NCBI GenBank assembly: GCA_001972305.1 | Contig: BDDD01001667.1 | Coordinates: 166,321 to 230,320 of the forward strand | Direction: 5' to 3' | DNA length: 64,000 nt | Source of the DNA: Cephalotus follicularis | Taxonomy: Eukaryota > Streptophyta > Magnoliopsida > Oxalidales > Cephalotaceae | Part shown: positions 1 through 64,000 of the stretch, in pieces | Numbering within the stretch: the stretch's first letter is position 1 | Layout of the letters: each line of letters begins with the position of its first letter | Program-made: the position numbers and the translations under genes | The notes under the pieces: model-generated | The model's input: only the letters and a program-made list of their open reading frames with translations | Told to the model about the DNA's origin: nothing | The model's database searches: none

Positions 1-1030
1 GATCTTGGCAAGGACATTATATGCAATGACTCGAGCCCAAAGTCATTCAAGGTATTCCTAGGTGTAAAGATTTAAATCTATTTATTACAACAATAACCAT
101 GCATACATGGCCTTCAAAAGCCTTGTACTCCATATCTCCTTTCTTCCATCTCTCCTTGCAAAGGCTTCTTTTACAAAAAGAACAATACATTTTCGAAAAG
201 AAAATTACATTTTAAAAATTACATGGAGAAATATAAAAATAAGGAAAAATAAATAGTGCACGCAGGCACCTTATTACAGACCTTTAAAGATAATAAATAA
301 ATTAAAATCCATCCACACATAGAAAACATAAAACTAGGTCAAAGTCCTTTTCGGGCCATCCATTGTGCATAAGATCTATATTATATCCAATATAATAAAA
401 CAACAAATGCCATAAATGATAACCAATTACACAATTTAATTCAATGATTATTAACTGAGCAAACTCCCACTAAATCAAGCAATGATTTTTAATCTTCCAA
501 GTGCCAAAATGTATAAAATCCAATTTTATCAAAAATCAGTTTTTTTTTTAATTAAAAGATGTCGACGCTTATATAAAGGCATCAACGTGTTTTCTGGAAA
601 TACATGAACAAGGCGTCGATGTTCATCCAGAACATCAAAGCGTTTCATGGAAATGATGAACAACGCATTGACGTCTTTGAATAACGTCGACGCGTTTTCC
701 AGAAACATGAACAAGACATCGACGTTTATCAAGAACGTCGACGTCTATGGCCCCTTGGGCAGTTTCTGCATTTCAAAAAATGCTAAAAATAATGGTTTAG
801 ACTATGGAATACCATTCTGGCATTCCATAATGCACTATGCATGTTCCAAACATTATTCTAAACACATTAAAACAACATTCCCAGCACAAAAACTCAATGA
901 AATCCAATTTCAATCAATTTTCATTAAGGCACTTAGAAAATTTAGTTTGATCACTAAACACATCCATTGATTAAACTATTAATCAGTACATCATCTAAGG
1001 CATACATATTCAATTAAGGATGATGTGAGA
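1..1030 (-). other. Non-coding leader of a minus-strand copia-like retrotransposon
   Basis: Read on the minus strand, this stretch follows directly after a primer binding site (1031-1042), so it should be the internal leader of an LTR element whose LTR lies to the right. It is A+T rich and has no credible ORF; the short frames at 529-970 only translate a palindrome cluster. No gag similarity is visible before the window edge. Assignment to a copia type rests only on the look of the LTR/PBS junction, so it is tentative. Confidence 0.35.
559..747. repeat. GTCGAC palindrome cluster 1
   Basis: About eight copies of the form (A/G)(A/C)GTCGACG(C/T) or one-base variants (ATCAACG, GTCGATG, ATTGACG, ATCGACG), spaced about 15-35 bp. 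Exact GTCGAC cores begin near 561, 690 and 737. This cluster lies inside the leader, beyond the PBS, not in the LTR. Confidence 0.8.
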
Positions 1031-1042
1031 CTCTCTGATACC
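1031..1042 (-). other. Primer binding site, initiator tRNA-Met type
   Basis: The reverse complement reads TGGTATCAGAGA, the usual plant LTR-retrotransposon PBS with one change at its last base. It sits one base inside an LTR terminus ending in TTCA. Confidence 0.75.
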
Positions 1043-1043
1043 A

Positions 1044-3163
1044 CTGAAGGAAACGGACATACCGAGTCCAATGTCAGAAATGGACTTAGGTGTGTAAGGT
1101 GTAGAATAAAACTTAAACATACAATCATGGCAGCGGAATAACACCCTATATAACAAAACAAGTCCATAATGACACGTCCACAGATCACATGGATCACCAC
1201 AGCATCTAATGAATTGAATTGAAGTCACCATTGCAAACAATGGTGACACACAAGCATGGAATAAAGAAGAAGGACCAAAAAATATACCAGTAGGTATAGG
1301 CTACTTCGATCATTACCGCTACAAGCTTGAGTAGATTCCCTTTGATCTTCTCCAAGCCACAGGAACAGCAAGTAATCCAACCAGCATAAACAAAGTGAAT
1401 GAACTCACTCACTCTCTCACTTAGCTTAGAAAAGGTGTATTGATTTTGACCAATGAAGTCAATGATCAATCCACCCTAGATAAGCTCTTGCTTGGTGTAT
1501 ATTAAATAAAGAGAACACACAATCTGCAGAGAACTTCGAGTTCTTGCCCAGTAAAATGTCTCAACCTCTCTTTTCCATTTTCTGCAGAAATGCTTATAAC
1601 TAGCCTACAATTCTCTCTCCCAATCTCCCATTCACTTAGGATCATGGCCTTCACTCCCTGAGAGTCCGAAGCCATGATTCCCATGTTTCTAAAATGTGTA
1701 GAATCTAAAGAAACCATCTAAGGATGTGAGAGAAGTAGTGCCCACGAAGTGAGGTCGTGCATAGGTTACACGTTCTGCTCAAAGACGTCGACGCCTTCCA
1801 AAGGACGACGACGCCTATGCAACGTGGCACTGAAGCACATCGATGCTTTCTAAAAGACATCGACGTCTTTATCAGAGAAAAGCATCGATGTCTTTCTAAA
1901 AGACATCGACGCCTTCTGGCCAGTCAAGCATAAATAGTCTAACTCTTTTAGTGATCTCATGTACCTTACAAATATTGGTTAAGTAAGATCAAGCATATGT
2001 GTTTCCACGAAATACAAAATCCACACAACCGATATTTGACACCAACGCTTAATATGTCCAACATATTAAAGATCTAATCATTATAAGGCAGGGACCCCTT
2101 AAAATCTTGGTTAAAACGAGAGGTGTTCATAAATTACCGAAATACCCCTAGGGTTCAGTTTAGCCATTCTAAATGGTCCTCGACCAATTTAAATGCTATT
2201 GGAATAATATCCAAATATTATCCATATGGAAAAATTAATCTAATTAATTTTCCCACAATTTATTACACACCTCATTAACCCTATATTTGCTAAGTCGTCG
2301 GTTCGCGTGCACTATAATCCCTTGTCATACTTAGCCCCGATTAAGGTCTAGGGTAAGGATATGTGTCAACCTTAGATAGTACCTCAATGGTTAAAATATC
2401 TGATCATTACTAGGACCTTTGGTAAGCTCTCCGAAATCTAATTTCCAGTCAACCTCAACCTTGGCCAAGGACTTCATAAGTCCAAAGTATAATCAGACAA
2501 TAATAGGGCCGATCACCTTCGCTCAGGTGTGATAATCCCTTATTGCGCACTCACTTATATTCATATAGATTCGATCATACCCAAAGACCACCCGATTGCC
2601 AGCCCTGCGCAAGGACTGGGTAAGGTGGAGATCAAAGCATAACCGTCTCCATACAATATATAGTAGTTACTCAGGTCTAAGAATCAGACGAGTTTAAGAA
2701 CTCGCTAAGTGATCACCACTTATACACAACCGCAACAAGTAGGAGTCACTATTGACAAGAGAATAGCGACTCTCCGAATAGTGTCTCCTACGCGGGTCCT
2801 ATTCAGTGTTCACGCTCCCAGCGCGGACCCCGTATTTGCCCTAGTGTCCAACACATATGGTAGTGAGAGAATCCATCCCCCGATTCCATGAGCAGGCAAC
2901 ATACGTGCAAGTCTATCCGGTTCACTAATGCCCACAAAGTGAACCTATGACTTGGAACAAGTTTAACATAAGGAATAAGGTAACCAATCTCACACCCTCC
3001 ATGCTAGGCATCCAACCTTATGTCAGGGCATCACAAGTGTAAGCAGGTAAATGATAAACTACTTCAATTAAGTGATAAAACACAAGTGTTATAGCCATAA
3101 CATAATTAGCATGCATCATATATTTACAAGGAATAAGATTGTTTCATATATGATAAGATATAA
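1044..3163 (-). mobile_element. LTR of a minus-strand copia-like element (outer boundary uncertain)
   Basis: The LTR 3' terminus is placed at 1044 because the minus strand reads CCTTCA, then one base, then the PBS. The other end is not certain. A plausible TGATGCATGC start lies near 3110, and the next recognisable LTR begins at 3164. There is no coding sequence; the short frames here are chance. The palindrome cluster at 1782-1915 lies inside it. The superfamily is inferred, not proven. Confidence 0.4.
1782..1915. repeat. GTCGAC palindrome cluster 2
   Basis: Six copies of the AAGACGTCGACGTCTT class and its CpG-transition variants (ACATCGACGTC, GCATCGATGTC, GACGACGACGCC). The copies alternate with short A/T spacers. 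Confidence 0.8.
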
Positions 3164-4038
3164 TGTGACAACCCATCTGATGGCTTGTCGGGTCACTATA
3201 TATAACACATAGTCGTGACATCATCACGTATGGATGGTGGCTTTGTGGAATACGATCACACCGCCACGCTTAAGTCGGTTTTCCTTATCTGTTTGGACGG
3301 TGGCTTTGTATGGAAGAAGAGATTCTTGCCATTTCTATTGATCCGATTTTCCTTCTCTGATAGAGTCTATATCTGCATATAAGGAAATCATTTAGTCACA
3401 TGATTTTTCCATTAGTTTTACACGTTTTTGTTGTTTTAAAAACTTATCTCTACATTTCTTGAAAAACCATATGCATTTTTATCAAACCAGAGGAACACCT
3501 TTGTCACTATCATTCTTGATCGATTTTGGCATCTTTTGAAGGTATTTTCTAAATGAAAGTTATAGTTTTCACTACATAGTTTCAATATCAATCAATAATT
3601 GGTATTAAAAACCGGTTAGAATTTATCTTTCAGCATGATTGTAGAGGCTTATTGGAAATAAAATTCTATTGTTATTTTTAATTTGTTTATCCATGGGATT
3701 TTTATGCATAACTTGCTATACTGATATTTGAAGCAAAGAAACCATGTTATAGACATATATATGTCACTATTTTATGATTTATGCATAGAAAAATCAGATT
3801 GTAGTTCTTAATTTGTAAACTGCAATATTCCAGAAAATATATCTTCAAGTTGCTATTCATATTGGTACCTTGCATTTTATATCATCATGTATTGATATAC
3901 GTATATAATGATGTTTACAAACTCATAAACCATGTTTCAGAACCTGCATTTTGCCGTTTGTAACTTGCGTTTATAAATTTGAAGTGTTATGCATGGTTTT
4001 CAATTGATTTTCTGCAACTGGTTTTGTGTTCTGGGTGT

Positions 4039-4285
4039 TAAGCGTCGATGCCTATTGTAAGCGTCGATGCATGTGTGTCTAAATTTTTTTGTAAAATGCC
4101 ATGCATGTGTTTAAACGTCAACGCTTTTGTCTATACACCGACGCTTATGTCGTGTTTTGCTGTTTGATTCTTCGACGTTTTGTTCAGTGTTTTTGTCATT
4201 GCTATGTCAAAACCGTCGACGCCTATGTTAAGCACCAATGCTTTTGACATGCACGTTGACGCTTCTGTTCGCACGTCGATGCTTT
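4039..4285. repeat. GTCGAC palindrome cluster 3 (GCGTCGACGC class)
   Basis: About nine degenerate copies (AAGCGTCGATGC, ACGTCAACGCTT, CCGTCGACGCC, ACGTTGACGCTT, ACGTCGATGCTT) in A-left. They lie about 0.88-1.12 kb from the LTR start and 1.37-1.61 kb from its end. Confidence 0.8.
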
Positions 4286-4729
4286 ATTCTTGCAGTTTGA
4301 TATTTTTTTTTCATATGTTATGGTAATGCTTGGATTAATCTGATTAGGGTATTGATATCATCCGTTGTGGAGATTAGGATACTTCTTGTTAGCTTTTGTT
4401 ATGTATTCGGGTTTGTTTAGTTTTCGATCTGCTAAGGTACAAATATTTCTCGTTTCTTGGTTACTCTTTGATTTTATTGAATTGGATTTGTCATTGTCGG
4501 ATACTCGATTTTATTTGAATAAAATATGTTTCATTACTAAGATTAATATTACTGATTTTTATAGTCTGTACATGATTTTCACTATCGAAAATATGTTAAA
4601 TGAACATGGCTTTCACTTTTGGGAGTATGTTAAATTTCGGATATGAAAGTATGTTGGTGATACTTACTAAATAATTTCAGATATGTCTCGAGACAGTATA
4701 CATATGTATGTTTTAAAATGTTTTAGAAA

Positions 4730-4815
4730 AAGCAATGTTTTAGCATAATTACATACAGAGAAAAACTTACTTATGAGCAATGTTTTAGAAAAAGCAATGT
4801 TTTAGCATAATTTCA
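4730..4815 (+). repeat. Short direct duplication inside A-left LTR
   Basis: A segment of about 35 bp containing GTTTTAGAAAAAGCAATG occurs twice almost exactly (near 4720-4750 and 4778-4811). This is a small local tandem duplication with no coding meaning. Confidence 0.6.
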
Positions 4816-5653
4816 GATAGTCTGTACATATGCATGTTCCTTTGGCACGGAGGACATGACACCTACCGTGACGGTGTGATCGGTCTACGGCTTCTCTTTA
4901 TATATGTATCCTGAGAGTAGGGTATGGATCCTTTTGAGGCGTATGAGTTAAGTCTAGCTATTATCAGATTCAGATTTAGATTCAGAGGAATTATTGTGTA
5001 GTGTCGTACACGTCTTTCCGTCAGAGCATGTGGGCCTCGCGAACCCCTTGCATTTATATATATGTACATCAGATTCTCTGTTATGGAATTATGAAATCAA
5101 ATAAAGTTTTGAATTATGACTTATGATACTATACTTTTCGGAAAGTTAGGAAAATTTTATAACTGTTTTATTTGAATATTCTACTTTACATTATAAACAA
5201 TATTTAATCGTATTATTTGTTGATTTTAGAATTAAGATATTTGTTTATCTTTTACATGTCCGTTTACTGTTTTATATTCCTTATCTGTACTGAGGTTTGC
5301 TCAACCGCGTTTTTGTTTCCATACGGTAAGTTTTCAGGAGCATCGGGGAAATGTGTGAGAGAGGTATCCACCTTGTGTCCGAGGATCACCTAGGAATTCA
5401 TCCTATTTTGTTTACGTTGTTTCATGGTCATGTTTAGGCCAGTCATTTGAACAATGTTAAGATTTTGGTTTATGTTTTTAGATTATGGTTTTGAAATTTG
5501 TTAAGTAAAGATATCAGACTATGTTTATGTTCAGTTATGATATGTCTTAGACCATCACGTTTTTGTATAAAGATAATATTTCAGTTTTATGATCTGTTAT
5601 GTTTAAGTTCTGTGATCGTATATGTAAGGGCTCCCACCTTTGGGGGTGTTACA

Positions 5654-6360
5654 AATGAGTTCGATGGTAAACTCCACTTCCCGTTACAGTGGCAATCCTG
5701 GTAACTTCTCCGGAAACACATCTGAAAACTCTCTAACCATAGGATAATCGTCAAGGCGAGGTTCATCCTTAGAGACATTTTTCACAACAGCTAACAATCC
5801 CTCAGCGCCCCTAGCAACCACCTTCTGAGTCTTCAAAGCTGAAATTATCTTGACATCCTTCCTCGGTCGTGAACCATGATAAATAAAATCAGGTCTACAC
5901 ACATCTCCAAACAAAATCCTCAGAGCGTGACAATCGATTGTGGCACAATGGCGATCCAACCAATCCATGCCAAGAATCATATCAAAATCATGCATATCAA
6001 TCTGGAGAAGATCCACCTCACGGAATTATCATAGAACGAAACAGGACAATCACTGAAATACTCGGATATCATAACAGAAGTCCCCATAAAGATCGAAAGA
6101 ACCAGAACTGGATCCAAAGAGTGAGAAGGCATTCCAAGATGCCGAACAAAAGATCTCGCTACCATAGAGTGAGTCGATCTAGTATCATACAATACATAAG
6201 CCTTACTATTACCAGAGGAAATAAAACCTAAAACTGTACCTGGAGCATTACCAGCCTGATGAGTCGTCAAAGTGAAGACTCTGCCTCCCACATTACATTG
6301 TAGCGCATCAGCACCATTTCCTCTCCTATACTTTGCACAAGGATCAGGACAACCCTTCAC
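5654..6360 (-). pseudogene. pol: Family A protease and start of RT, broken
   Basis: Minus-strand remnant of a Ty3/gypsy aspartic protease. The active-site region reads DTRSTHS where DTGSTHS is normal, so the catalytic glycine is replaced by arginine. The later DFDMILGMDWL motif is intact (about 5970-6000), followed by the linker EFSDVFPEKLPGLP. The frame then has one stop, continues as REVEFTIEL and ends exactly where the opposite-strand LTR terminus starts at 5653. At least one frameshift lies near 5990. RT, RNase H and integrase are absent. The gag remnant at 6361-7445 belongs to the same element. Confidence 0.8.
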
Positions 6361-7445
6361 AAAGTGACCCGTCTAACCACATACGAAGCAAGCCCCATTG
6401 GCCTTATAACAGCTTCTGACCGGATGCTATCTACCACAAGTATCACATCGGGCAATTTGAACATTGGGGTTACCCCTACCCGCAGCACCCTGAACATTTC
6501 TCTGATCATTACCCGGCAGTCTATGTTGTCCTCCATCCTTATTCCGATTGAGATCCTTCTTGTGCTGCTTGCCATTTCAGCCCTTATTCCATGGACTGCC
6601 TGGCCCCTTATTCTATTGTCCAGAATCTTGATCATTTCTATTCCGTTTCTTGTCCCCCTCCTAACGTGCTGCCTGGAAGTCCAATCTCTCCATATCGATA
6701 TTCTCTACAACATTTGCAACCTCCGACACATCAGCAAATCTGGAATTTATCAGCTTACCCGTGAGCTGATAATGCAGCTTCCATTTGAACTTCTTAGCTT
6801 GCTCCAATGCCGACCCCGTCGCGGATCCAACAAAGCCGGCCAATCTGGTGAATCGGGCTAAAAACTCAGTGACTAATTCATCATCCTTCTGCCTTGTATT
6901 GACAAACTCCCTTGCATAAGCCTCCTTATCAGTAGTGGGAAAATATTGTGCTGATAGAAGACTTCACAGAACTCAGACCATGACAAGGCATCAAAATAAC
7001 CTCCACCCTTAGCCAACCTCAATGACTTCCACAACTTTGGAGCATCTCCTTCTAGCTTGTAAGTAGCCAACCAAACTTTCTACTCATCATCCCATCCCAA
7101 CACATCAAAAATTTTCTCCATGTACGCAATCCAGTGTTCAGCCTGCACAGGTGTCAGGGTTGAACTAAAAGACTACGACATCTTCGTCTGGAACCGCTCA
7201 AGCCAAACATATACATGAGTGTCGTGCCGGTTCCCAGCTTCCCTACCAGTCTGAACATCAGTCGGTGCATTCTCCTTTGAAACTTGCTTCCTACGACCTT
7301 GTCCTGGATTCTGCTGGTGTATCACTCGATTTACCTCTTGAGCAACTGCTTGCCGTACCAACTCTTCCACATAAGGCTCATTTCTGACCTCTTCCTAAGC
7401 CCCAGCTGGTGCAATTCTCTGAGTGGTGTTCCTTGTTCGCACCAT
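6361..7445 (-). pseudogene. gag: Family A gag (capsid and nucleocapsid), several frameshifts and stops
   Basis: The start is placed at 7445 (MVRTRNTTQR), the first ATG after the leader. The order is a basic N-terminus, a retrotransposon gag core with HWIAYMEKIFDVLG and ATYKLEGDAPKLW (about 7000-7130), LSWSEFCEVF (about 6960-6990), and a nucleocapsid region with two zinc knuckles. The knuckles are CDTCG and CFVCG...GHFVKGC (CX2CX4HX4C), the second containing a stop. Frame changes near 6860, 6650 and 6360 and several stops make it non-coding today. Gag would form the virus-like particle. The same gag type is found at 47530-48330. Confidence 0.8.
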
Positions 7446-7602
7446 CTACGAAAAGACACCGAAACATGAAATATCAAAAGGACAGAAAAACTAAAACAGA
7501 AGACATATCAGAATGACTATAAGGAAATAGCCTAACCAGAATTCTACCCAATCTCACAGGTCAAGCCGAAATAGGTCTTCTAAGGAAAGAAAAACCTACT
7601 AT
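7446..7602 (-). other. Family A leader between PBS and gag
   Basis: About 157 bp of A-rich untranslated leader. No ORF or structure was noticed. Confidence 0.6.
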
Positions 7603-7611
7603 CTGATACCA
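7603..7611 (-). other. Primer binding site of family A element
   Basis: The reverse complement reads TGGTATCAG, five bases inside the LTR terminus GTGTTACA at 7617. It fits the initiator tRNA-Met class. Confidence 0.8.
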
Positions 7612-8999
7612 TATTCTGTAACACCCCTGAATGGTGGGAGCCCTTACAGGTCATAATACATAACTTAACAAAATAAATGCATAATTTCATTCACATTACG
7701 TGGTGGTCTGAAACATAACCTAATAACATATTTGAATCTAAACACAGTCTAAAAACTTTAACATAAACCAAAATGTCATAATCTGAAACCATAATCCGAA
7801 AAGAATCAAAATTTTCAAAATACTGGCCCTAACATGACCATATGACAATAGAAACATAATAGGATCAAACTCCTAGATGATCCTCAAACATAGGTGGACA
7901 CCTCTCACCACACATTGCGCTGATGCTCCTGATAACATGCCGCATGGAAACAAAAACGCGGTTGAGCAAACCTCAGTACGAATATGGAAAGTAAAAACAG
8001 TAAACAATAATTTTAAAACACAGTAAGATTTCATATTGAACTCAAAATAGAAATTTTAATAATCAGTTTAAACATTCTTTATAAATCACCTCTGAATATT
8101 CATATGAACCAAATCCATAACTTTCAAAACATAAAGCATACCTTTCAACACATAAAGTTCCATACCGAGCATCATAACATATCACATATCGGAACACATA
8201 TAAGCAAGGGATTCACGACGTCCACATGCCAGATAGAAATGACGTGTACGGCATTACACACTCAATTCTCATAACATAACATATCACATATTACAAGGAT
8301 CGATCCATACGCCTCTATCATAAATAACGGATCCATAATCCTCCACATAGGATATCATAACGTAGAGAGATGCCATGGACTAATCACACCGCCACGGAAA
8401 CTGTCATGCCTCCGTGCCAAAGGACATGCCTATGGTATGCCCCTTAGGTGGGTACAAAAAAAAGTCAGTACTTCACAAGTTCAAAAACATTGATTTTATC
8501 ATAATCAATTTAAAACACATAAAAAAGGTTTTCTGAACATATCCAAAAATCGTTATCAAATGATAGAATTTCATATTGCACATATTTTCATAATTGAAAA
8601 TCAACTTATTTAATTTCACAATAAAAGAGATGATCACAAATCACAGCTGAATTTATAAAGTCAAAAATATTGAATTTCATAAAAATATTAAAACTTACTT
8701 ATTTTCCAAAACATATCAAAATTCGAAGCATAACAGAGTTCATAAAACAGAAGGAATATGACAAGGAAGGAATTATCCGTACCTTATGCGATCACAGAAA
8801 TAACTTTATAAATTGATCGGTAAATTTGTAAACTGCCCATTGGTAGGAAAATTATCTCTAAGATACAAAAGCATTCACATAAGGACTTTAACTTAACTAC
8901 GGACATTAAATAAAAAATATAACGGTGTTTAAAACAGACCCCGATTTGTCAGAAGAACAAACGGATCAGAAAATTTGAAAGCAGAAATTTTCTGGACTC

Positions 9000-9209
9000 A
9001 CAGCCGACTGTAATAGAGCTCCAGTCGACTATTCAAGGCATGGCAGTTGACTACCCAACTTGGCCAGCCAACTAACCAAGCAGAACTGTAGCCAGCCGAC
9101 TGAAACAGGGGTCTAGTCGACTGTGAAAGGCATAGTAGCCGACAGATCAATAAGGCAGCCGACTACAAATTGCACAACAGCCGACTGTTCAAGAAAATAG
9201 CCGACTGTA
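9000..9209. repeat. GTCGAC palindrome cluster 4 (CAGTCGACTG class)
   Basis: About ten copies of CAGTCGACTG or CAGCCGACTG and close variants (CTAGTCGACTGTG, CAGCCAACTAA). The cluster lies 1.38-1.59 kb from the LTR 3' terminus. That is the same distance at which A-left carries the GCGTCGACGC class. Confidence 0.85.
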
Positions 9210-9422
9210 CTGGGCGACAGAACACAAATATCTAACAATCCTATGCAATTTTCTGTCAAAAATATGGATATCACATTACCAGAAGGCCACAACCATTTAA
9301 ATAAGACTCTATATGGTATTAAAATAGTAAAAGAACACTGAACATAAGAGAGATATAACAATAGTGGCTATACTTAAAGAGAGTGATAAATTCTAATCAA
9401 TTACATACATATATGTATATGA

Positions 9423-9443
9423 ATATATATATATATATATATA
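9423..9443. repeat. (AT)n microsatellite
   Basis: Twenty-one bases of alternating A and T inside A-right. Confidence 0.9.
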
Positions 9444-11003
9444 GCCGGATTAGTATCGAAATACCAACTACCAGTTTTCAAAACCAGCAAGCAACCTATA
9501 CAAGACGCCTAAAGAATTGTTAGCAGACTCAGAAACGATAACAGAGCATAGTGTGGAAGGAATCAAAAGGAAGCAAGATGCAAAAATTTAACAATCGGCA
9601 ATTTCATACAAAAGCAGGACGAATCATCTCACAAAACAAGAGAACTAACCTGCAATGGTGACCCAAAAACTGTAAAAGGACCACAACGATTCCCAAGACT
9701 TACAGTGGTTGTTTAGTAGGAAGAAGAGAAGGGAAAACATATGGATTCAAAGCCTGCCAATGTTATGCATATCAAAGAAAAACAATCCATAAACCGAACC
9801 AGACAACACTGCAAACGAAACTCAAGGAATCCAAAGGCTTGCAAGACACGATGTTTTCCAGGAAAGAAAGAGACGAAGATAGAGACAGAGCAATGGCTGA
9901 TGGCTTACTTAAACAGAAAGGGTAGACAATTTCGGGAGAGATAAGGAAAGAGGGAGAGATTTTGTGAGAATTTGAGGGAAAGAGGGAGAGAATCGGGTGA
10001 GATAGAGAGAAGGAGGGAGATAAAAATAGAATGGGAGAGATATGGGAGAGGGAAGGAAATAAATTAAAAAGATTTAGTTTTAAAGGATTAAAATAAAAAC
10101 TGATTTGATATCAGTTAAAAAAATAAAATAAAATGATTCTTACATATGCCTATACACATACTAACATACCCAATAAGCCAAGGCTAGTATCAATCAGCCA
10201 AAACACATAGACCAAAATAAAGTAGTCAGACTACTTAACAAAACAGATTAAAGGCCCAAAAATATGTACACGAACAAATAGGGTATTGCATCAGACATGA
10301 TGGTTTATATTTCAGTACAGTATACATATATATAAACAATATATACAAGAGGCCAAGTGGCTACAATCAGGAAGATATCAAGAATACCACAAAGGTGCAA
10401 ACAATATATTTGTCTGAAGACCAGTGGGTGTCACACACCGCTACCTCCTAGCCCCAACGATGCACCACCTAACGATCACCATACACTCCAACGATGAAAG
10501 AAAAGGTAAACAGTATTACCGGTATTTAGCGGGCAATTAAAAGTCACGATCTGCATTGCAAATAAGTTTGGTGTATAAGCTCTAGCCACCTCCTGGCTCC
10601 TGGGCCCACCTTTGTAATCAGTGATACACTCCGATCACTAGACCATCAGACTATCAATCACAATCAATACAGTTATTACATATATAATGTAATTTAAACA
10701 GTAGTTGTCTTTGGAGAAAACAGTAACATTAACAGTAACAGTGGTTGTCCTTAGAGAAAATTGTGGTTTAAAACATTCAGTTGTGCATATAGCACTTATT
10801 CCTTAAAATCCTTGAAACAGTAGCATTTATATAAAATACATTGGTAGATATAAAATACATCTATAACAGTGGCAATATGAAATTTGCATAACAGTATAAT
10901 CAATATCAAGTTAGTAAGGATGCATAACGGTTCACAGTGTGGAAACAAATATAATATCATGAGAATTGTACATAAACAGGACAAAAATGTTGACTGTATA
11001 GTC

Positions 11004-11190
11004 TTAAGTGTCCACGGTTTCTCTTAAAGCGTCCACGGTTCCTCTCAAAGCGTCGACAATTTATATTAAGCATCGTCGGTTCCCTCACTTAGGCGTCGAC
11101 AATTTCTACTCAAAGCGTCAACAATTCTCCTTAAGCGTCACCAATTCCCTCTTAAGCGTCGACGATCCCTTATTAAGCATCGACGGTTTA
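11004..11190. repeat. GTCGAC palindrome cluster 5a (AAGCGTCGACAATT class)
   Basis: Nine closely spaced copies with a regular arm: AAGCGTCGACAATT, AAGCGTCCACGGTT, AAGCGTCGACGATC, AAGCATCGACGGTT. In F2 and F3 the comparable position holds CAGTCGACTG copies. Confidence 0.85.
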
Positions 11191-11939
11191 CTTCATCCAG
11201 GCAATTCACAGTGAAACCAGAAAAAGACCATGCATTTATACTTTTCTATTCAGTCTAATATCGATATATAGATGTATATAAACTATTCTAACAAGAAGTA
11301 CATGTTATATCTTCATAAACATGTCATAAATCCTACCTCAAAACGCTATCCCAGAATCAATTTGGATTGATTCCTCTCTTTACACTCCAATACACTTTCC
11401 ACCCCACTTAATATTCAATCATCGTAGAAAACAATCCAATTTGCATGTTAATAGTAGATACATAATAAAATCACTATCTATATGTAAACTGATTGTCCAT
11501 AACAACAACTGAATTCAATTCAGAAGATTATCAATTCAATTCTAATTTCCAGTTCAACTTTGCCACTCCATTTTCAGCATGCAACTTATCACAGCAGATA
11601 GATTCTTGTTTTATCAACATTTCTAACTCTCTATTCTACTCACTATAACATTTATTATAAAGGAATTTTCCTTCAGTGATTCAGCAATCTATTAACTCAA
11701 ATCTTTAACCTTTCTCTTCTCTCTCTCACCACCATCTCACTGTTTTTTATTCAATTTTGCAAGTGACAAAGGTACAAGACACTAATCTCCTCAGCAGATA
11801 AAAACTGGAATCTCATGCCGCTAAATTCTCCAATGCTTTGCCACGTTTCCTTGTCATTTCACACCGGCAACACCTGTCTTAAATTACTCAGAACATTGCT
11901 CTATTTTGATCAACACGTATCAGACACCTGCTTGGGCTC

Positions 11940-12070
11940 AAAGCGTCAACGGTTTTATCCTTGGCGTCAGCTGTTACGTGCCTACTCAAACGGTCGCTCT
12001 GTTCCAATTGACACGTATCAAATACTTGTCTCGGCACAAAGCATTGACGGTATTCTCTTTGGCGTCAATG
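11940..12070. repeat. GTCGAC palindrome cluster 5b, U3-proximal
   Basis: Four degenerate copies (AAAGCGTCAACGG, TTGGCGTCAGC, AAAGCATTGACGG, TTGGCGTCAATGG) located 182-312 bp from the F1 LTR start. Confidence 0.7.
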
Positions 12071-12647
12071 GGTAGGCGCCATGATTTAGTTTCTTAAGTT
12101 TCTTTCAAATAACTTCCGATTTCAATTCAATTTAGTCCTCAATAACAACGATTATCTTAATTAATTGATAATTAAGCATTAATTTCAATTCAATGTATCA
12201 TTTATTTATCATTTGTACAATATACATTAAAATTGAAATTGAGGTTATTACACTAGGTCTATACGGAGTGTGGCAGCGGCGACAAATCGTATGAGTAGTC
12301 ATGCAATGTCTATATGGAGTGTGTTCGGCATGACAAACCGTATGAGTAGACTCCAATTACTGCGTTGAAAAGCATTCATTCAGCAACGTTCTTATTAACC
12401 GACAAAGTGTTTATGGATTTTAATCATACAGACAAAGTGTGTCTGAAGGAAGAAAATTGAAGAACAAATCAAAGATTCCAGGATTATATTGATGGAGTTG
12501 AATAAATATAATCTAATGGCTTGTTCTAACCCTAAAAACCTTGAGAGTTTAGTTACCAAACATTGAAATAAAACCTAAAAACGTTAAGGAAGAAGAAGGA
12601 GTCAGCTACTACTCTCTACACTACTCTCTTACTATGGCCGGTTGTTC

Positions 12648-12665
12648 TATATATATATATATATA
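12648..12665. repeat. (TA)n microsatellite
   Basis: Eighteen bases of alternating T and A after GGCCGGTTGTTC. Confidence 0.9.
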
Positions 12666-12750
12666 CTTACAAAACTGAATAAAAACAGAAGTAAAGTTAA
12701 CCTAATTACAAAACTAACAAAAATCTGAAACTTTCAAAAAAAATTTCTGC

Positions 12751-13005
12751 TAGGCGTCGTAAGCAGCGATGCTTATCTTATGGGTGTCGACGATTTGTCA
12801 TTTGGCATTGACGCTTTTATATGTAGAAGGCACTAAGCGTCGACTTGTATATTATTTTATTGAGCAGACTTGAGTGTTAAACGTCAACGCTATTGAGCGA
12901 GGCGTTGACTCTTAAAGTGTGTAATTCTATTCTTAAACTCTGTACCAAAGCATTGACGCTTTAAACTTAACAGCTGGAGCTTTGAGTCTAGGGGCGTTGA
13001 CACTT
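12751..13005. repeat. GTCGAC palindrome cluster 6
   Basis: About nine copies or variants: GGTGTCGACGATT, GGCATTGACGCTTT, AAGCGTCGACTTG, AACGTCAACGCT, GGCGTTGACTCTT, AAGCATTGACGCTTT, GGCGTTGACACTTT. Confidence 0.8.
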
Positions 13006-13212
13006 TGCTCTGTTTTTCTGCAGAAAATTGCCATTCTTCAAGTTTTGATCTTTTTGTCTCCAATTCGCGTCAATTTGACTAGTATTTAAGCACTTTGTTT
13101 TTTATGGCCTTGTACCTGAAAATCAAATAAGAACAACCAAAGTAGTCTATTCCATGCATAAAAATATCACAAATAAATCATTACAAATAAAACATTTTTA
13201 TGCTAAACAAAT

Positions 13213-13884
13213 ACCTCCACGCTTATACTTTGTCTGTCCTCAAGCAAACAAAACGGAAAGCTAAAACAAAACAGAAAGTAGAACAAGAAAACAAAAACCA
13301 AGAACAAAAACAAAAACCATAACACACTTTCGTAGGAATCACGATTGCATTTAGCCTATGCAACAAGCCTTTAAACCCCTAGGTGTCCCTAGTGGACGAG
13401 TTTTGTCTCGTGAATGTTTTCAGCGAATAAACACACAAAATTCAGTTCATCATAACTTTGGTAGTAGGTAAAATGTATCTCCACTCAAGATGTGATTGGT
13501 AGTAGGTACAATTCTTAGTACCAAATTTTTAGTTATTCCATACCATTTACCAATCAAGACATGCATTCTTAGTAACATAAAATCCTAGTTTGGAGTCCGA
13601 CAATGAACTTTAGCACTCACACATGTTTTTTTCTTTCCTTTTTATTTTATTGATCTCCTCCACTACTTTTGGTTTGAATGACATGGATGGAGCAAACACC
13701 AGACACCCAAATTACTAAGTAGCTTTAGATTTTACCAACTTAAATTCGTGCAATGTCATATTCTCTTAAGCTTTCTATGAGACCCATGTAGCGAGCTTTG
13801 GACCAGTCACTCTCAAACCAGATGGCTTGAAGGAACTAGGTGTAGAACACCCTAAGGCTAACTTAGTCGAATCAAATAGGCTAC
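13213..13884 (-). other. Polypurine tract and 3' untranslated region of the Tat/Athila-like element
   Basis: On the minus strand the text GCTTGAGGACAGACAAAG is followed by TATAAGCGTGGAGGTATTTG just before the LTR. In my experience this is the usual shape of plant Athila/Tat/Ogre elements upstream of the 3' LTR (related text: AAGTGTGGGGGTATTTG). The rest (about 13260-13884) has no ORF of note. It includes GTAGTAGGTA repeats near 13460-13510. Confidence 0.4.
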
Positions 13885-14307
13885 TGTCACACCCCATTTT
13901 CGATAAACAACATTTAAGTGGTAAAAGCAATCAACATAACATTATCCATCTTATGAAATTTTACGAATAAATTAAAACTTTCAAACCTTATCAAAATCTC
14001 GCGGAAGCATTACATAAATAAGCTGAATATAAACACGTACCACGCATCCCATACTACGTGATACTAAATTGTTCGTTAACAATACAAAACATCATCGTCG
14101 ATTGCCCTAAAATGGAGAGTGATATAAAATACAGAACAATATCCATTAAACATGACAAACATATTATCATGAATACATAAATTCCCAAATATAATAAAAC
14201 ATGAGTCATTATCCAAATACAAAATGTAAGAGAGGACATCCCAATTTTCTCTTCAAGCCCAAGTGCGCGCAACCATAAAACCAGTTGCATCAATCCGAAA
14301 TAGTTGA

Positions 14308-14337
14308 GGGTTAGCCTTTGTCCTCACTCGGCTAAGT
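14308..14337 (-). promoter_or_regulatory. Conserved LTR block ACTTAGC(n)GAGTGAGGACAAAGG
   Basis: The same block of about 30 bp, ending CTAACCC, occurs at 25000, 30972, 37172, 41189, 51182 and, weaker, 54024. It always lies about 330-420 bp before the LTR 3' end. The function is unknown; it could be an R/U5 or polyadenylation-related signal. Confidence 0.55.
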
Positions 14338-15179
14338 AGTAAAGTCATAAATGCAATTCGTGATAAAAGATAATGGATGTCATGTGACGTATGCAATCGT
14401 GGATGTAATACATAGTATCTCATAATAATACATATATATGTGTGTGTATACATGTATAACTGCCAGTAGAGAAAACATGCCAATTGGCTACAATCCAACA
14501 ATCCAATATGCAGACAAATGCTATGAAGACTTCGCCACCTCCTGGACTAGATGCTGTACTCCTCACTCCTGTCCCGACTCCCGAACAACACAAAGCATGC
14601 CACAATCCAATGTTGCTAGTGCGCAGCTAAGTAACCAATCCACCATGGGTAACTCTAGCCAACTCCTGGCATCTAGAGAGAAACCCACCATTAGCCGGCC
14701 ATGGCAACCTCCACCACGTGACTAACACCGCAATCCAAACACAATCGAATTCAAGTCATTTAAGAAGATAAATACTTGAAAACATATATATTTGTCAAAA
14801 TATATAACTATCCATTTTTCAAGTAAATTATGCATTAGAAAATACTTGTAACAACATATTTGTCAAAATATGTAATAATCCTTTATAAACTGCATGTTTA
14901 TTCAGAACATGCTTCAATCCATTTTAAAAATTGCATTTCGGTTTGAACATAGCAATTTATACAAAATAATGATTTATAATAAATCATGTGTGCAACTTCC
15001 TAAAAATGATAATTCATTTTTAAAGCAATTAACAATCCAATTCAATCAACAATCCATAATCCAAACTCAATGCAATGCAAGTGCAATGCAATCATATGTT
15101 TAAACATGACTACAGTCATATCTAGAGTCGTTTCGGAGTTAACGGGTCCAATTCGAGTCAAACTATCCAAACCAGGGGC

Positions 15180-15330
15180 ATAGGCGTCGATGCTTATCCG
15201 CTGGTCATCGACGCTTATCCGCTGGGCGTGGATGCTTATGTCCTCTAAGCGTCAATGTTTCGTGCATTCAATCCCAGGCGCAGCAAAACCACATGCGTCG
15301 ACGCTTTCCCAAAGGCGTTGATGCTTTCCT
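15180..15330. repeat. GTCGAC palindrome cluster 7a
   Basis: Six copies: GGCGTCGATGCTTATCC, TCATCGACGCTTATCC, GGCGTGGATGCTTAT, AAGCGTCAATGTTT, GCGTCGACGCTTTCC, GGCGTTGATGCTTTCC. Confidence 0.85.
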
Positions 15331-15527
15331 GATATCATGAGATATCAATTCAGTAATCTCGATTCCAGGGGGAAATCTAACCCCCAAACTTACATGAAAT
15401 CCCAGAAACGTTCGTCGCAGGTGTAGTACGCACAACAGGTTATCAACTTATGTAACCAAAACATTCAACCAAAAACAATTCATGCAATCCGCAAATGAAC
15501 ATACCAGTACTGTAAATGTTCATATAA

Positions 15528-15612
15528 GGTGTCGACCTCTTCTTTAAGCGTCGACGTCTATTTCCTTAACACATGTGGGAGTCGACGCTTATAGCGTGAG
15601 CGTCGATGCTTA
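15528..15612. repeat. GTCGAC palindrome cluster 7b
   Basis: Four copies: GGTGTCGACCTC, AAGCGTCGACGTCTAT, GAGTCGACGCTTAT, GCGTCGATGCTTAGGCG. It lies in B-i about 1.1-1.2 kb from the LTR start. Confidence 0.85.
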
Positions 15613-16370
15613 GGCGCCCCAGAACGGCCATATTAATTGTCCCAACTAAACCAGGGGAAAACAACTTAATAATCATGTACAACCAGTTCGATTATTGACT
15701 TAGATTATACATGCATGGTCAGTTTACAGATTACAGTAAACATCTTTAAAACCCAGCAATCGAATAATCCAATATTAGATAACAGCAATGACAAAGCAGT
15801 AACTTCAATTCCAACTTTGCATGTATAATCCACTAAAATTTTCCCTACCTCTGGTTTCAAGTTAGAAATCTTGAAAGTCCATCTCTCTGTGTTCCAAAAA
15901 CTGGTCACAACAGCCTCAATCCTTGTACAGTAGCTCCAAGCTCGAAGCTCCACTGCTCCAAGGTTTAACAATGGTGCCCAACAATGGAGGAAAAGGGGTC
16001 TATCCTCCCTTGCCAATTTCTCATTGTTTTGCTATGTCTCTCTTTTTCTTTCAGGTGTTTTGCAGCAAGAGGGATGGAGTGGAAGGTGCTTTAATACTAA
16101 TAACAATTCTCTCCCCCTTCCTCCATAATAATTGCATGCGTTGTGCAGGTTCCCTTTTCCCCATTTCTTTGTCCTTCCCTCTTCTTTTTGCAGGTTTGCA
16201 TGTACCCACACTTGTCATATTCTTCCCCCCCTTTCAGTCATGCAGGTCAAGGGTTATGGTGCATGCCCAACACGTCCCATTTCGTGTCTCAAGGCGCATG
16301 CAAAGTGATCTTAAATTGCTCCCCTTACACGTTAGTCTGTCAGCATCTGAACGTGCCTAATATTTGACAA

Positions 16371-16525
16371 TAGGCATCGACGTTTCCATGCAGGCATGAA
16401 CGCTTTGGTCATTTCTTGAAATGACGTCAACGCATTACTTTCACGTCGACATGCATGTGTATGTCTTGTGGCATGTGTTTTATTGGCTTAGGCGGTAACG
16501 CTTTCCTCAAGGCGTCGACGCTTTT
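16371..16525. repeat. GTCGAC palindrome cluster 8, U3-proximal
   Basis: Six copies, including GGCATCGACGTTT, GACGTCAACGC, ACGTCGACATG and AAGGCGTCGACGCTTTT. They lie 192-346 bp from the B-i LTR start. Confidence 0.85.
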
Positions 16526-16717
16526 AACCCAATCCAACGTCATTTTTGCCTTCAAATGCACCATTAACACTCCTTTAACATTCCTCTCAAAAAATGCAAC
16601 ATTTATAAAAGGGGAACACATTATCAAAGTCGGGAATTCCATTATTCCTATTAATTCTTTAATAAGATTACATTTGAAATTCAAATATTACATTATACGA
16701 AAATCCTGGGCGTTACA

Positions 16718-16740
16718 TCCACCCCCCATTCAAAGGAATT
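16718..16740 (-). other. Polypurine tract of the B-i element
   Basis: The minus strand reads AATTCCTTTGAATGGGGGGTGGA immediately before the LTR start TGTAACG. This is the plus-strand DNA priming site of the element. Confidence 0.8.
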
Positions 16741-16761
16741 TCATCCTCGAAATTAAACATT

Positions 16762-16865
16762 ACTAGAACAAATGAGGGTAGCTTTCATGTACATCATCCT
16801 CACGCTCCCACATAGCCTTATCGGGACGGTGAAACTTCCACTGAACCTTCACCTTCGAAATTTTA
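16762..16865 (-). pseudogene. pol: Chromodomain C-terminal remnant of a family B pol
   Basis: About 34 codons on the minus strand, free of stops, end in ESYPHLF and a stop. They include VKVQWKFHRP and MWEREDD, the W..H....E.TWE pattern of the chromodomain at the C-terminus of chromovirus integrases. The homologous piece in B-iii lies at 32876-32990. Upstream of about 16865 the similarity ends abruptly, so the rest of this element is lost or lies elsewhere. Confidence 0.75.
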
Positions 16866-16869
16866 ATGA

Positions 16870-18092
16870 CCAGAATTTTCAATAAAGATATTATTTATGG
16901 AAATGTGTTTATTCCATATTATTCTTGTAATGTATAGAAAGAAAACTTATGTTGCTTCTTCTATTTGAAGAGGAAGCAGTGTATGTCTTTAGCCAGACGA
17001 CTAGCATGTGTTGTAATAGTACTTTGATGAAAGAAATAGATGATTCTAGTCCGTGGACTAGTTTTACCTTGTCCTTTGATGAATTTTGGTGCTATGAGTT
17101 TTTGGCTATCAAATACGTCCGAGGAGCTAAGAAGTCCTCGAATAGTAGGACCGAGGATGGCGGGAGTTGCCTGCATGTGTTTAAGAGTTTTATCGAGAGG
17201 CATGGAGTCCTCGGATGGTTTTATGGGTACATAATGCTCGAGGTGGAGTCCTCAGGTAGCATAGCAGAGCATGGCAAGGGCATCTAGTTTTGCGTTTGAG
17301 GTTTTACCCGAGGAGGGGGGGTGTAGGTAGTTCTCGGATGATGAGATATGGTTTTTAGATATGTGCTTAGCTTAAGGTGTTTCCCCCTGATGCCTTAGAA
17401 GAAAAGAAAAGAGTGGGAGACCTCTGATGGCTATAGAGTTAGACTTGAGGCTCGACGTTGAGTCCTCGGATGGGTGCCAGGGGAGAAAAAGACATAGGTC
17501 AGAGGATGACTTGAGGTTTCATGCGGCAGACTATTATAATAGTTTCTAGCGCTACAGTGTGTTAGGCCAGTTAAGCTTTGCGTTTTGATGCCCTACAAGT
17601 GTATGTTAAGAAGCGCTCTTTAAGGAATAGCAGCGTAGAAATGCCCGTGGAGGAGTTGTGTCCTCGTGTGTAAGCAAACCTAGGTGTTTAAGTGGTGCAT
17701 GTTGGAAACATTTGGGTGTTCTCCCCTGGTGTTTTTGAGTAAGCATGTGAGGAGCACAAGGGTGTTCCCCTAGGCTTTTAGTGATGCGACGTGTTTTGGA
17801 GTCTTGGACGAAGAAGTGCTGAGGACTTAATAAAAAGGGGAGTTAGATCCTCTGTTCCTTTGAGTCCTCTGCCCTTGTGTCCCGCGTCAGTTGCACACCC
17901 AACCCTAACTTATAGGGCCTTTCCGTAGAAAATTCGAGGATCCATCTTAGTAGTTTTGGCTGGCAGTTAAGCAGAGTAGGGTTGATGGCACAAGGCATTC
18001 CCTGGGCAGAGCTCATCTTTGGAAGAGGAAACGAGAACGGGTCCTGTCGCTTTGGACTGCAGACAAGTTACAATATCTACCATTTGTCACTT
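16870..18092. other. Unassigned 1.2 kb
   Basis: No family recognised. A 112-codon frame at 16949-17287 (+) has no motif I know and I do not call it a gene. The stretch has recurring TCCTCGGA-like octamers in both orientations (near 17118, 17133, 17150, 17205, 17248, 17308, 17330, 17460) and is less A+T rich than its neighbours. It could be a fragment of another LTR or unique flanking DNA. Confidence 0.5.
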
Positions 18093-19507
18093 TGTGAGTT
18101 AATTATACTAATAAAGGGACACATGCCAAGATAGGTAATGAGGACTGCTGATATTTAGCCAAATGACAAGGCTAAAAATGATAACAAATGACAAATTTCA
18201 TCAGATGAAAGGAAGGAAATTAGGCACATGGGCAACTACCATGGTGAATCATGAGAGAGAGAAGCTTGCATCCCAAGTTCACTCATTCTATATATATGAA
18301 AGTAGTCTTCACCAGAGAAGAGGTTGGTTTCTGCTGAGCATTGATAGGACAATTCGACTAAGTGAAGGAGAGGAGGAGATCAAAGCAAAGTAAGGATTCT
18401 TATTCATTTTCTAGAGCATAAAATGTTATGTTTTCATCTTATATTTTGCAACAGCTTGTTTTAGTCATAACTTATTGGTTTCTGGTTGAAAATTCAAACG
18501 GTTGAATGTTTTGGAAACCTTAAGATGTCCTCTAAACCTGTTATGTTTTGTATACTTCAGAATTTTGTCAATTTCTTGATGAAAATCAATGTTTAAAATT
18601 ACCGCTCATATATTGTTATTATATGGAACCTGCAACTTTAAAAATTCATTGAGCTTCGTTTCTCAACCAAAATTTATGAACTTTATATTCTTGAATTTGT
18701 AAAGATGTCTACTTTAATTTTTATATTTTAAGCTTTCTCTATGAAATACTGGTTTTAGAAATTTTGTACAATGTTGTTTTGTGAATGCTTTGAGCTGATC
18801 ACTCAAAGTACTAAGAAATGATTTACGAAAGGTGAAAATGTAATGAACTGAGATGAAAGACTCTTGGATTGTGATACAAGGAGAGATAATGGAGCGGAGA
18901 GTGCTCACGGACATGCATGGATTGTAAAGATAGTAATCAGGGAGTGCACAATGCCCCGGTGAAGCATGGTTCAATATGAGTTCTTTATGTTTTTATAACC
19001 CCTCAGTTTTATGAAATGTTTCTGATTCATGAGATATGATCAGAATAAGGACTGTGATGAAGTATGTTATTTTGAAAACCTTACTAGGCTATTTATGCTC
19101 ACTTCTTTCAATGTTTTGTTTTCAAACAAAAAAAATATCAGGATAGGATTGAACGTGGAAAGTCGAGCTTTAGAAGGAGCTCATAAAAGAAGTTTTGGAA
19201 AGAAATTATGTTATGAAATGATGTTTTATATAAACTATTTATGATGTAATAAGTTAATATTTTCCACTGTATAATGTTTTATGATAGATAATGTATAGGT
19301 GTAAGATGTTGACAATGATCCTTATGGAATAAATTGTTAAGAATCAGATTTTAATGTTATGAGGCATATTTGAGATTTTGAGCATTTAATGATAAATATA
19401 GCAATAAGTTGGGTTGTTAAAGTGGTTAACGGTTACACCCCACGTAACGCACCGGATCCTCGAGGCTCGCTTTGATAATAAAGTGAACTCGGATCGGGGG
19501 CATTACA
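18093..19507 (+). mobile_element. Family C 5' LTR, plus orientation, 1.4 kb
   Basis: Starts TGTGAGTTAA and ends GGGGGCATTACA, followed by GAGAA and a PBS. It matches the inverted LTR at 22408-23958 along its length. For example, AGTGCACAATGCCCCGGTGA near 18943 occurs as its reverse complement near 22994. The preceding five bases are CACTT. This is one of the few LTRs in the window with no GTCGAC cluster. Confidence 0.85.
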
Positions 19508-19512
19508 GAGAA

Positions 19513-19525
19513 TGGTATCAGAGAA
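19513..19525 (+). other. Primer binding site of family C element
   Basis: TGGTATCAGAGAA, initiator tRNA-Met type with a change at the twelfth base. Confidence 0.85.
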
Positions 19526-19578
19526 TTTTTTATTATATTTGAGGATATCAATTGTATATTTGCTAGCCTGATTTTCAG

Positions 19579-19968
19579 ATGTCAACAACGAGCGAATCTT
19601 ATAACTCAAATGCTAGTACGAGATTCTCTCGTTGTGGATCATCTGAACAAGTAGAATGGAAAGTACAAGTTTTAATGGCTAAGAATCAAGAGCTTCGAGA
19701 AGAGAAGGAAAATTTGAGACAAATTATAGCAAATAACCGAGAAGAATTCTATACATATATATATCAAATGAAGGAAGAGTATAGTCAAGATATAGCAAGT
19801 AAGAACGAAATCCTTAACGGAATCAAGTCAGGTTTAAATGTCCTCTTAAGGTATATTTAGGGAATTAACGGAATAATCCTGTGGGGAGTTAGAGAGAATC
19901 TGAGGATGATGATAAGGCCTATACAAGAGGAGTTACCCGATGTTGATGGTTCTAGCGATGAAGATTAG
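19579..19968 (+). pseudogene. Leader ORF of family C, coiled-coil protein, one stop
   Basis: An ATG-started frame lies between the PBS and gag. It runs 93 codons to a TAG at 19858, then continues in the same frame to a second stop at 19966-19968, giving about 129 codons in all. Residues about 25-80 are rich in E, K, Q, L and I with heptad-like spacing (ELREEKENLRQIIANN), which suggests a coiled coil. The tail is acidic (DVDGSSDED). I do not recognise a family. It could be an accessory leader protein, a displaced N-terminal gag extension, or captured sequence. It is not a usual part of a chromovirus. Confidence 0.5.
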
Positions 19969-20149
19969 AGAGATCCGAAAGAAGCTTGGTGTATAATATG
20001 TATAAATGTAAAATATGTGTAAAAGGGAATTGTGATATAAATAAAGTGTTTGTTTCTTGTAAAATCTTGAGTTGTAGAATTTAATTGTTTTACCTAACAT
20101 ATGAGTAGAATTGTCTAAGATTAAGAACTAACTTGTGAATGCTAACTAG

Positions 20150-21295
20150 ATGGCTAACGTAAGAAAAAATCATGGTCAAAGAAGAAATGGGAATGCGCAA
20201 GATGAAGGAGAAAATAATTCTCTAACCACGGTGTTGAATCAGTTAGCTCAGGTTATTGAAAATAACAACAATCATAACCATCAAGCACCTTTGCCAGCAA
20301 GGCCATCCCTTGAGCAATTCGTAAGACAAAAGCTGAAGACTTTTTCGGGAACGGTTGATCCTATTGAAGTGGAGGAGTCGATCCAAGGGATTGAGAAGAT
20401 TTTCAGAGCATTAAATTGCACTAACCATCAAAAGGTAGAATTTGCAGTCTACAAGCTAGAAGGAAAAGCTAACCAATGGGGGAACATGATTGAGAGAACG
20501 AAAACCCAACGATAGTTAGAAGCAATGACATGGGAAGAGTTTAAGAAAACATTTATGGACAAGTATTTTCCTCGGGCAATGAAGGACAAGATGGAGGAGG
20601 ACTTCCTCCGTTTGGAGCAAGGCGAATCGGAAACCGTAGCCCAATACGAGGCAAACTTTGCGAGATTGTCTCTATACGCGACTCACATGGTTTCAACAGA
20701 AGATAAGAGGGCAAACAGGTTTTGCCAGGGCCTAAAACCCCACATTCAAAGGTTATTGATAGTGCAAGACCTGCCAACCTACGAAGCAGTATTGAGGTTT
20801 GCACTGAGAATAGAAATCGATAATAAAAAATATCAACAGAAATGGGTACAACAAGGACAAGGAAAGAGAAAGACATGGGAATCCTCTAACAACAGGAATA
20901 AAAAAGCAAAGTTTGATCCTAAAACTTGTCAGCAATGTGAGAAGGTTCATCGTGGAAAATGTCTGCAAGAAACGGGAGCTTGCTATAAGTGTGGAAAACA
21001 AGGACATGAGGCAAGTGAGTGTCGGTAAGGGCAAAATCAATCTCAACGACCAGTCAAATGTTGTAATTGTGGCAGAGAAGGGCACATGTCAAACCAATGC
21101 ACCCGACCAAAGATGGGAGGACAAGGAGAGGGTGGAGCACAGCAAAGAGCACCGACTAGGACATATTCTTTGGCAGCTAATGAAGTGGAGAATCCTAATG
21201 AGATGGTGACAGGTACTTTTTTCGTATGCTCCAAAGCTACTTATATATTGTTTGATACGGGTGCGACACATTCATTTGTGTCCTTATCTTTTATA
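20150..21295 (+). pseudogene. gag: Family C gag with three zinc-knuckle-like motifs
   Basis: Begins MANVRKNHGQRRNG. It has a Ty3/gypsy gag core: GIEKIFRALNC about residue 80, VYKLEGKANQW about 105, MTWEEFKKTFMDKYFP about 126, and ETVAQYEANFARL about 160. The nucleocapsid region has three cysteine motifs: CQQCEKVHRGKC, CYKCGKQGHEASEC and CCNCGREGHMSNQC. The last two fit CX2CX4HX4C. Stops interrupt the frame at 20513-20515 and 21026-21028, but the reading frame never shifts and continues into protease. The protein would package element RNA in particles. Confidence 0.85.
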
Positions 21296-22407
21296 TGATA
21301 TTTAAGTACCCCATCACAAGATTTGGAGATAGGTTTAGCAGTTGAAACACGAAATGGAAATGCCATGATGGCTGATAAAGTATTCAAGTCTTGTGAACTA
21401 GAACTTTGTGATAGGAAATTGCTAGTACAACTAATACCTCTAGCGATCCTGAATTTTGACGTAATACTAGGCATGGATTTGCTCTAAAAAATTTAGGCTA
21501 GTGTCAACTGTTTTAAGAAAGAAGTTAAGTTTCCTATACCTAATGAAACCGAGTTTATCTTCCGAAGTACAGGTGTTAGTAAACCTGTAAACTTCATCTC
21601 AGCGATTCAAGCTAAACGGTTGTTAAGAATTGGATGCAAAGGTTCTCCTGCCGATGTGGTGGACACCAGTGAATAGAAGACGAAGATAGAAGATGTTCAT
21701 ATTGTGAAAGAATTTATGGATGTATTTTCTGAACATCTACGTAGCGTACCACCGGATCGAGAAGTAGAATTTAAAATTGACACAGTTCCTTGAACGGCTC
21801 CTATTTCGAAGAGTCCTTACCGAATGGCACCAACTGAGTTGAAGGAGTTGAAGAATCGGTTACAAGAACTTTTAGATAAAGGATTTATCCGACCAAGTGT
21901 ATCACCAAGGGGTGCACCGGTGTTGTTTGTAAAGAAGAAAGATGGGACAATGAGACTCTGCATAGATTATCGAGAACTGAATCGAGTTACAATCAAGAAT
22001 AAGTATCCACTGCCAAGGATCGACGATCTATTTGATCAACTCAAGAATGCTCAATATTTCTCGAAGATTGATCTTCGACTGGGTTACCATCAAGTGAATG
22101 TTAAGAAAGATGATATATTGAAAACTGCTTTCCGAACAAGGTATTGACATTACAAGTTTTTGGTAATGTCGTTTAGATTAACGAACGCTCCGGCTGCATT
22201 CATGGATCTGCTGAATATGACATTTAGTGACTTTTTGGATCAATTTGTGATAGTCTTCATTGATTACATATTGGTATACTCAAATTGTAGAAAAGAGCAT
22301 GAAGAACACTTGACCAGCGTGTTACAAACACTGAGGAAGGAACGACTTTATGCTAAGTTCAAAAAATGCCAATTCTGGATAGAGGAAGTATCATTTTTGG
22401 GGCACGT
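21296..22407 (+). pseudogene. pol: Family C protease and N-terminal RT, truncated
   Basis: Same frame as gag. The protease active site DTGATHSFVS lies just before the first stop (about 21256-21285), and ILNFDVILGMDLL follows at about 21450. Stops fall at about 21296, 21484, 21493, 21676, 21793 and 22145. The RT region has [45 protein letters not shown] and [14 protein letters not shown]. The catalytic YIDD-type box reads FIDYILVYS: the second aspartate codon (22265-22267) is tyrosine, so RT would be inactive. The frame ends at FLGHV where the inverted LTR starts at 22408. RNase H and integrase are missing. Confidence 0.85.
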
Positions 22408-23958
22408 TGTAGCGTCCCCGACCCGAGTTTGCTAATTGCTCAAAGCGAACTTTGAGGACCAGTTGCGTTACGTGGGGTGAACCGTTACATCCTTTAGCAT
22501 TCTTGTCTAAAGCTACATTACATCTTAAACTCATGCATTTCAACATAAAACATAGCCTTGAATTTCAAACTTTAAACATTCTCCTCTTATCTAAAGATGT
22601 TGTAAACTATAACATTCTTATACATTTACACAGGATCATCATATACTACAGCGGAAAACATTGTCTTATTACATATAAAAGCATTTATGCAAACACTATT
22701 TCATAGTACATTTCATTCACAAACTTCTTCTTTAGAGGTTCCTCTAAAGCTCGCATTCTCCATTCAGTCCTTTCCTGAAAAAATTTTTTTTCAAAACAAC
22801 ATAGAAAGGAATGAGCTCAAAATAGCTCAGTAAGGTTTTCATTGTAAAACACATATCACTTTTCTAGTTAAACTCATAACTAGAACAGTTCGTAAAACAC
22901 ATCTCTTTTCTAGTCAAAATTCGTAACTAGAACATTTCATAAAACCATAACATAGCAGTCATAAAACCTTAATGAACCCTTTTACACCGCTTCACCGGGG
23001 CATTGTGCACTCCCCGATTACTATCCTTACATCACATGCATGTCCATGAGCATCTCGCTCCATTAACATTAATCCATCTCGGATTCATTCCCCTTGGATC
23101 ACAATCCAACGGTGGTTCAGTCATCATTTCATAAAACATTTCCTTAATACTTTGAGTGATCAGCTGAAAGCATTCATAAACATCATTGTATAACATTTCT
23201 TTCACAATTCAAAAGCATTTCTCTTCATTTGAGTAATTAACTCAAATGCTTTCATAAAACAGCTTTGCATAGCATTTCTAAAACTTATAATTCAAATAGA
23301 AATACGCATTTTAAGAGGAAACATAAACCATAAACATTAAAGTAGACATCTTCACGAATTTAGAAAGCTCAAGTTCATAAAATTTGGTTGAGAATCGAAT
23401 ATGTTATAAAATTTTAAAGTGGCTGGTTCCATATGAAAATAGGGCATGAGCAGTAAAATGAAACATGGATTCTCATCAAGAATTCGACAAAATTTCTAGA
23501 TATATAAAACATAACAATTAAAGTAGACATCTTAGAGTTTCTAAAACATTAAACCATTTGAAAATTCATAAAGAATTGAGAAAGATATGATTAATACAAT
23601 CTGCTGCATAATTTGAATCAAAACAGGGGAAGCTTTCATAAAAATGGGTTTAGATTTCCATACTTTACTTTGGATTTCCTTTCTCTCCCTCTCCTTTTGA
23701 ATGTTCCACTTTACTGTCAGCAGAAGCACTTTCTTTCTCAGCCAAAATGGCTGCACTTAGCTCTCAAATGCCCATAAATAGGCAAATTTCTTTGGGAGCA
23801 AGTCTTCTCCCTCTCTATCCCATGAGTCATCACACAAATTGCCCATGTGCCTTAAATTCTCCAATGAAATTGTGACACTTGGCATCTAAACATAAAATAT
23901 CTGGCCACTTTAAACACTGGCTTGACATTTGTCCCATATTTAATGATTTTAACTCACA
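22408..23958 (-). mobile_element. Family C LTR in inverted orientation, 1.55 kb
   Basis: The left end on the plus strand is TGTAGCGTCCCCGACCCGAG (the U5 terminus) and the right end is AACTCACA (minus start TGTGAGTTAA). It lies opposite to the C element on its left and joins that element's RT with its U5 terminus. No PBS or polypurine tract flanks it. The flanking five bases differ (CACGT and AAAGG), so a simple solo LTR is not supported. Confidence 0.8.
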
Positions 23959-24134
23959 AAAGGTGTAACGCCCGATATTTTCGTTATTGTAATATTTCGT
24001 TTTAAGATGTAATCTTATGCTTGACTTAATGAAAATATTGGAGATTTTGACCTCAATGATGTTTTCCAAACTCTAAATATTGTTTCGAGGAAAGGAATGT
24101 GTATGTTAAACCAAAACGATGCAGCTTTGGGATA

Positions 24135-24269
24135 AACGCGTCGATGTCTTTGTAAAGACGTCGACGTCTATGGGAACACGGGCGCACGTGAATGCATGTA
24201 CATGCACATCGATTTAGATGAAGACATCGACACCCTCTTATGAAAGAGTAAAAGGCATCGACGTCTTTG
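24135..24269. repeat. GTCGAC palindrome cluster 9, U3-proximal
   Basis: Copies GCGTCGATGTCTTTG, AAGACGTCGACGTCTATG, ACATCGATTTAG, GACATCGACACC and GGCATCGACGTCTTTG. They lie 171-305 bp from the B-ii LTR start and belong to the GACGTCGACGTC class. Confidence 0.85.
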
Positions 24270-24999
24270 AAAGAACATCTGTCACGTTATACACTGACAG
24301 AATAACATGCAATGGGGAAACTTTTGAGGCATCATCCAGGCATATTGACATGCACAATGTGACGTGTTGATCATGCTGGTGTGTTTCCAGGCATGCTCCA
24401 AAACGTGTTCCTCACATGATGCATGCAATGGGATATGTGTCTCTTCAGCTGTAACCTGCAGAAGAAAAGGGAATGAGAACCAAAAACAAGAGGGTGAGAG
24501 GGGTGAGCACGGGTGTGTATGGTTACATGTGAAACAAGAGAGAAGGGGAGGACTCCTGCAAGCATAAAACACCTCTTCCTTCCCCTCCTTCTCAGCTAAA
24601 CACAGTGAGAAAAGAGACAGAATAGAGAAAGAAAGAGAGAAGATAGGGGAAAGTGTGCTAATAACCTGTTGATTGTTTAGCGGTCGTGCTATGCAACCTA
24701 CACGGAGGACTTACCCCAAACCGTTTGCAAACGGGGATGGGGTAAGAGTGCATGACGTTGGGGCCAGGAGAAGGCGACGGTCATGACGACTTGTTTGTCT
24801 GGTTCCTTTTGGGACACACATACTGCTTGTGATGATGTAGCCTCATGAGGTTATACCTGTACTGTGAACATGTATATATTTTACATATGTATATTCTGTG
24901 ATATATATACTACAATATATATATACTGTACTGCATCATAATGCATTCATTCATGATACTCATTATCATATACCTCGAACTGCATTTATGAGTTTTTTC

Positions 25000-25031
25000 A
25001 CTTAGCTGAGTGAGGACAAAGGCTAACCCCT
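25000..25031 (+). promoter_or_regulatory. Conserved LTR block in B-ii
   Basis: Reads CACTTAGCTGAGTGAGGACA followed by AAGGCTAACCCC, 385 bp before the LTR end. See the block at 14308. Confidence 0.55.
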
Positions 25032-25418
25032 GAAATAACAGATTGATGGAGTGGGATTTGATATGGAGCACGCAAGGAGACTTAAGGAGAAGACTGACTT
25101 GTTTCTCTTATTTCATGTACTAAATTAATGAACAATGACTATGTTAATTGGATTATTGTAACATGGTTTATTTCATCCTGTACTGTTTTATCACGCTCCG
25201 TTATGGGCGATCGACTAAGATGTTGGGTTTTATATAAACTTGTTGGGTATCACATAGTATGGGATGCGTGATACATATTTAAATTCAGCTTATTTCATGT
25301 TATTGCTTTCGCTAATGAAGGTTTTTGTTTTCACGTATTATCGCATAAGCTGAATTAAGTTGTGTTGATTGCCTTACCGCTTTAATGTTGTCCTCTTGGA
25401 AAACTGGGTGTGATAGAG

Positions 25419-25430
25419 TGGTATCAGAGC
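25419..25430 (+). other. Primer binding site of B-ii
   Basis: TGGTATCAGAGC, a perfect match to the common plant initiator tRNA-Met PBS. It lies three bases after the LTR. Confidence 0.95.
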
Positions 25431-25526
25431 ATATTCCATATATGCTTAGCTAGGATACTTTCCTTGGCAATCAATAGATTGTTTTCCTAAAGTCGTGACT
25501 AACCGTCATCCTTCTTATAGGAACAA

Positions 25527-26720
25527 ATAGACCGAAGGAGAACACGTGCTTGGGCTAGAGCTGTTGGAGCCAATGCACCTGAGGGAACGAATATGCCGCA
25601 AGGAATGAATGTCCCCCAGGATGATAGGGATCCGATGACCCAGATTGCGGATTATTTCCATCAACAGATGGCCTTTAATATGACTAATGCGGAGGGGATG
25701 CGCCAGTACTATGCGCAAGCTCGGCCGCAACATAGAGCTCCCGATCACTACCCGGGAGAGGATAATAACCAGTTTGGGAGGGACATTGAAAGGTTTATGA
25801 GACAGAATCCACCGAATTTTCTGGGAGAACTTGATGCTACTGTGGCTGAGAGATGGCTGTAGGACTTGAAGAAAATCTTTGAAGTAATGGACTGTACTGA
25901 CACTCAAAAACTGAAGTTTGCTGTATACCGACTATGGGGTGAGGCCACTCATTGGTGGGAGATGGTCAAGGCGAAATGGGAATCTCAGAGGCTTGACAGT
26001 ACTTGGGGAAGATTCCAGACAGAATTCTTGGAGACATATGTTCCACGGATTGAATAGGAGCGCCAGGAGATGGAGCTCTCGGAGTTGCGATAGGGGGAAA
26101 TGACAGTGACCGAGTATCAGGCAAGGTTCATGGAGCTAGCCAAGCATTCACCTTATCTGGTAGCTGATGAAGTGAAGAAGATATGGAGACTTCTGAGGGT
26201 TCTGCGACAGGATCTTCGGTCAAGGATCAGAGTTAAGTAGTTGGGAACTTTTGTGGAGGTTGCTCAGAAAGCGAGATTGCTGGAGAGCATATCCAATGAG
26301 GACCAAGCAGAGAGCTCCCGAGCACAACAAAATAAACAGAGCCCGACGAGACCAGCTTCTTCGAAATGGCAAGGCCGTGGTTCTCCGACGAAATCATCGA
26401 AGAACAAATCTGGGCAGACTGTCACACAGGGTACTCCTAGTCAGGGGAGGAATGCGGGAACTGGGGCTTGTTATCACTGTGGTCGTAAAGACCACTTACA
26501 GAAATATTGCTGGAGGATGAACGGACTGAGTTTGAGGTATGGGGCATCTGGCCATTCCGTGAGAGATTGCCCGAAGAGTCAGGCTACAGCACCTACTGGA
26601 CCAGCTAGTGGCAGTGGGGCCGCAGCGGGGCCTTCACAGCGAAGTGACACCGGCAAGGGCATTGCGAAAGGTAGTGTTTTTACCCTTTCACAGACAGAGG
26701 TTCCAGAGTCTACCTCGGTC
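25527..26720 (+). pseudogene. gag: B-ii gag, start codon lost, in-frame stops
   Basis: By comparison with B-iii, the start codon at 25527-25529 is ATA instead of ATG. The frame then runs without any shift: DRRRTRAWARAVGANA, then FMRQNPPNFLGELDATVAER, DLKKIFEVMDC, VYRLWGEATHWWEMVKAKW and FLETYVPRIE. The zinc knuckle is CYHCGRKDHLQKYC (CX2CX4HX4C). A second knuckle is degenerate (LRYGASGHSVRDC, two cysteines lost). Stops fall at 25860, 26055, 26091 and 26238. This is Tekay/Del-like chromovirus gag. Confidence 0.85.
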
Positions 26721-27277
26721 GTTTGAGGTACACTGTATATTTATGGTTTTTCTGCTAGAGTGTTGATGGACCTTGGAGCATCACATTCTTTTATTTCATC
26801 ACAATTTGCATCATGTTTAGATGTAACACCAGACTATATACCATATACCTTGGATGTGAGCACACCTGCTAGAGTTTCTATGTATATAGATACCGTATAT
26901 AGGAGTTGTGAGGTATCTATGGCAGGCATTTCCTTGTATGCAGATTTGATAGTATTGCCTATCCGCGACTTCGATGTTATATTGGGGATGGATTGGCTGT
27001 CAGCACATCATGCTTACATGGACTGCTACAGCAAGACTATTGATTTTTGTTTGCCCGATGGTACTGTTTTCCAGTTTAAGGGAGACAAGGGGTTTTCTAC
27101 ACCGATTATATCCTTTATTCGTGCATCGAGGTGTCTCGAGAAAGGATGCGAAGGATATCTTGCCTATGTGACTGATCGGAGGAAAGAGAAGGGTTTGAGC
27201 CTGGAGGAGATCCCAGTGCTGTGTGAATTTCCAGATGTATTTCGTGATGACTTTGGATCTTTGTCGCCAAAGAGATA
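26721..27277 (+). pseudogene. pol: B-ii protease, truncated at its end
   Basis: Continues the gag frame after a stop at 26724-26726. The active site reads [10 protein letters not shown]; the family norm is D(S/T)GAS, so one catalytic-loop residue is changed. [20 protein letters not shown] follows, then [16 protein letters not shown] and the linker CEFPDVFRDDFGSLSPKR. Similarity to B-iii stops near 27277-27280, at the start of the inserted repeat. Confidence 0.85.
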
Positions 27278-27796
27278 TGGGTACAATATGTGAGATGTAT
27301 GCATGTCAAGAGATGTATGAATGACAATTCAGAGCAATGTAACTCATAATATAAAGGTCATGCACCATAACCTTGAGAACAATAGAACCTGTGATCTACC
27401 ATTCATATACGACTGTCCCATACCGGTGTATAGGAATGGGATCAAATCAATCATCACTCTTTAATAGGCCAATGCCAGACCCCAAAGGTTCTAGCCCATC
27501 ACAACCATTCCCCTAGATTCTCATACCCTAGTGATATACCATTCGTATACAACCGTCCCAGACCGGCGTATAAGAATAGGATCAACAACAACCATCTGGG
27601 GATACATACCATGGTCCTACCGTAACCATATCATAGCCATACCATAACAATTAAGACCATCACAATCCATAACGATACGGTCCATGTCAGATAACGGTCC
27701 ATAACTGTTTGCAATCCATGACGATTCGATTCATAATGATTCGATAATGATACGATACAATCTATAACAATACAATACGATTCGATAACGATACGA

Positions 27797-28030
27797 TAAG
27801 ATTACCTAGTTCCCGAAGGTCCTGGTCCGATAACGATACGATTACCCAGTTCCCAAAGGTCCTGGTCCGATAACGATACGATTACCCAGTTCCCGAAGGT
27901 CCTGGTCTGATAACGATACGATTACCAAGTTCCCGAATGTCCTGGTCCGATAACGATACGATTACCCAATTCCGGAAGGTCTTGGTCCGATAACGATACG
28001 ATTACCCAGTTCCCAAAGGTCCTGGTCCGA
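27797..28030. repeat. Tandem repeat, 40-bp unit, about 6 copies
   Basis: The unit GATAACGATACGATTACCCA + GTTCCCAAAGGTCCTGGTCC is repeated about six times with one to three changes per copy. The period is exactly 40 bp as read from successive GGTCCGATAACG occurrences. Confidence 0.95.
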
Positions 28031-28270
28031 TAGCGATACCGATACGATCTATAACGATGTGATACGATAATGATACGATACGATTCGATTACAATAACGA
28101 TACGATACGATTCGATATCGATACGATCCATAACGATACGATATCCATACGATACAATAACGATACGATACAATTCGATTACGATAATGATATGATATCG
28201 ATACGATCCATAACGATACGATATCGATACGATACAATAACGATATGATACGATTCGATTATGATACATT
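28030..28270. repeat. GATACGAT-rich low-complexity array
   Basis: About 240 bp of interleaved GATACGATA, CGATTCGATT and GATCCATAACGATACGATAT. It looks like expansion of the first half of the neighbouring 40-bp unit. The translated Y/R/I-rich frames are meaningless. Confidence 0.85.
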
Positions 28271-29912
28271 CAATAGCGATCCATAAGGTCCATTCCATTA
28301 TCTACGCACTCTTAGTGTCGTAGACGAATAGGGTCGAGATAACACTAACCACATCATCCATACCAGATGGCATGTTCACTTTGTCCCAGCCATCCATATC
28401 ATAACCATAAGGCTTGTTCAGAATGTTTCCCAGCCTTTACCATACCATAGAGATGGTTCACTTAGTCCCAGCCCTTCCATATCATGATTCGACTTGTTCA
28501 CAATGGTCCCAATACAATATTATCATAGACTTGTTCACTTGGTCCCAGCCTATGTTACCATATTCTATTAATTCCATAAGATGTGGTTTGACACTCATAA
28601 TTCCCATGACAAAAATGAAGATTATGAATGAGATATCTCATTAAGTCTCAAACAATAGCAATCAATAATCATAACCATTTTCCATAAACCATTTGTCATT
28701 TCCATAAACCATTTCCATATCATAACCTTTAAATTGAGAGAAGGCAGAAGCTCAACTTCTCTCAATTCTCCATTTAGTCCATTATACCCGTATACAGTTC
28801 TTTAAACCATGTAATCAGTAATCATGCATAACAATAACAATCAATTTAGCATACAATCATCAATGAACAGTCATGTCCATACAACCCATTCAAAATGCAT
28901 GAATGCAAGTAAAGTAGTATAACCGTACTCTAGTGATCTACCATTCGTATACTTCCATCCCTTACCGGCGTATACAAAGGGGATCAAGCCCATAATCATC
29001 TGGGCATATACCATTGGAGCATATGTATACCTACCTCTTAACAGCTGAGCTTGTGAGTTGGGAGGACTTGCAGAGGAATCCATGAACTGCCACCTCCTCT
29101 AAGCTTCACTCGTTGTTACGAGCACAGCTCCATCTTGTGTCAACAAAGTTCCCTTTCTCTCCTTCAGCATCGCTACAATAACAACCACATAGTCCGTTAC
29201 GATCTACACATTGATAACCACGACTCGCCGCGAATCGTGCAGTCACAGCCGAAAATGAGTCAACTCACTGAGTTGACTCACCGGACGTTGAAAAACACCG
29301 GCCACCACCCAAAAACACCTCACTATCATCATATTAACACATTCCCGCCTTAAACTCGTCGAGACTCGCCAAGGAACCGGCGGTCACAACAGGTAGCGAG
29401 TCAAGCTCACTGGGTTAACTCAGTGAACCATTCCCGGTCGTTTTCGGCCGAACAACGCCTCAACAGCCACCCAATCATCATATCAACACACCACTGCCCG
29501 AGAATCGCTGAGACTCGCCGCTAAACGAGCGGTCAAAGGTGGCAGCGAGTTGGCTTCACTGAGTCAACTCGTCAGTTTGAATCCGGCCGTTTCCGGCCGA
29601 ATGGTGCCAAGCCAGCCACCGAAATAGGTGTAGCTGGCCTCCTAGGTGAGGACCGAACCTTCCCGCGATGCTAACCGGCGGTGGAACGCATAGCAGTGGC
29701 AAGGCGTCGGGCGATAGAGGAAAGAAAAGAAAAGAGTGGAGAAGGAAGGAGCTCACTGTTGGTAGTGGAGGACTTCCGACGTTCGCTCGCCGGCGTCGTC
29801 ATCTTCTCCGAAGCCTCTCTCTCCCGCTCTGGTTCTCTCTCCCGCTCTCTCTTTCGTGTCTCTCGCTCTTTTGCTTGAAGTGCATGGCGTTTTAACTCCA
29901 GGCGTTTCTCTT

Positions 29913-29933
29913 TATATATATATATATATATAA
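29913..29933. repeat. (TA)n run, overlapping a TATA-like box on the minus strand
   Basis: Twenty-one bases of alternating T/A about 40-55 bp inside the G insertion's right terminus. On the minus strand it is followed by AAAGAGAAACGCC. Confidence 0.7.
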
Positions 29934-29969
29934 ATGCATATATATTATATATATATTAGGGACACTACA

Positions 29970-30579
29970 AATGGATAGTCCGAGCGTACCATTCAAACAC
30001 TTGAAGATATGCTGTGGGCTTGTATGATTGATTTCGCTGGGAGTTGGGAGGATCATCTGTTACTGATTGAGTTCTCTTACAACAACAACTATCACACCAG
30101 CATTGGAATGGCTCCCTATGAAGCCTTGTATGGGAGAAAGTGCAGATTGCCTATTTGCTTGGACAAGCTGGGTGAGAGACAAGTGCTGGGACCCGACTTG
30201 GTACAAGAGACTATTGATAAAGTGGAAGTGATCAAGAAGTGACTACTAGCAGCACAGAGCCGGCAAAAGAGTTACGCCGATATAAAGAGGAGGAACCTAG
30301 AATTCGAGAAGGGGGATCATGTTTTCCTGAAGATCTCGCCTTCGAAAGGGATACACCGTTTTGGCCTCAAGGGGAAGTTGGCTCCAAGGTACATTAGACC
30401 TTATGAGATACTGGAAAGAGTGGGGGAAGTGGCATATCAGATTGCACTACCGCCCAGTTTGTCGAATGTTCATAACGTATTTCATGTTTCCATGTTATGG
30501 AAATACGTACCCGACCCATCTCAAATATTTAGCTACGACCCGGGATTCATCAGTGATAACTTATCTTATGAAGAGTGGA
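29970..30579 (+). pseudogene. pol: B-ii integrase C-terminal part
   Basis: Resumes the B-ii pol inside the integrase core: SERTIQTLEDMLWACMIDFA, FSYNNNYHTSIGMAPYEALY and GRKCRLPICLDKLGERQVLG. A stop follows at 30240-30242, then KGDHVFLKISPSKGIHRFG, GKLAPRYIRPYEILERVGEV and YQIALPPSLSNVHNVFHVSM. The catalytic glutamate of the DDE triad is in the retained part (SERTIQ); the two aspartates are lost with the deleted section. The frame ends at SYEEW where the B-iii LTR starts at 30580. Confidence 0.9.
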
Positions 30580-30971
30580 TGTCACGCCCCCGTTTATCGA
30601 GAAGACAACATTAAAGTGGTAAGGCAATTAACACACAAATACAGCTCATGTAAAAACCATAAAATTTAAACTTTTAAGCAAGATGTCAGTTGTGGAAGCA
30701 TAAAAATTCATAAGCTGTAAACTCGTAGCGTGCATCCCATACTACACGCTACCCAAAACAAGTCCATCATTGTTAATCGCCCACAAACGGAGCGTGATCA
30801 CAGTACAATATAAAATCCATGATTAACATCACCATAAGTACAGTACATCGGAAATCCTTTAACGAAGCAGTTTATTACAAACAAGAGAACAAATAAACTA
30901 AGAACAACATAACAACTTCGTTCTGCGTCCATGCCAGTCCAAACGGTCCACTACATCAATATGTAAAGTAG

Positions 30972-31002
30972 GGGGTTAGCCTTTGTCCTCACTCGGCTAA
31001 GT
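30972..31002 (-). promoter_or_regulatory. Conserved LTR block in B-iii 3' LTR
   Basis: The reverse complement of GGGGTTAGCCTTTGTCCTCA + CTCGGCTAAGT. The partner copy is at 37172-37202. Confidence 0.55.
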
Positions 31003-31393
31003 CATAACATAGCTTGGGATCAACATTAATTGCATGTCATGTAATGTATGTATAAATGATGCAGTGCAGGAAATATGGGAGTAGTAAATATTTGAAATAA
31101 GTATTTTCAGTGGTAAAAGTACTTTTTGAACAACTCAGTAGTGTAAATCATTTCCCAGTTCATTCAAAAATACGTTATTAATCCATACATACTTTCATAC
31201 TCAAAATAGCGCATTCTAAGTTCACATATGCATTTCTAAATATCATAACTTTAGAAATCACCAATGATTTACAAACAGTAACCAAACAGGCAGCAAACAG
31301 TGTATATGCGATGCATACACATGCTCAAATGCACCCTAACAGGAATCGGGATCGTTTCGCATCGTTAGCTGAGGAAACCTTCAAACAGTACCA

Positions 31394-31720
31394 AAAGACG
31401 TCGATGTCTATTAAAAGGTGTCGATGCCTTTCTCCATCAACGTTGATGTACAGGTCCTTAGTGTCTGGGCGTTCTACTGCTAAAGACATCGATGTCCATC
31501 TTTTACGCATCGACGCTCAAGGTCTGGAACCTTAAAACGTCAGTGTATTGCTTATGGCGTCGACGCGTTAGGGTAGGAACCCTAAGCGTCGACGTGTAAT
31601 ACGTCAAAACCTAAACATGTGGCCTAAGGCATCGATGTCTTTCTATAGACGTCGATCTGTTTCACATCAGTAACCGAGAAATAACCCAAAGACGTCGATA
31701 TTTATTAAAAGGCGTCAACG
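31394..31720. repeat. GTCGAC palindrome cluster 10a
   Basis: About twelve copies of the GACGTCGATGTC / GGCGTCGACGCG / ACATCGATGTCC series, 1.1-1.4 kb from the LTR start. Confidence 0.85.
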
Positions 31721-32429
31721 ATTATCGTGTAGCAGTCGTCTTCTTCCTCACAACTTAACGGACAGTAGCCATTTAAACCATATATATGCAAGACAACATC
31801 AAATCAAGGCAGGAAACCAACATGCAGATACATATTACATATCTAGCATAACATGGCATTAATCCAGTGAGCAAAATCAATTCAATACTCATGAAATTTA
31901 TACACCAAAACATAACCCATGCATGAACGTTAATCTCAGAATTAATGTTATGGCTTTCCCCTACCTCTTGTTCCAAGTTAGGAACTGGAAAGTCCACCTC
32001 TTTGCGTTCCAAACTGGTCACAGCAGCCCCTCCAGGTCCGTCCCGTTGCTGCTAGCCCACAAGCTCCAACTACCAAGCTCCAAATTGCTTCAACCATGGT
32101 AGTTTAGGTCTCTCTCTCCTTAAGTTTTTGTTTTCTTACCGTCACTGTGTTTTCCTCTTCCTTATTTTCTCCTCCTTCATTTTTGGCAGAGAAGGGTGTT
32201 TTATGTTGGTTGGAGTTTGTTTCCTTCTGCTCCAACGCCAGAATCCCCACTTCTTCACACCCTCCCCACACCTGGGTGCATGGCGCACCAAGTGTCTCCC
32301 TTTTGCTGCCAAGGCCCATGCATGCCCTCACATGCCTTCCCATTTCTGCCATTTCAGTCCTAGCAATGTAGGGTACCATATTGCATGCTCAACATGTCTT
32401 GATTTTGATGTTAAAATGCATGGATAAAG

Positions 32430-32448
32430 CCCCCCCCCCCCCCCCCAT
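32430..32448. repeat. Poly-C tract (19 C)
   Basis: A homopolymer run in the B-iii 3' LTR. The homologous site near 39015 has only seven C. It could be slippage or a sequencing/assembly effect. Confidence 0.9.
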
Positions 32449-32496
32449 TGCATGTTATTCTGTCAGCAGAGTAACGTGCCTGACATTCGATATCTA

Positions 32497-32650
32497 CGCA
32501 TCGATGTCTTCTTCAAAGACGTCGACATCTTTTCCCCCTTTACACGAGGGCGTCGATGTCCTTTCCTACATCGACATGCATGTGCATGCAGTTACGTGCG
32601 CCCCTTTGCTTCAAGGACGTCGATGTGTTTCTAAAGGCATCGACGCGTTT
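32497..32650. repeat. GTCGAC palindrome cluster 10b, U3-proximal
   Basis: Copies GCATCGATGTCTTC, AAGACGTCGACATC, GGCGTCGATGTCC, GACGTCGATGTG and GGCATCGACGCG. They lie 179-332 bp from the LTR start. Confidence 0.85.
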
Positions 32651-32829
32651 CCTCCAAAACAGTGTCGTTTCACCCTTTTAACATTCCTTTAATATTTTAC
32701 TCTAAAATTCAACCTTATTGGAGTTTGGAAAACATCATCAAAGCCTTGGAAATCCATTCTTTATTTAATTCTACAATAAAAACACATTACATTGTGAAAT
32801 TACAAAATGGGAAAATCTCGGGCGTTTCA

Positions 32830-32846
32830 TCCACCCCCCCTTCAAA
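32830..32846 (-). other. Polypurine tract of B-iii
   Basis: The minus strand reads TTTGAAGGGGGGGTGGA directly before the LTR. It is preceded by TTTCGGGGGCGAAATTC, typical of plant Ty3/gypsy elements. Confidence 0.9.
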
Positions 32847-32875
32847 GAATTTCGCCCCCGAAATTCAAAACGAGA

Positions 32876-35800
32876 CTAGAACAGGTGCGGGTAGCGTTCT
32901 CGGATATCCTCCTAACGTTCCCAAGTCACTTCATATGGTCGGTGAAACTGCCATTGAACCTTGACCATGGAGATGGCTCGGTTCCTCAAAACCTGCGTCT
33001 TCCAATCTTGAATCCGTACAGGCAACTCTTCACAAGATAGGTCATCTTGTACAAGAACAGTATCATAATCCAGGACATGTGACGGGTCCAGGATATATCT
33101 CCTCAGCATAGATACATGAAAGACGTCATGCACGTTTGACAGTGCAGGAGGTAAGGCAAGCTGATAGGCTACCTCCCTAACTCTCTCAAAAAACTCGAAA
33201 GGACCAATGTAGCGAGGAGCTAATTTGCCCTTTCTCCCAAACCTTTGCACGCCCTTCCATGGTGAGACCTTTAAGAACACATGATCGCCCATACTAAAGG
33301 TCAAAGGCCTCCTCTTGACACTATCCTCATAGCTCTTTTACTGGCTCTGAGCAGCAAGCAGCCTCCTTTTGATCATCCTGATCTTTTCTGAAGTCTCCTC
33401 CACTAACTCAGTCCCAAGTAAAGGTCGCTCCCTGACCTCATCCCAACATACAGGAGATCTGCACTTCCTTCCGTACAGTGCTTCAAACGGTGCCATGCCG
33501 ATACTAGAATGATAGCTGTTATTATAAGAGAACTCTATCACAGGAATGTGATCCTCCCAGGTACTAGCAAAATCAATAATGCAAGCCCTTAGCATATCCT
33601 CCAAGGTCTGGATGGTACGCTCAGACTGCCCATCAGTCTGAGGGTGGAAGGCAGTACTCTGGTTTAGCTTCGTCTCGAAAGCTGTCTGGAATCTCTTCCA
33701 AAAGTTGGAAGTGAAGATGGCATCTCTATCACATACGATGCTGACTGGAACACCCTGTAGCCTCAATATCTCCTTCACATTCAAACGAGCTAGCTTGCTC
33801 ACAGAATCAGTAACATGTGTAGGCAGAAAGTGTGCTTATGTTGTGAGTCTATCCATGACAACCCACACGGCGTTGTGACGGTTCCGAGTCAGATTTAAAC
33901 CCAAAACAAAATCCATCGTAACATGTTCCCATTTCCACTCTAGAATCGGTAAAGGTTGTAGCAAACCTGCCAGTCTCTGGTGTTCGGCCTTAACTGTCTG
34001 GCAAGTCAAACACCTTGCCACATACTCGGCGATCTCTCGTTTCATGCCAGGCCACTAGTAAGTCTTCTTCATATCCTGATACATTTTAGTGCTACCAGGA
34101 TGGATACTATACAGAGATTTATGAGCCCCATGAAGTAACTCATTCTTCAATCCTGGTTCATTCGGAAGACACACACGTCCCTGATATCTCAGAATACCAT
34201 CAGCATGTACTCAAAAATCGAATTCCGAGTCCAGGTTCTCACGAATCCGTTGTAGCTCTGGATCGTGCGGTTGTGCATCCCTGATGTGATCCAGTAACAT
34301 AGGTTGTACTCGCATGTCGGCCACAAAGATCCCCGGTGACTGATTGAACGGAGACCACTCTTGGAAGTCTTCTAACATCTTCCATTGCGACACCATCGTG
34401 CTGGCAACCATAGCCTTGCGGCTCAAGGCATCAACGACTACATTCGCTTTCCCCGGGTGGTACTGAACACTGCAATCATAATCATTAAAGAATTCTACCC
34501 ACCTGCGTTGCCTCATGTTTAGTGTTGCCTGACCAAACAGGTACCTCAATCTCTTATGATCGGTAAAGATCTCAAACTGGGCCCCATAAAGATAGTGCCT
34601 CCACTTCTGTAGGGCGAACATAATAGCTGCAAGTTCGAGGTCATGAGTCGGGCAGTTTTCTTCATACGGCTTTAGCTTCCTCGAGGCATATGCAATCACT
34701 CTGCCTCGCTGCATCAATACACATCCCAAACCCTTACCTGATGCATCACTGTAGACCGCAAAGCACTCATTACCATCAGGTAATGCCAAGACAGGAGCGG
34801 AATCCAACTGATCCTTCAGTTCATGGAAACCAGCTTCACAGTCTTTGTCCCAGACAAAAGGGGTTTTCTTCTGGGTTATTCTAGTCAAGGTCTCGGCTAT
34901 CCTTGAAAAGTTCTGGATAAACCTTCCGTAATACCCTGCCAATCCAAGGAAACTGCGCACCTCCGTCACATTCTTCGGCTGTGTCCAGTCTCGTACCACT
35001 TCAGTCTTTGACGGATCCACCGTCAAGCCTTCCCCATATACTATGTGACCGAGAAAGATTACATGATCAATTCAGAACTCACACTTGCCAAACTTGGCGT
35101 ACAACCGGTGTTCTCTGAGAACTTGCAATACTAGCCTCAGATAATGAGCGTGCTCCTCCTCACTCCTCGAATATACCAGTATGTCATCGATAAATACCAC
35201 AACAAATTGGTCCAGGTCTGGTCGGAATACGTCATTCATCAATGACATAAAAGCTGCCGGTGCATTGGTAACACCAAACGGCATAACCAAGAACTCGTAA
35301 TTACCATACCATGTCTGGAAGGCAGTCTTCTCAATGTCTCCTCCCCTCACTCGCAGTCGGTGATAACCTGACCTCAAGTCGAGCTTGGAAAACACCCTTG
35401 ATCCTTACAACCGGTCAAACAACTCCTCAATGTGGGGTAAAGGATACTTATTCTTGATAGTTTCCTTGTTCAACATTCTGTAGTCGATGCAGAGCCTCAT
35501 CGACCCATCCTTCTTCTTAACAAACAGTACAGGCGCACCCCACGGAGAAACACTAGGTCGAATAAAACCCTTATCGATCAGATCTTGCAACTGCAATTTC
35601 AGTTCCCTCAATTCTGCAGGGGACATTCTATATGGTGCTTTAAAAATAGGAGCTGTACCTAGTATAATATCGATAACAAACTCCATATTTCTCTTCGGTG
35701 GGAAAGATCCCAAATCATCAGGAAATACATCTAGAAATTCACACACAACTGGAATTTCCTCCAAGCTTAAGCCTTTCTCTTTCCTTCGATCAATCACATA

Positions 35801-36667
35801 GGCCATATATCCCTCGCATCCCTTCTCTAGGTATCTCGATGCCCGAATAAAGGATATCGGCGTCGAGAACCCTTTGTCTCCATTGAACTGAAAAGTCGTT
35901 CCATCAGGCAGACAAAAATCCATAGTCTTATTACAGCAATCCATATGAGCACGGTGTGCTGATAGCCAACCCATCCCCAATATAACATCGAAGTCACGGA
36001 TAGGCAGCACTATCAAATGTGCATACAAGGGAATAACTGCCATAGACATCTCACAACTCCTATATATCGAATCAGTATACATAGAAGCTCCGATCGGTGT
36101 ACTCACATCAAGTATGTATGACATGTATTCAGGGGAAACATCTAAGCAAGATGCAAAACGTGCAGATATAAAAGAATGCGATGCTCCAGAATCCATCAAT
36201 ACTCTAGCAAAAAAACCATATATGTACAGAGTACCTCCAACACAAGAAGTCGACTCTGGAACCTCTGTCTAAGCAAGTACAAAAACTCTACCTTTTATGA
36301 TGCCCTTGCCGGTGTCCTTCCTCTGTGACGGTCCCGCCGCCGCACCACTACTACTCCCCGGCCCAGTATGCGCTGTAGCAGAACTCTTCGGCCTCATGAA
36401 CTTCTCGATATCTATCCCAAACTGGTTCCCATCCTCCCCCGGGAAGTGGTCGGGAGCCCTATGTTGCGGTCGAGCTTGCGCATAGTACTGGCACATCTCC
36501 TCCGCATTAGCCCTATTAAAGGACATATGTTGCTGAAAATAGTCCGCAATCTGAACCATCGGATCTCTGTCATCTTGGAAAATATTCATCCCTTGCGGAA
36601 TATTTGCTTCCTCAAGGGCATTAGCTCCAACAGCTCTAGCCCTAGCATGTGTCCTCCTTCGATCCAT
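32876..36667 (-). pseudogene. gag-pol: B-iii gag-pol polyprotein, one frame with eight in-frame stops
   Basis: The frame runs from the ATG at 36667 (MDRRRTHARARAVGANA) to the stop after YPHLF at 32876 with no frameshift, about 1264 codons. The order is gag N-terminus; an in-frame gag deletion (FMR joined to PKSSATAHTG, losing the capsid core and zinc knuckle); protease ([10 protein letters not shown] about 36180, [11 protein letters not shown]); RT ([38 protein letters not shown] intact about 35195); RNase H ([24 protein letters not shown]); and integrase (H..C..C: HGAHKSLYSIHPG, CLTCQ; DFVLG, CDRDAIFTS, SERTIQ). The C-terminal chromodomain-like tail has VKVQWQFHRPYEVTWER. Stops lie at 36269, 35405, 35072, 34211, 34055, 33836, 33338 and 32912. 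This is a Tekay/Del-like chromovirus. Confidence 0.95.
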
Positions 36668-36764
36668 TCGGTTCCTATAAGAAGGTTGACGGTTAGTCAC
36701 GACTTCAGGCAAACAATTTATTAATTGCAAAGGAAAGTATCCTAGCTAAGCATATATGCAATAT

Positions 36765-36776
36765 GCTCTGATACTA
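36765..36776 (-). other. Primer binding site of B-iii
   Basis: The reverse complement reads TAGTATCAGAGC, one G-to-A change from the TGGTATCAGAGC of B-ii. Confidence 0.9.
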
Positions 36777-37171
36777 CTCCGTCACGCCCCCGTTAATCAA
36801 GAAGACAACATTAAAATGGTAAGGCAATTAACACATAAATACAACTCATGTGAAAACCATAAAATTTAAACTTTTAAGCAATATGTCAGTTGCGGAAGCA
36901 TAAAAATTCATAAGCTATAAACTCATAGCGTGCATCCCATACTACACGCAACCCAAAACAAGTCCGTCATTGTTAATCACCCACAAATGGACCGTGATCA
37001 CAGTATAATATTAAATCCATCATTAACATCACCATAAGTATAGTACATCAGAAATCCTTTAACGAAGCAAATTATTACAAACAGGAGAACAAATAAACTA
37101 AGAACAACATAACAACTTCGTTCTTCGTCCATGCCAGTCCAATCGGTCCACTGCATCAATCTGTAAAGTAG

Positions 37172-37202
37172 GGGGTTAGTCTTTGTCCTCACTCGGCTAA
37201 GT
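37172..37202 (-). promoter_or_regulatory. Conserved LTR block in B-iii 5' LTR
   Basis: Partner of the block at 30972-31002, with one G-to-A-type change (GGGTTAGTCTTTGTCC). Confidence 0.55.
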
Positions 37203-37979
37203 CATAACGTAGCTCGGGATCAACATTAATTTCATGTCATGTAATATATGTATAAATGATGCAGTGCAGGAAATACCAGTTTATATATATGAGAAATATA
37301 TATATTTAACAGTACAGTAAAATAACAGTGGATACATATATAGGAAAATATGTATGCAAGAACAGCACAGTAGTGATCCGGCCAGGATCACATCCACAAT
37401 CACAGTAATGTCCATCATGGACCAACAGGCAGTATAGTATGTCCATAAGAGGACCACAACAGTCAGGCAATTCATGCTCCTGGCCCCTAGGTCAACCCTA
37501 CCACTAGCCAGGGCTGGCAACCTCCGCCATGCAACTAGTGGCTCAAGCACAAACACATAGAAATTCACAGAGCAACTAGTGAATCAAAAATTAAATAGTG
37601 CAATAACAGTACAGTAGTGATCGATTAGATCGACAACAGGCAGTTCATTTTCAAATATTTCTGAGAGTAGTAAATATTTGAAATAAGTATTTTCAGTGGT
37701 AAAAGTAATTTTTGAACAACTCAGTAGTGTAAATCATTTCCCAGTTCATTCAAAAATACGTTATTAATCCATACATATTTTCATACTCAAAACAGCACAT
37801 TCCGAGTTCACATATGCATTTCTAAATATCATAACTTTAGAAATCACAAACGATTTACAAACAGTAACCAAACAGGCAGTAAAAAGTGTATATGCGATGC
37901 ATATAAATGCTCAAATGCACCCTAACAGGAATCGGGATAGTTTCGCATCGTTAGATGAGGAAACCTTCAAACAGTACCA

Positions 37980-38310
37980 AAAGACGTCGATGTCTATTAA
38001 AAGGGATCGATGTCTTTGTCCATCAACGTCGATGTACAAGTCCTTAGTGTCAGCGTGTTCTACTGCTAAAGACGTCGATGTCCATCTTTTACGCATCGAC
38101 GCTCAAGGTCTGGAACCTTAAAACGTCAGCGTATTGCTTATGGTGTCGACGAGTTAGGGTAGGAACCCTAGGCGTCGACGTGTAATACGTCAAAACCCAA
38201 ACAGGTGGCCTAAGGCATCGATGTCTTTCTATATACGTTGATCTGTTTCACATCAGTAACCAAGCAATAACCCAAAGAAGTCGATGTTTATTAAAAGGCG
38301 TCGACGTTTA
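37980..38310. repeat. GTCGAC palindrome cluster 11a
   Basis: The same array as 31394-31720 in the other LTR. Several sites differ by single CpG transitions, for example GGCGTCGACGTTT here against GGCGTCAACGATT there. Confidence 0.85.
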
Positions 38311-39072
38311 TCGTGTAGCAGTCGTCTTCTTCCTCACAACTTAACAGGCAATAGCCATTTCAACCATATACATGCAAGATAGCATGAAATCAAGGTAGGA
38401 AACCAACATGCAGATACATATTACATATCTAGCATATCATGGCATTAATCCAGTGAGCAAAATCAATTCAATACTCATGCAATTTATACACCAAAACATA
38501 ACCCATGCATGAACGTTAATCTCAGAATTATAGTTATGGCTTTCCCCTACCTCTTGTTCCAAGTTAGGAACTGGAAAGTCCACCTATTTGTGTTCCAAAC
38601 TGGTCACAGCATCCCCTCCACATCCGTCCTGTTGCTGCTATCCCACAAGCTCTAAGTCCCAAGCTCCAAATTGCTTCAACAATGGTAGTTTTGGTCTCTC
38701 TCTCCTTAAGTTTCTGTTTTCTTACCCTCACTGTGTTTTCCTTCTTCTTATTTTCTCCTCCTTCATTTTTGGCAGAGAAGGGTGATTTATGTTGGTTGGA
38801 GTTTGTTTCCTTCTGCACCAATGCCAGAATCCCCACTTCTTCACACCCTCCCCACACCTGCGTGCATGGCACACCAGGTGTCTCCCTTTTGCTTCCACGG
38901 CCCATGCATGCCCTCACATGCCTTCCCATTTCTTCCATTTCGGTCCTAGCAGTGTAGGGTACCATATTGCATGCTCAACACGTTTTGATTTGCATGTTAA
39001 AATGCATGGATAAAGCCCCCCCTTTGCATGTTATTCTGTCAGCAGAGTAACGTGCCTGACATTCGATATCTA

Positions 39073-39227
39073 CGCATCGACGTCTTCTTCAAAGACGTTG
39101 ACATTTTTTTTCCCCTTTACACGAGGGTGTCGATGTCCTTTCCTGTATCGACGTGCATGTGGATGCGATTACGTGCGCCCCTTTGCTTCAAGGACATCGA
39201 TGTGTTTCTAAAGGAGTCGACGCGTTT
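39073..39227. repeat. GTCGAC palindrome cluster 11b
   Basis: Partner of 32497-32650. GCATCGACGTCTTC, AAGACGTTGACATT, GGTGTCGATGTCC, GACATCGATGTG and GGAGTCGACGCG. Confidence 0.85.
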
Positions 39228-40143
39228 CCTCCAAAAAGAAATAGCATGTAATGTAAAACAGACATATGTCTTTGCATGGCATGTAAAACAGAGCAGTGGC
39301 AGCCTAAACGTGTCATGCATGATAGATGTATGCCATCAGGTGTACAACATGCAAGAGTGGTGACTTGCATGTGCTCTATTCCATCTGCAAACCTACAACC
39401 TGCAAAACATAAGAGAAAAGAGTGAGAAGAGGTGCATGTGAGAGAGAGAAGAGAAAAGTGGGAACCTTGAGTTATGACTAGAACTGGTCACTGGATCCAC
39501 GAGTTCTATATATCAGTGTTGCATGAGTGTTCAGAGAGGTTAGTAATCGTCTGGAGAGAAGAGTTCAACCACTGGATTGATTGTGCATGTTAGTTGGGGT
39601 TCCAAGTGGAGTTAGAAGCTTGAATTTAAGAGGTAAGCTTCTGCATGATTTCAAATGTGTTATAATCGTTAAATAGGTATATATGTACTGATTGTGTACT
39701 ATATATATCTCCTGTTAACAAGCACATAGAGTTTAATTGCTGGAATTGGGGTTCAGTTGATATAAGGTTGGAACTCAAAAGGAAGTTTGAGGCTTAGGAA
39801 TCCCTGGTAAGTTGTTGGTTTAATTTAGTGTTGATATGGTAGTTAGGCAACCATGTTCGGTTACTGATTTTCGTTGCATATACATGTTAACATGCACCTA
39901 TAGCATTAAACGTCTGTATTGTTGGTGTTGAGTGAAGTTGGAACTCAAGGAGAAGAATCAATCAAATTTGATTCTGGGATAGCACTTGAGGCAGGGGTTT
40001 TTACATGTTTTAGAAGATATGATATGTATAGCATGTCTGGATAATTTCTCTGTGATTGCGTGTTATTATTTTGGTTTGAATTGGAAGTTGAACGTGCATA
40101 CTATGTTTTGGTTAAACCACTGCCTGACGTTTCTGCACAAAAA

Positions 40144-40260
40144 CAATCGACTGTTGAACCTAACAGTCGACTGTTCAATGTAACCAGCCGACTGTTAGGG
40201 ACAAACAGTCGACTGCTTAATGAAAACAGCTGGCTATTCTTATGAACAGGCGACTGTTAA
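40144..40260. repeat. GTCGAC palindrome cluster 12 (CAGTCGACTG class)
   Basis: Six copies: CAATCGACTGTT, CAGTCGACTGTT, CAGCCGACTGTT, CAGTCGACTGC, CAGCTGGCTATT, CAGGCGACTGTT. It has the same LTR position as 50098-50213. Confidence 0.85.
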
Positions 40261-41188
40261 GCGGCAAATTATAGATATTAGTTGCTGTTAGGCTTTAAAT
40301 TGTATGCAATTACCCTGGTCTCCTCATGGGATGATTGTAACAGTCAATCCTGGTCTTATGTAGTTACATTACAGAAAGTAAACAACTTATGCACTCCTTG
40401 TGAGAGTTGTGGAAGAACGACTAGGGTTTACTAACATCTTTTTTGAACCCTTGAATTGTGTTTGTTCCGCTGCTGCTTAATGATGCTGTATAGATCTTGT
40501 ATAGCTATGAAGTGTTCATAATTAATATTGTTATACTTAATATTAATGATTGAACCAACTAGTTCTATAAGCACAAATATGGATTTTCTTCTGATTGTTT
40601 TCAAAATGAAAACTTATTGTCAAATGATTTACTAATTTTCCTCCATTGAGAGGCACAACCACTGTATTGAATATCGTTTCCTCCAACGAGAGGTACGGTT
40701 ACTGAACTGTTAAATGTTTCCAAAACAAACCACTACTATATTGCATATTATAGATATATGTAATATTGCTATTGAATTGATTGAATTATTTGTCTATGTT
40801 ATTGCCATTAGTCGAGTGATAGGAGACATCACTGGCTACGGGGTGGTCCTATGTGCCAGGAGTTGGCTAGAGCTTCCACCACACTTATCTGCAATGCAGA
40901 GCCTGATTGTTACTTGGCCGCTAAATACTGGCATAATTGATCTGATCTATCATCTTCGGAGAGTAGGGTGATGGTTAGGTGGTGCACAGTTGGTGCTAGG
41001 AGTTAGCGACATGTGACACCCAAACCACTGTATTGATTGATTTTACCCTTGTGCGGTATTCTTGAATTGTATTGCTATGGCCACTTGGCATGATTTCTTA
41101 TATATATTGGAATACTTATTACATATAATATTCAAAATAATTGTCATACATGTTTACATTTGTATATTCTTTCTCATGCTTTATTCGT

Positions 41189-41220
41189 ACTTAGCCAAGT
41201 GAGGACAACCGCTAACCCCT
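41189..41220 (+). promoter_or_regulatory. Conserved LTR block in F2
   Basis: ACTTAGCCAAGTGAGGACAA followed by CCGCTAACCCC, 329 bp before the LTR end. Confidence 0.55.
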
Positions 41221-41549
41221 TACAATTTCAGATTAAGTGAAGGCGTTCGGGGAAGTGCTGCTGAAGCTTATTAGAGAGCTTCTATTTTGTTAAGGTTGTT
41301 ATTCACTATGTTTTGTATTGAAATGAACGATCATACTCCGTTGTTTTTTTACATTTCCAATATGTAAAAGGATAATTGTTAGTATTGTATAAGCACGTAG
41401 TATGGGCTGCGTGCGGATAATTTTTATAATCCGGCAATGAAATGCTTCTGCTTATGTTAATGAAATTTTGTTTACTGTTGAATGTTGGATTATCATTATT
41501 ATAACTAGTATCTCCAAATATGTTGTCTTTTTGGAAAATGGGGTGGACA

Positions 41550-41554
41550 CCTTT
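41550..41554. repeat. Target site duplication of solo LTR C', left copy
   Basis: CCTTT, identical to 44099-44103. Confidence 0.85.
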
Positions 41555-43359
41555 TGTAACGCCCCCGATCCGAGTTCACTTTATGCTCAAAACGAACCTT
41601 AAGAATCGGTTGCGTTACNACCATCATCAAATCGTTTAATCATTTAACGATATTGGACATCATTAACCATTCAAGGATATTACTTAAATCGTATTCAATA
41701 AACTCATAACTTCAAAATATGCTTAGAATTATCATTAATCATTTTCATCATAAACATCACAGGATACCTTCACAATCTTTAACACCAACTTTTAGAATTA
41801 TCATACTTCTCACCTAAAACCATTAATCACAATGACGATCATTTCTAACAGCGATACATAATAGCGAAAACATCACATCGTATTTGATAACTTGATATCT
41901 TAAATATCCTTATTTCAAAAGAAAAAAAATTCTCATATTCATAACAATTTACAACAAATTATAAACCTCGAATATATTCTATAATTTTCAGCGCCAACTT
42001 CTAAACGATAACACTTTATGAAAACATCGTAATTATAGCGTTCATTTCTATACATATATGTCTACACGTCATCTGTCATAATACCTTCCACAGCGGAAAA
42101 CATAGACTTGTCATAAAACCGTTATACAGTGGAAACATAAACTCGTTATGTCAAAATCAGTGGATATAAAACCATACTTTCTTTCCAAAACTTCCTTTAC
42201 GAATTTTCTCTAAAGCTCGCAAATCCTCCTTTGATCATCTGCTGGAAAAACTTTTATTTGGAAACAAAAATATTGAAAGGAATGAGCTCAAATAGCCCAG
42301 TAAGAATCATAGTTATAAAAACAATTTTGAAATTCCCTTTTGAAAATATTGGCATATAATATAGCCATACTTTTGAAAAACATCATTAAAAAAATTCCTT
42401 TTTGAAAACATTTTGAAAACATTTCAAAAATCCTTTTGAAAATCACATTGTTTTATGTTCATATCTCATGAAACAGGACATTTCGTAAATAACTGAGGGG
42501 TCATAAAAACATAAAACAGACCCAATGGATCTAGTCACTGGGGCAAGGTCCAAATCCCCGATCACCAATTTACATCACATGCATGCCCGTGAGCACTCCC
42601 TGCTCATAACATTAATCTTTTACTAGATTAATCCTCCCTAGATCGCAATCCAGTAGTTGTTCATCTCAGTTCGTTGCATTTTCTCATTTTGTAAAAACAT
42701 TTCTTAATACTTCGAGTGATTATCTCAAAGCATTAATAAAACAATTTTGTAAAACATTTGAAAACATTTTGAAAAGTTTTGGAAAACCTTTTGAAAAACT
42801 GAGTTTAAAAACCATTTCGGAAAACATTTTGAAAAACATTTGAAAAACTGGGTTTAAAACCATTTCGTAAAACATTTTTGTAAAATAATAATAATTATAA
42901 TTTTCCAAAAAATACTTTAAAATAGGTATAAAATACTTTGGTGAAAATATAGAATTTTCGTAAATTACTTTGATATAAAAAGAAATAGCATTTTCCTTGC
43001 CACCATATAATACTTTGGAAAGGTGATCAGGAATCCTTACATAACTTTTATAATAAGGAACATATAATTTTTGCCGAGAATTTGGCAGAGTTTTGGAATA
43101 GATAGAACGTAGTAATAAGTTGTAGAAAATACTTTGGCATAAAAGTTCAAATAATTCGGAAAAATGAGCATAAAAATATTTTCGACAAAAGAGGTTACTG
43201 TAGAATAAAAACATTTGATATTTTTGAAAATTAATAGGAATCCTTATTGCAGGATAAAAAAACATTTGATACTTTGGAAAAATATCGGAATCCTTACCTT
43301 TTTTTAATGTCCTTCATCCTTTGTCTACACTGGACTACCTTCTATACTGAAATCTCAGC

Positions 43360-43505
43360 AGAAATCCCCTTCTTTTTCTCTTCTCCTCTCTTTCCTCTCC
43401 TTCTTTCTCTCCTTCTCCTTTCTCTTTTTCTCTCCATCTCTTCTTCTTTCTCTCCCTTTCTTCCTATCTTCTTCTTTCTCTCCCATCCGCCACTTCTCTC
43501 TTTCC
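43360..43505. repeat. Pyrimidine (CT/TTC) tract in C' LTR
   Basis: About 145 bp of almost pure C and T on the plus strand. It lies in the transcribed part of the LTR, as purines, if transcription runs on the minus strand. The K/R/E-rich frame on the minus strand is a shadow of it. Confidence 0.85.
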
Positions 43506-43628
43506 CTCTGTGCTGAGTAATGAAGCCGAATGGGGTATTTATAGGAAGTCTTCAGCCGCCTTGGTTTTGTCATTTTCTGACACGTGTCTTCTTCTTTCGT
43601 CCGTTTCTTGACATGCATCCTTTTTCTT

Positions 43629-43915
43629 AAAGCGTCGGCGGTTAAGCGCTAAGCGTCACCGCTTAAGCCCCAAAGTACTGCCGCTTTTCCCTCTAAGCGC
43701 TGCCTGTTGACGTGTAACAAAGGAAAATTAACGCTTGAAAGCGTCGTCGCTTTCTCCATTACACTATAACAAATTGTCGACGCTTTAACTCACAAATTTG
43801 GTAACCAGAAAAGAAGCCAAACTGTCGACGCCTTAAAATAACTGTCGACGCTTAATGGAATTTCACCAAACTATCGACGCTTTAAAATAGGCAGTTGACG
43901 CTTTCAATGTTCCAA
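43629..43915. repeat. GTCGAC palindrome cluster 13, U3-proximal
   Basis: About nine copies: AAGCGTCGGCGGTTAAGC, AAGCGTCACCGCTTAAGC, AAAGCGTCGTCGCTTT, AATTGTCGACGCTTTAA, CCAAACTGTCGACGCC, ACTGTCGACGCTTAA, CTATCGACGCTTTAAA, GCAGTTGACGCTTT. They lie 183-469 bp from the LTR start. Confidence 0.9.
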
Positions 43916-44098
43916 GACGCGTAAACATGCTTACGGCACACAGTAACCATATATCTATCGTATATCCATGAATAATGACTTCAAAATGTTCCAGGCATTA
44001 GGGTTATATTACGGGTCCCTTGTAGCATTTGTCGATTTCAACAACAAAAATCATACTTTTATAAATAATATCTCTAATGAAAATTTATGGTCATTACA

Positions 44099-44552
44099 CC
44101 TTTGGTTGAACAATCCTAGTGATTGTTGATTTTGAAACTGGTTTTGTGGTGGGAAGGATGGTCAGTCATTGTTTGAATTTGGGGGAAACCTTTGAAAAGT
44201 ATGCTGAGGTGCAGGTTACCCTGAAAATTTTGAATTGGGTCCTGAAAAAATTTGTAGGTCCTCTCGTGTTTTGCCCTTGACTCCATAAGAATTTTAGAGG
44301 ATTTCGCCCACCTGAGTTGTAAGTATTACTATACGGGTTGTATTGATTCATTGCGGACACATTCTCAACGGGGTATTGATTTTCAATGAAATTTTGGCAT
44401 TGTTCAACAACATGATTCGGTGATTGACAGCAAGAGCACATAGGGATGCTCTGATTTACATGATTCGCGTGCTCGAGTCCCCTAATTATTGACTCAAATC
44501 TCTTGAGCCGACTATCTAACTATGCCACCAGAGCTACTGATCCCTCAATAAC
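44099..44552 (-). pseudogene. gag: Athila/Tat-like gag fragment
   Basis: Minus-strand frame of about 91 codons from 44441 to 44166, with related sequence to both sides. It holds a zinc knuckle CSCCQSPNHVVEQC (CX2CX4HX4C), then VNAV-like SAMNQYNPYSNTYNSG and a WSQGQ-type region. The order of knuckle, then PYSNTYN..GRNP..LWS, is typical of gag in plant Athila/Tat elements. It is cut on the left by F2 and solo LTR C' and on the right by the family A LTR at 44553. The element may be the same one whose 3' end lies at 12253-13884, but I cannot prove that. Confidence 0.65.
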
Positions 44553-46349
44553 TGTAACACCCCCGATTCAAAACTGGGAACACCACCGATTTGGGATCGG
44601 GATGTCACACAAAACTGAACTATAGAAACATGTCAAAATATCTTAATCTTTATTTAAATCATCAAATTTAGTTAAACTATCTTTCATTAAGAATCCTGAA
44701 GCTGTAAATCCAAAACATTACGATAAACATAAAACCTTAAATAATATTCAAATTCAAACCTAAGCTGAAGTCTCAAAAATATCTGAAGGTCCACACATGA
44801 CCACAACATCACTAAAAGAAAAGAATTCAACTTATTAGAACTCCTCAAGACATAGGTGTTGCTCTCATCACACTTTCCCCTGATTCCTCTGAATACCTGC
44901 CGCATCGAAAACAAAAACGCGGTTGAGCAAACCTCAGTACAGATATAGAATAATAAAACAGTTTATGAACAAAACAGTTTACGAAACATAATAGTACGCT
45001 ATTTTTTCAAAAACAGAACAATTCATAAATAAACCAAATTTATGCAATTCAATGGTGCTCATGTCAAATATATATATATATATATCTGTTCACAAACTTT
45101 CATATCTGTTTCCATAACTTTTCATGACGGTGGTTCATACTGAGATATGCAATACGGTTTAAATACATTTATATATATGCAAGGGATCCTGCAGAATCAA
45201 CATGGCCGACGGAACGACATGTACGGCACTACACAATGAATTCCCATATCCGAATCAGAACAGAACATATTTTTCCTAGGGCCGACCCATGCGCCTCTAT
45301 CAAAAATGGGATCCAAATCCTATTAACAGGATATAAAAACCAGTGAGAGACACCGTAGACTGATTACAGCGCTACGGATAGTGTCATGTCCCCGTGCCAG
45401 GCTTGCGACATGCCTATGGTACCCCAATAGATGGTTATATTCTAAGTAGTAACAATTTCAAAGTAATGACTATATCAAAAATTATTTCAAAATATTGATT
45501 TACTCCAAAACCAATTCAAATCATAAACGGTTTTTCTGAACATTTTCCGAACATATCCGAAATCATTACCATATCCGTATTATCAAAAGTCAACATACTT
45601 TTATAATTGAAAATTGTACTCATTGAATTTCACAAATAATTAAAAGAGATGATAATAGTAAAATCCGTATTTTATTCATATAAATTAGAATACGAAAATC
45701 AAAATAAAAGATCAATACATCTTTCATAAAATAATGTTTAAAACAATAGAGGTATCCATGAAAATCCGTACTAAAAGAAAAACTGAATTCATTTCAATAA
45801 AAACATAGGAAAGATCCACGAGCGAAGAATCCATACTTATTTCACCAAAAGCAAAAACTAAACTTTTCTAATAAAATCGTGAAGATAACCAAGAACGAGA
45901 AAATCCATACATTATTCATAAAAACATAAATGTGATTTCTTTCAATAAAATCACTGGAATATAATCAAGAACGAAACATCTGTACATTGCTTATAAACGG
46001 AATTTATTGTAACAAAATCATAGGGTGATAACCAAGGAAGAAAAATCCATACATGTTCATAAAAGCAAAACTGAATTTAATTTAATAAAATAAAGTGCAG
46101 ATAGCCAAGAATGAACGTATCCGTACAACATTCATGAAACAAAACTAAATTTATTTCAATAAAATCGAATGATGATAATCAAACATGACGAATCCGTACC
46201 TTAGCCGCCCAAATCTAAACAATCACAACAACGAATCTAAAGCATACGCGGAATCACTCTAACCTTCACCACAGATGTTTTGGAATCCAAAGCAGATAAA
46301 CCAAACCATGTTACAAACTATCAGACACATATTACAATTTCCAGGAGGA

Positions 46350-46644
46350 TAAGCGTCGACGTATACGACCTGAGCGTCGATGTTTACAACATAAGCGTCC
46401 ACTCTAAAACATGGCGTTGGCAAAAATCATGACTAAGCGTCGAGGAAAAGATGATAGTTCATGACATGCACGCCGACGTCTAAACAAAGTGTTGACGCTT
46501 ATCATCAATGCGTTGACATGAAACCAAAATAGTCGACGCTTTGACACAAGCAGCACGATGAAAAATAATTTTCTATGCATAGACGTCGACGTATACGACA
46601 TAGGCATCCATGCTATGGGTTAAAAACATGAAAACGCATCGATA
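46350..46644. repeat. GTCGAC palindrome cluster 14
   Basis: About eleven copies or variants: AAGCGTCGACGTATAC, GCGTCGATGTTTAC, GCCGACGTC, GTGTTGACGCTTAT, ATGCGTTGACATG, TAGTCGACGCTTTG, GACGTCGACGTATAC, ACGCATCGATAC. Confidence 0.85.
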
Positions 46645-47102
46645 CAACAATTACAGTATGAACAAAAATCCATTTTCTTAAACTTAAATCATTAAAACAG
46701 TAATATGCATGTTCTAAAACATGACTTCTATTATTGAAAATACCATTATAACATTTCAAATGCATAAACATATTGATTACCTCTAGAATATAGCAATAGA
46801 AATTCTTCAAAACATATTTTCTGGTATTGCATAATTTAAAACAGGTTTTATAGATTAACAGTGGATTTTAGAATAATCTATAACTTGATAGTCAACAATA
46901 ATAGTAATATATGATGGTAAAAAGCGACAGAGTTTTAAAGAGAGAAATTGTAAGTTTTGATGGTGAAAGCGTGTAGGATTAAAGCTTACCATATCAACAG
47001 AAAATGAGGCAAACATAGAAGGAAACAAATAACCGGATTATGGAAAGAAAATCCCACTTTCCCTACAAAGCCACCAACTACTTTCAGATAAGGAAGATGG
47101 GT

Positions 47103-47234
47103 GTAAGCGTCAATGTTATTTAAAGCTTTAACGCCTAACCCTTCGCATACAAAGGCATAGACGTTATGACAGAGCGTTGACACTTTCACTACTGGAAGAA
47201 AAATGAGAAATAATGCTAAGGCGTCAACGCTTAA
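47103..47234. repeat. GTCGAC palindrome cluster 15, U3-proximal
   Basis: Degenerate copies AAGCGTCAATGTT, AAAGCTTTAACGCC, GGCATAGACGTT, GAGCGTTGACACTTT and AAGGCGTCAACGCTTAA. They lie 148-279 bp from the A3 LTR start. No intact GTCGAC is left. Confidence 0.75.
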
Positions 47235-47382
47235 CACCCAGAATCAAAGAGTTTTCAAAACGAAATTCAAACGATCCAAATAACACATAACTTATAACAT
47301 ATGTCAAGAACGTAGCATATAGCATATGACAAAAATGTAACTTGTGGCGATAAACACCTACTCAACAAACCGGGATATTACA

Positions 47383-47400
47383 TCCTCGACCCCTTTAAAA
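47383..47400 (-). other. Polypurine tract of the A3 element
   Basis: The minus strand reads TTTTAAAGGGGTCGAGGA directly before the LTR start. Confidence 0.75.
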
Positions 47401-48330
47401 TATTTATTTCCAAAATCTAAGCAACTACTAATTTATATCTAATAGATGAGAGCATACCTTTCGGATAAGATACTCGAACTCCTGAACATCACATCAAAAA
47501 TGTGAATCTCTATCGGAAGAGGATCTTCCTCATGAAATTTCATCATCGAACATAATAGCGCAATCACAAAAATGCTTCAACACAACAAAACACAAGGCCT
47601 TACGGTTACAAGAAAAGAAAACCCGAAACAGTACCTTGAGCATCTTCAGTCTGATCAATTGCCATAGCAAACATTCTACCTCATACCTTTCGCTGCCCAG
47701 CATCATTACCATTTCCTTTCCTAACCTTTGCACGAGGGTCAGTACATTCTCTGGGAAAATGTCCCACTTGTCCACACATGAAACAGGCCCCAATAGCCTC
47801 ATAACACATTTGGCTTGGTTGTTGCATTCCACAAGTCTCACAACTGGCTACAGGAATAAAATTGGGGTTACCCTGGTCTACCAATTCGCCACCACGGCCC
47901 CTATCCTGCTATCCCAAACTCTGATCCTGATGATCATCTCTAGTCCGTTTAGTTCCTCCTTCCTATTTGGCCATCTGAAAGCCCAACCTTTCCATCTCAA
48001 TGTTTTTGGCCGCATTGGCCACGTCTGATACATATGCAAACCTTACATTAATCAACTTTCTCCTAAGTCGATAATGAAGATTCTACTTTAATTTCTCCCC
48101 TCTTTCAACTGCGGTCCACGCCGCATGTCTAGCAAAACCCACCAATCTAGTAAACCGGTTTAAGAACTCTGTAACTGTTTCATCATCTTTCTGCTGTGTA
48201 GTCATAAACTCCCGGGCATATGCCTCTTTATCAGTCGTCGGGAAGTACTGGTGATAAAAGACCTCACAAAATCAAGTCCACGATAGACCAGAAAAAAACT
48301 CTTTCCCCTTTGCTATCCTCTGAGTCTTTC
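47401..48330 (-). pseudogene. gag: Family A gag remnant of an internally deleted element
   Basis: On the minus strand, from about 48330, RRKTQRIAKGKEFFSGLSWT is followed after frameshifts by HQYFPTTDKEAYAREF-like and ETVTEFLNRFTRLVGFARHA-like text. At 47681-47884 comes a nucleocapsid with CETCG and CFMCGQVGHFPREC (CX2CX4HX4C). The gag/protease boundary is recognisable near 47650 (GRMFAMAI, GTVSGFLL), then similarity ends and the polypurine tract follows about 180 bp later. All of RT, RNase H and integrase is missing, so this copy is a large internal deletion derivative. Its 5' part is lost near 48330. Confidence 0.75.
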
Positions 48331-48828
48331 GCCAACGTTGATGGCATTGGAAGTTTTGGTTTGCGACTTGAAAATCTTTCTTTTCCTTGGTGAAGAGTTG
48401 GGCCTTGTGGTTTGGGCTGGTTTTGGTTTCCTTTTCTTTTGGATTTGGTGTTTTAGAGCATTGGTCGTATGGGCAGTGTGAACACGGGTGTGGCAGGTTG
48501 TGTAAGGGATTTGTAGAGTTTTGTCTTGCCAAGCACAAAAACTTCACCTCAAAGCAGTTTAAGGACTAATGAGTCATTGTATCAATTGTTTGTGCCAGAA
48601 GCGTTAGTTGAGAGAAGTGTGTGAGTTCTCTCTGAAGTTTTCTCCGGTGAAGGTGAGTTTTGCTTGAAGATCTTGGACCTTAAGTTCCTCGAGGTGAGCT
48701 CTTCTTTGTTCGTCTTCTTTCCTCTGTTAGTTTTGCAATATGCGTGCTAAACCTCCCGTTCATGGTGGAGTCAGAGATGACGGTGGTGACCGTGGGGTGA
48801 TCCATGGTACGATGTTGAGCAATGTGGA
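48331..48828 (+). other. Unassigned locus, left half (split by solo LTR F3)
   Basis: G/T-rich text with repeated GTGAG and CCTCGAGG-like strings. A 60-codon frame at 48387-48569 has no motif I know. A short ATG frame starts at 48740 (MRAKPPVHGGVRDDGG) and is interrupted at 48829 by the solo LTR; it resumes at 51573 and ends about 13 codons later. It might be the leader of another retrotransposon or unique DNA. The right half is 51573-52111. I do not call a gene. Confidence 0.4.
48824..48828. repeat. Target site duplication of solo LTR F3, left copy
   Basis: GTGGA, identical to 51568-51572. Confidence 0.9.
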
Positions 48829-49001
48829 TGTAATAACCGCAACTTCAATTAATGTATATTGATCTAATTTTGAAATAAAATATACATTTTAATTGAGTTA
48901 TTTGTCCAATTATACTAATTTCTATGATTGGTAAATGCTTCGGGTTGATTGGATGTGCAATTGGAGATGTATCAAGGGTTGGAAACCATAAACCAGCCCA
49001 A

Positions 49002-49083
49002 ACAGCCGACTGTCACAGGGTAACAGTCGACTGTTGGCCACGTGAGGAGGGCAGTCGACTGCCTACTATAGCCAGTCGACTGG
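49002..49083. repeat. GTCGAC palindrome cluster 16a, U3-proximal (CAGTCGACTG class)
   Basis: Four copies: CAGCCGACTGTC, CAGTCGACTGTT, CAGTCGACTGCC, CAGTCGACTGG. They lie 173-254 bp from the LTR start. Confidence 0.9.
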
Positions 49084-50097
49084 AATTGCCAGAACAGGTT
49101 CCTGGCATGTACAAAGACAAGAATTGACAGGTAGGTATGGGCACATGCATCCACCTCCTGCCAGAACATGCAAAAGTGGAATGTTTGCATGTTCTCTCCA
49201 GATCAACAACCTGCAAATTGATAATTAATGAGAGAAAAGTGAAGAGAGGACAATGCATGAGGTGGAAAGAAAGAAAGAAAAATGTGAGTGCATGTGAGTA
49301 GGTAGGAATCTGACGAAATTATAAGCCTTTGAGACTTAGATCAGCTGATTGAATGGTGTTTGAGTGTTAGAAACACTGAGTGAAGTGAGGAATCATTGAA
49401 AGCTTGCATTGGTAGGATTGGAGAAAGCTCAAAGAAGGAACCTTTGAAGCTTTAGAGACTTGGTAAGTCCTTGATCCGAATTCTCTGTTATTATGTTGAT
49501 AAAATGTGACTAGGAATGTTAAATATCTTCTGCTAATGGATTAGAATTAACAAACCTTTCGAATTGAAATAGGAAGAAGTAATGGGATCAAGTGGAATTG
49601 GTGATATAGTCTCTAGAATGTATTTTAATTGCTGTTAGGGTTATGATATATGCTTAATGATTCCTAAGTATGAATATATCTTCTGTCAACAAACTTAAGA
49701 TCAATGAGTCCTATATTGAATGGTATTTGACATAGAGTTCAGAGAAAAGTGGTGAATGGTAAGAATAATGTTAGGACTCCATAAGCTAATGATTAAGCTA
49801 CTGTTAAATTATTAAAACATACTGGTATTGATGCATGTGTTCATAAACAAACATGCATAGATTGATTCTGCTGGAATTGAAAGAGTGATTGGTGAAAAGT
49901 GACTTGGAACTCAAAGAGAAAGATCAAACTCAATTGATCTTGGGATAGCGATTTGAGGTAGGGGTAATGATATGTCATGGAAGATATGAGTATGCATATT
50001 ATGTATGGATATTTTCTGCATGATTACATGTATTGAACTGATTGAAAATTGAACTTGGTATTACATGACTTGCTATTTCTACATTTTCTGGGCAGAG

Positions 50098-50213
50098 GCA
50101 GTCGACTGCCACCCTTGACAGTCGACTACTCAAGAAATACAGTCCACTGCCAAGGCAAAGCAGTCGACTGTACAACAAAGGCAGTCGGCTAATCTTGATG
50201 GCAGCCGACTATT
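50098..50213. repeat. GTCGAC palindrome cluster 16b (CAGTCGACTG class)
   Basis: Six copies: CAGTCGACTGCC, CAGTCGACTACT, CAGTCCACTGCC, CAGTCGACTGTAC, CAGTCGGCTAAT, CAGCCGACTATT. They lie 1.27-1.38 kb from the LTR start. Confidence 0.9.
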
Positions 50214-51181
50214 CTGGGTAGAAATTGCATAACATTGATTGAATTGCTACTGTTTGGTACTGTTATTGAATTGTATATGCTACCACCATATAGTATACAC
50301 TGTTTGATGTTATTTAACATCACTACTACTTATATTGCAATGATCGAACGAACTATGTGCTATATGCCCAAATCATGGTTTTAAACACCATTTTCAAATG
50401 GAAACTATTATTTACAAGAGCTACTGAATTGTGATATTGTCACTGAATATACTACTGTTTTGTTAGTATATACTGTTTTTGGTGCTCTTAACACCACTAC
50501 CACTTGTATTCAAGGATTGGAAACTAATTATGGGCTATGTACCCAAATCATGATATCAACTATCATTTTTCAAGTGAATAATTATTGCCAAATGAACTAT
50601 TGATTTTCCTCCTATATGAGAGGTACTTACTGTTTTGTTTCCAAAACTGGAAACCATTATTGAAGTGATATCGTTTCCTCCGAAGAGAGGTACGATAAGT
50701 GAATTGTCAAAGTTCTAAAGAAAACTACTTTATATTTCATGTTATTGATATATGTAATATTATTGAACTTAATTGATTGAATTGATTGTCTATGAGTGCC
50801 GTGGTTCAGTGGCGGAGGTTGTCATTGACTACGGAATGTGATTCTGGGTGCCAGGAGTTGGCCAGAGTATCACCCCAGTGTTCTGCAATGCAGAAATTGA
50901 TTGTTAAACTACCCGCCAACGCCGGTAGTAAGTGTTACATTTTCTATCGTCTTCAGAGCGTAGGGTGATAGTTAGGTGGTGCGCAGTCGGTGCTAGGAGT
51001 TAGCGACATGTGACACCCAAGTGAGTGTTGAATTGATTGTACCCTTGTGCGGTATTCTTGCATATGGATTGTTTATGGCCACTTGGCATGATTGCTTATA
51101 TATTGACTCATTAAATGTTATTTTGATATAAACTGTCATACATGTTGCATTCATATACTCCTTATCATACATTATCATTCT

Positions 51182-51213
51182 ACTTAATCAAGTGAGGACA
51201 ACGGCTAACCCCT
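51182..51213 (+). promoter_or_regulatory. Conserved LTR block in F3
   Basis: ACTTAATCAAGTGAGGACAA followed by CGGCTAACCCC. Confidence 0.55.
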
Positions 51214-51567
51214 ACAATTTCAGATTAAGCAAGGACAATTGGAGATTGCTGCTGAAGCTTGGAGAGCTTCTTATTTTCGATTTAAGGTTGATTAATTATG
51301 ATGTTGTACTGCAATTTGATTTAGAACGGTTCATGCCTCGTTATGTTGTATTTTTCCTTATGTAAGGATAATTGTTGTTTTACCCGCACGTAGTATGGGA
51401 TGCGTGCAGACGGGTTGTACTTATATTCCGGCTTATCGAATGCTTCCGCAATTTATTTATGGTTGTTAATTGAAATGCTGGAATATTATTATTTTTTTTA
51501 TGCTTAATTCTGATATCACCACATATGCTGGTCCACTGTACGTGAATGGAAATAACGGGGTGTGACA

Positions 51568-51572
51568 GTGGA
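51568..51572. repeat. Target site duplication of solo LTR F3, right copy
   Basis: GTGGA. Confidence 0.9.
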
Positions 51573-52111
51573 TGGTCAGGATGACTATCCGAGGAGACGA
51601 TCATGCATGTAGGCTTCATGCATGTTTTGCTCTATTTTTTTACAGACTGTGCTAAGTCTGTGTTTCTTGTTGTGCTTGTAGCCGAGGAGCCGAGCGTTGA
51701 TCCTAAGCTATAGGAGCTGTGATGTTAAGTGGTGAGTGGGACATTCCTTTCTTTTACCTTGAACAATTGAGAGTTTTAAGCTAATTTTGTGTCCTCTAAA
51801 TATATTATCTTTCATGGTGTCTTACTTCTGGGAGTTATTCCTTTCTCTGGTTTTGACATGTTTCAGTTGATATTGATTTCTGAGCTGGTGTGCTCGATGT
51901 TCTGGGATGTGTTTTCCCTTTATTTATCCTATTTATATATATGTCATAACTCTTGGATGTGTTTTCCATTGTTCTAGTGTGCTCGATGTTGGATTTTGGA
52001 TATTGGGTACTGGGAAATGGTGCTGACCAAGCACAGCTTTGTGAGGGCGAGCAAGCATGGATTCCCCTCTCATAACTACAGTGGAAACTGTCTATGATGC
52101 ACTGTAAGTGT
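51573..52111 (+). other. Unassigned locus, right half
   Basis: Continues the sequence interrupted at 48829. It contains a repeated GTGTGCTCGATGTT string (51890 and 51979) and GTGTTTTCC (51910 and 51959). No frame longer than 62 codons and no family recognised. Confidence 0.4.
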
Positions 52112-53358
52112 TGTGAAACCCCATGTCCTTACTTGGTGTATAATCTATTATGTAAGCACCTTTATGTGTATAAGCCATTTATAATAAACATGTTAGGCCA
52201 AATTGTCTTTTGTTCTTTTTGGGCCACCAATTAAGTAAGATTAGGAATGTAAATAATGTATTATAGCCCAAATTTTCTTTTATTCCTTCTTGGCCGATCC
52301 ATAATTGTTAAAGCCAAGAAAATTGCTTCCCTCAGCCCACAAAATTTTTTGCAAGTTGGCCCAAGTGCTTGCTCCATGTTATTTCCGAAATAAAGCATGA
52401 AGCAATCCAAATTGAAGGTTCATTCGGCCAAGCTCTCTAACATTCACCAAGTTTCTAGACATTTCTTATCAAACATTTTATTACACACTCCAACTAGTAG
52501 AATCGGCATTTTCTTCCTCCTTGGCCGACGCCTCTTGCATCTCCAATTTTTTTCAAGAAGTCCATCAAGGGAACAAGAGTAAAAAGGAAATTAGCTTGCC
52601 TCCTCCTACCTCATACTAGTAAGTTTCATTATGTTTTTTTTGTGAAGAAAAATTGTAGTAATCATACAACTCTAGCATTTGTAAATGGAAATGTTATTTT
52701 GTGGAGGTGGTGAGGTATATTTTTGTATGTTAGATTGTGATTGAAATATAATTTGAGTTTAATCATTTTTTTTATTAATTATTTGGGGTTTTGTTTAGAG
52801 GGAGAAATGGATTTCAAGGTGAATTATAGAATGGGTTATGTTGGAAATGAAGTTTCGTTTAAGGATTGGAGCTTGTTCTACCTTCCTTTAAATTTTCAGA
52901 TTTTTGTTTTCTTTTGGGAGGAATTGTTTTGTTATGAGAACTGGATGGAAATCTAATAGAAAAGGATGTAGGATTGTAAGATTTAGTTTTCGTATTACTC
53001 CTAAATTTCAGATTTTTTTTTTATAAATAAAGAAGGATATGTTACAATAAATTTCCATAGATATAATTGAACAAAAAAAAAAGGATGGGTATGGGTGATA
53101 ATAAGCTTAGGAGAATATCATTTTAAACACTTTAAAAAAAAAATTCAGCTTTTCATATTACAAGTTAGAGAAGTTGTATTTTAAGTTAAGGGTACTAAAT
53201 GGAGTAATTGATGCATTATATTGAGCTACGTGTTGAGAAATATTGAGGCAGTGGAAATAGTAAAGGGTTAAGAGATTTAGGTGGGCATACTAGGAGGACT
53301 GTAGATATGATTGTGTACTAATATTAAAGGATATTAAGAGAACATAGTTGTGGAACGA

Positions 53359-53382
53359 TATATATATATATATATATATATT
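53359..53382. repeat. (TA)n microsatellite
   Basis: About 23 bases of alternating T and A, directly before the tandem duplications at 53383. Confidence 0.9.
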
Positions 53383-53502
53383 GATATGTGATTCCGACGA
53401 GGGCAGATCCGTGAAATAACGACGTCCCCTCGGTCGAGGTTGTGATATGTAATTCCGACGAGGGCAGATCCGTGAAATAACGACGTCCCCTCAGTCGAGG
53501 TA
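53383..53502. repeat. Tandem duplication, 61-bp unit x2
   Basis: TTCCGACGAGGGCAGATCCG ... GACGTCCCCTC(A/G)GTCGAGGT occurs twice; ATTCCGACG begins at 53391 and 53452. Confidence 0.9.
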
Positions 53503-53567
53503 TATATGTTATTTCTCTGATGAGGCATTCAGTCGAGGTATATATGTTATTTCTCTGATGAGGCATA
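53493..53567. repeat. Tandem duplication, 38-bp unit x2
   Basis: AGTCGAGGTATATATGTTAT ... CTGATGAGGCAT begins at 53493 and 53531. Confidence 0.9.
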
Positions 53568-54327
53568 GGCACTCTATACCGGTATATGAAGGGTGTGTAC
53601 AGTCCTATAGCCTATGGCCTAAATATTATATTATTGCTGCATCGGTTGACATGTATTGCCATGAGATGTGGCGACAGATATGAGTTAGTGGCATGATGGA
53701 TACCAGCATCCTCTTAGGTTTCTATGATTTTTTTTGGGCACATGTTATATATATTTTTGGATATTTATCATTTGAGTTATAATTTATCTTTAAGCTTTGA
53801 TATCCAGGTACTTGATACTATTGTGACTCTCATGTATTTGATATTGTCTTGAGTTCGATATTTATTCAGTGGACTTCTTTGTTGAGTTATCGGTTATTCA
53901 ATTGGAGTCTTGATAATATTCTTTCAAGAATTTACTTCATCTTATTGTGGCTTTATATTTAACTCCATCATAGCGTTTTATTCATAGCTTGTATGGATGC
54001 AACAGGGAATGATTTGTCCCAACTCACTTAGTCACTTGGACTAACCCCCTCCTAGTTTATTTTGTAGTTAGAAGAGCAGAGAATATCCACCTGATCCTCC
54101 AGCAATATAGCAGTGGGTTTTTGAAAAAGGTATACCACGAGATTCGGCACCTTACCATTGGCAGTCCTAGCCAGTTTCACATGCATCGCATTGGGACATT
54201 GGGACGTTTTTGATTTTGTTTATGGTGATTTTGAGATATAGTTATATGTTAAGTAACGTGGTCATAACTTGAATGATGAAATAGATTTGACTATATGACT
54301 TTGATATTCTGATAACGGATAAAAATA

Positions 54328-54346
54328 TAATAATAATAATAATAAT
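54328..54346. repeat. (TAA)n microsatellite
   Basis: About six TAA units. Confidence 0.85.
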
Positions 54347-54378
54347 GAACTACTGATTCCTCCTTCGGGAGTGTGATA

Positions 54379-55159
54379 GAGATATATAAATACAAATTGT
54401 GATATTCTACAGGTGAATTTTTTTGGAAAACGTCCATTTTTAGGGGGAACTCTTGCAATTTTTCTGCAGAATTTCCATCATATTTAATGAACAATAATTA
54501 AGAAAATAGGCTAGAACCAGGAGATTAAATATAAAAATAAAAAGAAAATGATGATGATAAAACCTTGGAGGTCACGTACGCCATTAATTAGTAAGTGTTA
54601 ACTTATAAGCACTTTAATTTCATATAAGAATTAAACCTATGAACAAGTGATTAAAGGAGGATGAAAGTAACTAGTGGTTAAATCTTAATGTGAATTCTAG
54701 GGTTAAGCGTGCTAGAGCAAGAGAAATGTTATGGGTGACCTCCTGGGAACTTATGTTAATCGTCGTAATTAGTTAACTATATGGCACGGGTCCACTTTAA
54801 GGATTTTGCGAGGTAGACCGCGGTGCAGGAACCTAGCCTGGCCTTCTGGGCTAATTTCCCCCTTCTTGCATTGGGGACATTCTTTTGGGTAGTTTTGAAC
54901 TTTTTTTTGTAAGCATTTATGTATAAACCTCTGATGGATATTGATGTATGATCATTATTCTGATTTATGGAATGATATGTTTCTTCTCGGATGATTTATC
55001 TTGATGATGTTTTAACCTCCAGGTTATGTAGACCTTAGTGCCGAGCTCCTGAGATGATATAAGAGGAATATTGATGTTGAGGATTGTGGTCGGGCATTAG
55101 ATAGAGCTTAGGATAGATCTTGATGCGCGGCAGGATTCCTCGGCAGAAAGTTAGAGCAT
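54379..55159. other. Non-coding fragment block containing a 5S rRNA-like segment
   Basis: A+T-rich sequence with no ORF. Apart from the 5S-like part (54672-54756) I recognise no family. The text GCGAGGTAGACCGCGGTGCA near 54810 resembles LTR/tRNA-like GC-rich text, but no gene fits. Confidence 0.4.
54672..54756 (+). pseudogene. 5S rRNA-like fragment (box A and box C)
   Basis: GGTTAAGCGTGCTAGAGCAA then GAG...ATGGGTGACCTCCTGGGAA matches the internal promoter half of plant 5S rRNA (GTTAAGCGTGCTTGGGCGAG, ATGGGTGACCTCCTGGGAAG). It has a short deletion in the intermediate element. Weaker similarity extends upstream (GAATTCTAG against GAACTCCGCAG). Too diverged for a working 5S gene. Such segments also occur inside LTRs of Cassandra-type elements and some SINEs. 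Confidence 0.7.
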
Positions 55160-55490
55160 TGACACGCGACGTCGAACACGTGTCGAATTGAAAATTTATG
55201 TTTTCGCAAAATTAACTGCAGAATAGGGGAAAAACCCAAATCGTCTCAAGGACCTTGCAAAAGTAGGAATCGTTCTGTGAAATAAACTAAAAATTGGGGG
55301 AATTTTGTTTACTTGAATTAAAACAGAATTAAAAAGATCGATAAAAAGGAACTATAATCGAAAACAATCAACCCAAGGTTAGGGTTCCATGGATATCCAT
55401 CCTTGAATAAAAGTATACTGAAATCGTGATTGACCCTAGGTGAACCGAAATCCATGCATTCACTTAAGAACCCCTCTCTAGACGATATCC
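55160..55490. mobile_element. Fragment of another LTR element (Tat/Athila-like by resemblance)
   Basis: Text such as GACGTCGAACACGTGTCGAA, GGGGAAAAACCCAAATCGTC, AGTAGGAATCGTTCTGTGAA and AACCCAAGGTTAGGGTTCCAT resembles a common plant LTR-element end. It abuts the family E RT frame at about 55490 and truncates it. It has no coding content; the family E frame runs on into it only by chance. Confidence 0.35.
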
Positions 55491-56720
55491 TCGGTTGGGG
55501 CCAATCAACAATACTCTCTATCTTCGAAGGATCCACTGACAGTCCTTCACTCGACACAATGTGACCTAGGAAGGTCACATGATCCAACCAAAATTCGCAC
55601 TTGCTGAATTTGGCGTACAGCTGTTCCTTCCGTAGTGTCTGCAGTACAATTCTCAAATGCTGCATGTGTTCCTTAATGCTCTTTGAGTAGATCAGGATGT
55701 CATCTAAGAGTATAATGACAAACTGGTCCAGGTAAGGTTGGAACACTTTGTTCATCACACACATAAAGGCTGTAGGAGCATTGGTCAAACCAAACGGCAG
55801 TATCAGAAATTCGTAATGCCCACATCTGGTTTGAAATGCGGTCTTCTCCACATCACCCTCTCTGATCCTCAACTGATGATAACCTGTTCTTAGGTCAAGT
55901 TTGGAGAATACAGTTGAGCCTTGCAATTGGTCGAACAACTCCTCAATATGTGGCAGAGGATACTTGTTCTTCACAGTCACCTGATTCAGCAGCCTGTAAT
56001 CAATGCATAGCCGCATCGATCCATCATTCTTTTTCACAAACAGAATCGGTGCTCCCCACGGTGATACACTCGGTCTGATAAAGCCCTTGTCAAGATAGTC
56101 CTGCAGTTGAACTTTCAACTCCTTCAGTTCGGCAGGAGCCATTCGGTACGGTGCTCTGGATATAGGAGCAGTTCCAGGCAACAGCTCAATACTGAACTCT
56201 ATATCCCTCTCCAGTGGCAACGAAGTGAGTTCATCTGGAAACACATCAGGAAATTCACATACAACAGACACTTGTTCAATACTGTGCGTACCTTTTGTAT
56301 GATCAATCACATATGTCAAATAGCCTTCGCATCCTTGCTTAAGATACTTCTGTGCTCGAGTATATGAAATGATCGGAGCAGTAACATTTTTCTCTCCGAT
56401 AAACTTGCACTCAGTCCCATCATGAAGATAAAATGTCATCATCTTGTTGTAGCAATCAACACAAGTGTGATGAGCATATAGCCAGCCCATCCCCAATATT
56501 ACATCAAAATCTTGGATAGGTAACACTATCAAGTCAGCAGATAACTGAATCCCAGCTACCATGATTTCACAGTCTTTCATAACAGTATCAGATAGAAGAC
56601 AAGTACCAGCAGGAGTACTCACCTCCAATACATAAGGTAGTCTAGAAGTAATACCATGTAAATTGCGAGCAAAATCAGATGCAATGAATGAAAGCGTTGC
56701 ACCAGGGTCATCAATACATG
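55490..56720 (-). pseudogene. pol: Family E protease and RT, 3'-truncated
   Basis: The minus-strand frame is open from 56628 past the break at 55490. A one-base deletion at about 56720 falls in the protease active-site codons (the D-S/T-G triplet reads DPGATLSF after the shift). [20 protein letters not shown] is intact. Next come [18 protein letters not shown] and RT with [63 protein letters not shown] and [20 protein letters not shown]. The catalytic box is LLDDILIYS with both aspartates kept. The last family residues are [12 protein letters not shown], then foreign sequence. RNase H and integrase are lost. Confidence 0.9.
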
Positions 56721-57977
56721 AGCTAGTATGCCAAATATATAAATAGTACCTCCCACAACAGTAGTAGATTCTGGCACATCATCTTTAGATAAGGTGTAGA
56801 CCCTACCTTTCACAATCCCCTTTCCGGTGTGTCTCCGCGGTTGATCCGCCGCAACACTACCACTAGCACCAGCACTTCCCTGTTGGCCGCGTGCTTGATC
56901 CCTCATCATCGGGCAACTAATCACCATGTGATCTTGTGAACCACACCTCAAGCACTTTCCTGTCTTCTTCCAGCATTCGGTCTCATCATGATTCTGACGA
57001 CCACAAAAAGTACATCCACCTGCATTCTGTTGACTGTTTTGGCTAGGTGTCCTTGATCGCGAATTTCTACGTCGAGAACCTCCTTGACCTCTGTTGTCAG
57101 ATCTTGTTGACTTAGCAGGATTGTCACTTCCCTACCCCTGTGACTGTACGGCCCTCAATTGATTAGTACGAGTCCGTTCTGCCCTTCTCTCATTCGCGTC
57201 AGCCTCCAGAATCATCGCTCTTTCAGCAACATCAACAAAAGTGGTCAGCTGCAACATCAACAATTTAGATCTGATGTCAACTCGAAGGCCTTTAAGAAAC
57301 CTTCGGATCATCCGTGACTCACCCTCCACAAGATAAGGTGTATGTCTCGCTAGCTCCACAAATCGGGTCTGGTACTGAGCTACCGTCATGTCTCATTGAC
57401 GTAACTCCATCAACTCTGTCTCTCTTCGGTCACGCTCAATCTGTGGCACATAGGTCTCTAGGAACTCTGACTGAAATCTGTCCCAAGTCCTGTCAAATCC
57501 ACGGGCTTCCCATTTTGCCTCAGTTCTTTCCCACCAGTAAGTAGCCTCGCCCCATAAGTGGTATACAGCAAAGTTAAGTTTCTGCTCATCGGTACACTCC
57601 AGGGCAGTAAATATCTTCTCTAAATCTCTAATCCACTGTTCAGCTACTGAGGCATTCAACTCACCATTGAAAGTCGGAGGATTCTGTCTCATGAACCGCT
57701 CCAGATCTCGGCCAAATCCACCTACATGACAAGCTTCAGGTGCTTGCTGATAGGTCCGGTTAGCCTCGTACATTTGCCGACTCTGTTCCATGTTGGCCGC
57801 ATTCGCTTGCATCTACTGCTGAAAGAGATCAGCCATGCGGTCAAAGTGACTCCTCTCATCATACGCTGGAGGAATGTTCACTCCTTCATTCACCGGTGGA
57901 TCATTTCCAGGTACTGGCGGTGCATTGACACCTTCATCAGCTCTACGCCTTCCTCTTCTTCCTCTTCGTAGATCCAT
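56721..57977 (-). pseudogene. gag: Family E gag
   Basis: The start is placed at 57977 (MDLRRGRRGRRRADEG); the in-frame ATG farther right lies in the Sirevirus LTR. The frame is constant to the frameshift near 56720, with stops at 57813, 57390 and about 57129. Features: FGRDLERFMRQNPPTFNGEL, QWIRDLEKIFTALECTDEQK, VYHLWGEATYWWERTEAKWE, FQSEFLETYVPQIERDR, MTVAQYQTRFVELARHTPYL, zinc knuckle CTFCGRQNHDETEC and a second CLRCGSQDHMVISC (both CX2CX4HX4C). Close to the family B gag in order, so Tekay/Del-like. Its leader and 5' LTR were displaced by the Sirevirus insertion at 58003. Confidence 0.9.
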
Positions 57978-58002
57978 TAAGTTTCCTATATGGAATGACA
58001 TA

Positions 58003-58346
58003 TGTTGACATTTATGTCTCAATCCTAAGTTTTGATGATAACATATTTGTGTTTAACAAAGTTTCTTGATGTGCAAGAAAGCCATGAAGTGAGAAAAACA
58101 GCACAAGAATTCTGCAGATACAGGTCAGACCGTCGACGCCCAAGGTTAAAGCGTCAGCGCTTTAGGAGGCAGTCGAGACAAGGGCCTAAGCGTCTACCGG
58201 TGGAGCGTTTGGAGAAGTGGAAGAAACACTCAAACCGTCGACGCCCAGATTCAAGCGTCTGCGCTTTGAGTACTAAGCGTCTGCTCTTTGTGCAAAGCGT
58301 CTGCCGTCTAAACCAGTGAGCACAATTAGAATTAAAACTGGCCAAA
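58003..58346 (+). mobile_element. Sirevirus 5' LTR, 3'-truncated
   Basis: Starts TGTTGACATTTATGTCTCAA and is almost identical to 62831-63175. Identity stops after CTGGCCAAA at 58346, where integrase sequence begins, so the rest of the LTR, PBS, gag and protease are deleted. It is inserted in the leader of family E. Confidence 0.9.
58130..58308. repeat. GTCGAC palindrome cluster 17a, U3-proximal
   Basis: ACCGTCGACGCCCAAG, AAAGCGTCAGCGCTTT, AAGCGTCTACCGG, AACCGTCGACGCCCAG, AAGCGTCTGCGCTTTG and AAGCGTCTGCTCTTTG. They lie 127-305 bp from the LTR start. Confidence 0.9.
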
Positions 58347-60484
58347 CTAGAGCCTCATTTCAAAGCAAGAACATTGTATCTACAACTAGGCCTTTGCAAC
58401 TTTTACATATAGACTTATTTGGACCAATAGATGTTAGAAGCCTAGGTGGAAAATCATATGCCATGGTTATTGTAGACGATTATTCAAGATATACATGGAC
58501 TATTTTCCTAGCCCACAAAAGTGAATCTTTTAAAGAATTTTCAAATTTTTGCAAAACCGTTCAAATTGAAAAAGACACTTCAATTTCTAAAATTAGAAGT
58601 GATCATGGAAAAGAATTTGAAAATCATTTGTTTGAAAACTTTTGTAATAAAAATGGTTTTATACATGAGTTCTCCACTCCAAGAACACCTCAACAAAATG
58701 GGGTTGTTGAAAGGAAGAATAGAACATTACAAGAAATGTGTAGAACACTTTTAAATTAAAATAATTTACCAAAATATTTTTGGGCGGAAGCAATAAATAC
58801 TTCATGTTATATCCTAAATCGAATATCAATAAGGCCGATTCTCAAAAAGACTCCATATGAGTTATGGAGGGGGAGAAAGCCTAACATTAGTTACTTTCAA
58901 CCTTCGGATGCAAGCGTTTTATCCACAATAATGGAAAAGAGCATCTTGGAAAATTCGACTCCAAAGTCGACGAAGGCATATTTCTTGGTTATTCTTCTCA
59001 TAGTAGGGCCTATAGATGCTTCAACAAAAGAACTTTACTTGTTGAAGAATCAATGCATGTTATTTTTGATGAATCTAACCCTAAACTTCCAAAAGAAGTT
59101 TTTGTTGATGATTGTGTAGATTTTATTGAGAATGGTGTTAACAAGCTTAATCTAGATGAAGCCAAAAGGGAGGAGTCCACCATAGAAGAAACCCCTCAAG
59201 AAGACTATCAAGAAGTCCTTCATGACAAAACCTTGAAGGTGGTAAGAGGACATCCTCATGAAGCCATAATAGGTAACCCTAGATTAGGTGTTTCTACTAG
59301 ATCTAGCATTAATCATAATTATATTGCATTCTTATCTCAAATTGAGCCTAAAAATATAAATGAGGCCGAAAAGGATGAAAATTGGATTAATGCCATGCAA
59401 GAAGAATTGAATCAATTTGAAAGGAGTAAAGTATGGAACCTAGTACCCAGACCGAGCAACCAAAACATAATAGGCACAAAGTGGGTTTATAGGAACAAGG
59501 TAGATGACCATGGTATAGTAATTAGGAACAAGGCTAGACTAGTTGCTAAGGGATATTCCCAAGAATAGGGAATCGACTTTGATGAGTCATATGCACCCGT
59601 AGCTAGATTAGAATCTATACGCATGTTGCTTGCATATGCTTCTTTTAAGGATTCTACTCTTTTTCAAATGTATGTAAAAAGTGCTTTTTTAAATGGGTTA
59701 ATAAAGGAGGAAGTGTATGTGGAACAACCTCCCGAGTATGAAAACCCTCATTTTCCCAACCATGTTTTTAAGCTTTCAAAGGCTTTATATGACTTAAAAC
59801 AAGCTCCAAGAGCTTGGTATGAAAAGCTAAGTGGATATCTACTTGAAAATAGTTTTAAAAGAGTCACTATTGACATTACCCTCTTTACAAAAACTGTCAA
59901 TGATGAAATTTTAATTGTTCAAGTATATGTAGATATTATTTTCGGTTCTACTAACAAGAACTTGTGCAAGAATTTTGCTAAGATCATGCAGGTAGAATTC
60001 GAAATGAGCATGATGGGTGAGCTCAACTATTTCCTTGGACTTCAAGTCAAACAATTGGAGGAAGGAATCTTCATCAACCAATCAAAGTATGTCAAGGACC
60101 TACTTAAAAGATTCGGGATGGAGAATGCCAAAAAGAGCAAGACACCCATGAGCACAACTAGAATATATTGCCGCAGGAAGTTGTTGCGCACAAATCATGT
60201 GGATGAAACAACAACTTCTTGACTATGGGTTTAACTTTGTGAAAGTGCCAATTAGGTGTGATAACACTAGTGCCATATGCTTAGGGAAAAACCCAGTTCA
60301 TCACTCTAGAACTAAGCACATTGACATTAGATATCACTTCATAAAAGATCACATAGAAAAGGGTGATATCGAATTAGTTTTCGTCCCGACCCAAGAACAA
60401 GTCGCGGACATATTCACCAAACCATTAGATGAACAAACCTTTTCAAAATTTAGATTGGATTTAGGTTTGTGTGAAATTGAGTGA
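58347..60484 (+). pseudogene. pol: Sirevirus pol remnant: integrase, RT, RNase H
   Basis: Integrase begins mid-domain (RPLQLLHIDLFGPIDVRSLG). The DDE residues are visible in LHIDLFG, RSDHGKEF and NGVVERKNRT. Stops and frameshifts follow at 58757 and about 58915-59050. RT: WVYRNKVDDHGIVIRNKARL, a stop at 59566, then FQMYVKSAFLNG, where the motif A aspartate of MDVKSAF is tyrosine (59671-59673). The YVDD box reads QVYVDIIFGST, one aspartate codon lost. RNase H is cut: after TPMSTT the text joins to LEYIAAGSCCAQ (about 60160) in a different frame, removing its N-terminal half. The C-terminus is complete (ADIFTKPLDEQTFSKFRLDL, stop at 60482). RT and RNase H are inactive. Confidence 0.9.
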
Positions 60485-60809
60485 TTAACATGTTTCTATG
60501 ATTGTTGTGAATATGTATGCTTGCTCAAAATGCTTATTTTCTCATTTTTGCATCATTTGTATTCATTCTCGCTCATTTACGGAAAATCTGCAGAAAAACA
60601 GAGCAAAGCGCCGACTGTTGCTTTTAAAGCGTCAGCGCTTTAAAGCAAAATTAGGGTTCGAAATTGCGGAAATTGGTCTAAGCGCCGACGCTTAACCCCA
60701 AACTGTCGACGCTTTAATCGCGTTTTAAGACAGTAAGCGCCGTCTGCCACGCCTTTTTCACGCACAAATACAAACCCTAACTTCTAAACACTCCATCTTC
60801 GGCGATTTC
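60485..60809 (+). promoter_or_regulatory. Spacer between pol and the downstream ORF, possible internal promoter
   Basis: About 325 bp with no ORF of note. It carries palindrome cluster 17b (60601-60745), then CACAAATACAAACCCTAACT near 60763, which contains an AAACCCTAA (telo-box-like) string, shortly before the ORF start. The promoter role is inference only. Confidence 0.35.
60601..60745. repeat. GTCGAC palindrome cluster 17b, upstream of the second Sirevirus ORF
   Basis: AAAGCGCCGACTG, AAAGCGTCAGCGCTTTAAA, AAGCGCCGACGCTTAA, CCAAACTGTCGACGCTTTAA and AAGCGCCGTCTGCC. Confidence 0.9.
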
Positions 60810-62111
60810 TTGGCGATAATCACTCAAAAAACACAGATTGACCTTCGTACAACATCAATCATGACTAGATCTAAGAATTTTGAGGCAGGACAAGGCTCCA
60901 AGGCAAAGAAGAACTCAGCTGGGCAAAAAGGGAAGGGGAAAGCTGCTCAATCTGCTACTCCTGAGGTTACTCCATCTATTCCTAGGTACCCTGAGGCATA
61001 TTTCAATAGAAAAATACTTGTAGGCAAAGTCTTAGATTTTGATTTTTGCTCTAGAGAAGGGTTTCCTATTGTTGAATGGATTAGGGTTCAAGGTTTAGAA
61101 CCATTTTTCTCTATAAATTTGCCTAGTTATCCCGAACTTATGAAAGAATTCTATGTGCACATACTAGGTAGCTCTATGGATAGCTTAACCACTAAGGTCA
61201 AAAATAAGACCATTGACTTGGACTTAAGTAGACTAAACACTATCCTAAATGTTCCGAACCTTGGTGCTAGGGGTTGGAACCAACGGTCTTGGATGACTAG
61301 CGAAGATTTCAATAGACAAGACTGTGTGCGTGTGTTGTTTGGTGAGAACGCTGATCATGATCAGCGAATGTATACTAGGAATCTCCCTTCGCATTATCGA
61401 TTCCTACACCGTGCGGTATGTACGCATATTTTGCCAAAAGTCGGTGGGTTCGATGAGGTGACCCACATGGAAGCCTACACGATGTATCACTTGATTACTG
61501 GGAGAAAGATAAATGTTCTCTTCCTGATGCTAAATCATATGCATTCGATTCACGACCAAGAGAACGCAAGAATAGGTTATAGCAATATAATAACCAAGAT
61601 TCTCCACTTTTTCAATATCGACCTTACTGGAGAAGTAAACCATGATCTCCAAAGTGCTGACAAGCTTGGGAAAGGAACCCTTGGGAGAATGGGGTTCAAA
61701 AAGCACAAGAGACTCGGTACGTGGATTCCTAGGGACGAGGACTCCAATCAAGTAGTTGAAGAGGAAGGAGAAGCTGAGTTGGGGGAAGAAGCTGAAAATG
61801 TACCACTGCAAATCGAACCTCAAGCTGAACCACTCCCGGATGTCAATCTTCCGAGGAGTAGGCTAGATGAGATCTTTGATGCTATCAAAGGACTGCAGCG
61901 AAATGTTGAGGAAATGAAGATGAGTATGCAATCTGTGAAGAGGCGTCAAAAGAGAATTGCCAAAAAGTTTGCTGACACAGGCATTATCGAATATGGAGGA
62001 CTTATATCTTCATCTTCTAGCCACGACGACATTCCCCCGGATGATGCAGCAACCGATGACATGGAGGGAGAGGTCGGTGGTGACGATGCGGGCACTCACA
62101 TGGACGAATGA
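60810..62111 (+). CDS. Sirevirus downstream ORF, plant-transposon-domain protein
   Basis: The longest uninterrupted ORF with a plausible product (434 codons from 60810, or 417 from the ATG at 60861, MTRSKNFEAGQG, which I prefer). Residues below are counted from 60810. A basic S/K/G-rich N-terminus (about 20-50) is followed by a domain at about 60-290: FDFCSREGFPIVEWIRVQGL, PELMKEFYVHIL, NTILNVPNLGARGW, LPSHYRFLHRAVCTHILPKV and EAYTMYHLITGRKI. This pattern matches what databases call a putative plant transposon protein domain, of unknown function. Next come an acidic linker (EEEGEAELGEEAEN), a predicted coiled coil (LDEIFDAIKGLQRNVEEMKM, about 350-395) and an acidic C-terminus. It sits where Sireviruses carry their so-called envelope-like ORF. 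I see no signal peptide or membrane segment. The pol before it is dead, yet this frame is open. Confidence 0.85.
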   Translation: MAIITQKTQIDLRTTSIMTRSKNFEAGQGSKAKKNSAGQKGKGKAAQSATPEVTPSIPRYPEAYFNRKILVGKVLDFDFCSREGFPIVEWIRVQGLEPFFSINLPSYPELMKEFYVHILGSSMDSLTTKVKNKTIDLDLSRLNTILNVPNLGARGWNQRSWMTSEDFNRQDCVRVLFGENADHDQRMYTRNLPSHYRFLHRAVCTHILPKVGGFDEVTHMEAYTMYHLITGRKINVLFLMLNHMHSIHDQENARIGYSNIITKILHFFNIDLTGEVNHDLQSADKLGKGTLGRMGFKKHKRLGTWIPRDEDSNQVVEEEGEAELGEEAENVPLQIEPQAEPLPDVNLPRSRLDEIFDAIKGLQRNVEEMKMSMQSVKRRQKRIAKKFADTGIIEYGGLISSSSSHDDIPPDDAATDDMEGEVGGDDAGTHMDE

Positions 62112-62830
62112 GCATATGCATCTCATTTTCATTTGCATTTTATGTTTCTGCTATGGACTTGTAGTTTGTTTTGCAACTTGTATAAATTGGAAGTGATATT
62201 TGTAACAAATACTATTGTGTAATGACAATATTTTGTTTTAATTTCAATGTGTACTGGTTTAAACATTGTGGATTTGGAATGCTTGGACTTGAATTTATAA
62301 TTTTCAGCTTGTTATGACGGAAGATTATTTTTAAAATTCTATATGCAGATTGTGTATTGGTGTTCTAGCTTTGAAATATTTGATTTTGGTATGTTTGGAT
62401 TAGTGGGTTGTTCAAATTGTGGACTATGCATTGTCTTTATCTCAACATGCACAAATGACATTATTTGTTGAAAAGTTAAAATTCGAGCATGTATTGTATG
62501 CTCAAATGACATTATTTATGGGTTTGGATATAGCTTTTTCATCCATTTTTGAGATGATAACAAAAAGGGGGAGAAAATTGTGAGATTGGGAGAGAAAATT
62601 ATGGGAGATAGCATAATCATGCATAAGGGATTTAATGACAAAGTAAAATACCCATTATGTGACTAAGGGGGAGGTAACAAATTCAGGGGGAGCAAATGCT
62701 TTTGTGCACTTTTGTGCACTTAACAAGTTCTTAATATTTTACATTTGTACTTTATGTGTTAATGTTTTTAACTTAACGATTATTATGCTTAAAATGAAAC
62801 AAATTTTGTCATCATCAAAAAGGGGGAGAT
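62112..62830 (+). other. Sirevirus 3' untranslated region with repeated polypurine tracts
   Basis: Non-coding and T-rich. AAGGGGGAG-type tracts occur at about 62564, 62667, 62685 and 62818. The last, AAAAAGGGGGAGAT, directly precedes the LTR and is the likely primary plus-strand primer. Several such tracts are, as I recall, a known Sirevirus habit. Confidence 0.75.
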
Positions 62831-62956
62831 TGTTGACATTTATGTCTCAATACTAAGTTTTGATGATAACATATTTGTGTTTAACAAAGTTTCTTGATGT
62901 GCAAGAAAGCCATGAAGTGAGAAAAACAGCACAAGAACTCTGCAGATACAGGTCAG

Positions 62957-63325
62957 ACCGTCGACGCCCAAGGTTAAAGCGTCAGCGCTTTAGGAGGCAG
63001 TCGAGACAAGGGCCTAAGCGTCTACCGGTGGAGCATTTGGAGAAGTGGAAGAAACACTCAAACCGTCGACGCCCAGATTCAAGCGTCTGCGCTTTGAGTA
63101 CTAAGCGTCTGCTCTTTGTGCAAAGCGTCTGCCGTCTAAACCAGTGAGCACAATTAGAATTAAAACTGGCCAAAGCGTCGAAACCCAAGGCTAAGCGTCA
63201 GCGCTTTGAGGTGCCGGTCAACTCCAAAGCTTTGAACGCCTGCACTTTGAGCTGACAATTTGAATTTGAGATCCCTAAAGGTCAAATAAGCGTCGACGCT
63301 TTAAAGGTGACAGTCGACGATTTGG
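62957..63325. repeat. GTCGAC palindrome cluster 17c, U3-proximal
   Basis: Contains the copies listed for 58130-58308 plus AAAGCGTCGAAACC, AAGCGTCAGCGCTTTG, AAGCGTCGACGCTTTAAAGG and ACAGTCGACGATTTGG. It lies 126-494 bp from the LTR start and ends about 95 bp before the TATA box. Confidence 0.9.
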
Positions 63326-63417
63326 TCGGCTAGAACAGTTTCTGACAGAGTTTTAGTGGACATTCCATTATGGAATCAATCCCAATACAATCCCAACGAA
63401 TCTATGAGGCAAGAGGA

Positions 63418-63425
63418 TATATATA
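63418..63425 (+). promoter_or_regulatory. TATA box of the Sirevirus LTR
   Basis: TATATATA in AGAGGATATATATACACGAA. It is well placed to end U3, about 590 bp from the LTR start and just downstream of the palindromes. Confidence 0.7.
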
Positions 63426-63971
63426 CACGAATGTTTTGGAGAAAAAAAGGAGAGCAACAAAAAAGATATCAAATCATTCAAAGAAATCATACTCCAAGCA
63501 TTCAAATACAAAGCTAATCTCAAAAGCTTTTATCTTACATTTTAAGCCATTGTTGTTCTCACTTTGTTTGAGCGAATTTATCTTGTAATATCCAACCTGG
63601 TGAGAGGTTTAGATCAAAACACTACTTCATCTATTTTGATTGTAATAGGGGAGTGATCCCTAAGTGAAATTGGGGAGTGAACCCAAGAGAATTGTAAGTG
63701 ATTGAGGTCAATCACAAAGGTGTACCGAATAGCACCCGGAATTGTATTCGGAGAACTAGCGGAAACTCAAGGAGATCCTTGGGAAAAGTGGACGTAGGCA
63801 AGAGTTACGCCGAATCACTCTAAAGTAGTGTTTGCAATCTCTCTAACTCTCTCTCTTGTTATTGTTGGTTAAATTGCTATTGCTTGATTTTGTTGTTCAT
63901 TGTTTTAAATTGTGAAAAGTTTAGATAATTTTTAGAAACTACAATTCACCCCCCCTTGTAGTTTATTCAAT

Positions 63972-63983
63972 TGGTATCAGAGC
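63972..63983 (+). other. Primer binding site after the shared Sirevirus LTR
   Basis: TGGTATCAGAGC, perfect initiator tRNA-Met PBS, two bases after the LTR. Confidence 0.95.
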
Positions 63984-64000
63984 GGTAGGCTTATTATTCT

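Follow-up and report, generated by a model that had tools for sequence, protein, structure and literature searches.

Why do LTR retrotransposons in this part of the Cephalotus follicularis genome carry clusters of short palindromes centred on GTCGAC, and what might read them? A sequence-only reading of the window, the whole stretch of 64,000 nucleotides analysed here, had counted about 49 copies of GTCGAC by eye against about 7 expected from base composition. The count is exactly 49, and 60 dinucleotide shuffles of the window gave a mean of 6.25 (sd 2.35, maximum 11), approximately one eighth of the observed number. The most over-represented 8-mer, among those with at least 8 occurrences, was CGTCGACG (20 versus 0.1), and AAGCGTCGACGCTT with up to three mismatches was found 67 times, compared to 0.82 in shuffles. 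The shuffle counts and the 8-mer ranking together rule out a chance origin of the boxes.

At least 20 clusters of 4-12 copies had been claimed. Allowing up to four mismatches, we found 22 clusters containing 146 boxes, 4 to 11 per cluster (Table 1), confirming that the clusters are real. They hold 47 of the 49 GTCGAC copies in about 8% of the window, a figure that is partly circular because the same core served to define them. The observed/expected ratio of CpG was 1.32 within clusters and 0.63 outside. The boxes are not all perfect palindromes, as had been stated: the 14-mer has one exact copy, the 16-mer none and CAGTCGACTG seven. Symmetry reaches ±7 in 6 of the 49 exact cores, and most boxes are imperfect palindromes. 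Three box types (A, B and C) and two versions of the core, CGTCGACG and CAGTCGACTG, were distinguished. The centre has even symmetry without intervening bases, and changes in half a box are frequent. Covariation of the arms was clear across 43 cores (p 0.0002), but not inside clusters (p 0.08), and there was none at position ±6 (p 0.34). None of the WRKY, DRE, bZIP, VOZ or MYB sites appears to match the whole box.

The palindrome clusters had been recognised before, but their spacing is new here. Of 107 gaps between neighbouring boxes, 51 measured 20-21 bp, compared to 7.5 in the null, and a single gap was shorter than 19 bp. For the 45 gaps of 25-110 bp, a lattice of 10.5 bp was not significant (p 0.19); the p values for periods of 11.5-12, without correction, were 0.006-0.012. 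Mean identity between linkers was 0.32, versus 0.26 for random sequence, whereas box identity was 0.73, with a floor of 0.56 forced by site selection. A single tandem satellite had been named as the finding that would undo the original observation, and the likeness of whole neighbouring units that it implies was not found. Near-random linkers combined with 20-21 bp spacing therefore indicate that the arrays are not a simple satellite. Of 15 arrays of known direction, 8 had a TTCTG leader upstream and 2 had the motif downstream. A simple TATA[AT]A scan placed TATA-like sites 3′ of some arrays only.

Table 1. Positions of box arrays and of the elements that carry them
Position	Strand	Feature	Basis or remark
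555..747	+	7 boxes, mixed A/B type, possibly gypsy LTR	LTR assignment and strand weak
1781..1915	+	5 boxes, mostly B type, TTCTGC directly before	1857-1919 aligns to 38035-37977; assignment weak
4038..4285	+	9 boxes, A type, probable gypsy LTR group G	4827-5653 homologous to 8434-7617
8997..9210	-	5 boxes, C type, probable gypsy LTR group G	gypsy pol remnants 5612-7289 (-)
10983..11189	-	10 boxes; LTR-sense right arm GACGCTT-like, left arm AAYYGTC-like	same slot as 40140..40259 and 50095..50214 arrays
12759..13006	-	8 boxes, A type	strand inferred: preceding 22 bp identical to copia linker array flank
15180..15612	-	10 boxes, middle of group D gypsy LTR	homology
16370..16524	-	5 boxes, near 5′ end of group D gypsy LTR	homology
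24134..24267	+	4 boxes, B type, near 5′ end of group D gypsy LTR	homology
30581..32659	-	3′ LTR of gypsy element, pol on - strand	~93% identity to partner LTR; pol matches 32879-36466 (-)
31394..31745	-	11 boxes, middle of gypsy 3′ LTR	box scan
32515..32649	-	4 boxes, 5′ end of gypsy 3′ LTR	box scan
36781..39236	-	5′ LTR of gypsy element 30581-39236; arrays 37988-38323 (10 boxes), 39078-39218 (4 boxes)	paired LTR
40140..40259	+	6 boxes, C type, group F2 LTR	gypsy type inferred via shared 31-bp stretch
43628..43883	.	7 boxes, A type, element unplaced	box scan
46349..46595	-	7 boxes, A type, probable group G LTR	LTR homology
47103..47233	.	4 boxes, A type, element unplaced	box scan
48999..49186	.	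5 boxes, C type, element unplaced	box scan
50095..50214	+	5 boxes, C type, group F2 LTR	LTR homology
58003..58346	+	partial 5′ LTR, Sirevirus-like copia element; array 58134-58281	99% to 62831-63174
60604..60715	+	4 boxes, internal, immediately 5′ of env-position ORF	box scan
60729..62108	+	env-position ORF, PF20167 (Transposase_32)	Pfam
62831..63323	+	3′ LTR start of copia element; array 62962-63315	follows polypurine tract AAAAGGGGGAGAT

The clusters had been assigned to LTRs. Two elements have paired LTRs containing arrays and homology supports other assignments, but the clusters at 563, 1789, 12767, 43636, 47111 and 49007 are insecurely placed and that at 60612-60707 (row 60604..60715) is internal. 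The LTR families had also been called unrelated. Several gypsy clusters in fact belong to related LTRs, while the core is, as claimed, common to Ty3/gypsy and Ty1/copia in one genome, being present in the paired gypsy LTRs and in the Sirevirus-like copia element. No Tat-like element, also named as a carrier, came up in an untargeted Pfam scan of 27 of the 87 ORFs (at least 90 aa).

The gypsy element at 30581-39236 encodes RVP_2, RNase H and Tf2-1-type SH3 domains, and was tentatively placed in the Del/Tekay lineage by best matches, the SH3_Tf2-1 domain and LTRs of ~2.1 kb. In its paired LTRs the arrays occupy the 5′ and middle parts. Comparison of this pair (31076-32659) gave 19 changes in 224 box positions and 80 in 1350 elsewhere. 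Since change in the boxes was no slower than in the remainder of the compared LTR sequence, this pair shows no sign of constraint or selection on them after insertion.

The Sirevirus polypurine tract and attachment site read AAGGGGGAGAT / TGTTGA, and the copia element agrees with them, having AAAAAGGGGGAGAT/TGTTGACA at 62831. It carries ten boxes with partial dyad symmetry in the part of the 3′ LTR within the window and four in the linker, in line with the eight or more per element expected of Sirevirus RM boxes, and these extra linker copies precede an env-like ORF that would be the Sirevirus env by its position only. The CGG-CCG core of the Sirevirus RM was not found in this element, whose core is CGTCGACG.

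Three homologous LTRs, inferred to be of gypsy type, have a common box lattice with different arms in one of them. Measured from one anchor, boxes lie at offsets 163, 183, 204, 225, 246 and 266, versus 160, 181, 202, 222, 244 and 267. The bodies of the group G LTRs (4.0k, 9.0k and 46.4k) are also homologous; their slot is too diverged for box-by-box alignment, and they were therefore not counted as a second case of arm switching.

The pol matches in the window (Table 1) come from tblastn with the longest relatives, 60 of 120 for gypsy and 40 of 120 for copia. We also looked for relatives outside the window. The alignment sets comprised 12 of 120 sequences (A1), 11 of 120 plus the window ORF (A2), and 28 of 79 plus the window ORF (A3). 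In viral contigs, a two-box spaced pattern of 32 positions had no match, and pol alignments confirmed no relatives among 19 and 5 candidate stretches. Genome contigs yielded 9 relatives among 18 candidate stretches, and we regard most of these relatives as plant contaminants of bacterial assemblies. The 9 contained no GTCGAC cluster and at most two single sites, a weak negative since they measure 3.2-7.5 kb and are largely coding.

That Sireviruses carry palindromic motifs, as the sequence-only reading stated, was already known. Bousios et al. (2010) described many CpG-rich palindromic RM boxes, both in the upper LTR and in the linker 5′ of the env-like ORF, and proposed a regulatory role on similar grounds to ours (PMC2829016). 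The copia element here has this layout, with CpG-rich boxes in LTR and linker. The Vitis RM, CGGTCGACCG, contains GTCGAC, and the Tnd-1 RM, ACAATCGATTGT, has a TCGA centre without the CGG-CCG core (PMC2829016). Our arrays differ in having CGTCGACG or CAGTCGACTG rather than CGG-CCG as core, in a spacing of mostly 20-21 bp, whereas none is given for the RM in the sections consulted, and in occurring also in Ty3/gypsy LTRs, whereas the RM was called Sirevirus-specific in that comparison of Ty1/copia elements (PMC2829016). In this last respect they go beyond the 2010 report. No account of such arrays in Ty3/gypsy LTRs was found in the open-access literature, among the matches listed. The sequence-only reading knew of no core common to Ty3/gypsy and Ty1/copia in one genome. 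A palindrome common to two superfamilies does have a precedent: in maize, the Sirevirus palindrome CACCGGACNNNGTCCGGTG is common to Copia and Helitrons, and Ty3 elements generally lacked an obvious structure peak (PMC10760457). In both cases two superfamilies of one genome have one palindrome in common; the partner there is the Helitron, whereas here gypsy LTRs carry the arrays.

Several explanations were weighed. Since any two boxes can pair, array transcripts or single strands might fold into hairpins and be cut into small RNAs that nucleate methylation, the boxes being liabilities or silencing signals. Six of 12 folded segments (10 places, two on both strands) had z below -3, down to -8.7, and maize Sirevirus palindromes are reported to be small-RNA hot spots (PMC5311732, PMC10760457). 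Three segments, however, including one strand of a 146-nt part of a ten-box array, gave z of -0.88 to +0.11, and three more lay near -2. Mutual pairing is expected of any repeated palindrome, and hairpins need neither fixed 20-21 bp phasing nor asymmetric boxes. We consider this explanation unlikely, though it may hold alongside protein docking. Functionless tandem duplication, in which the clusters are decaying slippage minisatellites and the core reflects shared origin or chance, seems very improbable. Tandem Repeats Finder did report 20-22 bp arrays at several clusters, and linker identity reached 0.50-0.53 in two arrays, but the low mean linker identity beside well-matched boxes, the excess of the core over shuffles and its presence in copia and several gypsy-type LTR groups argue against it.

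An element-encoded protein might instead bind the boxes and remove silencing, as VANC does on VANDAL elements, with the arms changing along with the protein. VANC targets (YAGTATTAY, AGTTGTCC and AGTTGTAC) are short motifs arrayed in tandem in non-coding sequence (PMC5735166). They turn over between related VANDAL families (PMC5735166), a change that the arm switch in one slot resembles. One putative reader would be the product of the PF20167 ORF of the copia element, which has an array immediately upstream and whose 79 relatives, in a search that reaches close relatives only, are all Cephalotus proteins (46-91% identity). The Pfam scan, which covered 27 of 87 ORFs, showed no such ORF in the gypsy elements. 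We consider this explanation improbable. VANDAL motifs also differ in being non-palindromic and in having an element-encoded reader, whereas the boxes here are near-palindromic and any reader is putative.

The explanation we lean towards, as being just on the probable side, is that the arrays act in LTR retrotransposons as cis-regulatory modules, docking a host, probably homodimeric, DNA-binding protein with sequence specificity; that such a protein exists, comes from the host and affects transcription is inferred. Each box would comprise two half-sites meeting at GTC/GAC, which fits better than a pairing stem because the even centre lacks intervening bases and half-box changes are frequent. 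Because boxes repeat every two helical turns, bound dimers would be lined along one face of the DNA. Protein bound in U3 would most likely set promoter activity, as an enhancer or a block to silencing, and the host protein would presumably control LTR transcription or silencing. Consistent with binding are the 20-21 bp phasing, alike boxes with near-random linkers, the lattice kept despite the arm change, placement in the 5′ and middle parts of LTRs and before the ORF, the CpG ratio within clusters and the direction of TTCTG. Against it count boxes that changed no slower than the LTR, long gaps off the lattice, patchy TATA-like sites and arm covariation that is not clear within clusters and absent at position ±6. 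Repeated transcription-factor sites in U3 are known from ONSEN heat elements, Tnt1 BII boxes and HTLV-1 21-bp repeats. To our knowledge those have known factors and belong to single families, none being common to copia and gypsy in one genome, as the boxes here are.

More tentatively, and with rather little expectation that it is correct, the arrays may form a common code of a TTCTG leader and helix-phased GTC/GAC boxes, which a few dimeric proteins of the host would read, with LTR lineages switching block-wise between CGTCGACG and CAGTCGACTG while slot and spacing are kept. Elements would then change regulatory channel, sharing or avoiding a host factor. The role of plant LTR palindromic boxes was left open at their 2010 description (PMC2829016). 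A box grammar common to copia and gypsy, in which phasing is preferred and arms can be exchanged, suggests a shared reader that is testable. One and the same probe should pull down a protein that many retrotransposon families need or by which the plant recognises them.

Faster decay of CpG was not seen in the boxes, where mismatch rates were 0.194 at CpG positions, 0.181 at A/T and 0.269 at other C/G positions. Transitions made up 79% of the CpG mismatches in boxes.

GTCGAC occurs 49 times in the window, exactly as the sequence-only reading had estimated by eye, against a mean of 6.25 in 60 dinucleotide shuffles. When 8-mers with at least eight occurrences were ranked against a first-order expectation, CGTCGACG came first (20 against 0.1). 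Three consensus boxes sharing the GTCGAC core (types A, B and C), with up to four mismatches, gave 179 sites, of which 146 fell into 22 clusters of 4 to 11 boxes and 33 were dispersed. Duplicates account for two clusters in the gypsy LTR pair and for one in a copia LTR; counting each pair once leaves 126 boxes in 19 clusters. All counts are from one 64-kb window. The perfect palindromes of the same reading proved idealised: the window holds one copy of the 14-mer, none of the 16-mer and seven of CAGTCGACTG. Pairing at ±4 was found in 31 of the 49 exact cores, and symmetry through ±7 in only six.

With each LTR pair counted once, the two arms covary across 43 exact cores: 111 pairs at ±4 to ±8 against a permuted mean of 83.6 (p 0.0002). 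Most of this covariation stems from type differences between clusters. Inside clusters p was 0.08, and position ±6 alone gave no covariation among the 43 cores. Clusters 9005, 40148, 49007 and 50103 were wholly of C type and the remainder of A or B type, four of these with one C box each, although labels given by matching three chosen consensuses are biased towards tidy classes. In the 45 bp flanking arrays, TTCTG was enriched above all other 5-mers, standing at 13 of 38 ends (four clusters of unknown direction included) against 1.9 expected. Where direction is known or inferred (15 clusters), it lay upstream in 8 and downstream in 2; its p-values are too small, because the motif was first spotted by eye and because clusters within an LTR group depend on one another.

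Of 107 gaps between neighbouring boxes, 51 gave a spacing of 20 or 21 bp, against 7.5 expected and a maximum of 19 in 5000 random trials with equal box numbers per cluster. Linkers were near random (identity 0.32 against 0.26 by chance; 0.50–0.53 in two arrays), and box identity was 0.73, against a floor of 0.56 forced by site selection. This combination of spacing, similar boxes and dissimilar linkers resembles repeated docking sites rather than a satellite in decay. No 10.5-bp lattice was seen among the 45 longer gaps (p 0.19); periods of 11.5–12 gave uncorrected p values of 0.006–0.012.

A dimeric protein may bind the boxes in rows along the arrays. The even centre without spare bases, the half-box changes, the two-helical-turn phasing and the CpG-rich arrays (CpG observed/expected 1.32, against 0.63 elsewhere) fit such a protein. 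Folding of the arrays is a real rival: six of 12 segments formed much more stable folds than their shuffles, with z below −3; three were near z −2 and three gave no signal, including a 146-nt part of the ten-box array read on one strand (z +0.11). For the copia element, an element-encoded anti-silencer analogous to VANC (PMC5735166) is a possible alternative. There was no sign of box constraint after insertion in one LTR pair, and no faster CpG decay in the boxes of the window.

The arms of the putative docking sites differ within one group of LTRs, F2. Measured from a common anchor, six successive boxes lie at 163–266 bp in the 40k LTR and six at 160–267 bp in the 11k LTR, corresponding boxes agreeing to within 3 bp; the 50k LTR has five, each 12 bp nearer the anchor. 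Boxes in the 40k and 50k LTRs are of C type (CAGTC|GACTG). In the 11k LTR nine of ten have a GACGCTT-like right arm and an AAYYGTC-like left arm, and the tenth remains C-like. Thus, in this single case, the arms have switched jointly in a slot whose position and spacing were retained. Another LTR group, G, offers a candidate second case whose alignment is not secure.

Positions of LTRs, coding regions and repeats in the window
Feature	Position	Strand	Remarks
Gypsy element LTRs	30581–32659, 36781–39236	pol on −	~93% alike; two arrays per LTR
Gypsy element, pol match	33560–35995
F2 LTRs (40k, 50k)	39.9–41.5k, 49.9–51.5k
F2 LTR (11k)	10.3–11.4k		reversed
~31-bp stretch ACTTAGCCGAGTGAGGACAAAGGCTAACCCC	14308–14337, 30951–31003, 37154–37203	−
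~31-bp stretch ACTTAGCCGAGTGAGGACAAAGGCTAACCCC	25000–25030, 41189–41219, 51191–51212	+
Copia LTR stretch, 344 bp	58003, 62831		99% identical
Copia env-position ORF	60729–62108	+	PF20167 match
TCTGCAGAAAAACAGAGCAAAG	12998–13027, 60588–60609		22 identical bases
CGATACGATA-like tandem arrays	27722–28267		periods 5, 11, 16, 40, 80
Tandem duplications	53382–53566		61 bp (96% matches), 38 bp (100%)

Decayed LTR retrotransposons pack this plant DNA, and Pfam detected gypsy protease, reverse transcriptase and RNase H and copia reverse transcriptase and integrase (27 of 87 ORFs of at least 90 amino acids). One pol protein was 84% identical to the gypsy element. The host is probably Cephalotus or a very near relative of it. 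Gypsy pol 37–63% identical to the query also occurs at loci L001–L009, on contigs filed under bacterial assemblies; these are most likely plant contamination, some perhaps from another eukaryote. Each LTR of the gypsy element at 30581–39236 carries one array at its 5′ end and another mid-LTR, and LTR pieces at 13.9–16.5k and 24.1–25.4k align as relatives of this element. The 40k and 50k F2 LTRs share the ~31-bp stretch with the gypsy LTRs, and the 11k LTR aligns to both. Since no pol domain is tied to F2, we infer its gypsy type from this shared stretch. The stretch is kept in LTRs otherwise diverged, and several copies have a TTTCAG-like site after them; together they look like a candidate branch point and 3′ splice site.

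In the copia element, whose 3′ LTR is preceded by a Sirevirus-type polypurine tract, arrays lie in both LTR copies and immediately before the env-position ORF. This is the layout of Sirevirus RM boxes described by Bousios et al. (PMC2829016). All 79 relatives of the PF20167 protein were from Cephalotus follicularis (46–91% identical), which suggests its expansion there, within a search reaching close relatives only. TCTGCAGAAAAACAGAGCAAAG stands directly before two arrays in different elements; because of this 22-bp identity with the leading flank of the copia linker array, the array at 12.8–13.0k may be part of a further Sirevirus-like element. For maize, PMC10760457 describes one palindrome common to Copia and Helitron, and reports that Ty3 elements for the most part lacked an evident structure peak. 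The Del study PMC4029996 describes CpG islands, and its main text makes no mention of palindromes. Tandem repeats elsewhere in the window comprised the CGATACGATA-like arrays and two young-looking duplications, both units of which contain TCAGTCGAGG.
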